Of a DNA stretch of 64,000 nucleotides, positions 1 through 64,000 are shown piece after piece. Positions within the stretch are counted from its first letter, which is position 1; each line of letters begins with the position of its first letter. A program made the position numbers and the translations under genes. Under the pieces are notes generated by a model. The model was not told the origin of the DNA. It was given only the letters and a program-made list of their open reading frames with translations, and ran no database searches. Source of the stretch: Notolepis coatsorum (lineage: Eukaryota > Chordata > Actinopteri > Aulopiformes > Paralepididae); contig OZ020594.1 in assembly GCA_963971535.1 (NCBI GenBank), forward strand, positions 115,727,127-115,791,126. Reading direction: 5' to 3'.

Positions 1-299
1 CAAATATTTTTATACTAAGGTTAAAAATGTATAGAACAGTCATCATACTGTAAGTATAAGTGTGTGCTTTAAATAAATAAGAACATGACTCCTAGTCCAA
101 CTGTATAACTGTGACATCATGATTAACTCATTCAACGCCAGACCCGATGATAGTCGGGTTAACTCGCCGACCGTTCAGCGCCAATCACGAGTATAGTCGG
201 GTTTTAATCGTTATTTCTTTTATTAGCTACATCCATTGATTTTCATCCATCCAGCCTGATGTTATCATTGGGAATGGGTCTGAGCTCGCAAAAGGGCAA

Positions 300-500
300 A
301 TACCGCCGCCTACGGTCTTTGCGGTGAGTAAAGAAGTGATCCGCTGGTTGAATGGCGTGGTCTGGGATGTCCGCCGTCAACCACGTCTCGGTGAAGCAGA
401 GAACATTACAGTCTCTAACGTCTCTTTGGAATTGAATCCGTGCTCTGATGTCGTCCAGTTTATTTTAGATCGACTGCACATTATGGGGTTACATTCTCTG
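300..500 (-). pseudogene. LINE endonuclease fragment
   Basis: Read on the minus strand, this stretch contains the motif sequence KLDDIRARIQFQRDVRDCNV followed by LCFTETWL. That is the typical start of the apurinic endonuclease domain of L2/Rex-type LINEs, where TETWL carries the catalytic glutamate. The reading frame has an in-frame stop just before the motif and fades out near position 300, so this is a dead fragment. It directly abuts the 3' end of the acidic-protein exon at 502-1586, which suggests that the LINE piece cut off or replaced whatever followed that exon. The family assignment is from memory of the motif; being LINE-derived is well supported. Confidence 0.75.
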
Positions 501-501
501 C

Positions 502-1586
502 TTAAATCTTTTCGACAAATGTCAAGAAAGGTTGCCAAATTGCATAAAATCTCAAAACAGACCCTCCACTCTCGTTCCATTCATCACCGTCTTCAGTCTC
601 AGTTTCAGAACTGTCATCATCACTGTCATCAGTCTCAGTTTCAGAACTGTGATCATCACCGTCATTGGTCTCAGTTTCAGAACTGTCATCATCACCGTCA
701 TCAGTCTCAGTTTCAGAACTGTCATCATCACCGTCATTGGTCTCAGTTTCAGAACTGTCACCATCACCGTCATCAGTCTCAGTTTCAGAACTGTCATCAT
801 CACCGTCATTGGTCTCAGTTTCAGAACTGTCATCATCACCGTCATTGGTCTCAGTTTCAGAACTGTCATCATCACTCTCATCAGTCCAACTGCTGCTAGA
901 CGAACTTTGTATTTTCTGTGTCTTCTTTGGTTTCAGAGTCATCAAACCTGGCCCTGCAGTCTCCTTCCATTCATCGCCGTCATCAGTCTCAGTTTCAAAA
1001 CTGTCATCATCGCTGTCATCAGTCTTAATCTCAGAACTGTCATCATCGCTGTCATCAGTCTCATTTCCCGAACAGTCGGAAGAGCGAAGCTGGACATCTC
1101 TAGTTGGTTCTAAATCACCAGCTGGATCTAGGTTACTGGCTGGTTCTGATACTCCACAGTCCTTTCCATCAGGTTCTGTTTTCATCTGTTCAGTTGAAGT
1201 GCTGGGTAAAGAATATGCTTCTCCGTTTCTCTCCCTTTGGGTTTGAAGAGGCTGATCATTCTTTTCACCATCTTCACATTTCACTGGGTCTACTGTGATC
1301 TTGGAGCGATCAGCTTCTTCCAGCCCTTGATGTAGTTCAACTTTAATCTGTAGGAGCTCTGGGTCCTGGGTTTGGCTGAGTTGTGAGGACAGAGTATTCT
1401 CACTATATTCTTCATATTTCACAGGATGTAAGATCATCTTGCACCTATCAGACTCCTCTAGATCTTCACATAGTTCCTCTTTCATCTGTAGGGGCTCTGG
1501 CTCCTCCTGGTCCAGACTGGGGCTCCTCTGCTGCTGCTCAGGGGGAACCTCCTCTTCACAGATAAATAGTTGTAAGGCAAGGGAGT
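502..1586 (-). CDS. Exon 3 of candidate acidic zinc-finger-type protein gene
   Basis: An open frame runs from a splice acceptor (pyrimidine tract then AG at 1588-1587) to a TAA at 504-502. Its first residues include CEEEVPPEQQQRSPSLDQEE and EPLQMKEEL, a segment I recognise from the regions preceding the fingers in teleost C2H2 zinc-finger proteins. Further on the protein becomes extremely acidic, with about eight copies of a 12-residue SSETETNDGDDD-type repeat and an earlier EWKETAGPGLM segment. No zinc finger is present before the stop, and a LINE fragment follows immediately, so the C-terminus may be lost. Exon phase (two leading bases, AC) fits exactly the one base left by the exon ending at 15888. 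The function is unknown; a nuclear regulatory role would be inference. Confidence 0.6.
586..880. repeat. 36-bp coding tandem repeat
   Basis: About eight copies of a 36-bp unit (core ctcagtttcagaactgtcat) lie inside exon 3. On the minus strand each unit encodes a 12-residue Ser/Glu/Thr/Asp repeat. All units keep the frame. Long open frames also exist on the other strand and in other frames through this block, because the repeat lacks stops in most frames; those are shadows. Confidence 0.85.
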
Positions 1587-1599
1587 CTAGAAAGAAGAA

Positions 1600-2815
1600 T
1601 AATTTAAATGTAATTTGTTGTAACCATTACTTTTGAAAGTAACAAACACTACACTCTTGTCAGGAAAGTAACATGTTGAACGAATAGGCCTATATAGGGA
1701 TGCACAGATCATATACCCAAAATATCGCTATCAGGGTGATACTAGCTACATTCGATTGATCTGTATCGACTACAGTTGGTCAGATCTATTACCAAGTTGT
1801 CATAAAGCTTCCTCCTCCAGTAACATCAGAGGAGAAGGAAAAGGTTCACAGCTTTCCTCCAGAATGGATCTGATTCCACCTGATGAGATATTGGCCAAAG
1901 GTTTGACATTTCTATTACATAAGGCTATAAAGTAAGACATGTAGGCCCTACATGAGAATCTCATCTTTTACAGTCTATGCTAGCTCGCCAGCAGTCTGAG
2001 CTGACCAGAGATTCTTCTTCTTCTTAACTTTTTAAGTAAATGTGGAAAGTCTGTTTTTATCTCTGGTTCCATTCCCACACTGGCCTGTTGAGTAGAATCC
2101 TCAGTCTTCACACCTGGCTCCAGTGCTCAGAACATGGCTTTCATTGACAAGTTGAATCTGTTTTGGGAATGTTCCTTGCTTTTTAGAACTGACAGAGTCC
2201 ATCCAAACAGACTGGGTAGTGTGAGACTTTCTTGCTAACACAAGGCAATTTTATTTGTGCTTACATAGGGAATGTCATCGAATTCATATGGACTCACAAC
2301 AGCCACCTGTTGTGGCAGGAGATGAGAGTCTGTGTTCTAAAACGAAGAACTGTTGAAATTCTAGACCCTCTTTTAAGTCTGCTATAAAAATAAAATAAAA
2401 AAAGCCTATCCTTGTTGGGTCTGATACTATTTTCTGAAAAGCGATAAGACGCTTGTTTTCTCTGTTCTGGGCAGAATGTCTTGGCATCTCCACGCTACTG
2501 TATATTCTGCCCGGTGCAACGTATTATTTTCCTGTTTGTTGTTCACTTTTGAATAAACCTCTGAAAGATTAATTCTACCTTTTATTATTGAAGATGAACA
2601 GATAAACACAACAGCAGCCGTATGCTAGTGGCTAACTTACAGCATGCTGTCCAGTCATGTGATTGACTGTTTACATCCCACACCCTACTCGCGGACCCCT
2701 CCCCCTCCTTCATGCCACTGTGTTATCACCTGAATCAGCCTCATTAGTCCACACTCTTTTACACATAGGAAAGGCCTGGGACTAATTAATTTAAATGTAA
2801 GGAGTCTGGTAAAAT
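1600..2815. other. Non-coding stretch, possible degenerate exon remnant
   Basis: No intact gene. On the minus strand at about 2250-2030 two overlapping frames look protein-like (for example LEPGVKTEDSTQQASVGMEP followed by EIKTDFPHL), a composition similar to linker regions of zinc-finger-type proteins. However, a frame change and stops interrupt it. The rest is AT-rich with no recognisable feature apart from the hAT-like piece near 1700. Confidence 0.3.
1690..1800. repeat. hAT-like terminal fragment
   Basis: The stretch beginning tagggatgcacagatcatat resembles the terminal sequence of many vertebrate hAT elements (tagggatgcaccgat type), followed by degenerate inverted ATATCG/CGATA motifs. 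No transposase frame is seen. The match is from memory and short. Confidence 0.4.
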
Positions 2816-2817
2816 AA

Positions 2818-4100
2818 CAAAATATGGATCATCTGAAAATGCTGGTCCCTCAGATTGATTCTGATATTTTAGTGTTAACTGAATTACCTGACATCAGCTC
2901 CATTGATACATTATTCAGATGTTGAGATGATTGTCTTTGGTGATTTTAATGTTAATTGATTAAGTAATGCCAACTACTTTAATATGTATATATGTAATAA
3001 TAATTCAGCTTGCAGAGTATTTGAGTTGGGAATCAGAGATCACTGCCCCACAGCTAGTATCAAAAACTCCAGACTACAGAAAACAAAATCTCACACTATT
3101 TCCAAAAGACACCCCTGGTGTTGTTCTCTCTGTCATCAATAAACATGCTCCTTTTAAATAAATTAGGATAAAAGATAGATTAACCCTGTGGTTCTCACCT
3201 GAGCTATGCAGTTTATTTAGAGAAAGGAACACACAGACACTCTGGAGACCCTTCCCATCTGTCATTATTTAGGCAATTTAGAAATAAATGTGCACCTGAG
3301 GTAGTGAATCCCAACAAACTACTATTTGAATTACATTACCAGCTCATATTTAGATCCCTTTATACGACCAGAGTTTTTTGAAGTGGTGAATTCAATTTAA
3401 TTGTCTAATATCTGAGCAGAAAGAGATTTGTCTGGCCTTTAATAGGCACATTTTCTGAAGGCGGTTATTTGTTTGATAATAATTTTACGGAGCCCCCTCT
3501 TGGTGATCATGAGCTGGTGCACGCTATGAGGCATGCCTCAGTTTACCTTGCAGCCCTTCTCTCCCTGTGTTGTTTTTGAAGTATTACAGACCATTGATAC
3601 CAGGAAATCTGGTATAAAACTGGAGAGGTTAAGCTAGACTCTTTCTTTCTCCTCAGGTTAGCTGCTCCAGTAATTACAGAACTAACATATACACTTTTTC
3701 ATTGCCATCATGTATAGTTCCTAGTATCTGGAAAATAGCTCATGTTGTTCCATTACATAAAGGTGGAGATAGAATTAATCTGAATAGCTATCGACCAATA
3801 TCCAAGCTATCCTGTCTTGGAAAGATCTGTTTATCTCAGATCACTATATTAAGCCCACATCAATCAATCAATCAATGTGAGTTTAGAGCAACAGCTACTA
3901 CTCTAGTTGTAAATGGTATAGTATCTGACCTTGACTGAAGTAAACACTGTGCTGCCTGTTTTGTAGATCTGTCAAAAGCATTTGACACAGTTCATCACTC
4001 TCTTCTATTGCAAAGGTTAATGAATGTTGGCTTTGACACATCTGCTTACAAATGGTTTCAGAGCTATTTATCCAAAAGGTATATGTAGACACCTGAATAT
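2818..4100 (+). pseudogene. Degenerate LINE (endonuclease and reverse transcriptase remnants)
   Basis: Several frames on the plus strand carry LINE motifs in the right order. Endonuclease pieces (DSDILVLTE, then FGDFNVNWLSNA) lie near 2850-2970. A linker segment resembling DRLTLWFSPELCSLFRERN lies near 3180. Reverse transcriptase motifs include HVVPLHKGGDRINLNSYRPI near 3740 and VDLSKAFDTVHHSLLLQRL near 3960-4020. Frames switch repeatedly and stops intervene, so the copy is dead. Sequence stops resembling a LINE at about 4092, before the catalytic FADD box, so the 3' part is missing. The type is L2/Rex-like. Confidence 0.8.
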
Positions 4101-5635
4101 GTCTAGCGATAATTCAATGTGCCTAACCTAATTCCCTTTACTCTACTGTGCCCACTGACCCCTCTTGATCCTCCATATTCTAACATTGACAGTGAATAGT
4201 GGAGCATGCACTGGAGTGCCGCCGGGGGGAGCTGGTGTGACGTTGGGCAGGACAGACATCAGGTGAAGAAGGATGGGCTAAAGGCGGAGCTCAGACAGCG
4301 GAGCACCCTCTTCGTCGGTTTTCCAGAGAAGGAAGAGGTCGCGTGGAGCAGGAGCTCCGGACATCAAGCACGCGGTATATAAACCCAGTTACGAGGCGGG
4401 TTATTAATATAATATACGCGATAGCTTAGCTTTCAGTTAATGCTAAAGAGACTTTGTGAACGAAGAAGCAGACGAGCTACTGCCGAAGAGTGCGGTAGAT
4501 ATTGCACACGTTGAGTTTTAGTTAAAGTATAGGCGTCATGACAGGGGGTCGTCCCGACCCACAGCTTAGCTTCAGTTAGGCCTAGGGCACAGTTTAGTCC
4601 GCGTGTCGCTTCACCTCTCCAGCTACTCCACTACTCAACGGACGTCGCGGCACGGCACGCACCTCCAGCAGTCACCTGCACCACGTCTACCCAGCCCCGC
4701 CGCCTGCTATCACGGGAGCTCTCGACGGCCATCACACCACACGGACGTTCGGTGGTGGGAGCAGGCCCGCTCTTGGTTAAGTACACTCAAGCCAGTTACC
4801 GTGAGCGCTCCGAGTGCTGGAACTTTATCGGTATACATTCTCTTTGTGCGGCGCGGGCCCTTTAAGGGCGAAGAGAAGCAGTACTTTGAACCGACACTGG
4901 TAGCAGTGCTTAGGGGCGCCCCGACATTTATTATTTTGGGGAAGCCGGCTATAGATAGGACTTTTGTTTTCTCCCTCTCTGCCTGTGAAAACCTGTTTGA
5001 GGAAGTGTCGGGTTACACTGCACTACAACCATAGAGGGGGCGTTACTGCAGATCAATGCTATGTCGACGTCACAGAAACCGTCAAATCAGAACAGTTTAG
5101 TTGAGTGAGGGAAGATCTCATGAACTTGAGACTAGACTGATGAGTCAATATGGTAATTAGAGACACAGACCCATTGATACTAACCTGTATTACTATAAAA
5201 CCATGCTAAACACAGAAAAAAGGCATTTATAATGCATGTCCCCTTTAAATCAACTTTCCAGCCCCCTGTCAACTGTCAAATGATGTCAACTGTCAACCTG
5301 AATTAATATTCAGTATTCAATATGGTCTGATATTAACATTCAGTATATTGTCTGATTCAATATTAACATTCAGTATTCAAGTACAACAGCTAGCTAGCCA
5401 TTGTGGACACTCACCTTTCCACAGCAAAACGGTCGGCAAGGCACCTTGGTTGAGAAATGCAGGCTTCAATCTATGTGTTGTAGGATAGACAGTCTATCTA
5501 TCCTGTCTCAAGATGCACAATGAGATCTTCTTCTTCTTCTTATTTGAATTTCCGGCAGTGTAGACGCATCGTGGCGTATTACTGCCCTCCGCAATTCTTT
5601 TTATGGGCTCTTCTTCTTCTCCTTCTTCTCCTTCT
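4101..5635. other. Unassigned region with TATA-like site
   Basis: No recognisable gene. A GC-rich block (4200-5040) contains a good TATA-like element (ggtatataaacc, about 4374-4385) and a 143-codon open frame (4603-5034) with biased Ser/Thr/Arg composition and no domain I recognise. The arrangement of TATA, leader and short frame could belong to an LTR or a lost promoter, but no paired repeat was found. From 5040 to 5635 the sequence is AT-rich and includes TATTCAATATT-type direct repeats near 5305-5380. Confidence 0.25.
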
Positions 5636-5690
5636 TCACCGTCTTTTTCTCCTTCTACTGGACCCCGATTGTTGAATATATATAGAACAC

Positions 5691-5825
5691 AAATGTTCTA
5701 GAATGTCTATTATGACATCATACTGTGACATTACAAATGTTCTAGAATGTACTATTATGACATCATACTGTGACATCACAAATGTTCTAGAATGTTCTAT
5801 TATGACATCATACTGTGACATCACA
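5691..5825. repeat. 44/45-bp tandem repeat, three copies
   Basis: Three head-to-tail copies of a 44-45-bp unit contain caaatgttctagaatgt and tatgacatcatactgtgaca. The unit includes imperfect TGACATCA (CRE-like) sites. Confidence 0.85.
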
Positions 5826-5895
5826 CCGGAATATGTTTGAGGTCCATTTGAATAATATAAATAATATGTATGGTAAGGCTGTCCCCGAAGCCTGT

Positions 5896-6095
5896 TTTTG
5901 GGATTCAAACTTTGTTAGGGTTCTTCGAACGGATGTTCGAACCTTCGTTTTTAATAAAAAAAATTAATATATATATTTTTTTATTTTATTACAATTTTTA
6001 TTTTTTTTTATCCTCAAACTAAATCCTCAATTTGAATAAAGTGATTCAAACTTCGTCAGGGTTTTTCGAACGGATGTTCGAACCTTCGTTTTTAA
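5896..6095. repeat. Direct repeat pair flanking AT-rich tract
   Basis: Two copies of a roughly 55-bp sequence (with gtttttcgaacggatgttcgaaccttcgt or close variants) at about 5904-5956 and 6048-6096 flank an A/T-only segment. Each copy contains the small palindrome TTCGAACGGATGTTCGAA. Origin unknown. Confidence 0.75.
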
Positions 6096-6430
6096 TTTAA
6101 TTTTGTTTATAATTAACACTGTTTTCGATCCTAAATACTATCATTTCCCCCCAATCATAACAGTCTAGTAGTACGTTTTGGTCCAATCCGGTTGGTTCTT
6201 CTGTGGGGGCGGTCCCCAATCGATCTCCTGTGTGGGGCTGGCTGCTGCAGCCCCCTCCTGTGTCTTCTCGTCCAGGGGGTATTCCACTTAAACATTTTAC
6301 CAAGTCTCTAGTGTATTATGAATTTCTCTCTTCCAGTATTATCACAGTTTTTACTCTTGGCTTATATTTTGATATCAAACAGTGATAAAGAATAACTTGT
6401 TTTGTGAATTAGTTTCCATGACTATCATCC

Positions 6431-7060
6431 TACCTGGAAGAGGTCAAGGTCCTGGCGGGATGGTGCCAGGAAAACAGCCTCTCCCTGAACGTCAGCAAAA
6501 CAAAGGAGATGATTGTGGACTTCAGGAGGTCGGGGGTCAAGGACTACAGCCCCCTCAGCATCGACGGGGCACCGGTTGAGAGAGTCAACAGCTTTAAGTA
6601 CCTCGGAGCCTACATATCCGAGGACTTGACATGGACCACACACATTGACAGTGTTGTGAAGAAGGCACGACAACGCCTCTACTTCCTCAGGCGCCTAAGG
6701 AAGTTCCAAGTCAGCCAGAAGATCCTTAAGAACTTCTACTCATGTACAATAGAGAGCATCTTGACCGGCAACATCACCTCCTGGTTTGGGAATAGCACTG
6801 CACAAGACCGAAGCAGACTACAAAGAGTGACACGTTTAGCCGAACGCACAATTGGAGGGGGGCTCCCCACCCTCCAGAACATTTACTACAAGCGTTGCAA
6901 GGGCAAGGCTAAGAGAATCATTAAAGACTCCAGTCACCCGAACAACTGCCTCTTTGAACTGCTGCGGTCAGGCAAGCGATACCGGAGTCTCAAGGCGAGC
7001 ACAGAAAGACTCAGAAGAAGCTTCTATCCCCAGGCCATCAGGCTGCTAAACGAACAATGA
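6431..7060 (+). pseudogene. 5'-truncated L2-type LINE reverse transcriptase C-terminus
   Basis: An open frame begins at the truncation point (TACCTGGAAGAGG at 6431) and ends at TGA 7058-7060. It encodes the region after the RT catalytic site, starting YLEEVKVLAGWCQENSL, passing through EMIVDFRRSGVKDYSPLSID and ending QAIRLLNEQ. It is nearly identical to the last third of the long L2 ORF at 21726-23540, including the 3'UTR, so it is a recent insertion. The usual 5' truncation removed the endonuclease and the FADD box, so it cannot act alone. The ATG at 6509 is an internal methionine, not the native start. Confidence 0.9.
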
Positions 7061-7561
7061 ATGAACACTACACAACAACAACCACCAAACGCACATAGCA
7101 CACACATCCACACGCACACACTCACTTTAAACAAACACTGTAGCACCCACTCCACACACTTTATAGCACACACCCACTTTAAACAAACACACTGTAGCAC
7201 CCACTCCCCACACTTTATATTTATGGATGAAGGATTGCACTACAACTCGTACACCTTACTGTAAATTGTAACTAAAATTGTACCTCATCCCATTTCTGCT
7301 TTGCACTAGATAGTACTGTACATTAGTACACTGCATAGTATTGTGTATTGTATATTATATGGTAACTCAGAACATTGTACATATGTCTATACCGAACACT
7401 GTGACCTCATTTTCTTCTTCTAAATTCATGCTATATTATGTTATTATGTTATTTGATACTATCTTGTCTAGCACAGTCTCTGGAGCGTAACAGTAAGAAG
7501 CATTTTGTATGAAAGTATTCTGTACTTCTGTATGACAACTATTAAAGAACTTGAACTTGAA
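6431..7561 (+). mobile_element. 5'-truncated L2-like LINE insertion (family A)
   Basis: The unit consists of the truncated ORF, an A/C-rich 3'UTR with CACACACTTTAAACAAACAC repeats, and a tail ending TTGAACTTGAA at about 7561. The same 3'UTR and tail are found at 23541-24048. A (TTGAAC)n microsatellite tail is characteristic of L2-type LINEs. Confidence 0.88.
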
Positions 7562-8740
7562 TACATTCTGCTCTTCACAAGTCTGGGCTGGGCTGGTCTG
7601 CCCTCTGCACCCAGTGGGGGGCTATCATCATATTAACATACAGTACTCAGTCACGAGTGGGGGTTGAGAATGGCTTATCTAAATACAGTTTCAACAACCG
7701 CTGGGGTTTCATCTGGGTTCAAAACAGTTCCTTAGAGCACCCCAGTGTATTGCATATGGTTTCTCTAATTATATACATGGATTATGAAATCCACGTCAAT
7801 GTTACCACACCTTTATAAGGTATTTGTAGATAATGAACTAATCATGAACAAATCATTTATATACATTCGTAAATTATTATTAAATCATTTATAACTATAT
7901 TTGTATAACATTTACAAATTAGTTCTACATTATTTATAACTCATTATCAACATTGTTTGTACTTGATTTGTTCCTCATTAAATAATGTTGTTTAATGTGT
8001 AGTAACATGGATATGAAAAAACGACTATACTGTACCTCCATTTATTTGTTCATGTTTAACAAATGATTTGTTAAGACATTCATAAAACATCTATAAATCA
8101 TTTGCAGATGCTATTGTGTGCCCTAATCTGAAGTGAAGCCTATTCATCATTAACAAATGTCTAATACAGTTAATTATTTGTTTACTTTTTCATCACCTGT
8201 TACAAATGTTGTAGACAGCTTTTGGATACACCCTTCTTTGTGACATCAAACAGTGACAGAATTAGGACTATAGATAAATGCAATTTTATTAACATATAAA
8301 ATACATGTGCATGACATTTAACTTGGGGGGCACTAGGACCCAGGAGTACCCTGGACAGGGATTGACAGAGTATGTAAACGGAAGTCTCACGCGAGTGAGA
8401 CTTGACTTCACGTTTGTTGCCGTCTGTTTGAAAGAAAGCACGGTATATTAGCAGAGCCAAGTTATTCATGCTACCCCACGCTTTTATTAAGGTATGAGCA
8501 GGCTAAACACCTTTTTTGTTGGTAAATCTATTCCATCATTTCCGACCTCCAACTCTTGTTGTGTATACGTACTTGATGTGGTGGGCGCTAACGTTATATT
8601 TGAAGTATGTGTTTGTTCCTAATGTGTGCTCAGTATATTGCAATATGTGATGATGACACTACACACAAGGGTAATAATTATTTGTATTTTCAGGCTGTAT
8701 CTGCATTATATTAGATTGTAAAAAAACAGCCCCCGGTGGG
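7562..8740. other. AT-rich non-coding region
   Basis: No gene recognised. Between 7840 and 8180 the motifs AACAAATCATTTATAA and TTATAAATGATTTGTT recur in both orientations, which gives dispersed inverted-repeat character, possibly an old MITE. The rest shows nothing I can assign. Confidence 0.35.
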
Positions 8741-8744
8741 CGGT

Positions 8745-8854
8745 CATTACTGGTTGTAACATACCGTTGTATTCGTTTGGTACACAGCCATTCGGTACGG
8801 TACGGTACACACTGAAACGGTTCGGTACGGATATGTGTACCTTTACACCCCTAC
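8745..8854. mobile_element. hAT-like terminal fragment
   Basis: Repeated ggtacggtacggtacac and cggttcggtacgg motifs lead to a cctttacacccct end at about 8854. This is the look of vertebrate hAT termini (tagggGTGTAA...GGTAC read from the other strand). The L2 copy begins directly afterwards. Confidence 0.5.
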
Positions 8855-8861
8855 TGTACAC

Positions 8862-9483
8862 ACATGACTGTGTGGCTAGGTTCAGCTCCAACTCCATAGT
8901 GAAGTTTGCGGACGGATACAGTGGTGGTGGGCCTGATCTCTAAAAATGACGAGAAGGCCTACCGGGAGGACGTTTATGTCCTGGCACTCTGGTGCCGGGA
9001 TAACAGCCTACTCCTGAACATTGGTAAAACCAAGGAGCTGATCGTAGATTTTAGGAGAATACAGCAGGGGACACACACGCCACTGTGGATTAATGGGGCT
9101 ATCGTGGACAGGGTGAGCAGTTTTAAGTACCTGGGAGTCCACATTACAGAGGACTTGACATGGACAACACACACAGACACTGTGTTAAAAAAGGCGACGC
9201 AGCGCCTCTACCACCTGAGACAACTCAGGACATTCAGAGTATCAGGGACGATACCCCACTCCTTCTATTTCGGGGCTGTGGAGAGCATCCTGACTGGGAA
9301 CATCACTGCCTGGTTTGGCAACTGCACTGCCCAGGACAGGAAGGCTCTACAGAGAGTAGTGTGCTCAGCAGAGCGTACTACGGGTATTACACTACCAACC
9401 CTGCAGGACTTGTACAACAGGAGGTGCAAATCCAGAGCCTGCAAAATAATGAAGGACCCTCACCACCCCAACAATAGCCTGTT
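8862..9483 (+). pseudogene. L2-like LINE (family B) RT fragment, 5' half of split copy
   Basis: From CTGTACACACATGACTGTGTG (RT motif LYTHDC) the frame reads into [11 protein letters not shown], then a small indel at the catalytic FADD box shifts the frame. The following frame (from about 8906) encodes VVVGLISKNDEKAYREDV, FKYLGVHITEDLTWTTH and ILTGNITAWFGNCTAQD, up to HHPNNSL. At the GTT of 9481-9483 the LINE is interrupted by the DIRS-like element copy A and resumes at 15041 with KLLRSGKRLRI. The copy is inactive: it is 5' truncated, frameshifted at the active site and split. Confidence 0.85.
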
Positions 9484-9680
9484 CTGTGTCGTATGGCTCT
9501 CGCTCGGCGTCACTCTCTGCACTGTACCTCGCCTGTGCACGCGCACTGAATAAAAATTCCACAATGTACCTTTACATCCCAATATTCGTCTGACCACACC
9601 CCTATCAGCTTACCTTCATAAGCAGGTGTGTGGCCACCTACTCGCCTCCTTCTTCGCTTTCACCACAAGGAAGTGCCTTG
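9481..9680 (+). repeat. Left inverted terminal repeat of DIRS-like copy A
   Basis: Inverted relative to 14833-15037. Shared segments include tcagtgcgcgtgcacaggcg, ggaatttttattcagtgcgc and aggtaagctgatagggg in opposite orientation. The matching segments also occur at both ends of copy B. Confidence 0.85.
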
Positions 9681-9789
9681 GTAGATCCCCACTTGACGAG
9701 GTTGCTAGTTGAAGAAAGTTGAGACATGTTTACATTGTGCTTATTTTTTTCTTCTCTCATAAATATTCAAGAGAAAAATCTAAGTAATA

Positions 9790-11444
9790 ATGTCTACCTC
9801 GGAGAGTCGTAGACCCACTCTTCACCAGCGGTTTTCCATTCCCGCCTCCGTCGTGCCTTCTGGTGCGGGGCTGTTGCCACTTTCGTGGTTGCCAGCCAAG
9901 CCCGGGAGACAGCCGATGGGTAGTTTGCCTCTCCGAGGAGCCGGTGCACCGGTGCCGTCGCCCCGGCGATGGCCTGGTCCCGACTCTGGTTCCTCTGCTT
10001 CCGGGGAATCGTCCGTTCTTGAGCGGCCGGTTCCTTTGGTCCCGGAGGACTTTTCGCGTCTGCTCGTTCACGTCGCAAGATGGTGTCCTGCAGACGCGAA
10101 CGGCCTGGGTTTGGGGAATTGCTGGAGACCAGCGAGGATGCGTCGGTCTCTGCATGCCCTATGGAAACTGAGGATTACATGGTAGAGTCAGACGGATTTT
10201 TGTTTGAAGGCCCAGTGGAGGCGAGTATCCCACCCGTCCAGGTAACACTGGATGGGGGTGAAATGTCTCCTTGGGGCGCTTTGTTCGAGGATGTCGGGGA
10301 ACCACCTCGGCCTCATCGGCAGGATGCCCTGCTATCAGCCACATCAGACTGTGGCTCCTCAACCGGTCGAAGCCTGCTGCATGTGAGGGATGCGGGTTCG
10401 GTGGAGGAAGGTCTGCAGGGGGAACTGCAGGCTTAGTTCCCCGAGCTCATGGCAGTAGCGGCCGCTGCAAACGGCGTGCCGCTGCCGCAGCCATTGCCTG
10501 CTCCTGCCCCCGATGATCTCATAGGTCATCTCTGGCAGCGTCGCCCGGTGAGAGGGGTGGACGTTGTCTACCCATTTTTCCCCTCAATGGGGGCCTATGT
10601 TCGTCGGGGCCAGGTGGTGTCTCACATGGGCCTTACTCCCGCCTACGTACCAGTTACGCGGGTGGCGGGGTTGGTTGAAGGTATGAGAGAGGGTGTGCCA
10701 CGGCTTGATAGGCCGATGGCCGCTCTCCTCTGTCCGGATGTGGTGTGGGAACCATTATGCAAGCCGGTTCTCCAAGGAAAATCGGCTAGGCGATTGGCGT
10801 ATTGGAGTGACCAGTCGTTCGTCACGGGTACACAGTCGCTGGCTGCTGCGTCTAATGTCGCACAGCTGGCTAGATTTGTATCTGGGATAATGACGGGCGG
10901 CGCGGAGCTGACCGCGGTACAACATGATCAGCTCACCCAGGCGGCAGGAGCTGTCCTGCATCTGACTCAGGTGCAGGCCATAGCCGCTGGGAAAGCGCGC
11001 GCCCTGGCTACTCTGATCCAGCGCCACCTTTGGCTGGAGCAGGCCCGTGTGCCAGAGAAGAAGAGAGCCCCTCTTCTGACGGCACCCCTCTCCGATGCTG
11101 GACTGTTCGGGAAGGCCCTGCAGCTGATGACCTCAACATGCAGAGAGATGGCAGAGGAGAGATCCGTTCTCCAACCCCATTTTCCGCTTCCCGTCCTCGC
11201 CGGTGGAGTCAGAAGGCTTCCACGACGTCGAGCTACCTCCGCTGTGCCTACCACTGCCTCCGCCGCCACTGCTGGCCCGTCAATGAAGGCCAGGAGGAGA
11301 GACGGTGCTACTGCTGCAGCCGGCCCATCTACGACCGGAGGAGACGGTAGGGATCGACGAGACCAGCAACCGATTGCCTACCGTCCCTCCGGGGCTTCTC
11401 GGGGTGGCAAAGCCCGAGCGGCTCGAGGCAGCAGACGCCGCTAA
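9790..11444 (+). pseudogene. DIRS-type gag, broken
   Basis: This is the homologue of the intact gag of copy B (33133-31460). It starts MSTSESRRPTLHQRFSIPAS, aligned with MYSAESRPARPTLHHRFSIP of copy B. Relative to copy B it has lost about 13 bp near 10048, which shifts the frame, and it has an in-frame TAG at 10434-10436 just before the segment beginning MAVAAAANGVPL. The remaining 331-codon part (10449-11444) is open and contains the DIRS-gag-like block RHLWLEQARVPEKK, then APLLTAPLSDAGLFGKAL, and an Arg-rich C-terminus (ARAARGSRRR). A Gag protein would package the element RNA; this copy cannot make the full product. Confidence 0.8.
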
Positions 11445-11509
11445 AATACAGTGACTTTTTCCCCTGTGGTCCCCTCTGTACCCCTCCTCGGCCCTCTCAT
11501 ATAAATTTG

Positions 11510-11553
11510 TTGCCTAAATAAAAAGTCCCCTAAAAGGGGGACTGTATTTTTTG
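11510..11553 (+). promoter_or_regulatory. Conserved hairpin and AATAAA after DIRS gag
   Basis: About 70 bp after the gag stop, AATAAA is followed by AGTCCCC-TAAAAGG-GGGACT and a run of T. A comparable GTCCCC/GGGGAAC hairpin followed by A/T homopolymer occurs at the matching place in copy B (31338-31375). Conservation between the two copies suggests a 3' processing or termination role; this is inference. Confidence 0.45.
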
Positions 11554-11604
11554 GCTAAACAAACTGTGTTCTTCACCAAAACATATGATGAGGTTGCGAA
11601 ATGT

Positions 11605-11692
11605 GAATCTGCATTTAAGGCCCATGGGGACATTAACGTGTGTTGTCGGGCCTTATAAATAAATTTGATTTGATTTGATTTGATTCATTGTA
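11605..11692 (+). mobile_element. 3' fragment of (TTTGA)n-tailed retroposon, inserted in DIRS A
   Basis: The segment ggcccatggggacattaacg, then tgttgtcgggcc, ATAAATAAA and a (TTTGA)n tail matches the 3' end of the repeats at 44791-45693 and, inverted, at 42071-42322. Copy B of the DIRS-like element lacks it, so it is a later insertion. Confidence 0.8.
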
Positions 11693-12474
11693 TACATTGA
11701 GGGATGAGTTACGTTCGTGTTATGAGATTAAGCAAGGTCTGCAGCATACACTCAGTTATAGAAAGGTTTCTATCTTGGCCTGACGCTCCACATGCAGGTA
11801 GAAGCTGGTTGTATGATCTGTTGCTTACACGCAAAGTAAGGTTGATCCACAACACTGTTGTGTTAGTTGCAGTAATACTCGTATACACACGTTCCACGGC
11901 CTAGCCGTTATACTCTCTGTCAGTGTTTTTCTTTGTACAACATGGGATGCGGGTGTAGGATTCACACACACATACGACTTGGTTTTGTTGTAAAACCCTG
12001 TTCACAGTCTGTGGGTAGCGTGCATTGTATTAGCTTGCGCTATGCATTAGCATTCTACCAAAGGTCTCATATGCTACAGTTGTTATTGTGTGTAGGGGGA
12101 AGGGTTTTTGTGAGGGGGTGCCGAATAAACCCCTCCTTCCCACTTGATTGGTCAAGGGGGTTTTCTCATCTCCTGTTGGGCCAGTCAGAGCCAAGCCGTT
12201 CAACACCTTGGCTGGGGAGGGGGGGGGGGGGAAGGGTTGTCCTGACGCGGCTCCTATTACAAACAGGAGTTGTGTGCAGGGTTTCCCCCCGTCATAGCAT
12301 ACGAGTACGTTGCTATGACGACGGCTTCCGTGAGTTAGATCTTTACGTAAGGTCTGTGGTGTCAAAGTGTCGGGTTAGAGCGTAGGGCTTACGGGTCTGC
12401 TACGCTCGATTTATGTGTAACTTGAGTCAGTTGGTCACGTGACTCGCAGTTGCCATGTCTTTTTCATGCTATGC

Positions 12475-12688
12475 ATATGTTTGTCTCAAGGCTCTGTACC
12501 ATTATTACTATCTAAAATGTAATAATTGTGGAATATTATTACTGTAATGAGCTGTATGTGTATGATCCAAGCATCCTATGATCCTCATAGGAGCATAACA
12601 GAAAAAAGCATTCCATGTGAAGGTATTCTGTATCTTTGCATGTCAACTAATAAAGAAACTTGAAACTTGAACTTGAACTTGAACTTGC
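12475..12688 (+). mobile_element. Short L2-type LINE 3' end, inserted in DIRS A
   Basis: It ends with ATGTCAACTAATAAAGAAAC and an (ACTTGA)n tail like that of the L2 copies at 7500 and 24020. It is absent from the matching place in DIRS-like copy B. Confidence 0.75.
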
Positions 12689-13478
12689 TACGACTCATGT
12701 GGGAAGGCTTTCTGGGGAATTTCGGTCTAAACCCTCTAAGTAAGGGGTGACTGGATGTAAAAATATAAATAGTTTTTACTCCCGGCTGTGCAGACTGGGA
12801 TTCATGCTGTGGGTGCTTCCTTCTTTTTTATTAAAAAGAGTTGGGGTTAGGAAGCATCAAACCCCTCTTGTCGTTCCCCTGGGCGCCTTGGGGATTCAAT
12901 GACAGGTCTAACTAGCCTGTTTATTGATGTGGTTGTGTCCCGACGCACGCATAGTGCTAGCTCGGGGTGTTCTGTTGAACATCAGGCGACTGACTGGCGC
13001 GCCTTGGTTGCTTGGGGTTAAAACAGCGTTTTTATAAAGCAACTGGGATGGAGGTTTTTCCTCTTCCGACGACCTGTGTTGGTTGTCAACGGATTCTCGT
13101 TCATATCTGGGGGATGATGACGGAATGGATCTGAACATATGTAGAGGGGTCTCACGCCCTGGGGGTGGGCCACCGGGCGTGGTTCGCACCGAACGGCTGG
13201 GTGGCGCCTTCTTTTCATGTTTTAAGATCAACACGCATATCTGCCCCTTCTCCTGGAGTAGGCATGTCGGCGTGGTTAGGGCACGGGACTGGTTCTGGTC
13301 ACGCTGGTCCGGATCAGTTAAACCCGTTGTCCGCCGGGGATGCAGATCTGCTGTTCTGGTACCCTGAGGGACTTGGGCTTTTTTCAGGGGGAAAAAATGC
13401 CAGGTCGGTCCGGGTGTCACAGGGTTAGGCGCTATGGAGACCCTTGTTGGGGATTTTGTACTCCGCACTGTCGTAATG

Positions 13479-13597
13479 GCTTACGGCCATGCCAACCTGT
13501 ACACGCCCGATCTCGTCAGATCTCGGCCGCTACGCAGGTGGGTCCTGGTTAGTACTTGGTTGGGAGACCGCCTGGGAATACCAAGTACGGTGTGCTT
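13479..13597 (+). ncRNA. 5S rRNA-derived sequence inside DIRS-like copy A
   Basis: These 119 bp align over their whole length with vertebrate 5S rRNA. It begins GCTTACGGCCATGCCAACCT and continues with ACGCCCGATCTCGTCAGATC. The internal promoter end GGTTAGTACTTGGTTGGGAG is present, followed by ACCGCCTGGGAATACCA. Differences from the canonical gene, for example GGCCGCTACGCAGG in place of the usual GGAAGCTAAGCAGGG, are shared with copy B. It is therefore a captured 5S sequence inherited by the element family rather than a ribosomal locus. The downstream box is well kept, but whether RNA polymerase III uses it is unknown. Confidence 0.88.
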
Positions 13598-14745
13598 GGG
13601 GCTGGTTCTCCATTATTTTCGCTCTTCTCTCACGCATGGCGAAGAGGGGCCTGTTGGGGTGGTCTTTGACCTCCTCGGGTGACCCTGTGCTTCCCGTATC
13701 GCCGGGCCCAGTCCGAAGTAATGTTTCGTCGACCCGTAGGCCTGGGATAAGCCTGTTGGAAACTGAAACACTTGTCCTGCGGTAGTATGCCCGCAGGTAT
13801 GTTTTGGAGTTTTTTCTTGAGGGGTTATAGGACCAACCACTGCATAGGGTAACGACAGGGTGGTTGGTTCTCTGGTGTGTTGGAGCAGAGTCAACTCCCG
13901 GGTTACCAGGTTGAGTGTGCCCCTGCATGTTCATGACATCTGCCAATCGTGTCAGCCTTCGCTGCCTCATACCCGCTGTTTTTTTTTTTTTTAACAGAGG
14001 CTTTGTCATGGTGATCAACAACGCCAGCATACGCCCCTTCCGCCGGGGCGGCTGTTTTCAGCTGACCCCTCTGGCGCCTGTCTCGTCTGCAGTGCTCCAG
14101 GCTCAGGTTACAGCCTGTTGCCTGGTTTCCCCGGTGCGCTGCCTGCTTCCGTTGGTAAACCTTTTTTGTGCTTACGGCCATGCTGACTGCCTGTGCTGCA
14201 GGGTCAGTGTGCCAGGCGGTGTGCTATTGGGGGGAAAGGGCCCGCTCTTGAGAGGGGCCTTATCCGAATACGCTGGCGATGTGGGGGGCGGTGTCACTAA
14301 GTGACCACCTGGTGGGGTCTTGATGCCTGGCGTCATTGACCTCTCCGGGCCCCCGTTTTCCAGGGGATCCAGTCCCTTTGGTGGGTCTGGGTCTTCCTTC
14401 ACGCTCCGCTGCTACGGCCTTGCCACGGGGTTGGGTTTGCTCTTGACCCCGTGATTTCTGGGGGCAGTAACGAGGTTGTTCCTTCCGTTCGTTCCCGGGT
14501 GGCATGCGGGTTGTGCGTGTGTGTAGTCGTGGGGTCAGGCCACGGTCTGCTCACCCTGTGCGTTGAGTTGCTTGAGTGCCTCTTCGCACGGTCGGGTCCG
14601 TCGCCCTCCCGGGAACCTCCAATAGGGGGGGTGCCCTCCATTAGGGGGGGTCGGGGGGGCTCGGTCCTCCCTGATCTGATGGTTGTGGGGGGCCTCAGCG
14701 GGGTGTATTTGTCGGCCGATGGCTCTCTCTTGGCCTCCCTTGTGC

Positions 14746-14815
14746 AGAGAGTGACGCCGAGCGAGAGCCATACGACACAGAGTAATGTGAGTAATGGTGA
14801 CGCTCGGCGTCCGAC
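14746..14815 (+). repeat. Internal complementary region of DIRS-like copy A
   Basis: GAGAGTGACGCCGAGCGAGA and the bases after it are the exact complement of the element's left end. They are followed by GTGAGTAATGGTGAC, the complement of its right end. About 30 bp around the expected GTT junction are missing compared with copy B (28384-28470). Such a region is a hallmark of DIRS elements. Confidence 0.8.
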
Positions 14816-14832
14816 GCCGCTGCAGCCCTTGA

Positions 14833-15037
14833 TCTCACCTTGTGGTGAAAGCTTGGGAAGGAGGCGAGTAGGTGGCCACACACATGCTTATGAAGGTAAG
14901 CTGATAGGGGTGTGGTCAGACGAATATTGGGATGTAAAGGTACATTGTGGAATTTTTATTCAGTGCGCGTGCACAGGCGAGGTACAGTGCAGAGAGTCAC
15001 CATTACTCACAGAACTTGGTTATAGTCATAACCTATC
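14833..15037 (-). repeat. Right inverted terminal repeat of DIRS-like copy A
   Basis: It is inverted relative to 9481-9680 and ends with an extension (AGAACTTGGTTATAGTCATA, then ACCTATC) before GTT. The same extension occurs at the matching end of copy B (28132-28165, inverted). Confidence 0.85.
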
Positions 15038-15040
15038 GTT

Positions 15041-15166
15041 AAAGCTGCTGCGGTCAGGCAAGCGCCTCCGCATACATGCAGCAAGAACAGAGAGACTCAG
15101 ACTCAGCTTTTTCCGACAGGCCATCAGAACACTTAACACTGATCTCTCCACACACAAGCACACATG

Positions 15167-15214
<48 letters not shown>

Positions 15215-15515
15215 CTCTCTCACAAACACACTACAAAAAAGGTCACTTTAAAAAACACAACTGTATATTTGTATATTATTATATATAGTATAGTACTCTG
15301 TACTCATTAACTTTAATTCTTAAGCTTAGCATTGTATAGTATTTTATCCGTATTACTTGTTATCATGTCTATTTTATTATCTATTCTATTTTATTATTCT
15401 ATTTTTGCACAATCAAGGCGGGCATGGCCACCTTCATTTCACTACATGTCTCGTGTATGTATGTGACGAATAAATCTCTTGAAAGAACCGTACTCCCGTT
15501 GTGTTTTTTCTTGAA
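15041..15515 (+). pseudogene. L2-like LINE (family B), 3' half of split copy
   Basis: The LINE frame resumes directly after the DIRS-like element with AAAGCTGCTGCGGTCAGGCA (KLLRSGK). It continues RLSFFRQAIRTLNTDLSTHK to a TGA at 15165-15167. A (CA)n tract (about 15170-15209), an AT-rich 3'UTR and an AATAAA followed by a CTTGAATCTTGAA tail complete the element. Joining across the insertion at a single GTT keeps the reading frame, which fixes the insertion point. Confidence 0.85.
15169..15209. repeat. (CA)n microsatellite
   Basis: About 20 CA dinucleotides in the 3'UTR of the L2 copy. Confidence 0.95.
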
Positions 15516-15885
15516 TCTTGAAATGGGACATACATTTTTTGTAACATATATTTTTACCTTATGTTATAGGATCCATTTAGTAGTAAATGGAAATTGAAAT
15601 GGCTGGAAAGTACTGATGGGTAATTTCTTTTGGTGATATAATGCAAATCTTTTTTGCATTTCATGTGAGATTTAAAATAAAGTTAGATTTATTGGAATAT
15701 GGAGATTTTTTTCAGATTCATCACAGTATTATGTCACCTTGAAAATTATGGTAATGAGAATCATGGAAAAACATTCATAGAAAGAATGAATGGGGATATA
15801 TTTAGAAAGGTTTTGCCTAGTCTTTGCATGATTTATTTCAAGAATCTGTATGAACACTGAAGATGGATTTACCCTTTAGAGCCTT
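15516..15885. other. AT-rich intronic sequence
   Basis: No gene or recognisable repeat seen. Confidence 0.4.
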
Positions 15886-15887
15886 AC

Positions 15888-16032
15888 CTCCTCCTTCATT
15901 CACAGATCCTTTAAGTCCTGGTGTTTTAATGCAGTCCACCAAGTAGACAGACAGCTCCTTTAGTTCCAGCTAAGAGAGGTGACTGCGAGATGCCATCTCC
16001 TCCACTGTACTGGAGATCAGTGGGGCTGTGGC
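15888..16032 (-). CDS. Exon 2 of candidate acidic zinc-finger-type protein gene
   Basis: Minus-strand exon between acceptor TTTTTAG (AG at 16034-16033) and donor GGAG|GTAAGG (GT at 15887-15886). It encodes ATAPLISSTVEEMASRSHLS, one in-frame TAG (15972-15970), then LELKELSVYLVDCIKTPGLK and GSVNEGG. Its phases (0 at the start, one base left at the end) match both the exon at 17913-17824 and the exon starting at 1586. The TAG lies in cctctcttag, itself a good splice acceptor, so a shorter exon from 15969 would keep frame and avoid the stop. Otherwise the stop marks a pseudogene or a sequence error. The product is unknown; similar segments occur in my memory in teleost multigene families. Confidence 0.6.
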
Positions 16033-16204
16033 CTAAAAACACCAGATAAAAAACAGTAACAATAAGAGTCTTGCAAAGTACAACGTTCACTTTCCCCAGA
16101 GTAATTGTAGATTGACGGGTTTGGCTGAGTGTTTATTTTTTATTTTTATGTTAGACATGTCTTGTCAGTGGTACTTGATGGTGAGAATGTCACCTTAAAG
16201 GGAT

Positions 16205-17110
16205 AGTTCAGAGTTGTGGACATCAAGTGGTGAAATTAAATAGTGGTGAAAAGAAAATCTGGATGAACCACAACCTTCTTCAACTCAACAGTACTAAAAC
16301 TGAAATCCTTCTAATAGGCCCACTTCACCTTCTCCGTAAAAACCCTGACTGCTCCATATCCATCAACAACCACTCTATCCTCCCCTCCCCCACAGTGAAA
16401 AACTATTCTAGGGGTGCTCCAGTAGCACACCATGTTACCGCGCTGCGTCGCGGGACTCCGTGCTGCGTCACGGATCTGGTTGACTCCGAGTTCGATTCCC
16501 GGACTCGCCGTCATTTGCCGAATGTCTCCCCCTGCTCTCTCTCCCGTTTCACCCTACAACTGTCGGTCATGCTTGACCAGAAAAGCGATAAACGCTAAAA
16601 AGTAAAGTTTAAAAAAAAAGGAAAACTATTCTATTTGACCCCAAACTATAATTCGAACCACACATCAATAACATCATCAAGATATGATACTTTCACCTCA
16701 GGAACATTTCCCGCATTAGGTTCCTGCCCTCATTTTCTCCCATCTAGAGATTATTGTAATGCATTGCTCAATGGATCAACATCTAAATCCCTCCATAAAC
16801 TTCAACTAGTTCAGAACACCTCAGCCCGCATCATCACCCGCTGGCAAGTTCTCCCACATCACACCTGTCCTCTCCTCACTACACTGGCTCCCTGTTAAGT
16901 ATAGGATTGACTTTAAGATCTGTCTTCTCACTTACAAAGCCCTCCACTCCCTAGCACCTGCCTACATCTACACCATCCTTCAATACTACACTCCCGCCCA
17001 CTCACTCCGCTCATCCAACTTAGCCCTTCTGAGCACATCACACTACTGCCTTAGTTAAGTCCACAGAAAACAAATCATTCTCCGACTCGGCTCCCCGAAT
17101 GAAAATAAGT
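16205..17110 (+). pseudogene. Degenerate LINE RT C-terminal region
   Basis: The frame from 16227 reads IWMNHNLLQLNSTKTEILLI and SISINNHSILPSPTVKN, a well-known RT thumb/C-terminal motif of fish LINEs. After the SINE insertion at 16410-16621 it continues through several frames (FEPHINNI, YFHLRNISRIRFL, DYCNALLNGSTSKSLHKLQL, ARIITR). Multiple frameshifts show that it is dead. Confidence 0.8.
16410..16621 (+). mobile_element. tRNA-derived SINE
   Basis: A roughly 210-bp unit starts ggggtgctccagtagcacac, carries a B-box-like gagttcgattccc at about 16489-16501 and ends in an A-rich tail. It is flanked by a target-site duplication AAAACTATTCT (16399-16409 and 16622-16632). It interrupts the LINE frame at that exact place, which confirms the borders. 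Confidence 0.85.
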
Positions 17111-17125
17111 TCTAACCAGAGTGCA

Positions 17126-17530
17126 AATGTAACAGATAAAGTATATATACAGATCAACTTGGGATTGGTCGCTCCCTGTTCAGGAGACTCAGGCGTATAC
17201 AAGTCTATTGGATCATGTCTCCAGCACCCCCACAGCCGTAGCTAAAACCACTTAATGTCAAGGCTCTCATCCACATTCATTCATTTTCTCCCCCGCTCTC
17301 TCCCCCGAGCTCAATGTAACACTGAAGTGCAGTGGTCTATAGAGTGTAATGGCATGCCTTCACCTGGAGGGGGACTCTAGGCTAAGTCCGTTGACCCTTA
17401 ACCTCTCACTATAAATGAGACCCAGCCGTGTTGTGTGTGCTCTCTCCTGTACCCTGAAGATGATTAATAAACGTGCACAAACTACTAGTTGGTGTCTGTT
17501 GATTGAATGGGACTAAGCTAAGATACTACA
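17126..17530 (+). mobile_element. Possible solo LTR
   Basis: The stretch has a TATA-like ctcactataaatgagac at about 17407 followed, 60 bp on, by AATAAACGTGCACAA (17466). It starts near TGTAACA and ends near TACTACA. The promoter-then-polyA spacing is typical of an LTR. No matching second copy or target duplication was found. Confidence 0.4.
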
Positions 17531-17823
17531 CTTATGTTGATCTGATAAACATATTACAAACAAATTGACAATGAATGTCTTTACAGCTACACACAGCTAT
17601 CAGATGCAGCTTCCGGTATCGGGAGAAATGTAACATTATTGTGAAGAGAATTACGTCGCTGCAGATGCTAGCAGTTAGGTAAAGTACTACGAATGTAAAA
17701 CATTTGGATTTTTTTACGATTAAGCTGTGATTGTACAACTTCAAGGCTCCTTTCGATCGCCGTGCTGCTGCAAGCTAGGAAGGAGCAATAAGAGGAAAAC
17801 AATGTGAACATAATTGTACTTAC

Positions 17824-17913
17824 AGATGTTGTGGTGTCCACAGTCTGATCTGTTTCCACAAGAAGAAGGTTTTGATCCAGATGTGAAGTCTTGGTCCAGT
17901 ACAGTTCTGCCAC
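17824..17913 (-). CDS. Exon 1 of candidate acidic zinc-finger-type protein gene
   Basis: Minus-strand ATG at 17913 opens a 30-codon frame, MAELYWTKTSHLDQNLLLVE then TDQTVDTTTS. It ends at a consensus donor ACATCT|GTAAGTA (GT at 17823-17822), phase 0, which fits the exon starting at 16032. The 5' half of the exon is part of a 62-bp duplication (17862-17923 and 17924-17985); in the upstream copy the corresponding ATG is destroyed. The upstream side (18000-18240) would be 5'UTR/promoter, followed by the 65-bp CRE/YY1 repeats. Called as a host gene only through the agreement of three exon phases. Confidence 0.5.
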
Positions 17914-17985
17914 AGAGACGTTAGAAGAAGGTTTTGATCCAGATGTGAAGTCTTGGTCAAGTACAGTTATGCCACAGAGACGTTA
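17862..17985. repeat. 62-bp tandem duplication
   Basis: Two copies of gaaggttttgatccagatgt plus its following 42 bp, about 95% identical, overlap the start codon of exon 1. Confidence 0.9.
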
Positions 17986-18235
17986 GAAAGAGACTAGTTT
18001 AATTGTGTCCAACATGTCTCTCTGGTCCGACTCACAACAAAGGTCTGGATCCTTGATCTGGTTCACACTCTGGTTAAAAGTCAGTAATGTTTGCACGGAG
18101 GAGTTGACAGTGACCGATAACACATGTGTTGTGTTTAACTTGTCCTTGATAACGGGTTTGTACAGAGAAGCGAGTTAAAAGCTCCTCATTGTAAATAGTC
18201 TGGCTGTAGAAACGTTTGCTGCTAACAGTGATGCA

Positions 18236-18495
18236 CAGCCATCTTAGATGACATCACGCCCCTGGTAACTCGCTCCGGTCGCCCCGTAGGCTCCTCCCCT
18301 CAGCCATCTTAGATGACGTCATGCCCCTGGTAACTCGCTCCGGTCTCCCCGTAGACTCCTCCCCTCAGCCATCTTAGATGACGTCACGCCCCTGGTAACT
18401 CGCTCCGGTCGCCCCGTAGACTCCTCCCCTCAGCCATCTTAGATGACGTCATGCCCCTGGTAACTGGCTCCGGTCGCCCCGTAGACTCCTACCCT
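18236..18495. promoter_or_regulatory. 4 x 65-bp repeat with CRE and YY1-like sites
   Basis: Four exact-period copies start at 18236, 18301, 18366 and 18431. Each has CAGCCATCTT (reverse complement AAGATGGCTG, a YY1-type site), TGACGTCA or a one-base variant (CRE/ATF palindrome), and a GC-rich ctcctcccct. The array lies just upstream of the predicted exon 1 on the minus strand. A promoter role is inference from position and motifs. Confidence 0.6.
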
Positions 18496-18539
18496 TGGTT
18501 GAATCACGACATCTGTGAGCTCAGACTTATTATTATCAT

Positions 18540-18776
18540 TTAATTTTTTCTTGTTTAAACTGTGGATTGTTTGTTTCTTTGTATATGGTATTAATTATTA
18601 TTTTATGTAAATTAGGTTGTACGCCGACAATCAAGTAATACTTGTTTAGTTTAGGAATAAGAAATTCTTCTTCCTGCTCCTTTTGCACATGGTATGGTAT
18701 TTATGATTTTGTATGAAAAACTATGATTGTATTGTTTCCATGTGGCAAATAAAACTCTGAATCTGAATCTGAAGTG
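18540..18776 (+). mobile_element. LINE 3' end with (TGAATC)n tail
   Basis: AT-rich 3'UTR ending in AATAAAACTCTGAATCTGAA, typical of L2/Rex-type 3' ends; no coding part remains. Confidence 0.5.
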
Positions 18777-18830
18777 TCGCAAAACAGAGGCAATGGAAAT
18801 CTTCCAACCTCCAAGCATAGATATATATTT

Positions 18831-18928
18831 AAGCATTACATCACACGCAGGAGTGGTTTGTGAACAATAAACCATGCCTAGGGGTGGTTTATTTTTCACA
18901 AATCACGACTGCAAGTGGTGTAATGCTT
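18831..18928. mobile_element. MITE-like imperfect palindrome
   Basis: AAGCATTACATCAC at the left end pairs with GTGGTGTAATGCTT at the right. Inside, TGGTTTGTGAACAATAAACC pairs with GGTTTATTTTTCACAAATCA. The 98-bp unit folds into one long hairpin. Confidence 0.7.
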
Positions 18929-19045
18929 TTATACAACTGCCACATTCATCCAACCTTATTGCTATACAATAAACACACATTAATCGAAGATTTATTGAAA
19001 AAACCATCCGCCAGAAAAAGTAGTTCCCACAACAACAAAAAAGAC

Positions 19046-19385
19046 AAGTTGCCTCCATGTGGAAGCAGCTCGGAAGTGCATCCAACCAACTAACACATCC
19101 AACTGTGTGTTATTGGAATGATTGAGAGAAGTTGCCTCCATGTGGAAGCAGCTCGGAAGTGCATCCAACCAACTAACACATCCAACTGTGTGTTATTGGA
19201 ATGATTGAGAGAAGTTGCCTCCATGTGGAAGCAGCTCGAAAGTGCATCCAACCAACTAACACATCCAACTGTGTGTTATTGGAATGATTGAGAGAAGTTG
19301 CCTCCATGTGTAAGCAGCTCGGAAGTGCATCCAACGGATCCAACAAACTAACACATCCAACTGTGTGTTATTGGAATGATTGATT
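19046..19385. repeat. 83-bp tandem repeat, four copies
   Basis: Units start at 19046, 19129, 19212 and 19295 with aagttgcctccatgtggaag. They end with a near-palindrome AACACATCCAACTGTGTGTT. The last unit has a 9-bp duplication (ggatccaac). Confidence 0.92.
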
Positions 19386-19540
19386 GAACACTTTATTACC
19401 AGATGCAGAATGGGTACAATACAGTACGGCTCAATACACACAATTGTTAAGGGGATGCAGACCAGAGAAAGACTTTATGACATACAGTACCAGATTTACA
19501 ATAAACCTACTTTAGAGGGCCTAAACTTAACCAGTTGGAA
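19378..19540 (-). mobile_element. LINE family Y 3' end
   Basis: (TGAT)n tail, then cagatgcagaatgggtacaa and ttaaggggatgcagaccaga. These match the 3'UTR of the LINE at 61263-64000. Confidence 0.8.
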
Positions 19541-19663
19541 ACCAGGCGTACAGTAATAAAATGTGCAATCAATCAATCAATCAATTCAATAGGCCATGCT
19601 CACTTAAAACAGCGCAGCACTCAGCTGCTTCTATGTCTCTCAGTCTTCCACCGTTTCAGACAG

Positions 19664-19721
<58 letters not shown>

Positions 19722-19750
19722 GTGCGTGTGCGTGTGCGTGTGTGTGGGTG
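19664..19750. repeat. (TG)n microsatellite
   Basis: About 40 TG units with GC interruptions. Confidence 0.95.
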
Positions 19751-20289
19751 TGCCAGACAGTGTACGTGAGTGAGTGAGCTCTGCAGTCAGGGGCAAGGAA
19801 GAAATTATTTAAAAAATAATCAATCAATCAATCCGCGATTTTTCTTTTGTTCCACAATGACTCATGACCCATCAATTACATCATCCAACATTGTTTAAAG
19901 GACTAAGACATTCGCCGTGACAGAATCGCTTTATATTTAGTCGTTATGACGCTATCAACATATCCATTTGTTAAAGATTATTGTCCGCCATCTTGTTTTT
20001 TCCGAGAAATCCGCACGGCGGAGTGATGTGATTCGGTTGTGGGCGGGTCCTGGGACCAGGAGCGTGGATTGTGACAGATACATACGTGTAAATGGACTGT
20101 TTCAGCCAATCAAAATCGAGAAATTTGCATGCCGTTGTATAAATATTATATAAACATGCCTCCAAGTACATCGTGTCTATCTCAAAGAGTTGTTTTTTGT
20201 AAACAAAGTTGCTGATGTAAGGGCAAACATCCCCCCCTCCTCTTCCCTCTCTGTCCATTGAGCAGTTTTTCGGCTGTCTCCCTGACAGA

Positions 20290-20425
20290 CCTAACAGCCC
20301 CCTAGATATTGTACCCACATCCATGCTCAAGGAGGTTTTTAGTTCTGTTGGCCCTAGCTTAGTAACCATCATCAACAAGTCACTAGTCTCTGGCTCTGTC
20401 CCAGTTTATTTTAAAGTAACGTTGC
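20290..20425 (+). pseudogene. LINE RT fragment
   Basis: The plus frame reads PLDIVPTSMLKEVFSSVGPS, then LVTIINKSLVSGSVPVYFKV. This is the block preceding the first RT motif in fish LINEs (compare IPT-LKE-GP-IINSSL-SG-VP-FK). Only this block is retained. Confidence 0.7.
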
Positions 20426-20537
20426 ATTTGTTCGGTACACAGCGCATAGCCTACTTGACCAAAGGTCCCAACCAAGGTCCCAATTCTCACAGAATACGGT
20501 ATATACAGCATATATGTGTAGGTGTATAGGTATATAC

Positions 20538-20632
20538 CAGTGGAGGCTGCTGACCAAATTTTTAGGTGAAGCACAAATGATTATATTATATTATATATTA
20601 AATAATATTTTTAAAACATCCCCCACTGTGTG
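20538..20632. repeat. Interspersed repeat, also at 52575-52670
   Basis: The sequence tggaggctgctgaccaaatt plus an AT-rich ttatattatattatatatta segment occurs at both places. Class unknown. Confidence 0.75.
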
Positions 20633-20639
20633 TCAGTGG

Positions 20640-20890
20640 ACACAGATGAAAACATATTAACATTAGGTGACAGCGGACCTGACCAGATGAAAAGATATTA
20701 GGTGACAGCGCACCTGACCAGATGAAATCATATTAGGTGACAGCGCACCTGACCAGATGAAATCATATTAGGTGACAGCGCACCTGACCAGATCAAAACA
20801 TATTAGGTGACAGCGCACCTGATCAGATCAAAACATTTTAGGTGACAGCGCACCTGACCAGATCAAAACATATTAGGTGAAGGTGACAAG
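20640..20890. repeat. 35-bp tandem repeat, about seven copies
   Basis: ggtgacagcgcacctgacca recurs every 35 bp at 20666, 20701, 20736, 20771, 20806, 20841 and 20876. Confidence 0.93.
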
Positions 20891-20894
20891 GAAG

Positions 20895-21252
20895 TCACAG
20901 ACTCATACCCCCCCGACACTCAACTAACCGCCTCGGACAGTCCTTCATACCAGTGGCCATCAGGCTCCACAACAGTGGGCAGCGACTGCTGCCAGACATC
21001 GACCTAGAACTAATAGGAACCCAAGTAGGACAATAACACTACCTTATGCATACTGCACCTTATGTGGATACTGTGATACTGTGAATAATGAATAATGTAT
21101 ATTTCAGTTAGTTAGATAGTAAATTATATTGACCTATTTGTTTACACTGCTTGTGTTGTTTTCACTACCTGTACCCCCCCCCCCCCCCCCTTCCCCCATG
21201 CTGCTATGATGCCTGAATTTCCCCAAGGGGATCAATAAATCTTATCTTAAAA
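20895..21252 (+). mobile_element. LINE 3' end fragment
   Basis: The frame FIPVAIRLHNSGQRLLPDID, a 3'UTR with a C16 run and the end AATTTCCCCAAGGGGATCAA TAAATC form a typical 3' end of an L2/Rex-type LINE. Confidence 0.65.
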
Positions 21253-21254
21253 GG

Positions 21255-21723
21255 AAAGATGAAATTACCTACCTGGGTTCCATCCTATAGAGGCAAATCT
21301 TTCCTGTGACCAAATGGGATCCAATGTAATAAAACTAAGTCAACCAACGAACTAGATTCCTGTACCGGATCTCCTCTCTGGTAAACAAGAATACCTTGAA
21401 GACTCTAACAGGAGCACTCATTCAAGGGTACTACGACTATGCTTGCACCTCATGGTACCAAAGCACCTCAAAGGCACTATAAAACAAGATTACAAACATC
21501 ACAAAACAAACTGGTCAGACTACTGCTTGACCTTACTCCTAAAACCCACCTCACCCCTGTCCACTTTGACAACCTAGGATGGCTTAGAGTAGACGACAGA
21601 GTACAGCAACTTGCAATGGGCCTGGTCTACAAGATACACTACACCACTAAGATACCCATGTGCATGTCGAAATACTTCCCAAAGGTCAGTGAATACCACG
21701 ACCACAACACCTGTACTGTACTA
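21255..21723 (+). pseudogene. LINE family Y RT C-terminus fragment
   Basis: From about 21439 the frame encodes LQTSQNKLVRLLLDLTPKTH and NLGWLRVDDRVQQLAMGLVY. It is homologous to the C-terminal part of the LINE ORF at 61784-64000. Upstream parts are frameshifted. It stops abruptly where the family A L2 copy starts. Confidence 0.85.
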
Positions 21724-21725
21724 GG

Positions 21726-23540
21726 GTGAAAGAAACAATCCCCACTACCAAAATGAAAGTTTACCCAAATCAAAAACCCTGGGTAGACAAATCCGTCCGT
21801 GAAGCTCTGAGAGAGCGCACCAAAGCATACAATGACGGCCTAGTGGCAGGCAACATGAATGACCACAAGGTGGCGCAACACAACGTAAGGAGGACAGTGT
21901 CAGAGGCCAAACGGCGCTACAGGGATAAAATTGAACTCCAGTTTGAACAAGCTGACTCTAGAGCTATGTGGCAGGGGCTCAAAACGATGACAGACTACAA
22001 AGGCGCCTCCCTCAAACTGAACAGTGCCATCTCCTTAGCAAACGACCTCAATACCTTCTATGCGAGGTTTGATGCTGGTAATAACAACACCAGCTCACAA
22101 GCCTCGGCAATGGGGGGGGGGGGGTCGGCTGCTGATGGAGGCGCAGTGTTCAGGGTAACAGAGCATGAGGTGAGGCGGACCTTTAAAAAAGTGAATATCA
22201 GGAAGGCAGCAGGTCCGGACGGCATCCCCGGCCGCGTCCTAAAAGTCTGTGCCGACCAACTGGCCCCAGTATTCACTGACATATTTAACCTGTCCTTAGA
22301 ACAGGCTGTCATCCCCACCTGCCTGAAGAAGTCCACTATTATCCCTGTACCCAAAAAATCCAAGCCTGCTTGCCTCAACGACTACCGCCCTGTAGCTCTC
22401 ACCTCCATAGCCATGAAGTGCTTTGAGAAGCTAGTAAAGGGCTACATCTGCTCCTCCCTCCCCATCAACATGGACCCCCTGCAATTTGCATACCGCCCCA
22501 ACAGGTCCACGGAGGACGCCATATCCCATGTGCTGCACACAGCAGCATCACACCTGGACAAGAGGCAGGGGAACTATGTGAGAATGCTATTCATCGACTA
22601 CAGCTCGGCATTCAATACCATAGTCCCCTCCATACTCATAGCCAAGCTCAGGGACCTGGGCTTGGGCTATGACCTCTGCCAGTGGGTCTTGGACTTCCTG
22701 ACTGGCAGACCCCAGGTGGTGAGAGCAGGCAACTGCACCTCCTCATCCATCACCCTCAACATAGGGGCCCCCCAGGGCTGTGTTCTGAGTCCCCTCCTCT
22801 ACTCCCTGTACACACACGACTGTGTGGCTCAGCGGAGTAGCAATACAATCGTCAAATTTGCTGACGACACAGTGGTGGTGGGCCTGATCTCTGCCAACGA
22901 CGAGAGGGCCTACCTGGAAGAGGTCAAGGTCCTGGCGGGATGGTGCCAGGAAAACAGCCTCTCCCTGAACGTCAGCAAAACAAAGGAGATGATTGTGGAC
23001 TTCAGGAGGTCGGGGGTCAAGGACTACAGCCCCCTCAGCATCGACGGGGCACCGGTTGAGAGAGTCAACAGCTTCAAGTACCTCGGAGCCCACATATCCG
23101 AGGACTTGACATGGACCATACACATTAACAGTGTGGTGAAGAAGGCACGACAACGCCTCTACTTCCTCAGGCGCCTAAGGAAGTTCCAAGTCAGCCAGAA
23201 GATCCTTAAGAACTTCTACTCATGTACAATAGAGAGCATCTTGACCGGCAACATCACCTCCTGGTTTGGGAATAGCACTGCAAAAGACCAAAGCAGACTA
23301 CAAAGAGTGACACGTTCAGCCGAACGCACAATTGGAGGGGGGCTCCCCACCCTCCAGAACATTTACTACAAGCGTTGCAAGGGGAAGGCTAAGAGAATTA
23401 TTAAGGACTCGAGCCACCCGAACAACTGCCTCTTTGAACTGCTGCCGTCAGGCAAGCGATACAGGAGTCTCAAGGCGAGCACAGAAAGACTCAGAAGTAG
23501 CTTCTATCCCCAGGCCATCAGGCTGCTAAACGAACAATGA
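21726..23540 (+). CDS. L2-type LINE ORF2: C-terminal endonuclease edge and reverse transcriptase
   Basis: This is an open 604-codon frame. Residues 10-60 (KVYPNQKPWVDKSVREALRE) are the linker after the endonuclease. RT motifs follow in order: NIRKAAGPDGIPGRVLK at about 157-173, STIIPVPKK at 203-211, [12 protein letters not shown] at 289-300 with the first catalytic Asp, [20 protein letters not shown] at 347-366 and FADDTVVVGL at 378-387 with the catalytic Asp pair. The protein ends QAIRLLNEQ. The endonuclease domain itself is missing, so the copy is 5' truncated, and the ATG used is only the first methionine after the break. A glycine run (130-133) comes from a G12 tract that may be a length artefact. 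The RT core looks intact. Confidence 0.9.
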   Translation: MKETIPTTKMKVYPNQKPWVDKSVREALRERTKAYNDGLVAGNMNDHKVAQHNVRRTVSEAKRRYRDKIELQFEQADSRAMWQGLKTMTDYKGASLKLNSAISLANDLNTFYARFDAGNNNTSSQASAMGGGGSAADGGAVFRVTEHEVRRTFKKVNIRKAAGPDGIPGRVLKVCADQLAPVFTDIFNLSLEQAVIPTCLKKSTIIPVPKKSKPACLNDYRPVALTSIAMKCFEKLVKGYICSSLPINMDPLQFAYRPNRSTEDAISHVLHTAASHLDKRQGNYVRMLFIDYSSAFNTIVPSILIAKLRDLGLGYDLCQWVLDFLTGRPQVVRAGNCTSSSITLNIGAPQGCVLSPLLYSLYTHDCVAQRSSNTIVKFADDTVVVGLISANDERAYLEEVKVLAGWCQENSLSLNVSKTKEMIVDFRRSGVKDYSPLSIDGAPVERVNSFKYLGAHISEDLTWTIHINSVVKKARQRLYFLRRLRKFQVSQKILKNFYSCTIESILTGNITSWFGNSTAKDQSRLQRVTRSAERTIGGGLPTLQNIYYKRCKGKAKRIIKDSSHPNNCLFELLPSGKRYRSLKASTERLRSSFYPQAIRLLNEQ

Positions 23541-24048
23541 ATGAACACTACACAACAACAACCACCAAACACACATAGCACACACATCCACACGCACACA
23601 CTCACTTTAAACAAACACACTGTAGCACCCACTACACACACTTTATAGCACACACCCACTTTAAACAAACACACTGTAGCACCCACTCCCCACACTTTAT
23701 ATTTATGGATGAAGGATTGCACTACAACTCGTACACCTTACTGTAAATTGTACCTAAAATTGTACCTCATCCCATTTCTGCTTTGCACTAGATAGTACTG
23801 TACATTAGTACACTGCATAGTATTGTGTATTGTATATTATATGGTAACTCAGAACATTGTACATATGTCTATACCGAACAACTGTGACCTCATTTTCTTC
23901 TTCTAAATTCATGCTATATTATGTTATTATGTTATTGATACTATCTTGTCTAGCACAGTCTCTGGAGCGTAACAGTAAGAAGCATTTTGTATGAAAGTAT
24001 TCTGTACTTCTGTATGACAACTATTAAAGAACTTGAACTTGAACTTGA
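21727..24048 (+). mobile_element. 5'-truncated L2-like LINE (family A)
   Basis: ORF plus a ~510-bp 3'UTR (23541-24048) ending in a TTGAACTTGAACTTGAG tail. The last ~1.1 kb is nearly identical to the insertion at 6431-7561. Confidence 0.88.
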
Positions 24049-24486
24049 GTTCCACAAATCATGTTCAACCCAGATAAAATAATTTAAAAAGTAAAAAAAA
24101 AAAAAAAAAAAAATTAATAAAAGAAAATAGTCATAACTTAGAAATGAGATTGCATAGGTCTATGAATCGATATCGCGATTCTGTTTCGATTAATTGCCCA
24201 GCCCTACAGTGCGTACAGTAAGTTAGCTTGGTGATTATCATTGTGATGTAGGCTAAGCTGGCTAGCTACTGTTAGCATACAAGCACTGTAGCCTACTTAC
24301 TTTTTCATCCACAACGTTTTTTCTGATCCAGATGCATAAGTCCACTTCTTCATGTTGCTCAGTTGCTGGTTTATACTTCGGTCCTAATGTTGGCGCAAAG
24401 TTTAATTTAGCCTGACTTGACTTGTTATAGCTGTACAGCTTACTAACTACTAAACAACAACTTTCTCATAGTCTCAACTTTCATAT
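24049..24486. other. Non-coding stretch
   Basis: A-rich tract at about 24090-24110; otherwise nothing recognised. Confidence 0.4.
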
Positions 24487-24740
24487 AGTCAAAACGGGTC
24501 CAGCTGCATGTCCGGAGGATAGGTTTAGCTCGGGCCAATCTCAAGTTTCTCAAGTTTCTTTATTAGTTGTCATACAGAAGTACAGAATACTTTTATACAA
24601 AATGCTTCTTTACTGTATGTTACATTTTGTATAAAAGTATTCTGTACTTCTGTATGACAACTAATAAAGAAACTTGAGAAACTTGAGATTGGCCCGAGCT
24701 AAACCTATCCTCCGGACATGCAGCTGGACCCGTTTTGACT
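24487..24740. repeat. Perfect 118-bp inverted repeat with 18-bp spacer
   Basis: The left arm 24487-24604 is the exact reverse complement of the right arm 24623-24740 (checked base by base). The inner ~80 bp of each arm is an L2-type 3' end (ATTCTGTACTTCTGTATGAC, then AACTAATAAAGAAACTTGAG). The outer ~40 bp (AGTCAAAACGGGTCCAGCTG and following) is non-LINE flank. Both therefore are duplicated in inverted orientation. Confidence 0.95.
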
Positions 24741-26148
24741 TTGCAATGCAGCAATCTCTGATTGGATTTGCAAGGCTGCCAATCATATTCAACCTCTGTG
24801 TATTGGATGTCAAGGGCTGTCAATCAATCAATCAATCCTCCATTCAATGGCAAGAGTTTAACTGCACAGACCGTGCTTAGATGAAGTTAATAGCCTATTT
24901 TGATTCGCTGTTATTTATTATTTATTTAACAATGGGTCACACCTGTGAAGTTTTCTTCATGAATAATTACTGCAGTGCAGGCCTGCTCAGAGTTGTCAAT
25001 TTTTGAAGAAAAAAAAATTCACTGGCATTTTTTTTACAGAGGAAAACATTTATAATAAAAAAAATAATAATAATAAAAAAATAATATATATATATATAGT
25101 TTTATTTTTTTTATATATATATAGGTATATGTAAATTAATAATAATTATGAATTATGAGTGAATTTGTGTTTCACGTGTTGTCATAGAGAAACCTCCACT
25201 GGTATATACAGTACTCGAGTTGTGAAAAAAAAAACAGGGGGGATGATCAAGGCTGCAGATCTCATGACAAGTTTGGGGGGGATGCAGAGTAGGGAGGTCC
25301 GGGGGCATCGTCCCCCGGTAGAACATTTGAATGATTTGAATACGCAAATGAAGCTTTTAGGAGTATTTCGAAACTATAATTACAGAGTGGGAGTAGATAC
25401 ACTACTTTTGATAGCACATATTATTGGGGGGGACAATTCATATTTTTCTGACGATTAGCTGACACAAATGCTAGCCTGGTTAAAGACATCCAAGTCCTCA
25501 TGGTTTAGCTAGCTACGTTAGTTAACTATTGATAGATAACTTATTACATAATAATATGATATTGTAAGGAAGGGGCAGGACCAGATAAGCTTTGCTTCTT
25601 TCTGTCCCTTCTCAAACAAAACCATTTGTCTTGAGCTATGTTGATTATTGCTTCCATAGGAAGATATATTTAATTGTATTTGTATTTGTATTTTATTTCG
25701 TTTTAGTTTTTTTTGTTATTACAAATGTGTGTGTTTATGGTTGAAAATGTTAGAGATAAATAAAGATCAAATCAAATCTAACTGATGAAGTGATCCCTCT
25801 TCTAACGAGAGAAAAACGTAGCTTAGCTTTAAACTCATTCATTGCTTATGTCTAAAATACAGTCTATGCAGCTATGCACAGTTCACGCAGGAGGCACATT
25901 TATTCCTAATAACATTATTTATTGTTAACTTTTGTCAGACACAGCCACAATTGAGAACATAATATCTCTCACGTAGCAAGTGAGAAAATTAAGAACAATT
26001 TCAGCAAATGTACTAAATATGTCAAACTTAAATGTAAAAATGTCACATACTGTTTGAACACAACAAAGCCACAGCCACTGGATTACAAGATTTACAGTGC
26101 AATGAAAATATACCTTTTTCTTTTTCAAATGACAGTGTAGCCAAGACA
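24741..26148. other. AT-rich non-coding region
   Basis: It holds low-complexity ATATAT/TTTTTA tracts at 25010-25140. A LINE 3'-end-like segment ends at about 25785 (AAATAAAGATCAAATCAAATC). No gene is recognised. Confidence 0.4.
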
Positions 26149-26152
26149 CCAG

Positions 26153-27963
26153 GGCCCTCATTTATCAATTTTTCTTAGAAAATGTTCTATTTCCATACTT
26201 AAGCACAGAATTTAGAATGTGTGCACGCACACAAAAAACGGGATTTATCACACGTGCGTACACAGGTCCTACGCACACCTGTCATGATAAATATCACCTT
26301 GCTCTATACGCTAAGGCTCGTGCACACTTTCACGTATTTGCATACCAGAACCGCCCCGATTAACCATATACGGTAATGGAACACCCCCGTGAAATGTGGA
26401 AAAGTGGACTAACCCGAGCGAACTCTGAGAGACTTCACTGAGAGCGAGATTGATCACCGAGGTCCAACCAACAAATTGAACGTATAATCTTCGGTGCGCC
26501 GGGAGCCAAGGATGTTGACTGACCCAGTCCTGCTACAGAACCAGCACATTGACAGAAATAAATGACAAGATGACCCGACATTAAGCACTGTAATGACTGA
26601 AATTAAATCAATTTCAGCAGGCCAACTCTGCGCTCTACAATGCCTATTATGTGCGCTCGTCATGAGCCCGTGGTACTTCTGGTCAGTCATTATGGCTTCA
26701 GTGGATAACCCTGATCTGCATTGTGATGTTTTAGATACCCCAGATATAACATTACAATTGAATTAAATGCAATTAAGCCTGAATGAGACTCCGGCCACCG
26801 GCACATTATCAGCCAAAATGCGCATCGCGGATTATCTGTACATTGACCGAGTGGAATCCCGTTCACATTACTGGATTTGTTTATTGATGGAGCAAACTGA
26901 GAGATTGTTCACAGAGGCGCTGCCGAACCAAGATATAATATGATGTGTATAATATAATGTGTGTAGAGGCATATGATACAATCTATTTTGTTGTTGGTAT
27001 TGGGTAGCCTATATGAATTACATATAATAGCAGCCAACCTACATTATGCAACAGTAATTTGCGCATATAACACACAGCCCTGTGAAGCCTGCATACAGTA
27101 AACTAACTTGATCATTAATCTAGCTGTTGTATCTTTATTCTTTACGCTTATGAAAACATTAAATAATATGTATAGGCCGTCGCTTTAGCCTATATTCTCA
27201 AATGGCTATCCGAGTCCTCGATATCCTCGCGGACGGACCAGTATACCTTTATATCATATCATATTCATATTCATATCATACTTTACTCTATCAGCCTACC
27301 AGCATGTAATACGTTCTTTGTTAGAATTCAACTCGTTATCATTTTGCGCATAGATTGCAGAAATACCGGAACGTTTTGATTTAGGCTTTGACATTGTAAA
27401 ACTAAATAAGTGAACTTCTGTAAGCAGAATACAAGTCATGATATCACCCACACGATATATACTCTGTGTCCAGAGCATGTATGCTTTTCATTCATTTAAG
27501 ACACATTTATTGCAAGGGTTTTGTCTACACATACACTCAACAAATAACCTCAGTCTATTCTCGTTGCAATGCGTTTTTTATTCTTTCTTATAGGAAGGGT
27601 GAAGAACACTATATCGTGGGTGTTCATATGACTTGTATTCTGCTTACAGCTTCGGGGTTCCACTTATTACGTTTAACAATGGCAAAGCCTTTTAAATATA
27701 ATCAAAACGTTCCCGTATTTCTGCAATATATGCGCAAAATAATAACGAGTTGAGTTACGTGGAGCGCAGTCAGTGCTTATTTCCTTGTTGTAATAATATA
27801 TTCTACCACCGGCGTCAACTACGCATGGTCCGACCTGTGCTTAAATATACGCACAAAGTCAAGCACAAGTTCAAATTGATAAATCCCACACTTTGCTTAG
27901 AAATGATCGTACGCACGGGTTACGCACATATCTGTGCGTACGTCACGATGATAAATGAGGGCC
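26153..27963. mobile_element. Harbinger-like DNA transposon, non-autonomous
   Basis: Terminal inverted repeats GGCCCTCATTTATCA (26153-26167) and TGATAAATGAGGGCC (27949-27963) are flanked by a CAG trinucleotide on both sides (26150-26152 and 27964-27966). This fits PIF/Harbinger insertion. Sub-terminal regions share GTGCGTAC and CGCACA motifs. The 1.8-kb interior has no open frame above 95 codons and no transposase motif I can see, so it is non-autonomous or decayed. It contains a nested inverted repeat (27325-27757). Confidence 0.7.
27325..27757. repeat. Imperfect ~140-bp inverted repeat within Harbinger-like element
   Basis: Arms at about 27325-27463 and 27610-27757 share, in opposite orientation, CAACTCGTTATcATTTTGCG, TTGCAGAAATAC, GAACGTTTTGAT and GTAAGCAGAATACAAGTCAT. 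Confidence 0.75.
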
Positions 27964-28383
27964 CAGGTGTAGGTCTCTTACTGAACAATCAGTGTTTTTC
28001 TCATCTCACCCACGTCTAGACACACATCACCAAGAGAGAATTGTACACAAAAATAGAGATCATTAAAGTTCTGTGAAGCTGAGAAACATCCCATGTAGGC
28101 TTCATTTTACTCACTCATATCACGCAGAAACGTTAGGTTATGGCTATAACCAAGTTCTGTTAGTTAGGGGTGACGCTTGGCATCACACTGCACTCCCTCG
28201 CGTACGTGCACGCGCACTGAATAAAATTCCACAAAATATACATTTAATACCAGTATTAGTCTGACCACACCCCTCATCAGCTTACCTTCATAAGCAGGTG
28301 TGTGGTCACCTGCTCTCCTCCTACCCAAGCTTTCACCACAAGGTGAGGTCAAGGGCTGCAGCGGCCGTCTGATGCCAAGCGTC

Positions 28384-28470
28384 ACCCCTAACTAACAGAA
28401 CTTGGTTATAGCCATAACCTAACGTTCTGTTCCGTTAGGGGCTCTGCTTGGCATCACACTGCACAAAGGG
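28384..28470 (-). repeat. Internal complementary region of DIRS-like copy B
   Basis: The plus strand reads ACAGAACTTGGTTATAGCCA, then TAACCTAACGTTCTGTTCCG, then TTAGGGGCTCTGCTTGGCAT. This is the sequence of one element end, a GTT, and the other end joined together. It reproduces the head-to-tail junction expected of a circular intermediate, as in DIRS elements. Confidence 0.85.
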
Positions 28471-29212
28471 AGGCCAAGCGGAGCCGCTGGCTGACAAATA
28501 CACCCCGCTGACAGCCCCCCACAACCATCAGAACAGGGAGGGCCGAGCCCCCCCGACCCCCCCTAATGGAGGGCATCCCCCCTATTAGGGGCTTCACGGG
28601 AGGGCGACGGACCCGACCGTGCGAAGAGGCACTCAAGCAACTCAACGCACAGGGTGAGCAGACCGTGGCTTGACCCCACGACTACACCCACGCACAACCC
28701 GCATGCCACCCGGGAACGAACGTAGGAAACAACCTCGTTACTGCCCCCAGAATCACGGGCTCAAGGGCAAACCCAACCCCGTGGCAAGGCCGTAGCAGCG
28801 GAGCGCGAAGGAAGACCCAGACCCACCAAAAGGACTGGACTCCCTGGAATGGGGGCCCGGAGAAGTCCATGATGCCAGCATCAAGACCCCACCAGGTGGG
28901 CACCTAGTGACCCCGCCCCCCACATCGCCAGCGTATTCGGACAAAGGCCCCTCAGCCGAGCGGGCCCTGTCCTCCCCAACAGTACACCGCCTGGAACACA
29001 GGCCCTGCAAAAAGCAGACAGCATGGTCGTAACACACAGGAGTAAACCAACGGAAGCAGGCAGTGCACTGGGAAAAAGGACCAGGCAACAGGCCGTCAAC
29101 CCAAGCCTGGAGACTGCGGACGAGGCAGGCGCCAGAAGGACAGCTGAACACAGCCGCCCCGGCGGAAGGGGCGTATGCTGGCGTTGTCGCATAACCAAGC
29201 CTTTAAACAGCA

Positions 29213-29319
29213 TGTCAGAAGTGGGATTCAACCCATGCCTCTAATCAGAGACCAGAAGCCCCATTGCCATGGAAGGTTCACCTTGAGTCTGGCTCCTTAG
29301 ACCACTCGGCCATCCTGAC
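29213..29319 (-). tRNA. tRNA-Leu(CAA) pseudogene with intron, inside DIRS-like copy B
   Basis: On the minus strand the 5' half reads GTCAGGATGGCCGAGTGGTC, then TAAGGAGCCAGACTCAAG with anticodon CAA. About 24 bp of intron follow, then TTCTGGTCTCTGATTAGAGG and a 3' end ATCCCACTTCTGACA. The acceptor stem pairs perfectly (GTCAG...CTGAC) and A is the discriminator. The T arm is damaged: the B box lacks one base (GGTTGAATCC instead of GGTTCGAATCC) and the stem has an A-C mismatch, so it is probably inactive. The intron shows that it derives from a gene or pre-tRNA. Copy A has no counterpart at this place. Confidence 0.85.
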
Positions 29320-29686
29320 AGCTGCCCACAGAAAAGGCCCATACGATCGGCAGACGTCATGAACGTGCAGGGGCACCCTCAACCGGAGAACCGGGAGTTG
29401 ACACTGCAGCAACACACCAGAGAACCAACCACCTAGGCATTACCCCATGCAATGGTTGGTCCCATAACCCCTCAGGAAAGAAACCCCAAAACACACCTGC
29501 GGCACCGCCGCAGCCCGCGCTCTGGTTTCCAACAGGGCTATCCCGGGCCTACGGGTCAACGAACATTACCCCGGACCGGGCCCGGTGATACGGGGGGCAC
29601 AGGGTCCCACGAGGAGGTTAAAACCACCCCAACAGGCCCCTCAGCGCCAAGCGCAAGAGAAGAGCGTAAAAATGGAAGACCAGCCC

Positions 29687-29805
29687 CAGCACCCCGCACT
29701 CGGTATTCCCAGGAGGTCACCCAACCAAGTACCAACCAAGACCAACCCGCACAGCGGCCGAGATCCGACGAGATCGGGCGCGTACAGGTCGGCACGGCCG
29801 TAAGC
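29687..29805 (-). ncRNA. 5S rRNA-derived sequence inside DIRS-like copy B
   Basis: It is homologous over ~119 bp to vertebrate 5S rRNA and to the copy A sequence. The minus strand contains GCTTACGGCCGTGCC, GCGCCCGATCTCGTCGGATC, GGTACTTGGTTGGGTGACCT and CCTGGGAATACCGAGTG. It shares with copy A several departures from the normal gene (the GGCCGCT segment and the ACCTGTAC segment) and has further changes of its own. The capture therefore preceded the separation of the two copies. Confidence 0.85.
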
Positions 29806-30194
29806 CATTACGACAGTGCAGAATACAACGCACCTAACAAGGGTTCCATAACGCTCAACCCTGTGACACCCGGACCGACCTAGCATTTTTCCCCCTGAAA
29901 AAACCCCAAGTCCAGACCCATTCCGTCATCATCCCCTGACATGAACGGGAACCCATCGACAACCACACAGGGTGTCGGAAGAGGAAAAAACCCCCATCCC
30001 AATTGCTTCATAAAAACGCTGTTTCACCCAAGCAATCAAGGCGCGCCAGTCAGCCAATGCCCCAAAAGCACATCCTGAGCTAGCACTATGTGTGCGTTTG
30101 GACATACCCACATCAACAATAGGCCGTTTAGACCACCATATTGAATCCCCAAGACGCCCAGGGAAACGACAAGAGGGGCGAGATGCAATCAACT

Positions 30195-30365
30195 CCATGA
30201 ATGAATGAATGAAAAAGTTTACCCAACAGACTGCAGAAAGGGTACAACCCAGTACGGCAATACACACAATAGGTTAAGGGGAGGCAGACCTGAGAAAGAC
30301 GTTAGTCTTGTTTCCATCAGGGACCCTCATTTCCAATCCATCAGACACATTCAACTCTTTATAAA
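30195..30365 (-). mobile_element. LINE family Y 3' end inserted in DIRS-like copy B
   Basis: (TGAA)n tail, then gactgcagaaagggtacaac and gaggcagacctgagaaagac. It is related to the 3'UTR of the LINE at 61263. Copy A lacks it. Confidence 0.8.
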
Positions 30366-31337
30366 AATAAAGAAAAGGCATCACCCGTATGACCCAACTG
30401 CACAGCTGGGAGTAAAAACCCTGTTTTTCACATGATTCCAATCCAGTCACTCTTTTTAATCAGAGTGTAAGACCAGACCCTCCCAGAAACACCTTCCCAC
30501 ATGAGACTAAGGTCAAGAAAAAGATATGTAAACTGTGAGTCACGTGACCAATTGACTCAAGTTTGACACATAAACCGGGCGCAGCAGAACTGTGAGCCCT
30601 ACGCCCAACCTCGACATCTTTAAGACACCAGCTCATGGAAGGCGTCGCCATAGCAACACCGCTACAACGGGCGGGGAAAACCTACCGGATCCTGTCATGT
30701 AACAGGAGTCGGTAGAATACCCCTCCCCCCCCCCCCCCCCCCCCCCCTTGCCAAGCACTGGCTTGGCCCTGACTGGCTCAGCAGAAGAGATCAAAAATCC
30801 CCTAAACCAATCAAGTGGGAAAGGAGGGGTTTATTCGACACCCCCTCCCGAAAACACACCCTTTATCCCTACACACAGAAAAACAACCGTAGCCATCTTG
30901 AAAAACCTCCGGTAGAAAGCAAAGCATAGCGAAGCTAATACAATGTCCGCTACACACAAAATGTGTAAAAGGTTTTACAACAAAACACAAGTCGCCTGTG
31001 CGTGAATCCTATACCCGTTGCCTATGTCGTACATAGGAAAAAACGCTGATCGAGAGTAAACGGCTAGGCCGTGAAATGTGTGCGTACGAGTATTACTGCA
31101 ACTAAACAACACAGCATTGTGAAACACATATACTTAGTTAAAGCAATGGAATAACACCAGTTCTAACTGCATGTGGAGCATCAAGCTAAATAGAACCTAT
31201 TACCGAGTGTACGTTGCAGACCTTGCTTAACCTCGTAACACAACACAACTCATCCCACAACGTAAAAAAGGGCAGATTCATATATACACAACCCCACCAT
31301 ATGATTTGTTTGAAGAAACACACAGTTTGTTCGGCCA

Positions 31338-31375
31338 AAACACAGTCCCCCTCCATCGGGGAACTTTTTTATTTA
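31338..31375 (-). promoter_or_regulatory. Hairpin after gag of DIRS-like copy B
   Basis: AGTCCCCCTCCATCGGGGAAC (read on the plus strand) folds into a short stem and is followed by a T run. It stands at the position of the copy A hairpin at 11524-11546. Confidence 0.4.
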
Positions 31376-31459
31376 ATAACTAAATCGTGTCAAGGCACAA
31401 AATCATAGAGGGGCCGGGGAGGGTGTAGGAGAGGGGACACAGAGGGGAAAAAGTCACTC

Positions 31460-33133
31460 TTAACGGCGTCTGCCACCTCGCGCCGCTCGAGTCTTGCCAC
31501 CCCGAGGAGCCCCGGAGGGACGGTAGGTTACAGTCTGCTGGACACGACGTTCCCTACCGTCTCCTCCGGTCTGGGATGGGCCGGCGGTGGCCGAAGCGCC
31601 ATGTCGTCCCCTGGCCCTCTTGGCAGGGCCAGCAGCGGCGGCGGAGGCAGTGGTAGCGGCGACGGAGACAGCTCGACGTCGCGGAAGCCTTCTGACTCCA
31701 CCGGCAAGGACGGGAGGCGGAAAATGGGGTTGGAGAATGGACCTCTCCTCTGCCATCTCTCTGCATGTTGAGGTCATCAACCGCAGGGCCTTCCCGAACA
31801 GGCCAGCGTCGGAGAGGGCGGCCGTCAGAAGAGGAGCTCTCTTCTTCTCTGGCACACGGGCCTGCCCCAGCCAAAGGTGACGCTGGCCCAGGGTGGCCAG
31901 GGCGCGCACTTTCCCCATGGCTATGGCCAGCACCTGGGAAAGGTGCAGGACAGCTCCCGCAGCCTGGGTGATCTGATCGCATTTCACCTCGGTCAGATCC
32001 GTGCCGCCCGTCATTATCCCCGATACAAATCTAGCCAGGTGGGCGATGTTAGACGCCGCAGCCAGCGATTGTGTACCAGCGATAAATGACTGGTCACCCC
32101 AATAAGCCAATCGCCTAGCCGATTTCCCCTGGAGGACCGGCTTGCATAGTGGTTCCCACACCATATCCGGACAGAGGAGCGCGGCCATCGGACTGTCAAG
32201 CCGAGGCACGCCCTCCCCCATACCTTTGACCAACCCCGCTACCCGCGTAACTGGTACGTAGGTAGGAGTTAGTCCCATGATGTTGGTCACCGCCTGACCC
32301 CGACGAACATAGGCCCCCATCGATGGGAAAAATGGGTAGACAACGTCCACCCCTCTCACTGGGGGACGCTGCCAGGGATGGCCTATGAGGTCATCAGGGA
32401 CAGGTGCAGGCAATGGCAGCGGCAGCGGCACGCCGTTTGCGGCGGCGGCTACCGCCATGAGCTTGGGAAACAAGGCCCACAGTTCCCCCTGCGAACCTTC
32501 CTCCACCGACCCCGCATCCCTCACATACAGCAGGCTGCGACTGGTCAAGGAGCCACAGTCTGATGTGGCCGACAGTAGGGCATCCTGCCGATGAGGCCAA
32601 GGTGGTTCCTCGACATCTTCGAACAGGGCACCCCATGGAGCCATTTCCCCCCCCTCCGGGGTCTCCTGAGGAGGGATACTCTCCTCCACGGGGCCCTCAT
32701 ACAAAAATCCGTCCGCCTCATCCATGAAGTCCTCAGTCTCCATTGGAAATCCCGAGCCGGACGCATCTTCGCTGGTCTCCAGCAGCTCCCCAAACCCAGG
32801 CCGTTCGCGTCTGCACGCCACCATCCTGCGACGCGAGCGAGCAGACGCGAAAAGTTTGCGTCGCAAATCCCCTGGCTCCAAAACAACCCCCCGTTCACCA
32901 ACGGGCGATTCCCCAGAATCAGAGGAACCAGAGTCGAGATCAGGCCATCGCCGGAGCGACGGCACCGAACCCTCGGCTCTTCGGTGAGGCAAACTATCCA
33001 CCGGCAGTCTCCCGGGCTGGGTCGGCAACCACGAGAGTGGCAACAGCCCAGCACCGAGGCACACGACGGAGGCGGGAATGGAGAACCGGTGGTGAAGAGT
33101 AGGTCTAGCGGGTCTACTCTCCGCGGAATACAT
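31460..33133 (-). CDS. DIRS-type Gag protein, intact
   Basis: An uninterrupted frame of 557 codons starts at MYSAESRPARPTLHHRFSIP. The frame is open upstream to another ATG at 33187. I prefer 33133 because the homologous gag of copy A starts at the equivalent methionine and the extra 18 residues lie in non-conserved leader. The N-terminal half is acidic and Ser/Pro rich. The central region has VDVVYPFFPSMGAYVRRGQ and the DIRS-gag-like block ATLGQRHLWLGQ...LLTAALSDAGLFGKALRLM. The C-terminus is Arg/Gly rich and ends ARGGRRR, plausibly nucleic-acid binding. Expected role: forming the particle that carries element RNA. It is the only coding gene of the element. Confidence 0.8.
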   Translation of the reverse strand: MYSAESRPARPTLHHRFSIPASVVCLGAGLLPLSWLPTQPGRLPVDSLPHRRAEGSVPSLRRWPDLDSGSSDSGESPVGERGVVLEPGDLRRKLFASARSRRRMVACRRERPGFGELLETSEDASGSGFPMETEDFMDEADGFLYEGPVEESIPPQETPEGGEMAPWGALFEDVEEPPWPHRQDALLSATSDCGSLTSRSLLYVRDAGSVEEGSQGELWALFPKLMAVAAAANGVPLPLPLPAPVPDDLIGHPWQRPPVRGVDVVYPFFPSMGAYVRRGQAVTNIMGLTPTYVPVTRVAGLVKGMGEGVPRLDSPMAALLCPDMVWEPLCKPVLQGKSARRLAYWGDQSFIAGTQSLAAASNIAHLARFVSGIMTGGTDLTEVKCDQITQAAGAVLHLSQVLAIAMGKVRALATLGQRHLWLGQARVPEKKRAPLLTAALSDAGLFGKALRLMTSTCREMAEERSILQPHFPPPVLAGGVRRLPRRRAVSVAATTASAAAAGPAKRARGRHGASATAGPSQTGGDGRERRVQQTVTYRPSGAPRGGKTRAARGGRRR

Positions 33134-33441
33134 TATGACCCAACCTTTTCTTGTACAACAGATGTGAGAGAAGAAAAAATTAAGCACAATGTAAACCAGT
33201 CACAACTCTTTTCAACTAACAACACGTCAAGTGGGGTACTACCGAGGCACTTCCTTGTGGTGAAAGCGAGAAGGAGGAGAGCAGGTGACCACACACCTGC
33301 TTATGAAGGTAAGCTGATGAGGGGTGTGGTCAGACTAATACTGGTATTAAAGGTATATTTTGTGGAATTTTATTCAGTGCGCGTGCACGTACGCGAGGGA
33401 GTGCAGTGTGATGCCAAGCAGAGCCCCTAACGGAACAGAAC

Positions 33442-34088
33442 TACAAATGATCAATTTCACATGAGCAAGACAAGAGAGTAGAGACAAGCAACTTACTGAA
33501 ACTAATGAGAGTGGTGAAACTGAGATCTGGCTGCAGTAGACATGCACAGCCTGGTTTGAGAGCAGTGGTTGAGATGCATAAAATATCGAGCAGGTGGGAG
33601 TCAGTCTGGACTCTGGACCTCACGCGACTCTTGTTCAAGTTCATAACAGAGAATGTCTGCTCACAGATTATATGTAGAGCCAAACAAGCTCAGCATTATC
33701 TTTGCAAATGTTCGCATTTCTGGGTATTTACCTTTTATCCAGCTGTCGGTAAAAGTCAGAATCCGGCTCCTTGAACATGGGCTAACTCCTTTAATGTCCG
33801 CTGATAATTCTTCAACTCTCCTGACCACGGTGTTTCGAGCACGACACATATTAGCAGACTCTTGCTTCTTTTCGGGGCAAATGCTATCCACTGCCTTCAT
33901 CAGTCTTCAATAAACTCGCCTTCTGTAAAAGGTTTGCACTGTTTTGCCATTAACATCGCCACTTCATAGCTTGCTTTGGTGCAGTTTTCCTTTGAACGGC
34001 AACGCCCTGTTTGCAAATTAGGCACACACATGCTTCTGTATTTAGTGAAAAAACATTCTAATTTCTATCGCTCCTGGAAGCGGCGGCC
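33442..34088 (-). pseudogene. hAT/GTF2IRD2-like domesticated-transposase pseudogene
   Basis: Minus-strand frames show, in order, a BED-finger-like CVCLICKQGVAV (about 34040), then YEVAMLMAKQCKPFTEGEFI, VDSICPEKKQESANMCRARN and VVRRVEELSAD. After a large internal deletion they continue with KYPEMRTFAKIMLSLFGSTY and CEQTFSVMNLNKSRVRSR...DILCISTT. This is the order seen in GTF2IRD2/ZBED-like proteins derived from hAT transposases, with the C-terminal dimerisation (CEQ-FS-M) region preserved. Frameshifts occur near 33910 and 33665. Copy B of the DIRS-like element lies at its 3' end and a gypsy LTR begins 6 bp beyond its other end. Confidence 0.75.
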
Positions 34089-34093
34089 CTCTT

Positions 34094-34244
34094 TGTCCTG
34101 TAAGGGTTTGGCTCATGTTGCTACACGGACATGTTTGTATGTTGCAAGGTACTTCCGGACTTACCTACCAGTAAATAGTCAACGTGATCACATGCTCTCT
34201 GTCTCTTATTATATGTGAACTAAAGGTACAAGGTTTACACAACA
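34094..34244 (+). repeat. 5' LTR of gypsy element
   Basis: It differs from the 3' LTR at only a few positions (for example GGCTCATG versus GGCTCGTG), so the insertion is fairly young. At 151 bp it is short for the superfamily. Confidence 0.92.
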
Positions 34245-34263
34245 TGGTGTCAGAAGTGGGATC
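34245..34263 (+). promoter_or_regulatory. Primer binding site, tRNA-Leu
   Basis: TGGTGTCAGAAGTGGGATC is complementary to CCA plus the 3' end of tRNA-Leu(CAA). The same tRNA 3' end is visible in this window at 29213-29230. Confidence 0.85.
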
Positions 34264-34329
34264 ACTTAGTAAGAAGATGAACTATACAAAATAAAAAATT
34301 AAATAAAAAAAGAGAAAGACGACGACAGA

Positions 34330-34926
34330 ATGGCAGAAGAAGCAGCCCTGTTGCCGTCGCTGCCACAGTTGGCTCCGCCAGGCAGGTTCGACTTCAATAA
34401 CATTAATGACTGGCCGAGATGGATGAAGCGATTTGAATGCTATAGAATAGCGTCTGGATTGGATAAACAGTCCGAAAAATTCTAGGTAAATGCCTTCATG
34501 TATGCGGCGGGAGATGACGCCGAAGACATATTAAGTGTTTTGCCGCTCACAGAGGAACAGAAAAAGAAATACAAGGACGTCATGGATGCGTTCAACGCAC
34601 ATTGTGTCAGTAAGAGGAACGTCATATTTGAAAGAGCATGTTTCAACAGAAGGAACCAAGAACCGGGTGAGAATGTTGAATCCTTTATCACTGCTGTACA
34701 CACACTGGCTGAACATTGTCAATTTGGAACCCTAATAGAAGACTTGATAAGGGACAGGATTTTAGTAGGCATAAGAGATGCCAAGCTATCAGAAAACCTG
34801 CAAATGGATGCAGATTTAACTCTGGAAAAGGCAATGACTAAAGTGAAGCAGAGTGCAGCAATAAAGAAACAACAGCCCTGTTACAAAGATGAAAACAGGA
34901 ATGTCCAGTCGTTGGTTTTCTTTTGA
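34330..34926 (+). pseudogene. gypsy gag N-terminal part
   Basis: The ATG at 34330 opens MAEEAALLPSLPQLAPPGRF. An in-frame TAG occurs at 34482-34484, after which the same frame continues (VNAFMYAAGDDAEDILSVLP, then the capsid-like FERACFNRRNQEPGENVESF). It runs to about 34890, where unrelated sequence with a (TTCAG)n tract interrupts it. The LINE-like (TTCAG)n run suggests an inserted retroposon, minus orientation. Confidence 0.8.
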
Positions 34927-35335
34927 ATCAAATCTTAATTTCCTTTATTTTCTATTAGTTACAATTTCTAGTTCAGTTCAGTTCTTTTCGTTCAGTTCAG
35001 TTCAGTTCAGTTCAAAGTCATTTTACATTCTGTGTGCTTGACGAGCCGCACCACATATATCACGGCTGTTTCCAATACAGCAATCAATTCGGTCACATGC
35101 AATTCAGCACGGCTGCAGTGTTAGACACTGTGTTGGCAGGAGCTGTCCACTCTTGAGTGGTGCTGAAAGACAAATGTGTTATTTTTGGTGGCAAACAAGC
35201 AGTGCACTTTCATTGTCATTAAAGTAAATAAAACAAATAAAACAAAACTTTATCACCAATTAACTATGTGTGTATATTATATTTTACTTTATGAGTCTGT
35301 AAAGAAAATGTATATTATCTATATAATAGTTGCAA
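34915..35335 (-). mobile_element. Probable retroposon fragment inserted in gypsy gag
   Basis: The gag frame stops making sense here and resumes near 35340. The block contains a (GTTCA)n tract at about 34970-35015 and AT-rich sequence. Borders are approximate and the class is not certain. Confidence 0.45.
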
Positions 35336-35339
35336 CAAG

Positions 35340-36569
35340 CCCGTCTTAAGAGGCACTGAGCAGCAGGCAGCTGCACAGGTGGAGGCCATAAAAAAAATAG
35401 ATGGCAGAAAGCACAACAATACAGAACTGACACACAGTCTCCTGGATGTGGCAGATGTGGAAATGTAAAAAGACATATGTGGAAAGAATGCCCTGCCCGG
35501 GATGCTGAGTGTAGAGTGTGTCATAAAAAAGGACACTTTGCAAAGACATGCAGAACAGGAAAAGGGGTCGATGACATCACACTGGCACACACAGAGACTT
35601 CTCAAGATGAAGAGGAGGACTTTGCGTTCCTGAACGTAGTAAACCTAGAGGAACCTGAAGATGAATGGCTGGAACTGTTAGAGCTGAATGGACAGGAGGC
35701 CATATTCAAGCTGGATACAGGGGCCCAGGTCACAGCGGTGCCGAGCAGCATGCACTCAGTTGAAAAACATGGAAATCTACAGCCACCACAAAAAGTACTG
35801 TATGGACCAGGAAAATACAAGTTAAATACAAAAGGCTGCTTCAGTGGTGAGCTAACCATTAGAAAGAGAACAACAGGACAAATAATCTACGTTGTGGAAG
35901 AACTAACCAGGCCCCTCCTAGGCCTTCCTGCAATATAGGCGCTTGGACTCATAAAGCGGCTGCACACAGTCGCAGCCCAGCAAGAGGATGTCAAGGTTCA
36001 ATACCCCAAAGTATTCTCAGGCTTAGGGAAGCTAAAGGAGCCCTACAAAATTGAGCTAGAGCCCGATGCTGTCCCATACGCCCTGTCAACTCCACGTCGT
36101 GTGCCCTTGCCCCTGCGAGAGACAGTGAGAGCAGAACTGGAGAGCATGGAGAAGATGGGGGTGATTTCCAAAGTGACACGACCCACACCATGGTGCGCAG
36201 GCATAGTCGTGGTTCCCAAGCCGAAAGAAAAAATACGGCTGTGTGTAGATATGACACCTTTGAACAAATATGTCAGAAGAGAGAGACTCATCCTCCCAGC
36301 GGTGGATGAGACACTTGCCATGATTCAAGGGGCGAAGATATTCACAAAGTTGGATGCTACTGCTGGCTTCTGGCAAATCCCGCTGTCAGAGGAAAGCAAG
36401 CTACTCACAACCTTCATCACCCCGTTCGGGCGGTATGCATTCAATTGCCTCCCGTTTGGGATTTCATCTGCCCCAGAGCATTTTCAACGTTGTATGTCAC
36501 AGATGATAGAAGGCTGCACAGGTGTCCAGTGTCATGCTGATGACATACTGGTGTATGGAAAGGACATAC
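35340..36569 (+). pseudogene. gypsy nucleocapsid, protease and RT N-terminal part
   Basis: Two zinc-knuckle motifs (CGRCGNVKRHMWKEC, CRVCHKKGHFAKTC) are followed by a protease active site LDTGAQ (about 35711). A TAG at 35936-35938 breaks the frame. RT motifs continue in the same frame: MEKMGVISKVTRPTPWCAGI, LCVDMTPLNKYV, KLDATAGFWQIPL (catalytic Asp) and PFGISSAPEHFQRCM. In the catalytic box the usual YxDD reads HADD. The gene is cut at 36569 by an L2 LINE. Confidence 0.88.
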
Positions 36570-38075
36570 AAGTCAAGTCAAGTCAAGTCAAGTCAAGAGT
36601 TTTATTAGTCACGGCATACAAGTATACAATGAAATGCGGGTGGTCTTGCCCGCAACGATGTGCAATACAGTAGTAACAACATATAATAGAATCCAATAAA
36701 ACAACATTGTGCAATAAACAGTAACATAGTATGGCATATCGGTATTTGTACATAAGTTATTTACAGAGCATGGAGGACATGCTAGGTCCTGTGGTAGTGC
36801 ATACACTGTTAGCTACGGATGAGGCACTGTGTCTTTCTGTACATTGCTATTTTATACAGTCTCAGGTTATACTATACTGTTTTTTAAAGTGACCTTTCCT
36901 TAGTGGCCATAAGTGTGGGCGTGTGCAGCATGAGTGTGTGCTTGCTCATGTTAAAGTGGCTGCTAGTGTGTGAGCGTGTACAGTGTGTGTATCGTATGTG
37001 TGCTCATGTGTGCTTGTGTGTGGAGTGATCAGTGTTCAAGGCTCTGATGGCCTGGGGGAAGAAGCTGAGCCGAAGCCTTTCTGTCCTAGTAGCTGGGGTT
37101 CGCAGGCGTCTGCCTGACCTCAGCAGGCAGAACATGCTGTTGTTGGGGTGGTGTGGGTCTTTCATTATTCTGCAGGCTCTGGATTTGCACCTCTTGTTGT
37201 ATAGAACCTGCAGGGGTGGTAGTGCAATACCCGCGGTACGCTCGGCTGAGCGCACCACTCTCTGTAGGGCCTTCTTGTCCTGTGCCGTGCTGTTTCCGTA
37301 CCAGGCAGTGATGTTTCCAGTCAAGATGCTCTCTACAGCTCCGGAGTAGAAGTATCTTCCCAGATACTCAGAACTTCCTTAACTGTCTCAGGTGGTAGAG
37401 GCGCTGCTTCACCTTTTTTACGACTGAGTCTATGTGTGTTGACCATGTCAGATCCTCTGAGATGTGGACCCCCAGGTACTTAAAGCTGCTCACCCTGTCC
37501 ACGGTAGCCCCGTTTATCCTCAGTGGTGTGTGTGTCTCCTGCTGTCTTCTCCTATAATCCACGATCAGCTCCTTGGTTTTACCAATGTTCAGGAGCAGGC
37601 TGTTGTCCTGGCACCAGCGTTCCAGTACCTCAACCTCCTCCCGGTAGGCCTTCTCGTCGTTGTCCGAGATCAGCCCCACCACCACTGTGTCGTCCGCAAA
37701 CTTCACTATGGAGTTGGAGCTGAACTTGGCCACACAGTCGTGTGTGTATAGTGAATACAGCAGGGGCTCAGAACACAGCCCTGGGGGGACCCGATGCTCA
37801 GGGTGATGGTGTTGGAGGTCTGACCCCCCACCCTGACCGCCTGGGGCCTTTCGCTCAGAAAGTCCAGTATCCAGGCGCTCAGAGCGGAGCTCAGACCCAG
37901 CTCGATCAGCTTGTCCACCAGTCTGGTGGGGACTATGGTGTTGAACGCTGAGCTGTAGTCAATGAACAACAGTCTCACATAGCCCCCCTTCTGGCGGTCA
38001 AGGTGAGAGAGGGTGCTGTGCAGTACCTGGGAGACCGCATCGTCAGTGGACCTGTTTGGCCTGTATGCAAACTGC
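36570..38075 (-). mobile_element. L2-like LINE (family B) inserted in gypsy RT
   Basis: The minus-strand copy has a (CTTGA)n tail at 36570-36597 and a 3'UTR. RT pieces lie in three frames: [18 protein letters not shown] and [16 protein letters not shown] (38075-37740), KFADDTVVVGLISDNDEKAY (about 37715) and ILTGNITAWYGNST-type C-terminus (37330-37004). Frameshifts near 37735 and 37345 inactivate it. Its length is 1506 bp, and the gypsy frame resumes cleanly at 38076. Confidence 0.9.
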
Positions 38076-39240
38076 ATGAGCATAATGAGAGATTGCACAG
38101 GGTCCTAAAGACACTGCAGGCAGAAGGCCTGACACTGAACAGTGAAAAATGTGAGTTTGCAAAAAACAGCATAATGTTCCTGGGTCACCGCATCACAGCA
38201 GACGGGGTGGCCCCGGATCCAGTTAAGGTCAGAGCAATCTTGGAGATGCCTGAGCCTACCGACGTCGAAGGAGTGAAAAAACTGATGGGGATGGCCCAAT
38301 ATATAGGCAAGTTCTTACCTCATCTGGCCTCGTACACTCGCCCAATCAAAGACCTGTTGTGCGGGAAGAATGAATGGGTCTTGGAGGCCCCACAAAAAGA
38401 AGCTTTTCAGAGACTGAAAGCAGAGTTAATTTCCCTGCAGGTGTTAGCCCTGTACTCACCTACAGCAGAGACGTGCGTATCGGCCGATGCCTCGTCCTAC
38501 GGTATCGGAGGCGTTCTGACGCAACAACAGACAGATATGGAAGCCGGTCGTGTTCATCTCTAGGAGCCTGTCAAGCCCAGAGACAATTATGCCCAGATAG
38601 AAAAGGAGGCGTTGGCAGCCACATGGGCATGTGAGCGGTTGTCATCCTACCTTCTGGGGGTCAGATTCAGGTTGGAAACTGATCATAAGCCACTAGTGCC
38701 ATTGCTGAGTAACAAAGCACTAGATGAGCTCCCACCCAGATTTCTGAGGTTTCAGCTGAGACTGATGAGATTCACATACGATATTGTACATGTGCCCGGT
38801 AAGTGCTTGTTAACAGCAGACACATTGTCGAGAGCTCCTGTCAAGCACACGTTCACACAAGAAGAAATGGACAGGGAAACAGAAGTCAAAGTGTTCGTGG
38901 ATGCAGTTGTGCAAAGCCTCCCAGCCACGGAAGCTAGGCTGAGGAGCATACAGGAGAAACAGGGTGTTGACCCTGTCTGTGCAAAGCTCATCAGATACTG
39001 TAAGACAGGTTGGCTGGAGAAGCATGACCTCCCACCGGAGTTGGGGACATACTGGCCAGAAAGAGAGAACCTCACACTGGCTGGTGAGCTACTGCTGCGT
39101 GGTCAGAGGATCGTAATTCCCCAATGCATCAGACAGGAGGTGCTTAATGACCTGCACGCTGGACATCAAGGAGTTGTCAAGTGCAGAGCAAGAGCACGCC
39201 AGTCAGTCTGGTGGCCCGGACTGTCGGTACACATCAATTA
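38076..39240 (+). pseudogene. gypsy RT C-terminus, RNase H and integrase N-terminus
   Basis: It resumes with [20 protein letters not shown], then KCEFAKNSIMFLGHRIT and the RNase H segment CVSADASSYGIGGVL. After frameshifts between 38535 and 38610 it continues ERLSSYLLGVRFRLETDHKP and DIVHVPGKCLLTADTLSRAP. The integrase HHCC region (LHAGHQGVVKC) starts near 39155. A TAG at 39238-39240 breaks the frame. Confidence 0.88.
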
Positions 39241-40174
39241 GCTGGTGGAAAAGTGTGACAACACATGTTCACAACACAGGGCAGAACGCAGAGAGCCCTT
39301 GGTCCCCACACCAGTGCAAGAAAGGCCCTGGCAGCGGGTCGCTACTGACTTGTTTTTCTGGGAGAAGAAGACTTATATGGTGATTGTGGACTTTTTCTCG
39401 CGATATATAGAAGTTGCCCATCTTAGCCGTCACGGGACCCCGCAGACCCTGGTTTCTGACAATGGGCCCCAATACAGTGGGTTACCCTTCCAGAGCTTTG
39501 CTGGTGAGTATGGTTTCACCCATGTGACTAGCAGTCCACGGTATCCGCAGGCAAATGGAGAGGCTGAGCGGGCTGTGGCTACAGTGAAGGGGCTGTGGAA
39601 AGGAGGAGGCAACAAGGCAAATGCGCTGTTGGCATACCGCGCCGCACCCCTGGAGAGCGGTTATTCCCCTGCACAGCTCCTCATGGGGAGACAGATTCGC
39701 TCCAACATACCACAACTCCCAAAGACTCTACTCCCTCGCTGGCCAAACATCAGAGACTTCAGGAAGTCGGAGATGAAGGCAAAATAGGATCAACAACGTC
39801 GCTACAATCTGCGTCACGGAGCCCGTCCCTTTCCTACGCTGCAGTGTGGCCAAAATGTGTGGCTCCCCAAAGAGAACAGAGGAGGGACTGTCATACAGCA
39901 GGCGACAACGCCCAGGTCATACATTGTACAGACGGACGAAGGACAGTTGAGAAGAAATCGTGCTCACCTGCGCACTCTTCAGCAACCTGCTCCACAGACA
40001 ACACCTGAGGTACCTGAGCCAACTGTGGAACAAGGTAACTCAGAGACACACCCATACCAGCCAGCTCAAAGTGCCAGTGACATTAGAAATGACAGACATT
40101 CTGATAACACCAAAGTGCCCTATGTGACCTCCTCTGGCAGAGTGTCACGTCCTCCAGTTAGATTGGATATGTGA
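39241..40174 (+). pseudogene. gypsy integrase core and C-terminus
   Basis: The catalytic triad is visible: ATDLFFW (first Asp, about 39346), LVSDNGPQYSG (second Asp, about 39457) and ANGEAERAV (Glu, about 39560). A TAG at 39784-39786 interrupts the frame. The C-terminal Pro/Gln-rich part ends SGRVSRPPVRLDM at a TGA at 40172-40174. Confidence 0.88.
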
Positions 40175-40373
40175 CAGACTGGGGGGGGGGGGGTTAATGA
40201 CTGTTCATAAAAAAAAAAAAAAAAAGAGAGAGGAAAGATGATGTGATTTGCTCATAATCTCAGTAAGAGATGCAAGACAAGAGTCTTGTTGAGATTTATT
40301 GTTTGAAAATGTTATGCAAATATTGGATGCCTATTGTGGTGTAATACTTGAAAAAATTATGTTTTGTTATTAA

Positions 40374-41300
40374 CACTTTGATTGCCCAAGCTTAATTCCT
40401 TTTTACCTGCTTGAATGCCCAGGGCCACTTCAATGTTAACGTTAATATCGCGTAATCTATGTTTTAAATTATTATGTGTCTAATCTGCCCGTCGCTTATC
40501 AAAGACTCATTTTCCAGTCAACATTGTCGTAGCAGATTGTTTTTTTACCGCTTCATTTCCGTTTTCTAGCATTTTGAAAATCACTCGTTTTCACGAAAAA
40601 AATAAGACATTCCATGATAATCGCCTTTTACTGGAATATTCTAGAACGTTGTCATTGTTCAGCCTATTTATGAATCGTTTTCAAATAAACGCTAGATTAT
40701 CGATAGTATATGTGTGCGCATGCACACTTGTGCCACGAGTTGAACATCGATTCTCCTAGTTACTGACCGCTCGCACAGCCAAACAGCAATATCACATAAT
40801 CACATAAAAGCTTATATCTCTGTGAAAACGAGTCTGATTATCCTAATACTGGTAACATAGATTCCTTACCTGAAATCAGATCGTATCCAAATAGATTATT
40901 CCAATTCCTGATCGCCATTCGGAAAAAAACGATATTTTTATTGATTCACCGTGTATACTGTAAAAACACATAATCTCCGCTGCTCTGAGGCTCACTAGTG
41001 GAGCTGATCGACCCTGGCTGCGTGAGTGAGAAGTAAAATGTGGAGTCAGGGATTTTTTTTCTCATTCATTTTCATTGAGTTCAATCCAAAAGGGTGAATT
41101 ACCATCTGGGAGACGATAGGGGGCGCTTTTTTCACATCTGAGTGCCTGGAGTGGTTGGATTTCCAACGATAGACTTGGTTGATGAAATATGATTTCAGAT
41201 CGCTAATAAAAAAAAAAGAGAAAATACGTGAATTCTCGTGAGTGGGCATTCAACCCGCGGGGGGTAAACCCGAGAAAACTCGTGATGGGCAATCAGAGTG
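40374..41300. mobile_element. piggyBac-like MITE
   Basis: Terminal inverted repeats CACTTTGATTGCCC (40374) and GGGCAATCAGAGTG (ending 41300) are flanked by TTAA on both sides (40370-40373, 41301-41304). TTAA targeting is characteristic of piggyBac elements. There is no transposase frame in its 927 bp. It sits between the gypsy integrase and the 3' LTR. Confidence 0.78.
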
Positions 41301-41339
41301 TTAAGGGACTGGGAGATGTTTCTTACTAAAAGGGGAAGA

Positions 41340-41490
41340 TGTCCTGTAAGGGTTTGGCTCGTGTTGCTACACGGACATGTTTGTATGTTGCAAGGTACTT
41401 CCGGACTTACCTACCAGTAAAGAGTCAACGTGATCACATGCTCTCCGTCTCTTATTATATGTGAACTAAAGGTACAAGGTTTACACAACA
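41340..41490 (+). repeat. 3' LTR of gypsy element
   Basis: Nearly identical to 34094-34244; preceded by a purine-rich tract and followed by the CTCTT target duplication. Confidence 0.92.
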
Positions 41491-41495
41491 CTCTT

Positions 41496-42070
41496 CATCA
41501 ACTTTTCTTTTTTTAGGTGCATTTGCCATGGCTATTATTGCAGGATACATGGCCTTGCTGATGAAATGAGTTGTATTCCAGTATTACGTGCGCAGTTGTA
41601 CGGTTGGCGCGCAGCATTCCTTGCCAGCATTCCGGACATAGTATGGGGGTCACATGGAGACAGCTATTGCTAGAGAAGGTGCTGCCACCCTGAGGTGAAG
41701 AAATAAATTGCAACTTGAACTTTTATGAATAATTCATTCTGGTTTGACGTGCTGGCAGGCAGGCGTACTTTGATGGGATGGGAAGGGGGGATGGCCGTTT
41801 TAGAAGAGGGGATGATATTGACCGTTTTTATGCCATCCCCCCTCAACTCGAGTACTGGGTATATAGAAGCATTATATGCAGGTATATTCAGACATATATG
41901 GATATATGCAGTAAATATAAATATATTTGTATATATCCAGCACTATTGTACATGCTATCATACAGAGTTATATGGGTAGACTATAGTATGAATATATAGA
42001 ATTTTTTTGCAAATTTTATGGCTGTCTTTTTTTTACTGCAGTGAAGCACTTTGAGCTGCAATTCTTGTAT
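41496..42070. other. Non-coding stretch
   Basis: AT-rich with TATATA motifs (41860-42000). No gene recognised. Confidence 0.4.
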
Positions 42071-42322
42071 GAAAGGTACTAAATCAAATCAAATCAAATT
42101 TATTTGTAAGGCCCGACAACACACGTTAATGTCCCCATGGGCCGTACACGTCTTCTTTAAACAAGTCAAGAAGAAACATCACAATAATTCAAGAACAAAA
42201 CAAGGACACCATAAGGTCCAAACAATTTAAAATAAATGCAAAATAAATAAATGCAACACTCCCAGACATACCCCATACGAAGGTAAGGAAAAACTCACTA
42301 AAACCTAGCAATAGGAAAAAGA
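42071..42322 (-). mobile_element. 3' end of (TTTGA)n-tailed retroposon
   Basis: (AAATC)n start, then cccgacaacacacgttaatg and ccccatgggcc, inverted relative to 45440-45693. It is followed directly by LTR-type sequence. Confidence 0.8.
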
Positions 42323-42324
42323 GG

Positions 42325-44077
42325 GAGAACTGGGAGGACTAGAGTGGGGAAACAGGGACAGAGGCCTGCGGAGGCGGGCTGGGGAGAGGGAGGACTGGAA
42401 GGACTAGATAGGGAGGACTAGGAGGACAAGAGAAAAACAGGGTAAGGCCTTGGAACAGGGCGAGGGCTGGAGTTGCATACTGGGACAGAGAAAACAGGGT
42501 AAGGCCTTGGAACACAAGCATTAATGAATGTTGCTGCTCTGCAGCTTCTCCCGGGATGGTTAGTCTGGGGAAGCAGGTGGGTACATCAGAGCCGCTCTGC
42601 AGACTTCTCTCGGCAGATCTCCGAGGTGGGTAAACGGGACCGAGAGGGAGAGAGGGAGTGGGTTAGCTCAGAGTACAAAGGGGAACAGAGCAGGTGACAG
42701 GAGAGGTGACTTGTCCCAAAAACAGAGTAATCCAAGTGACAGAATCTTCGGTGTAAATACACACTGTGAGTAAAGTCCCAAAATACAAATCCAAGTGAAT
42801 AATATCTTCGGTGTGTAAACACACAGTGAGCGATGTTAAGGCCAAAATATTATCCCAATGAAACAATCCAAAAAGGCTGAACGCTGGGTGAGTGACTGTC
42901 TGATAAAAAGCAGGAAATCTTCAGTGTTATATAAACACACGAAAAACGGATAGGATCAAAGACAGTCATAAAAACTCACCCAGGCGCTGTGCGTAAAGAG
43001 CGTTGGAACAGAACGGAGCGAGCGCGTCGCCACTGGAAACGGGTGTCCAAGCGGAGGTCTGAGTGGTGCGCGACTGCTTGGAGTAAGCGCCGGTACGGAG
43101 GGCGCATCTGGCGCGGAGGTCTGAGTGGTGCGCGACTGCTTGGAGTACGCGCCGGTACGGAGGGCGCATCTGGCGCGGAGGTCTGAGTGGTGCGCGACTG
43201 CTTAGTGTACGCGCCGGTACGGAGGGCGCATCTGGCACGGAGGTCTGAGTGGTGCGCGACTGCTTAGTGTACGCGCCGGTACGGAGGGCGCATCTGGCGC
43301 GGAGGTCTGAGGGGTGCGCGTCTGCTTGGAGTACGCGCCGGTACGGAGGACGCATCTGGAGTGCGTCTGAATGCGCGTCAGGAGTGAAGAGCGCGTCTGC
43401 GCGGAAGAGCGCGCCGGCTCGGAGAGACGCATCCTCCCGTAGAGTATTAGGAAGCGATGCGCGTCAGGAGTGAAGAGCGAGTCTGCTGCGCGGAGGTCTG
43501 GATGCGCGCCTGGAGTGAAGAGCGCGTCTGCTGCGCGGAGGTCTGGATGCGCGTCTGGGCGTCTGCTGCGCTGAGGTCTGAAGTTGAACACTGGGATACC
43601 TCCCGTGGAAGTTTAGAGAGCGCAGTCCAGTGTCTCCCTCAGGCAACGGCGACAGGAGGCGAAGGCTGGAGCGCATCTCACGCCGGAGATGAAAACAGCA
43701 TAAACAGACAGAGGACCTCCCGAAGGAGTCTTGGTGATAGAGAATATGATACGGAATGAACGGCACGACCCGACAAGGGACAGAGGGGAGAGCGAGGTAC
43801 TTAAAGCCCACAGGGGAACTAATTAGAATGCACCACAGGTGCGTGAAGGTAATTGATACTTGAAACTAAAAGTGTGTGTTCGGCACCAGACCAATCAAAC
43901 ACATAATGACAGGTAGTCCAAGGGTGTGGTTGCTGAAGAGCAAACGAACGCGAGGGTGGGGGCTAGTGAGGTGAGGAGAATGCAATTGATTAACAGTAGG
44001 CTTAAAGGAACAGAGCGAGTAGGTGAGCAACAGGCTTAAAGGAACAGAGCGAGTAGGTGAGCAGCGGACAAAACCTC
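42325..44077 (-). repeat. Long LTR of non-autonomous retroelement, diverged copy
   Basis: In minus orientation it starts TGTGAGGTTTTGTCCGCTGC (44077). It contains a TATA-like gggctttaagtacc, the segment acttccacgggaggta and a tandem array of ~60-bp GC-rich units (42990-43350). It ends with the CCCAGCCCGCCTCCGC-type segment shared with 47800. It is related to, but clearly diverged from, the LTR at 49628-51859. Confidence 0.6.
42990..43360. repeat. ~60-bp GC-rich tandem repeat in LTR
   Basis: About five units contain gcgccggtacggagggcgca and aggtctgagtggtgcgcgac. Confidence 0.9.
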
Positions 44078-44790
44078 ACAGTACCCCCCCCTCCACGGGA
44101 GCCACCCGGCGACCCAAAAATACAGACAGAGTGGCAGGGGACAAAACAAGGCAAAAAACAAAAAGTACTGGGCCAAGCCAGCAGGGGAAGCCACAAACAA
44201 AAGTGGGGCTAGCAAAAGAACAGGGTAGCTGAGGGGTAACTAGGGTAGCTGAGGGGTAACCATGGTAGCTGAGGGGCAACTGGAGGAGCTGAGGGGTAAC
44301 CAGAGGAGCTGAGGGGCAACCAGAGGAGCTGAGGGGTAACTAGAGGAGCAGAGGGGTAACCATGGTAGCTGAGGGGTAACTAGAGGAGCTGAGGGGTAAC
44401 CATGGTAGCTGAGGGGTAAGTAGGGTAGCTGAGGGGTAACTTGAGGAGCTGAGGGGTAACTACCAGGGCACTGGTAGCTACAGGGCCTATGCTAGCTGTA
44501 ATGCAACATTAACAAAGAGGCTGCGCTAGCTGCCGGAGCTAGGCTAGCTGACAGGGCTGGAACAGGGGCACTGGAGAGGGGAACAGGGAAGGGACTAGCA
44601 GAGGGAAAGGGTAGCTGCCAGGGCACTGATAGCTACAGGGCCTATGCTAGCTGTACTGCTACATCAACATAGAGGCTGCGCTAGCTGCCGGAGCTAGGCT
44701 AGCAGAGGGAAAGGGTAGCTGCCAGGGCACTGATAGCTACAGGGCCTATGCTAGCTGTACTGCTACATTAACATAGAGGCTGCGCTAGCT
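44078..44790 (-). other. Internal region of non-autonomous LTR element (partial)
   Basis: It corresponds to 49627 downwards in the plus-strand copy (ggagccacccggcgacccaa segment). It includes about twelve ~21-bp units of gaggggtaactagaggagct type (44225-44465) and then gctagctg-rich repeats. It is non-coding. Confidence 0.6.
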
Positions 44791-45693
44791 GGACCCTTCA
44801 TATATCTACTCCATTCACATATATGCCTACCACTTGTATCTATTGCTATGTCCGCCTACTACAATCTCATGAGCTGTCTAACGCCTGTCCCGTCTCCCTG
44901 TCTTCCTATGACTTGCTGTCCTGGAGTGTTGACCGGAGTGTTGGACGTCCCGTGACGAAGGCCGGGAGATTGCGACCCCCTCTGCGTGCCCCCCTGTCTC
45001 CGGAGGTCTCGTAGTGGTGACCGGAGTGCCGGATGTCCCGCGATGATGTCGGGAAGTTCGCGACCCTCTCTGCGCCACCCCTATCTCCCTGTCTCCGGCT
45101 GTCCCTGAGCAACGACCGGAGTGTTGAATGTCCCGTGACTAAGACGGGGAGGACGTGACCCTCTTTGCGCCGCCCCTGTGCCTCAAATAGATCCGCTATC
45201 AACTCTATCTTTAATCTTTCAAAATGTTCAGTTGCTATCGCTATTAGCTCTATCTTTAATTTTTCAAAATTTACAGTTGCTATTGCATGCACTCATCTGT
45301 GTTTCACCACACACATGAGTGCATGCTTACCAACTGTCCGTCTGCAACACTACTATCACCAACATCTAAGAAGGGAGATCCCCCCTTGAATGGCCCTTCT
45401 AAGGTTTCTCTCCTCCACACTGCCTGTGGAGCTTTTTTCCCTATTGTTAGGTTTTAGTGAGTTTTTCCTTACCTTCGCGTGGGGTATGTCTGGGAGTGCT
45501 TGCATTCTTTCATTTATTTGCATTCATCTAAAAAATGTTTGGACCTTATGGTGTTCTTGTTCTGTTCTTGACTTATTGTTATGTTGTCTTCTTGACTTGT
45601 TTAAAGAAGACCTGTACGGCCCATGGGGACATTAACGTGTGTTGTCGGGCCCTATAAATAAATTTGATTTGATTTGATTTGATTTGATTTGTA
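44791..45693 (+). mobile_element. (TTTGA)n-tailed retroposon
   Basis: About three ~90-bp repeats (ctgtctccggaggtctcgta, ggagtgttggacgtcccgtg types) are followed by a conserved 3' region (ggttttagtgagtttttcct, ttaacgtgtgttgtcgggcc), AATAAA and (TTTGA)n. Its 3' end recurs at 11605 and 42071. No RT frame is visible. It could be the 3' part of a LINE or a SINE-like unit. Confidence 0.6.
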
Positions 45694-46108
45694 CGAATGT
45701 CACCCCTGCCCACTTTGCCAACCTAGGATGGCTTAGAGTAGATGACAGAGTACAGCAACTTGCAATGGGCCTGGTCTACAAGATACACTACACGACCAAG
45801 GTACCCATGTACATGTCAAAATACTTCCCAAAGGTCAGTGAATACCATGATCACAACACCAGAGGGAGCTCCACAAATCATGTAAAACCCAGATTCGGCT
45901 CAAACAAGGGACTAAACACGTTTCGCAATTATGCCACACCAATGTGGAACGCCCTACCCAAAGCTGTAAAGGAATGTGAATCACTACCCACTTTCAAAAT
46001 CACTCTCAAAGAACACCTACGGGAGACTGCAATTCGAAACTGGCCCCTACAAATGTCTTAACCCAGTTGTACAGTAAAGACCAAGTATGGCCTTGTCAGT
46101 ATTCCAAT
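45694..46108 (+). pseudogene. LINE family Y RT C-terminus, 5' part of split copy
   Basis: The frame encodes NLGWLRVDDRVQQLAMGLVY and FPKVSEYHDHNTRGSSTNHV, then runs to WPLQMS with a TAA at 46059-46061. It matches the LINE at 61784-64000 and shows the natural C-terminus which that copy lost. Its 3'UTR is interrupted at about 46108 by the LTR element and resumes at 51861. Confidence 0.85.
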
Positions 46109-46244
46109 GTCGTCTGCTGTCGCCGTAGCCTGTGGAGGAGACTGTTCTGCGCTCCCTGTACTTCCACGGGAGGCACCCCAGCGCTCCACTGCAGACCCCA
46201 GCGCAGCTGTTCGTCCTGACGCACATCTAGATCAACGCGCATCT

Positions 46245-46780
46245 TCAAGGGCTTGGCACGCTCTCCAGTCTCCAGCGCGCAACGCGCATCTTCCAAGGAT
46301 CCTCGGGCTTGGCACGCTCTCCAGTCACCAGCGCGCAACGCGCATCTTCAAGGGCTTGTCACGCTCTCCAGTCTCCAGCGCGCAACGCGCATCTTCCAAG
46401 GATCCTCGTGCTTGGCACGCTCTCCAGTCTCCAGCGCGCAACGCGCATCTTCCAAGGATCCTCGTGCTTGGCACGCTCTCCAGTCACCAGCGCGCAACGC
46501 GCATCTGCAAGGGCTTGGCACGCTCTCCAGTCACCAGCGCGCAACGCGCATCTTCAAGGGCTTGGCACGCTCTCCAGTCTCCAGCGCGCAACGCGCATCT
46601 TCCAAGGATCCTCGTGCTTGGCACGCTCTCCAGTCACCAGCGCGCAACGCGCATCTGCAAGGGCTTGGCACGCTCTCCAGTCACCAGCGCGCAACGCGCA
46701 TCTTCAAGGGCTTGGCACGCTCTCCAGTCTCCAGCGCGCAACGCGCATCTTCCAAGGATCCTCGTGCTTGGCACACTCCT
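46245..46780. repeat. GC-rich tandem array in left LTR
   Basis: Units of ~45-60 bp alternate between cttggcacgctctccagtct/cac and gcgcgcaacgcgcatcttc. The homologous array in the right LTR (50115-50490) is ~150 bp shorter. Confidence 0.92.
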
Positions 46781-46844
46781 CCTCGCAGACGCACCCCGAG
46801 GCGTCTCTCGGTTCCGACGTGCACACCAAGGTGTGGCGCGCCAC

Positions 46845-47110
46845 TCTGTTCCTCGGCTCCGACAGCGGCTACCCGGTGGACGACACCCTCGCCACCGCCG
46901 CTGTTCCAGCACCCTGTTCCTCGGCTCCGACAGCGGCTACCCGGTGGACGACACCCTCGCCACCGCCGCTGTTCCAGCACTCTGTTCCTCGGCTCCGACA
47001 GCGGCTACCCGGTTGACGACACCCTCGCCACCGCCGCTGTTCCAGCACTCTGTTCCTCGGCTCGGACAGCCAGCTACCCGGTGGCGACACCCTCGCCGCC
47101 GCTGCTGTTC
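46845..47110. repeat. ~67-bp tandem array in LTR
   Basis: Four units contain tgttcctcggctccgacagc and ggtggacgacaccctcgcca; also present at 50564-50825. Confidence 0.92.
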
Positions 47111-47535
47111 CTGCACCATTACGCATACGCCTGGGTGAGTTTTGATTGTGATGTCACTCACCCAGCGTAATGCCTCTTGCCCCCGTCCCGCTGCGTTTCC
47201 TGTACCATTACGCATACGCCTGGGTGAGTTTTGATTGTGATGTCACTCACCCAGCGTAATGCCTCTTGCCCCCGTCCCGCTGCGTTTCCTGTACCATTCC
47301 GCATACGCCTGGGTGAGTTTTGATTGTGATGTCACTCACCCAGCGTAATGCCTCTTGCCCTCGTCCCGCTGCTGTTCCTGTACCATTACGCATACGCCTG
47401 GGTGAGTTTTGATTGTGATGTCACTCACCCAGCGTAATGCCTCTTGCCCTCGTCCCGCTGCTGTTCCTGTACCATTACGCATACGCTTGGGTGAGTTTTG
47501 ATTGTTAAGTCACTCACCCAGCGTAATGCCTCCTT
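47109..47535. repeat. ~88-bp palindromic tandem array in LTR
   Basis: Five units each carry an inverted repeat: GCATACGCCTGGGTGAGT pairs with ACTCACCCAGCGTAATGC around TTTGATTGTGATGTC. The right LTR has four units (50827-51167). Confidence 0.92.
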
Positions 47536-48230
47536 TTTTGTTCTCACTTAGTTAGTAGTTTGGACATTTCATCTCCCACTCTGTTTTTGTTCTCACTTAG
47601 ATAGTATTTTTGGACATTACATCTCCCCCTGTGTGTTTGTCACACGAAGATATTATTACTTTGTTACTTTGTTTATTTGGACTGTTCTGCATCTGCTCTG
47701 TTTGTTCCCTTTTGAATATTAACCCTCTCCTCTGTTCTGCAGAGCGGCCCAGATGTTTTCCCACCAGTCCCCAGTTCCTCCCTGTCCCCAGCCCGCCTCC
47801 GCGGGCCTCAGTCCCCCCTGTCCCTAGTTCTCCCCTTTCTAGTTCCACCTAGTTCCTGGTCCCAAGTTCTCCCCTTCTAGTTCCACCTAGTTCCTTGTCC
47901 CTAGTTCTCCTAGTCCCCAGTTCTCCTGTTCCCTAGCTCTCCTTGTCCCGACATCTCCTAGTCTCTAGTTCCTCTGTTCCTTTAACCTTCCCCTAGCGTT
48001 TCCTTTAATGTTTCCCCTAGCGTTCATTAACCTTCCCTTAGTGTTCCCTTTTCCTGCCCGCCTCTTAAAGGCACCTAGTTTTTCCCCTCTTGTTATATTC
48101 CTGTATTTGTGTTCTCCCTTAAAGGGACAGTGCCCTTTTTTCCCTGTCTCTCAATAAATATCTGTTTCTTGGCAAACCATCATACCTGTCTTGTGTTGTG
48201 CGATTGGGGTCGGTTACAAACCATAACAGT

Positions 48231-49627
48231 ACGACCCCACCAAATCGACGACCCCAGCCAGCACAGACGGTGTATGTTGAGTTTGCCTTTTTTTTTTCTT
48301 GTTCCCTCTAGCTTCCTTGTTAGTCCTGTTTAGCTCCCTTGTTTAGCTTGTTAGTCTCCCCGGTTAGCTCCCCTGTTTGCTTCCCGTTTAGCCCTGTTTG
48401 ACCCCCCTGTAGCTAGCCATGCCCTGGCAGCTAACCCAGTCCCTCAGCAGAGCCCCTGTCTGCTAGCTTAGCCCCGAGCCTCTATGTTGATGCAGCCCTT
48501 GCTGCTGGCATAGGCCCTGTAGCTAGCCATGCCCTGGCGGCTAACCCAGTCCCTCAGCAGAGCCCCTGTCTGCTAGCTTTGCCCCGGCTGCTAGCACAGC
48601 CTCTATGTTTATGCAGCCCTTGCAGCTGACATAGGCCCTGTAGCTAGCCAGGCCCAAGCAGCTAACCCGGTCCCTCTGCATGGCCTCCACTTTTTTGTGT
48701 ACCATCCCCACTGCTAGGACTGCCCTTTCAGCTAGCAAGGTCAGTTTCTCTCCCCACTGCTAGGACTGCCCTTTCAGCTAGCAAGGTCAGCTTATCTCCC
48801 ACTGCTAGGACTGCCTTTTCAGCTAGCAAGGTCAGTTTATCTCACGCTGCTAGGACTGCCCTTCAGCTAGCAAGGTCAGTATTCCCACTGCTAGGACTGC
48901 CCCTTCAGCTAGCATGTTCAGTTTCTCTCACACAGCTAGGACTGTCCTTCCAGCTAGCTTGTTCTCTCATGCTGGTCCAGCCCTGTCTGCCAGCCTAGCT
49001 CCGGCAGCTAGCGCAGCCTCTATGTTAGTGTAACAGTACAGCTAGCATAGGCCCTGTGGCTATCAGTGCCTTGGCAGCTACCCTTTCCCCCTGCTAGCCT
49101 GGCTCGGCAGCTAGCGCAGCCTCTATGTTGATGTAGCAGTACAGCTAGGATAAGCCCTGTAGCTATCAGTGCCCTGGCAGCTACCCTTTCCCTCTGCTAG
49201 CCTGGCTCCGGCAGCTTGCGCAGCCTCTATGTTGATGTAGCAGTACAGCTAGCATAGGCCCTGTAGCTATCAGTGCCCTGGCAGCTAACCTTCCCTCTGC
49301 TAGCCCTTTTCCCGGTGCTCCTCTTGGTTACCCCTCAGCTCCTCTAGTTGCCCCTCAGCTCCTCTGGTTGCCCCTTAGCTACCCTGCTTGCCCCTCTTCT
49401 CCTCTGGTTACCCCTCAGCTCCTCTGGTTACCCCTCAGCTCCTCCTGTTGCCCCTCTGCTACCCTAGTTACCCCTCGGCGACCCTGTCTCTTTTGCTAGC
49501 CCCACTCTTGTGGTGGCTTCCCCTGCTGGCTTGGCCAGTACCTTTTGTTTTTGTCTTGTTTTGCCCCCTGCCACTCTGTCTGTATTTGTTTTGGGTCGCC
49601 GGGTGGCTCCCGTTGAGGGGGGGGTAC
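48231..49627 (+). other. Internal region of non-autonomous LTR element
   Basis: No coding potential. It has many gctagc-containing ~110-bp and ~55-bp repeats (48400-49310) and a purine/G tract (ggggggggtac) immediately before the right LTR. A tRNA primer site could not be identified with confidence after 48230. Confidence 0.6.
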
Positions 49628-51860
49628 TGTGAGGTTTTGTCCGCTGCTCACCAACTTTCTCTGTTTTCTTTAAGCCTACTGTTAGAAATTCCCTTCTCAC
49701 TCACTCTCTCTAGCCCCCACCCTCTCGTTCTTTACTCTTGTTTACTCTCAGTGGCCACACCTGGACTATTATCAATTACCTCCCGCACCTGTGGTGGCAG
49801 GCTAATTAGTTCCCTTGTGGGCTTTAAATACCAGGGCTCTTCCCCTCGTTTCGGCGTGGGGTCGTGTTGTATTCATGCTGAGTCATATTCTCTAACATCT
49901 AGACTCTTTCGGGAGATCCTCTGGTCTACCAATGCTGTATATGGATTTCTCCAGCCTTGAGATGTTTTGCTCCAGCCTTCGTCTGCTGTCGCCGTAGCCT
50001 GTGGAGGAGACTGTTCTGCGCTCCCTGTACTTCCACGGGAGGCACCCCAGCGCTCCACTGCAGACCCCAGCGCAGCTGTTCGTCCTGACGCACATCTAGA
50101 TCAACGCGCATCTTCAAGGGCTTGGCACGCTCTCCAGTCTCCAGCGCGCAACGCGCATCTTCCAAGGATCCTCGGGCTTGGCACGCTCTCCAGTCACCAG
50201 CACGCAACGCGCATCTTCAAGGGCTTGGCACGCTCTCCAGTCTCCAGCGCGCAACGCGCATCTTCCAAGGATCCTCGTGCTTGGCACGCTCTCCAGTCTC
50301 CAGCGCGCAACGCGCATCTTCCAAGGATCCTCGTGCTTGGCACGCTCTCCAGTCACCAGCGCGCAACGCGCATCTGCAAGGGCTTGGCACGCTCTCCAGT
50401 CACCAGCGCGCAACGCGCATCTTCAAGGGCTTGGCACGCTCTCCAGTCTCCAGCGCGCAACGCGCATCTTCCAAGGATCCTCGTGCTTGGCACACTCCTC
50501 CTCGCAGACGCACCCCGAGGCGTCTCTCGGTTCCGACGTGCACACCAAGGTGTGGCGCGCCACTCTGTTCCTCGGCTCCGACAGCGGCTACCCGGTGGAC
50601 GACACCCTCGCCACCGCCGCTGTTCCAGCACCCTGTTCCTCGGCTCCGACAGCGGCTACCCGGTGGACGACACCCTCGCCACCGCCGCTGTTCCAGCACT
50701 CTGTTCCTCGGCTCCGACAGCGGCTACCCGGTTGACGACACCCTCGCCACCGCCGCTGTTCCAGCACTCTGTTCCTCGGCTCGGACAGCCAGCTACCCGG
50801 TGGCGACACCCTCGCCGCCGCTGCTGTTCCTGCACCATTACGCATACGCCTGGGTGAGTTTTGATTGTGATGTCACTCACCCAGCGTAATGCCTCTTGCC
50901 CCCGTCCCGCTGCGTTTCCTGTACCATTACGCATACGCCTGGGTGAGTTTTGATTGTGATGTCACTCACCCAGCGTAATGCCTCTTGCCCCCGTCCCGCT
51001 GCGTTTCCTGTACCATTCCGCATACGCCTGGGTGAGTTTTGATTGTGATGTCACTCACCCAGCGTAATGCCTCTTGCCCTCGTCCCGCTGCTGTTCCTGT
51101 ACCATTACGCATACGCTTGGGTGAGTTTTGATTGTTAAGTCACTCACCCAGCGTAATGCCTCCTTTTTTGTTCTCACTTAGTTAGTAGTTTGGACATTTC
51201 ATCTCCCACTCTGTTTTTGTTCTCACTTAGATAGTATTTTTGGACATTACATCTCCCCCTGTGTGTTTGTCACACGAAGATATTATTACTTTGTTACTTT
51301 GTTTATTTGGACTGTTCTGCATCTGCTCTGTTTGTTCCCTTTTGAATATTAACCCTCTCCTCTGTTCTGCAGAGCGGCCCAGATGTTTTCCCACCAGTCC
51401 CCAGTTCCTCCCTGTCCCCAGCCCGCCTCCGCGGGCCTCAGTCCCCCCTGTCCCTAGTTCTCCCCTTTCTAGTTCCACCTAGTTCCTGGTCCCAAGTTCT
51501 CCCCTTCTAGTTCCACCTAGTTCCTTGTCCCTAGTTCTCCTAGTCCCCAGTTCTCCTGTTCCCTAGCTCTCCTTGTCCCGACATCTCCTAGTCTCTAGTT
51601 CCTCTGTTCCTTTAACCTTCCCCTAGCGTTTCCTTTAATGTTTCCCCTAGCGTTCATTAACCTTCCCTTAGTGTTCCCTTTTCCTGCCCGCCTCTTAAAG
51701 GCACCTAGTTTTTCCCCTCTTGTTATATTCCTGTATTTGTGTTCTCCCTTAAAGGGACAGTGCCCTTTTTTCCCTGTCTCTCAATAAATATCTGTTTCTT
51801 GGCAAACCATCATACCTGTCTTGTGTTGTGCGATTGGGGTCGGTTACAAACCATAACAGT
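49628..51860 (+). repeat. Right LTR, full length
   Basis: It starts TGTGAGG. A TATA-like gggctttaaatacc at about 49820 is followed by the same arrays as the left copy. The AATAAA at about 51783 and the end ACAAACCATAACA close it. Confidence 0.65.
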
Positions 51861-52142
51861 TTCTATGTCAAATGTATATACACTCTTTTTTTTCTGGATT
51901 TTTTTTAGTATCACAAACAGGACTGTATTTGCTAATCTGGTATGTCATAAATGTATAGATGTAGCAGTACTGTCTATCTGTATGTCGTGTGTGTCATATG
52001 ATGAATTGAAAATGGGGGACCCTGATGTAAACAAGATGAAAGTCTTTCTCTGGTCTGCATCCCCTTAACAATTGTATGTATTGAGCTGTGCTGTACTGTA
52101 CCCATTCTGCAATCTGTTAATAAACTTTTAAATCAATCAATC
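51861..52142 (+). mobile_element. LINE family Y 3'UTR, 3' part of split copy
   Basis: It resumes tttctatgtcaaatgtatat, then the conserved gaccctgatgtaaacaagat and ggtctgcatccccttaacaa. It ends AATAAACTTTTAAATCAATC with a TCAA tail. Confidence 0.85.
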
Positions 52143-52399
52143 AGCTACGTCCTGGTTGATTCCCGGACACGTGAACACTTAAGGTAACTAACTTGCGTTC
52201 AGCGTTTCTCTGATTGGCCACGATGCCCACGTGGCCGCGCGCTAGCACGCCCCCTTATCGCCGCCTGCCGCTCTGTGTGTCTGTGTGTTGCAGCGCGGCA
52301 GAGCGGCAGAGGTCCCTTGCGGAAATGCGCAAATGTAATGTTATGTTCGAATCGCTAGAATACACAACATATTTATCAAAACAACTACCAGATTCGCTC

Positions 52400-52552
52400 A
52401 TAACGTTATTTCACGTGACAACACAGCCCAGCTGTCAGAAACTGTACATTGTAACGTTATATAACGCAACGTTATATAATGTTATTTTGCGTTTTTATTC
52501 ATAACGTCATTTCGCGTGAAAACACAGCACAGCTGTCAGAAACTGCACATTG
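52400..52552. repeat. ~52-bp direct repeat pair
   Basis: The segment aacacagcccagctgtcaga plus aactgtacattg with upstream ataacgtYatttc occurs twice (52400-52452 and 52500-52552), separated by AACGTTATATAACG palindromes. Confidence 0.8.
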
Positions 52553-52574
52553 AGGGGGTTTGAATCACTGTACA

Positions 52575-52670
52575 TCCGTGGAGGCTGCTGACCAAATTTT
52601 TAGGTGAAGCCCAAATTATTATATTATATTATATATTAAATTATATTTTTTAAACATCCCCAACGCTGCA
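52575..52670. repeat. Interspersed repeat, also at 20538-20632
   Basis: Same tggaggctgctgaccaaatt and AT-rich sequence as the earlier copy. Confidence 0.75.
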
Positions 52671-52856
52671 ACACCCCCATTCCTCCCAGGTGTCAGGCTC
52701 CTCATTCGCTTCCATTCATTTTGGGGCCCATGCTTAAATATCGCACTTCTGAAGTATAAACAAACTATACTGCTGTGACGATTTCGAATATCCTAACATG
52801 TATTTACCACCTTCCTCTGCACGAGGCCACAGGTGGGTTTTATGTAACACAAGGAC

Positions 52857-52920
52857 AATGAATGAATGAATGAATGAATGAATGAATGAAAACTTTATTT
52901 AACAGATTGCAACATATATC
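52857..52920 (-). mobile_element. LINE 3' end with (TGAA)n tail
   Basis: (TGAA)8 followed by aactttatttaacagattgc, the inverted form of a family Y 3' end; very short. Confidence 0.6.
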
Positions 52921-53110
52921 CACTCTTGAACAATGAAAAACTCCTTTTTCTTCTATTTACAAATAATTGTTGATTATTACTGTTACTGTATTGTTTGTCT
53001 TGTTTTATGTAAAAAAAGAGAAAATAAAAAAACATAAAATTCCAATTCAATGAACATCTACATGGTTATGAATATTTTGGCAGTACTGTAGTTTATAACT
53101 GAACGTCTAC

Positions 53111-53329
53111 CTTTGCACATAGTTCATGTCTGGGCAGATCTCTCTGTTTGTTAGCACAGCCAAAGCAGCGGTAGGCATGTGGCCAAACTCAAATAACGCT
53201 GTCAATGTGTCTATGGCCTTTTGTCCAACATCTCTATAGCGAATGGCATCTGCGACATGGAGATTATGATTGTGCCTATTCACAATGCGAACTTGCAATG
53301 GGAAATGAGGGATGTGTGGGTCTTTACTC
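53111..53329 (-). CDS. Exon c of unidentified gene
   Basis: A minus-strand exon lies between acceptor TTCTTTTACAG (AG at 53331-53330) and donor CAAAG|GTAGAC (GT at 53110-53109). It encodes SKDPHIPHFPLQVRIVNRHN, HNLHVADAIRYRDVGQKAID and ALFEFGHMPTAALAVLTNRE, then ICPDMNYVQ. Its leading base completes the codon split by the exon ending at 53436. I do not recognise the family with certainty. The sequence recalls uncharacterised teleost proteins that may descend from MULE/SWIM-type transposases. It is free of stops. Confidence 0.65.
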
Positions 53330-53435
53330 CTGTAAAAGAAATCAAAATCAACTTATCAATAAAAACTAGGCCCCAACTGTTATGTCTATAAAAACAATTG
53401 AATTATAAGTATTGTATTGTATAGTTCAAACTCAC

Positions 53436-53551
53436 CGGGTCATTCCTCTATTTTTTAGTGTAACAGCCATGGTAGCTTGGCAGCCGGTGTTTTTGGATTT
53501 CTGCTTGCCTTGTCTCGCCCCGATCACCTTATGCTGGCACCTGTAACTTTT
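53436..53551 (-). CDS. Exon b of unidentified gene
   Basis: Acceptor TTGTGCAG is followed by AAAAGTTACAGG (exon start 53551), and the donor is CCCG|GTGAGT (exon end 53436). It encodes KSYRCQHKVIGARQGKQKSK, then NTGCQATMAVTLKNRGMT. The Cys/His spacing (CQH...GC) is zinc-ribbon-like. Phases fit exon c (two bases left) and exon a (phase 0). Confidence 0.65.
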
Positions 53552-53664
53552 CTGCACAACATTTTGATTGAATGCAGTATGGGTTAGCAGTATGCCGTAT
53601 GGGTGAAAGACACAAATGGTAGTCTAACAAATGACATAAGACGTTTTGACAACACAATTCTTAC

Positions 53665-53840
53665 CTTGAATAGGACACGGCCCCCCCCCCTGGTCGGGTA
53701 ACGTCCACTCTCCATGTAACCCCGGATGACTCGTTCACCAACTCCACCCACTCGTTGGCCTGTTCCACAGTAGCGGACATCCGTGTGTACTGTAGACACG
53801 AAACCAGTGTGGTTTCCTAATGGGGCCACCTCTTCTTCAT
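53665..53840 (-). CDS. Exon a of unidentified gene, frame disturbed
   Basis: It ends at donor TTCAAG|GTAAGA (exon end 53665). Two overlapping frames both look genuine. One reads EEEVAPLGNHTGFVSTVHTD at the 5' side and RVLFK at the 3' side; another reads SATVEQANEWVELVNESSGV, then TWRVDVTRP. The switch to RVLFK occurs in a G10 homopolymer (53681-53690), so a base-count error or indel there is the simplest cause. The 5' side runs into the 52-bp tandem array. Confidence 0.5.
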
Positions 53841-54170
53841 ACTGTAGACACGAAACCAGTGTGGTCTCCTAATGGGGCCACCTCTTCTTCATACTGTAGA
53901 CACGAAACCAGTGTGGTCTCCTAATGGGGCCACCTCTTCTTCATACTGTAGACACGAAACCAGTGTGGTCTCCTAATGGGGCCACCTCTTCTTCATACTG
54001 TAGACACGAAACCAGGGTGGTCTACTAATGGGGCCACCTCTTCTTCATACTGTAGACACGAAACCAGGGTGGTCTACTAATGGGGCCACCTCTTCTTCAT
54101 ACTGTAGACACGAAACCAGGGTGGTCTACTAATGGGGCCACCTCTTCTTCATACTGTAGACACGAAACAA
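53788..54170. repeat. 52-bp tandem array at exon border
   Basis: Seven units of exact 52-bp period (ACTGTAGA at 53841, 53893, 53945, 53997, 54049, 54101 and 54153). On the minus strand each unit holds TTCGTGTCTACAG|TATGAAG, an acceptor-like site plus the beginning of exon a. The period is not a multiple of three. Confidence 0.9.
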
Positions 54171-54365
54171 GATACGTGACCGAACTCGCACCAATTACGT
54201 CAAATAAAACTCCGCTGTGACCAAGTATCCGTTCGCGGGGAAAGATCAATGGAGAACTTTTTGTTCCTAAATCTACACCATTATATCTTTCACCCAGAGT
54301 GAAAATTGTGTAGTCCGGGGAGGTGGGAACAAGAATAGTTTTCTAGCCACTTCTCAGCCTTCACC

Positions 54366-54640
54366 ATACGGCCTATAAGGGGATGCAGACCAGAGAAAGA
54401 CTTTCGTCTTGTTTACATCAGGGTCCCCCATTTTCAATTCATAATGACAGTTCATGAAGTTTATCTTGGAATAATGATGGATACGATAACATTATTTGAA
54501 GAAGCTCTTGGTACCCAAACTCCTGTATCCAATAATAATAATACACCTATCTGATAGACGGGACCCTGATGTAAACAAGACGAAAGTATTTTTCTGGTCT
54601 GCATCCCCTTAACAATGGTTTGTATTGAGCCTGGTGGTTT
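54366..54640. repeat. Two LINE family Y 3' fragments in inverted orientation
   Basis: Minus-oriented aggggatgcagaccagagaa at 54378 and plus-oriented ggtctgcatccccttaacaa at 54597 surround ~120 bp. They would pair as a hairpin of ~50-bp arms. Confidence 0.75.
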
Positions 54641-56003
54641 CAGCTGTCCTGACTGTGATGGTTTCAGCTGTCCTGACTGTGATGGTTTCAGCTGTCCTGC
54701 ATGACTGATGGTTTCAGCTGTCCTGACTGTGATGGTTTCAGCTGTCCTGACTGTGATGGTTTCAGCTGTCCTGACTGTGATGGTTTCAGCTGTCCTGCAT
54801 GACTGATGGTTTCAGCTGTCCTGACTGTGATGGTTTCAGCTGTCCTGCATGACTGATGGTTTCAGCTGTCCTGACTGTGATGGTTTCAGCTGTCCTGACT
54901 GTGGTGGTTTCAGCTGTCCTGACTGTGATTGTTTCAGCTGTCCTGACTGTGATGGTTTCAGCTGTCCTGACTGTGGTGGTTTCAGCTGTCCTGACTGTGA
55001 TTGTTTCAGCTGTCCTGACTGTGATGGTTTCAGTTGTCCTGACTGATGGTTTCAGCTGTCCTGACTGTGGTGGTTTCAGCTGTCCTGACTGTGATGGTTT
55101 CAGCTGTCCTGACTGTGATGGTTTCAGCTGTCCTGATTGTGGTGGTTTCAGCTGTCCTGACTGTGGTGGTTTCAGCTGTCCTGACTGTGGTGGTTTCAGC
55201 TGTCCTGACTGTGGTGGTTTCAGCTGTCTGTCCTGACTGTGGTGGTTTCAGCTGTCCTGACTGTGATTGTTTCAGCTGTCCTGACTGTGATGGTTTCAGC
55301 TGTCCTGACTGATGGTTTCAGCTGTCCTGACTGTGGTGGTTTCAGCTGTCCTGACTTTGATGGTTTCAGCTGTCCTGACTGTGATGGTTTCAGCTGTCCT
55401 GATTGTGGTGGTTTCAGCTGTCCTGACTGTGGTGGTTTCAGCTGTCCTGACTGTGGTGGTTTCAGCTGTCCTGACTGTGGTGGTTTCAGCTGTCCTGACT
55501 GTGGTGGTTTCAGCTGTCTGTCCTGACTGTGGTGGTTTCATCTGTCCTGACTGTGATGGTTTCAGCTGTCCTGACTGTGATGGTTTCAGCTGTCCTGACT
55601 GTGATGGTTTCAGCTGTCTGTCCTGACTGTGGTGGTTTCAGCTGTCTGTCCTGACTGTGGTGGTTTCAGCTGTCTGTCCTGACTGTGGTGGTTTCAGCTG
55701 TCTGTCCTGACTGTGGTGGTTTCAGCTGCTGTCCTGACTGTGGTGGTTTCAGCTGTCCTGACTGTGGTGGTTTCAGCTGTCCTGACTGTGATGGTTTCAG
55801 CTGTCTGTCCTGACTGTGATGGTTTTAGCTGTCTGTCCTGACTGTGATGGTTCCAGCTGTCTGTCCTGACTGTGGTGGTTTCAGATGTCCTGACTGTGGT
55901 GGTTTCAGCTGTCCTGACTGTGATGGTTTCAGCTGTCTGTCCTGACTGTGGTGGTTTCAGCTGCCCTGACTGTGATGGTTTCAGCTGTCCTGACTGTGGT
56001 GGG
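54636..56003. repeat. 24-bp minisatellite, about 55 units
   Basis: The unit ggtttcagctgtcctgactg plus tgat/tggt recurs over ~1.37 kb. Variants have gtctgtcc or lack part of the unit, in higher-order blocks (for example 54856-55236 and 55312-55530 repeat the same order). Frames translate as (GFSCPDCD)n or (VSAVLTVM)n; no start or splice context supports coding. Confidence 0.95.
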
Positions 56004-59000
56004 AAGTTCATTCCATCAACATGAAGGGAGGACAGAGAATAGCCTGCTTCGTTTCGATGACGCTGTCACGTTTTAGATTCAAACGTGAAAGTTGTATACT
56101 ATACTTAGAAATATAAGAGATGAAACACTTTTGAAGGTATTTATTATAAACAGTTTAACATAACAGCAAATTAGCAAGGTACAATTGAAATCTAGCGATT
56201 GTTACAACCGGCCGGTTGAGTATATTTAAAGGAAAGTATAAAAGTCAAGTCATTGTGTCAGTCCAGCATGTTTCCTCCGTTCCAGTCTGTGTCCAGTCCA
56301 AGTCAAAGCAGAAGAAGTCGAAGTGAAGTGAAGTCAAAAAAGTCCCCCCTTCCCTGTGGGGGTGATCTTTTATTAGCGATCCCATAGTCCAGTGTGTATG
56401 TGGTCTCAGTCCTGCGTGCACGTTGTGTGTCTGTGTGTATTGCTCAGCCTGTATGTCCGGCGTGCATGAGTGCATGTAGCGCGCGTTTACGTGTAAGTAG
56501 GTGCATGTGTGTATCTAGGATAACGATCTGTGATTTAATAGCGACTGGACTTCGTGACCACTGAATGACCCAGTCGTATTTCATTCGGCTTGTGGCATCC
56601 TGTTGAATTTATGTGATCGGCTAATCTGGTGGGTGAGCAAGGGTGTGTATGTGTGTGTGTAGGTTTGTGTGTGTGTGTGTAGGTTTGTGTGTGTGTGTGT
56701 GTGTGGGTTCGTGTGTGTGTGTGCTTGTGTGAGAGGAACGGTACCATGTACCAGGGGTCAGCCTGCAGGTCACTGATCTGTGAGTGGCCCTCTTGTCTGA
56801 GAGAGAGACGTAAACCAGCTTTATATAGTGTAGTGATGGGAGAATGTCTCCGCTTATAAAATTACATGATACGTGTCATATTTCATCAGTCCCCCCTCTC
56901 CCTACCCACAGGTAGGGAGAAAATGAAATAGAAGGGGGACCTCAAGCAAAATTATCAACAAACAACCACATAATAAAAAATACACACCCAACCGGCCGAC
57001 CCACAAGAGTCAATAGAGAAACGGCACAATCATCAACCTCTCTACTGGTTTCATCAAACAGAGTCCTGCATGTGGCCAAAAAACCTCCTGAGACAAACGG
57101 CCCAGAATGTACGGCCAATAAAGAACACATGAATAATAACATGCTCAAATACCATGACATAACTGGAGGATAAAAGGCACACATCGTCCCATAGTCTCGC
57201 TATTATGGTAACGGCCCTTGGCGCAGCTCACAGCACATCAGACTCACTGTGAGTTTGTCAAACATAACACAACACTGTACATCAACAGAACAGCGCATAA
57301 TAAAACATAACGGTGTATATAAAAAAAAACATAACAGCCTATAATAAAACATAATAGTGTATATCAAAACATAATAGTGTCGTAGGGCGCCAAAAGGCCC
57401 CCTAAAAAACAGAAAAATACAAAAGAAAACGAAACTTCACCGCCGCCCGACGTCCGCGACGGATCACAGCTCTACATATCAGACTTGTACGCAACCTTGT
57501 GGAGTGTGACCACATACAATGGGGGCCCAGAGGAGAGAGATGAATTGGTGCGGATACAGAGAGATGAGAGAGAGAGAGTAGAATAGGAGACAGAACAGGC
57601 TAGAGGCCGATAACACGAGGCGTCTTCTCCCGGTACCAGGTACAGGAGAGTCCGTGACATCCGGTGAGGAGAGGCCAGGCACAGCCCCCCCCCATTATCT
57701 GGATATCAACACGTGGCAACGGACAGCTCCACACTACCCGCACAGTCAGTGGGGGTTAAACGGGGGAGGAGGAGTAGAAGAAGGATGTCCTCCGAGACGA
57801 CTGCCCCCCCCCCCCGGTAGAGTCCAGAGTCTTATGACAGGAGGGATCGCAGGTGGGCAGATGACCCAGAGGGGAAGAGAGTGGAGCGAACCGTTTACAG
57901 AGGAATAAACAAAAACTCATTGCCATAACCTTACAGAGGAATAAAAACAACAAAAAAATAAAGTAGTCCACTCTAACATTAACCAGGATCTGTAAAATAT
58001 GGAAATGATGCATGACACCCTCGCACAACGTACACCTTTGAAATATGGATAAGACAGATCAGACAGCTCAGCATTATTCTGCACAATATCAATCACATCT
58101 CAAGACGGTCCAATTTTAGTTCAGTCACATTTTGCATAATTTCAATCAATTCATACTTTCTCACCTACTATTCCAATACTCTCATTCCAATTAATTATTT
58201 CAGCCCAGTAATTTATCCAGTTGTCGAGTCCAATTCAGTTGCTTATTCCACACCCCGCAGGCCACCAGGCAGAGAGCGCCGAACGACATTCCAGCCTCGT
58301 CAGTCAGCCATCACCCCAGAGAACACTGCACCACACCGAATTCAGGCCGAAGTCCTGTTGCCGGCCCCTCCCCCTCAATTCGGCCCCAGCCCTACATTTT
58401 CAGGCGATCATCGAGCGACAGCCCGCGATATCGACCGGGGCTTCCAGAACCCACCTCAAGGCAATTCCACCCCAAGATCAGTTCCGTCACCACCGGCAGA
58501 GGTATTTGGAGAGGAGAAGGGCCTCGGTACGGTTCTCATCATGACCACAGCGTCCCCAAGGAAGTGGACGACAGCTGACCGTTCCCCCATCGCATCCTCG
58601 GTCGCTCAGCCACTCCCCAGTCCGGCAGCCCGTGGAGGAAACAAAAGCACACAAAATACCACAGCTTACTCGACAACCACAAGCCGTTTACAATTTATCC
58701 AGACACTCTTCATGAGAAAACCCATTGACTGAAACTCATACAAAATGTAAAGAACCACTTAACTCAAGGTTCCCAGTTCCGGCTCATCAGCGTCACCCTC
58801 CGTGCTTATTACACATATATTTCACAAATGAGAAGAAAAAAAACAACAAGAAAGGAGAAAAATCAGAAACACATATTCCAACATAACACATTGCATAAAC
58901 CCAAATCAAACCCCAAACAAAACACACCGTCCTATATCAGTGCATTCACAACGCAGATCTAACCTATTGAGCATACAGTAGTCTACCGAGCATACAGTAT

Positions 59001-59468
59001 TCCAATGAGTATATATATTCTAATGAGTATACAGTATTCTACCGAGTATATATATTCCAATGAGTATACAGTATTCTACTGAGTTATACAGCATTTTACA
59101 GACCAGGGGTATACACCAGCATGATTGATGGGTCACGGCCTCCCTAAAGGAGAGCAGGAAAAGGGGAGAAAAAGAAACACGCAACAACATCCAGTCTCCT
59201 ACCATAATCATAGAAACATGCAGTAATCGAACCAAGCATACGCTTCACACCCATACTCCAGGACACACATGTACCCCATGCACCCCCCAATAAACCATGA
59301 CAAACAAAATTAGTTAATGTTTTAGTTGGAATCATAAACGCAGAACCATGCACCCACAGACAGACATGCACTTAGTATCGTATTTAGGCAACCAAACACA
59401 TTAGCGGCCTTCCTCCCTGTCTGCCATTACTTCCCCCTAGGCCTAGGAGAGAGAGAACACGAGAGAGA
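56004..59468. other. Non-coding region, possibly part of a minus-strand retroelement
   Basis: No recognised gene. GT-rich microsatellites occur at 56640-56730 and G/C homopolymers near 57690 and 57805. ACATAACAGTGTATAT-type short repeats occur at 57290-57380. The gag at 59469-60077 points this way, so the stretch may be the downstream part of that element, but no RT motif was found. Confidence 0.3.
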
Positions 59469-60077
59469 TTAATGGGGATCGCCCCCCTTGTGCTGAGCCG
59501 TCACACCTCTCAGCATACCTGATTCCCTGTGCCATCTCTTTCTCAAGGGGCACCCAAGATACCAAGTACCAGGATTAGTACACAAAAAACAGCCTCGTGT
59601 CCCAGGTTTGGGGGGTGGGCAGGGACATTCCCTGAACCGATGACCAGGCATGCCACACGAGAAACAGAGTTCTATAGTCCTCTCAACCTCCCCCAGAAAA
59701 CAGGAGCAGTCAGCCAGGAATGTCTCGGCCTCCGCTAGTCCCCGTTCAGCTCCCCGTTCAGCTCTAGACACAGCTCCGAAGTCGAAGGGTTCCGTCCCTT
59801 CCAAAACAGCTTCCAAAACAGCGGTGGCAGTCGCCACCCTAGTGGCCGCCTGAGTCGCGCACGCACTGAGCTCAACCTTTGCCTGTGCCGCTGCCGTCCA
59901 ATGTCCTAAAACCCCTATCCTCTGCACCCTCCCAGCCCACCTTACAAATCTCGTACTGGCTTTGCGTTTTCCTTCGTCAGCGACCTCACCCAGCCAACGT
60001 GAATGCGTGGCCCCCAATACCTGGCCTACGCTACCCGGTTTACACGACCTCCACTTCTGTATAATTCGTTCAGACAT
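59469..60077 (-). pseudogene. Retroelement gag/nucleocapsid fragment
   Basis: A 202-codon minus-strand frame starts MSERIIQKWRSCKPGSVGQV. Near residue 139 it has a complete zinc knuckle CFSCGMPGHRFREC. About 20 residues on it has CFLCTNPGTWYLGC, where the expected His is replaced. Ala/Glu-rich sequence precedes the knuckles. This is typical of a retroviral or LTR-retrotransposon Gag C-terminus. No pol frame follows and no LTR pair was recognised, so it is probably a remnant. Confidence 0.65.
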
Positions 60078-60529
60078 CTTCCTTGAAGAGGGATGGGAGA
60101 GACAAAGAAAGAGGGGAGAGAACAGTAAGAGGGAGAGAAGAATAGAACAGCGGCCTTCCCCGCCAACATTATTACCAAATCCAACACATTAAAATTACAT
60201 CCACACAGAGATCCATAATAAAATGGCATACTTAAAACGACCCAGACTCAAAACCTAAAAAGAGTAAAAAAGAAAAAACAACACAAAATCTACACCCCAA
60301 AAATTTAAATAACGTAAAATAAGGAGCAAATAGGGAGAGAGAATGAAGCGGAGTGTCGTGTGTGATGTGCGCGCAGTCAGCCCGTGCGTGTATCAGAGTC
60401 CGTGTGTTCATGTGTCAGTGTACGTGTGTGCGTGTCAGAGTGTGTGTGTGTATGCGTGCCTGTGTTCGTAATAGGTTGTGTACGCGTGCAGACAACGTGT
60501 GTGTGAGTATTTATGGATTAAGACCTCTG

Positions 60530-60622
60530 AGTGCCCCGCTGTGCCAGTGAGAGAGAGAGAGAGAGAGGGAGAGAGAGGGAGAGAGAGAGAGGGAGAGAGA
60601 GGGAGAGAGAGGGGGGGGGGGG
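60530..60622. repeat. (GA)n / G-rich microsatellite
   Basis: GAGAGAGGGA repeats ending in G10. Confidence 0.95.
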
Positions 60623-60909
60623 TGAAACCAGGACTCTGCAAGTATCCAAAGATTCATTTAAACTCGTGTAATTCTGCAGTCCAACAAGTCGAAAGTACTA
60701 ATCTCTTTGGAGTGAAGCTGGACAGCACTCTGTCTTAATCTCAGTATTTTAATTATCGTCTTTATCTTTCTTAAAAATGGGAAGAGCAATCGGTATTCCC
60801 AGGAGACGTACTCATTGTCAGATAGAAGCGGTGACCTCTGTAAACTCCAGGTTGCCCCGAACTGGGCAGCACGGTTAGTACTGTACATGGGCTACTATAA
60901 AGCATACAA

Positions 60910-61055
60910 AATATGTGGGAGACCCTGATGGGAACAAGACAAACGCCCTTCTCAGGTCTGCATCCCCCCAACAATTGTACGTATTGAGCCGCACTGTATC
61001 GTACCCATTCCGCAATCCGTCAAATAAAGTTTTCATTCACTCATCCATTCATTGG
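60910..61055 (+). mobile_element. LINE family Y 3' end
   Basis: gagaccctgatgggaacaag, then ggtctgcatccccccaacaa, then AATAAAGTTTTCATTCACTC. Confidence 0.8.
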
Positions 61056-61262
61056 TCCACTTTTGTACTTCCGCCACCGTGCACGCACGTAATTTCATTC
61101 AACCCGATCTCACCATCATGCAATATGTGTCTGGTACCATCTCTAAAAAACAAAGAATCGCAATAATAATTACTGTTCCTGGTGGACCCCAGGAAGACTA
61201 ATAAAAATCAAATAATGGGTCAAATTCCTATAATTATGATTCACGGTCGCTCACTTTGATTG

Positions 61263-64000
61263 ATTGATTGAAAAGTTTATTAACAGATTGCAGAATGGGT
61301 ACAGTACAGTACATCTCAATACAATTGTTAAGGGGATGCAGACCAGAGAAAGACTTTCGTCTTGTTTACATCAGGGTCCCCCATTTTCAATTCATCATAA
61401 CATATATGACATACATGACATACAGATAGACAGTACTGCTACATCTATACATTTATGACATATCAGATTTGCAAATACAGTACTGTTTGTGATACAAAAG
61501 TGTCCAGAAAAGGAGTGTATATACATTTGGCGTAGAAACTGTACATTGGAGGAGGTTGGTGGGGTGGGGTTGGGTGGGTTGGGTGAGGGCTGTACATTGG
61601 AGGTGGGGAGGGGGGGGGGGGGTTGGGTATGGGACACACACACATTTTACACTGTACATTGGAATATTGACAAAGCCTTACTTGGTCATTTACTGTACAA
61701 CTAGGTTAGGACATTTGTAGGGGCCAGTTTCGAATTGCAGTCTCACGTAGGTGTTTTTTGAGAGTGTTTTTGAAGGTGGGTAGTTATTCACATTCCTTTA
61801 CAGCTTTAGGCAGGGCGTTCCACATTGATGTGGCATAATTGCGAAACGTGTTTAGTCCCTTGTTTGAGCCGAATCTGGGTTTTACATGATTTGTGGAGCT
61901 CCCTCTGGTGTTGTGATCGTGGTATTCACTGACCTTTGGGAAGTATTTTGACATGTACATGGGTACCTTGGTCGCGTAGTGTATCTTGTAGACCAGGCCC
62001 ATTGCAAGTTGCTGTACTCTGTCGTCTACTCTAAGCCATCCTAGGTTGTCAAAGTGGGCAGGGGTGAGGTGGGTTCTAGGAGTCAGGTCAAGTAGTAGTC
62101 TGACTAGCTTGTTTTGAGATGTTTGTAATTTGTTTTTTAGTGCCTTTGAGGTGCTTTGGTACCATGAGGTGCAAGCATAGTCGTAGTACCCTTGAATGAG
62201 TGCTCCTGCTAGAGTCTTCAGGGTATTCTTGTTTACCAGAGAGGAGATCCGGTACAAGAATCGCGTTCGTTGGTTGACTTTTTTTATTACATTGGATGCC
62301 ATTTTGTCACAGGAAAGATTAGCCTCTAGGATGGAACCCAGGTAGGTAATTTCATCTTTCCTTGTGATAATATTGTCACCCACTGTAACCGAGAAGCCGT
62401 CGGTCTTGCTGAGTTTGTTATTTGAACCGAAGAGAATGGACTCTGTTTTGCCCATGTGTAATGATAGTTTGTTGTCGGCGAGCCATATGCAGATTTTGCC
62501 TAGTTCCGAGCTGAGGGCTTTTTCAACCTGTAACTTGTTCTTGTCAGAGACCAGCAGGGCTGAGTTGTCCGCAAACAGGAACAAGTTGCAGTCACAAGCT
62601 GACGACATGTCATTTGCATAAATTAGGAATAGTAGCGGTCCTAGTATGCTTCCTTGTGGAACACCACAGCTCACTGTGAGGGGGGGGGATAGGGTACCGT
62701 TTACTTCCACCATCTGTTCCCTCCCCTCCAGGTAGGATTGTATCCAGCTCACTGATAAACTATCAAAACCAATTGCTTTTAGCTTGTCAATCAGAATGGT
62801 GTGATTGACAGTGTCGAAGGCCTTTTGTAGGTCCAGCATGACCATGCCGCAGTATTTGCCCGCGTCCACCTCTTGTTTGATGTGGTCGTTCAAGTAGAGA
62901 AGGCATGTGTCAGTGGAGTGGGATGTTCTGAAGCCAGATTGGAATTCGTAGATTAGATTTTTTTCCGCAAGGTACTTTTCGATCTGTTCGTATACTATTT
63001 TTTCCATGACTTTCGAGATGGATGTAAGGATAGAAACAGGGCGGTAGTTACCCGGGTCTAATTTGCTGCCCTTTTTGTGCAGGGGTGTTACTCTCGCAAT
63101 TTTGAAGTCCTTGGGGACGTGTCCCTGTTTTATGGAGAGGTTTATTATGTGTGTGATGACTGGGGTGATGGCTGCTGCTGAGTCTCTGAGGAATTTGGAG
63201 GGGATGTTGTCATGGCCAGTGGCCTTGTTTGGTTGGAGGGCGCTCAGTTTTTTGAGTACCTCATCTGTAGTTACTATTTCCAGTTTGAAGTCGTCTTTGT
63301 GGACGCCTAGGTTCATGTAGTATGCTACTATGTGTTCTACCCCATACTGCCCTGAGTGGGAGGGTAGTTTGTTTACCAGTGTTGTGGCTATGTTTGTGAA
63401 GAAAGTGTTTAAGTAATTGGCTACATCCAGCTTGTCTGTGATGAGCGTGTTGTCCGTCTTTATGTTTATGTTTGAGAACCTGGTTTTGAGTTTTTTACTG
63501 CAGCCTAGTTGATTGTTGAGTAATTTCCAAAGTTCACGTGGTTTATTTTTGTTTTCCTCGGTTTTGTCATTGATGAATTTTTTTTTAGCAGTTTTGATCA
63601 TGGAGTTTACGTCATTTCTTAGTCTGTTTCTTTCTAGTTTGAGTTCAGTCACGTGGTCTTGGAGTTCACTGCTCGTGCTTTTGGTAAGCTTTGACTGACT
63701 TTTACGAAACTCAGAGCATTTTTTGTCTCTGGCTTTCATAGCGGTCAGTATTTCAGTGTGCATCCATGGCTCAGCGCGATTTTTTACCCTGGTGGTTCTT
63801 AGGGGGGCCATTTTGTTTAGTATTGATGAAAATTTGGTTTTGAAGCCAAGCCAAGTTTCTTCAACCAGTGTACCATTGAGTTCATCTGACCAGTCCAGAC
63901 TCTCCAGTTCAAGGTTAAAGGCCTCGCTAGAGTAGGTTTTGAGGTCTCTAGATGTGACTGTTTTGTGACAGCCAGCCTTTAGTTTTAGCTTTTTGCGGGT
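61263..64000 (-). mobile_element. LINE family Y, long copy running off the window
   Basis: Minus-strand element: 3' tail (TGAT)n at 61258-61272, a 3'UTR with a G/C-rich tract (61555-61625) and the ORF from 61784 to the window edge. Other copies of its 3' part occur at 19378, 21255, 30195, 45694/51861, 54366 and 60910. The 5' part, with the endonuclease, lies outside. Confidence 0.85.
61784..64000 (-). CDS. LINE family Y ORF2: reverse transcriptase, partial
   Basis: The frame is open from the window edge (first residues TRKKLKLKAGCHKTVTSRDL) to TAA at 61786-61784. RT motifs in order are KATGHDNIPSKFL, LHKKGSKLDPGNYRPVSIL, MLDLQKAFDTVNH (catalytic Asp), GVPQGSILGPLLFLIYANDM and LFLFADNSALLV. 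In the last motif the second Asp of the expected FADD is Asn, which should abolish catalysis. The stop is premature: the copy at 45694 reads on for 26 residues (SLPTF... to QMS) where a TCA codon stands in place of TAA. The type is jockey/L2-like. The ATG at 63811 is internal, not the start. Confidence 0.88.
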   Translation of the reverse strand, partial: TRKKLKLKAGCHKTVTSRDLKTYSSEAFNLELESLDWSDELNGTLVEETWLGFKTKFSSILNKMAPLRTTRVKNRAEPWMHTEILTAMKARDKKCSEFRKSQSKLTKSTSSELQDHVTELKLERNRLRNDVNSMIKTAKKKFINDKTEENKNKPRELWKLLNNQLGCSKKLKTRFSNINIKTDNTLITDKLDVANYLNTFFTNIATTLVNKLPSHSGQYGVEHIVAYYMNLGVHKDDFKLEIVTTDEVLKKLSALQPNKATGHDNIPSKFLRDSAAAITPVITHIINLSIKQGHVPKDFKIARVTPLHKKGSKLDPGNYRPVSILTSISKVMEKIVYEQIEKYLAEKNLIYEFQSGFRTSHSTDTCLLYLNDHIKQEVDAGKYCGMVMLDLQKAFDTVNHTILIDKLKAIGFDSLSVSWIQSYLEGREQMVEVNGTLSPPLTVSCGVPQGSILGPLLFLIYANDMSSACDCNLFLFADNSALLVSDKNKLQVEKALSSELGKICIWLADNKLSLHMGKTESILFGSNNKLSKTDGFSVTVGDNIITRKDEITYLGSILEANLSCDKMASNVIKKVNQRTRFLYRISSLVNKNTLKTLAGALIQGYYDYACTSWYQSTSKALKNKLQTSQNKLVRLLLDLTPRTHLTPAHFDNLGWLRVDDRVQQLAMGLVYKIHYATKVPMYMSKYFPKVSEYHDHNTRGSSTNHVKPRFGSNKGLNTFRNYATSMWNALPKAVKECE

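Follow-up and report, generated by a model that had tools for sequence, protein, structure and literature searches.

A family of DIRS1-type retroelements with a gag-position frame, no visible polymerase and a 5S rRNA-derived sequence in Notolepis coatsorum

The window analyzed here, a stretch of 64,000 nucleotides of the Notolepis coatsorum genome (contig OZ020594.1), contains two related elements, A and B, in which inverted repeats and a gag-like frame are combined with a sequence derived from 5S rRNA. This combination raises the question of what kind of element it is, how the 5S entered it, and whether the 5S serves it as a promoter. The original prediction placed the two copies at 9481-15037 and 28132-33441, limits that are right to within at most 3 bases and are refined in Table 1, and held that they share inverted terminal repeats, a gag frame and a non-coding part. 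Alignment bears this out: A and B are 72-85% identical along the greater part of their length, and the aligned portions take in the gag frame, the non-coding half and the inverted terminal repeats at either end. Two insertions in A (at about 11615-11686 and 12471-12686) are missing from several other A-type copies. Rfam families other than 5S all score below their own gathering scores in A and B.

Table 1. Coordinates of elements A and B and their parts within the window
Feature	Position	Strand	Remark
Element A, whole	9481..15040	+	5560 bp, GTT...GTT ends
A, left inverted terminal repeat	9481..9670	+	
A, gag, frameshifted	9790..11444	+	open from 10449
A, non-coding part	11445..14741	+	includes 5S
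A, 5S rRNA-derived sequence	13479..13596	+	RF00001, 71.7 bits
A, left internal complementary region	14742..14781	+	reverse complement of 9483-9522
A, right inverted terminal repeat and right extension	14838..15040	+	
Element B, whole	28129..33441	-	5313 bp, GTT...GTT ends
B, left inverted terminal repeat	33253..33441	-	
B, gag, intact frame	31460..33133	-	557 aa plus stop
B, 5S rRNA-derived sequence	29688..29805	-	RF00001, 59.5 bits
B, secondary capture	29203..29325	-	123 bp: 6-nt leader, tRNA-Leu(CAA)-like sequence with intron, trailer TGCTGTTT, AA
B, left internal complementary region	28424..28464	-	0 mismatches in 40 bases tested
B, right internal complementary region	28364..28426	-	3-bp overlap (AAC) with left region; 0 mismatches in 40 bases
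B, right inverted terminal repeat and right extension	28129..28343	-	

The ends of the elements support their assignment to the DIRS group, as first proposed. The inverted terminal repeats are 96% identical over 163 bp in A, 94% over 192 bp in B and 90% over 194 bp in e26, a copy of a further type described below; they are also present in L012, L022 and L030, and in part in L013 and L015. GTT...GTT termini, complementary to the circular junction, occur in A, B, e26, L012, L022 and L030, while the right end of L013 is altered. The internal complementary regions of B measure 41 and 63 bp, and an exact 3-bp overlap between the two regions is found in five of the six copies with both ends (B, e26, L012, L022 and L030), with 0-2 mismatches in the regions and a junction of AAC, or AAT in L012; the exception is A, whose right internal complementary region is damaged. 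In L015 the right end was not found, and its overlap is therefore unscored. No target-site duplication is seen by eye in the flanks of B, L012, L022 and L030. For the stickleback elements GaDIRS1 and GaDIRS2, the published table lists GTT at either end, an AAC junction, right extensions that measure 26-27 bp and a total size of 5.3-5.8 kb (PMC3266345, Table 3). With these fish DIRS1-like elements, as characterized there, the present family (measured elements of 4.95-5.56 kb) has in common the GTT...GTT termini, the AAC junction, the inverted terminal repeats with a right extension, the internal complementary regions and a length of about 5-6 kb. Unlike GaDIRS1 and GaDIRS2 as that source presents them (PMC3266345), it has no visible reverse transcriptase/RNase H/methyltransferase or tyrosine recombinase frame, and it holds a 5S sequence, plus a tRNA-derived sequence in one branch.

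The description of the copies as bearing a gag-position frame without a polymerase holds for A and B at the level of long frames: Pfam searches of three frames are blank, and the list of open reading frames offers no other long candidate. Judged by frame length, the further copies read also lack frames for reverse transcriptase/RNase H/methyltransferase and tyrosine recombinase, and the family is therefore filed as a non-autonomous derivative and not as an autonomous DIRS1-like member. An autonomous partner was not found by a Pfam integrase search, which gave 53 matches; the five loci read (L082-L086) are presumably Crypton-like.

The frame in the gag position, open for 557 aa in B (33133-31463) and frameshifted in A, is named from its position and basic C-terminus and not from a homology match: it has no Pfam match, no homologue among 8000 scored database candidates (0/8000) and no credible one in the PDB (best E 1.6), and its single-sequence structure model is poor (mean pLDDT 39). 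Intact frames of about 557 aa are present in 4 of the 13 gag-bearing copies examined (B, L079, L081 and L013), and the gag of L078 is open across the 419 residues covered; in A, L012, L015, L022, L030, L037, L077 and L080 it is broken or interrupted. When B is compared with each of A, L012, L013, L022 and L030, Ka/Ks lies at 0.28-0.32 for the gag frame and at 1.04-1.56 once the frame is shifted. Comparisons inside subfamilies, where changes are fewer, give 0.33-0.60, and their off-frame values exceed 1 in 12 of 14 cases, the other two being 0.70 and 0.76. Purifying selection has acted on gag between the A and B lineages, both of which are pol-less, although gene conversion with an autonomous element could lie partly behind this signal. 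Pol is missing from both lineages, which also have the non-coding half in common, so that the ancestor from which they descend probably lacked it already, with gag under selection ever since.

Both copies carry the full-length 5S-like sequence that had been predicted. RF00001 matches over the full model (1-120) in each case, with E-values of 3.6e-13 in A and 6.2e-10 in B and bit scores (Table 1) above the gathering score of 38. The 5S of A has 89.9% identity to one copy of the host gene (L001) across 109 nt, and that of B has 82.0% across 111 nt; the host 5S matches among those scored lie on C7 and C29 of the assembly, with one on C4. Of the 16 differences between the 5S of A and the host gene, one of them a deletion, 12 recur in B, in line with the shared departures from the canonical gene on which the prediction of a single capture had been based. 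Far from being absent from most members of the family, the 5S is found in 30 of 30 B-type loci, a set that includes B itself and two local duplicates; in 29 it lies within the excised sequence and in the thirtieth just past the cut (L087, 98% identical). Its presence in all of these, despite a query free of 5S, points to one old capture, and its common place and shared changes show that the 5S was captured once, before the copies spread. The 30 A-type loci carry the 5S by choice of query.

Within this large genome the family is young and has many copies. A query of 500 bp that includes the A-type 5S gives 3977 first-look candidates, the 40 scored being 95-100% identical, and a 501-bp B-type query without the 5S gives 1455, the 40 scored being 99-100% identical; 30 loci were excised for each query type. 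The first-look counts are loose, so that a copy number in the thousands is what we infer from them. Six more A-type copies, pieced together from stretches that overlap, contain gag as well as the 5S half; four were read to both ends, whereas L037 has an interruption short of its left end and L015 has no clean right end. In the e26 type, the left repeat and the right half with the 5S are retained, and a different stretch of about 2.5 kb, devoid of long frames, replaces gag. L024, L025, L028 and L036 resemble e26 in the part read, the left repeat having been read in e26 only (L025 has none in the stretch read). The 5S half is thus common to the subfamilies, whereas the left half is variable.

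B-type elements appear to have gained a second small-RNA sequence, from tRNA-Leu(CAA), later than the 5S, and its limits look like those of an unspliced Pol III transcript. Compared with a gene of a host array on C7, the insert matches with few differences from the leader GCAGCT, six bases ahead of the tRNA, through the intron to the T-ending trailer; host bases past these limits do not match, and the two A residues that end the insert are unaccounted for. A second host tRNA-Leu gene compared, on C4, lacks the leader of the insert. A 33-base tRNA-Leu pattern has 572 exact matches in the host, and among the places listed all but the first are in one C7 array. ARAGORN did not detect the tRNA in the element. 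Across the 30 B-type loci, the site is empty in three (L059, L065 and L067), full in four and occupied by the same internally deleted remnant in 23; the four full sites are those of B, its two local duplicates and L058, and represent two separate cases. None of the 30 A-type loci, 26 of which span the site, has the insert. Comparison of filled and empty sites reveals no target-site duplication. The transcript-like bounds, the unspliced state and the lack of a duplication together make template switching onto a pre-tRNA the best explanation of the insert. The 5S begins at base +1 of the host gene, which also fits template switching, but its 3' end is too diverged for sharp placement and no empty 5S site was seen among the loci examined, so that the case for RNA capture of the 5S comes from its 5' limit and from the parallel with the tRNA.

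We therefore favor, with a probability of about 0.66, the reading that this is a gag-only, non-autonomous DIRS1-type family mobilized in trans, in which the 5S and later a pre-tRNA-Leu were captured by template switching and the element's genome is not transcribed from the 5S. Copying and integration would presumably be supplied by an autonomous DIRS element through its reverse transcriptase and tyrosine recombinase. A Pol II transcript of the element probably encodes the gag, which may help to package that RNA, and the long non-coding half takes up the position expected of pol. Capture of the 5S most likely occurred when the reverse transcriptase switched template from the element RNA to 5S rRNA, and a later branch may have taken up the unspliced pre-tRNA-Leu by the same kind of switch. 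The 5S would then be carried along as a passenger; any role would go no further than giving rise to a short 5S-like RNA or acting as its binding module. A tentative elaboration, to which we give a rather low probability, is that DIRS particles take up Pol III primary transcripts and that their reverse transcriptase switches onto these, so that a gag-only parasite gains whole small-RNA units one after another, first the 5S and then the unspliced pre-tRNA-Leu. The promoter core of the 5S in the young B branch would be kept through a short 5S-like RNA, or the binding of 5S-binding proteins, that aids export or packaging of element RNA.

Capture may instead have taken place at the DNA level, with fragments of the 5S and tRNA arrays brought into the element by recombination or gap repair. 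The putative donors are indeed abundant tandem arrays (5S on C7 and C29, and the many tRNA-Leu matches), and the intron, in excluding a mature tRNA as the source, would suit such a route. However, both inserts end at transcript limits wherever this can be judged, and neither brings with it further spacer of the arrays compared, which makes this route unlikely.

SINE3 elements, which are short, carry 5S at their head and depend on LINEs, are known in fish, and like the present family they represent a 5S rRNA-derived sequence spread by retrotransposition. A SINE of this type could have inserted into an ancestral DIRS element and been trimmed later. The SINE3/5S class is named in the available text of PMC5753468, and a SINE3 origin is proposed by Kojima for Ajax and cited for Cassandra in the relevant passages of PMC10886601. 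However, the 5S here makes up a minor, internal portion of a DIRS-type element of 5 kb and lies 3.6-4.0 kb from its left end, not at a head; it is nearly full length, and no duplication is visible by eye around it in A or B. This origin is accordingly quite improbable in our estimate.

The original prediction went further in suggesting that the internal promoter of the 5S could drive Pol III transcription of a gag-bearing parasite, that is, that it works and drives the transcription that the element needs, as in Cassandra. The geometry does not support this. On the strand that also carries gag, the 5S starts 1.7 kb (B) or 2.0 kb (A) past the gag stop and 3.6-4.0 kb from the left end of the element, so that its transcript heads away from gag, and between the 5S and the right end there are 8 (A) or 9 (B) runs of at least four T, the first lying 15 nt (B) or 19 nt (A) past the Rfam end of the 5S; Pol III drive of gag was therefore rejected. 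From these positions one would expect a product of about 140 nt, a short RNA and not a genome. A T-run occurs within the 55 nt scanned after the 5S in 27 of the 30 A-type loci, but 30-40% of 55-nt non-coding windows contain one anyway, which makes such a run common by chance.

The state of the promoter itself is mixed. The near-full length of the 5S would be compatible with function, and with box limits that we take over from Xenopus, box A and box C contain ancestral changes, whereas the intermediate element shows no change in A and a single one in B. Taking positions 50-97 as the promoter core, 1 of 47 sites is variable in B-type elements against 56 of 313 in the flanks (Fisher p 0.004, uncorrected; 26 rows, excluding L047, L048, L063, L057 and L065 and keeping B), but in A-type elements the figures are 9 of 47 against 72 of 383 (p 1.0, uncorrected; 28 distinct rows). 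In pairwise divergence, the 5S differs by 1.6% against 2.6 and 2.2% in the flanks of B-type elements and by 2.6% against 2.1 and 2.6% in A-type elements, where it diverges like its flanks. With two sets giving opposite outcomes, promoter conservation is a lead and not a finding. Selection on the structure of the 5S was also considered: an initial simulation yielded p values of 0.0016 (0.005 when transitions were made more frequent) from A-type to B and 0.33 from host to A-type, but when the mutation spectrum is kept the values are 0.18 and 0.59, pairing is no better than chance, and the idea was dropped. RNA editing as the source of the A-to-G changes was likewise rejected, as their excess is only local. 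Taken with the geometry, these results leave a Pol III-driven parasite a distinctly doubtful reading. Chance or an assembly artefact, which the location of A and B within a locally duplicated stretch of C29 might suggest, is refuted by the dispersal of matches over many chromosomes and unplaced contigs.

Gag-only non-autonomous retroelements are known from plants as TR-GAG elements, which resemble the A/B family in this respect and differ from it by their direct LTRs; we know of no small-RNA capture in them. In the literature searched, captured 5S sequences have been reported from LTR elements and SINEs. Cassandra of plants and Ajax of nemerteans, both 5S-carrying TRIMs, are, as presented in PMC10886601 and PMC10853983, likewise non-autonomous retroelements with a 5S rRNA-derived sequence. 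Cassandra and Ajax are short elements whose direct LTRs contain the 5S (PMC10886601), whereas in the present family the ends are inverted and the 5S is internal, downstream of gag. A 5S in a DIRS-type element is not described in the literature searched (titles and openings of abstracts among the entries listed, with subscription papers mostly, and Repbase, lying outside it), and the phrase 'non-autonomous DIRS' is absent from the full texts searched. The word 'DIRS' does not occur in the main text of the Kojima paper on 5S- and tRNA-carrying TRIMs (PMC10886601), and no such element appears in the accessible portions of PMC12294053, PMC10138776, PMC5753468 and PMC9210276. The separate parts are of known kinds, and their combination in a DIRS-type element appears to be new within the literature searched.

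Collectively, the selection on gag in the absence of pol means that gag is itself useful to the parasite. The later gain of tRNA-Leu(CAA) in B-type elements is newly described here and favors template switching onto Pol III RNAs, and the existence of filled, empty and partly deleted tRNA sites makes it possible to test how sequences are captured while DIRS elements are reverse transcribed, a process about which little is known.

Host sequence C29 has three copies of the stretch bearing the two gag-only DIRS-type elements, A and B, at ~115.37, 115.55 and 115.74 Mb. Because near-identical matches of both elements recur there at a spacing of about 180-193 kb, the triplicated stretch probably represents a recent segmental duplication. 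In the 400-bp stretch around the 5S sequence, comparison of element A with element B revealed 23 A>G differences versus 4 G>A, whereas the remainder of the element displays a weak excess (147 A>G vs 121 G>A). The window also contains a perfect inverted repeat and two similar tandem-repeat blocks.

Features of the window and of the host genome
Feature	Sequence	Position	Detail
Element A	window	9481-15040 (+)	
Element B	window	28129-33441 (-)	
Stretch around 5S, element A	window	13481-13880	400 bp
Inverted repeat	window	24487-24740	118 bp, 18-bp spacer
Tandem-repeat blocks	window	46250-47660 and 50120-51300	units 68 and 89 bp; ~3.7 kb apart
Tyrosine recombinase frame	L085	4169-5425	419 aa
tRNA-Leu(CAA) tandem array	C7	from 38999452	unit ~189 bp
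Locus L039 with L026	C1	257964500-257971812	

The host array of tRNA-Leu(CAA) genes holds a gene that matches the tRNA-Leu insert of element B with few differences, and a tRNA-Leu pattern is matched exactly 572 times across the host genome. Locus L085 carries a tyrosine recombinase frame, which we take to be Crypton-like. Frames of exactly this length hold 9 of the 53 matches obtained in the host-genome integrase search, so the L085 type is probably a young family.

Locus L039 with L026 represents a subfamily that retains the ends and the 5S-bearing right half of the A/B family, with gag replaced by ~2.5 kb of other sequence, and the left half of these DIRS-type elements thus seems to be exchangeable.
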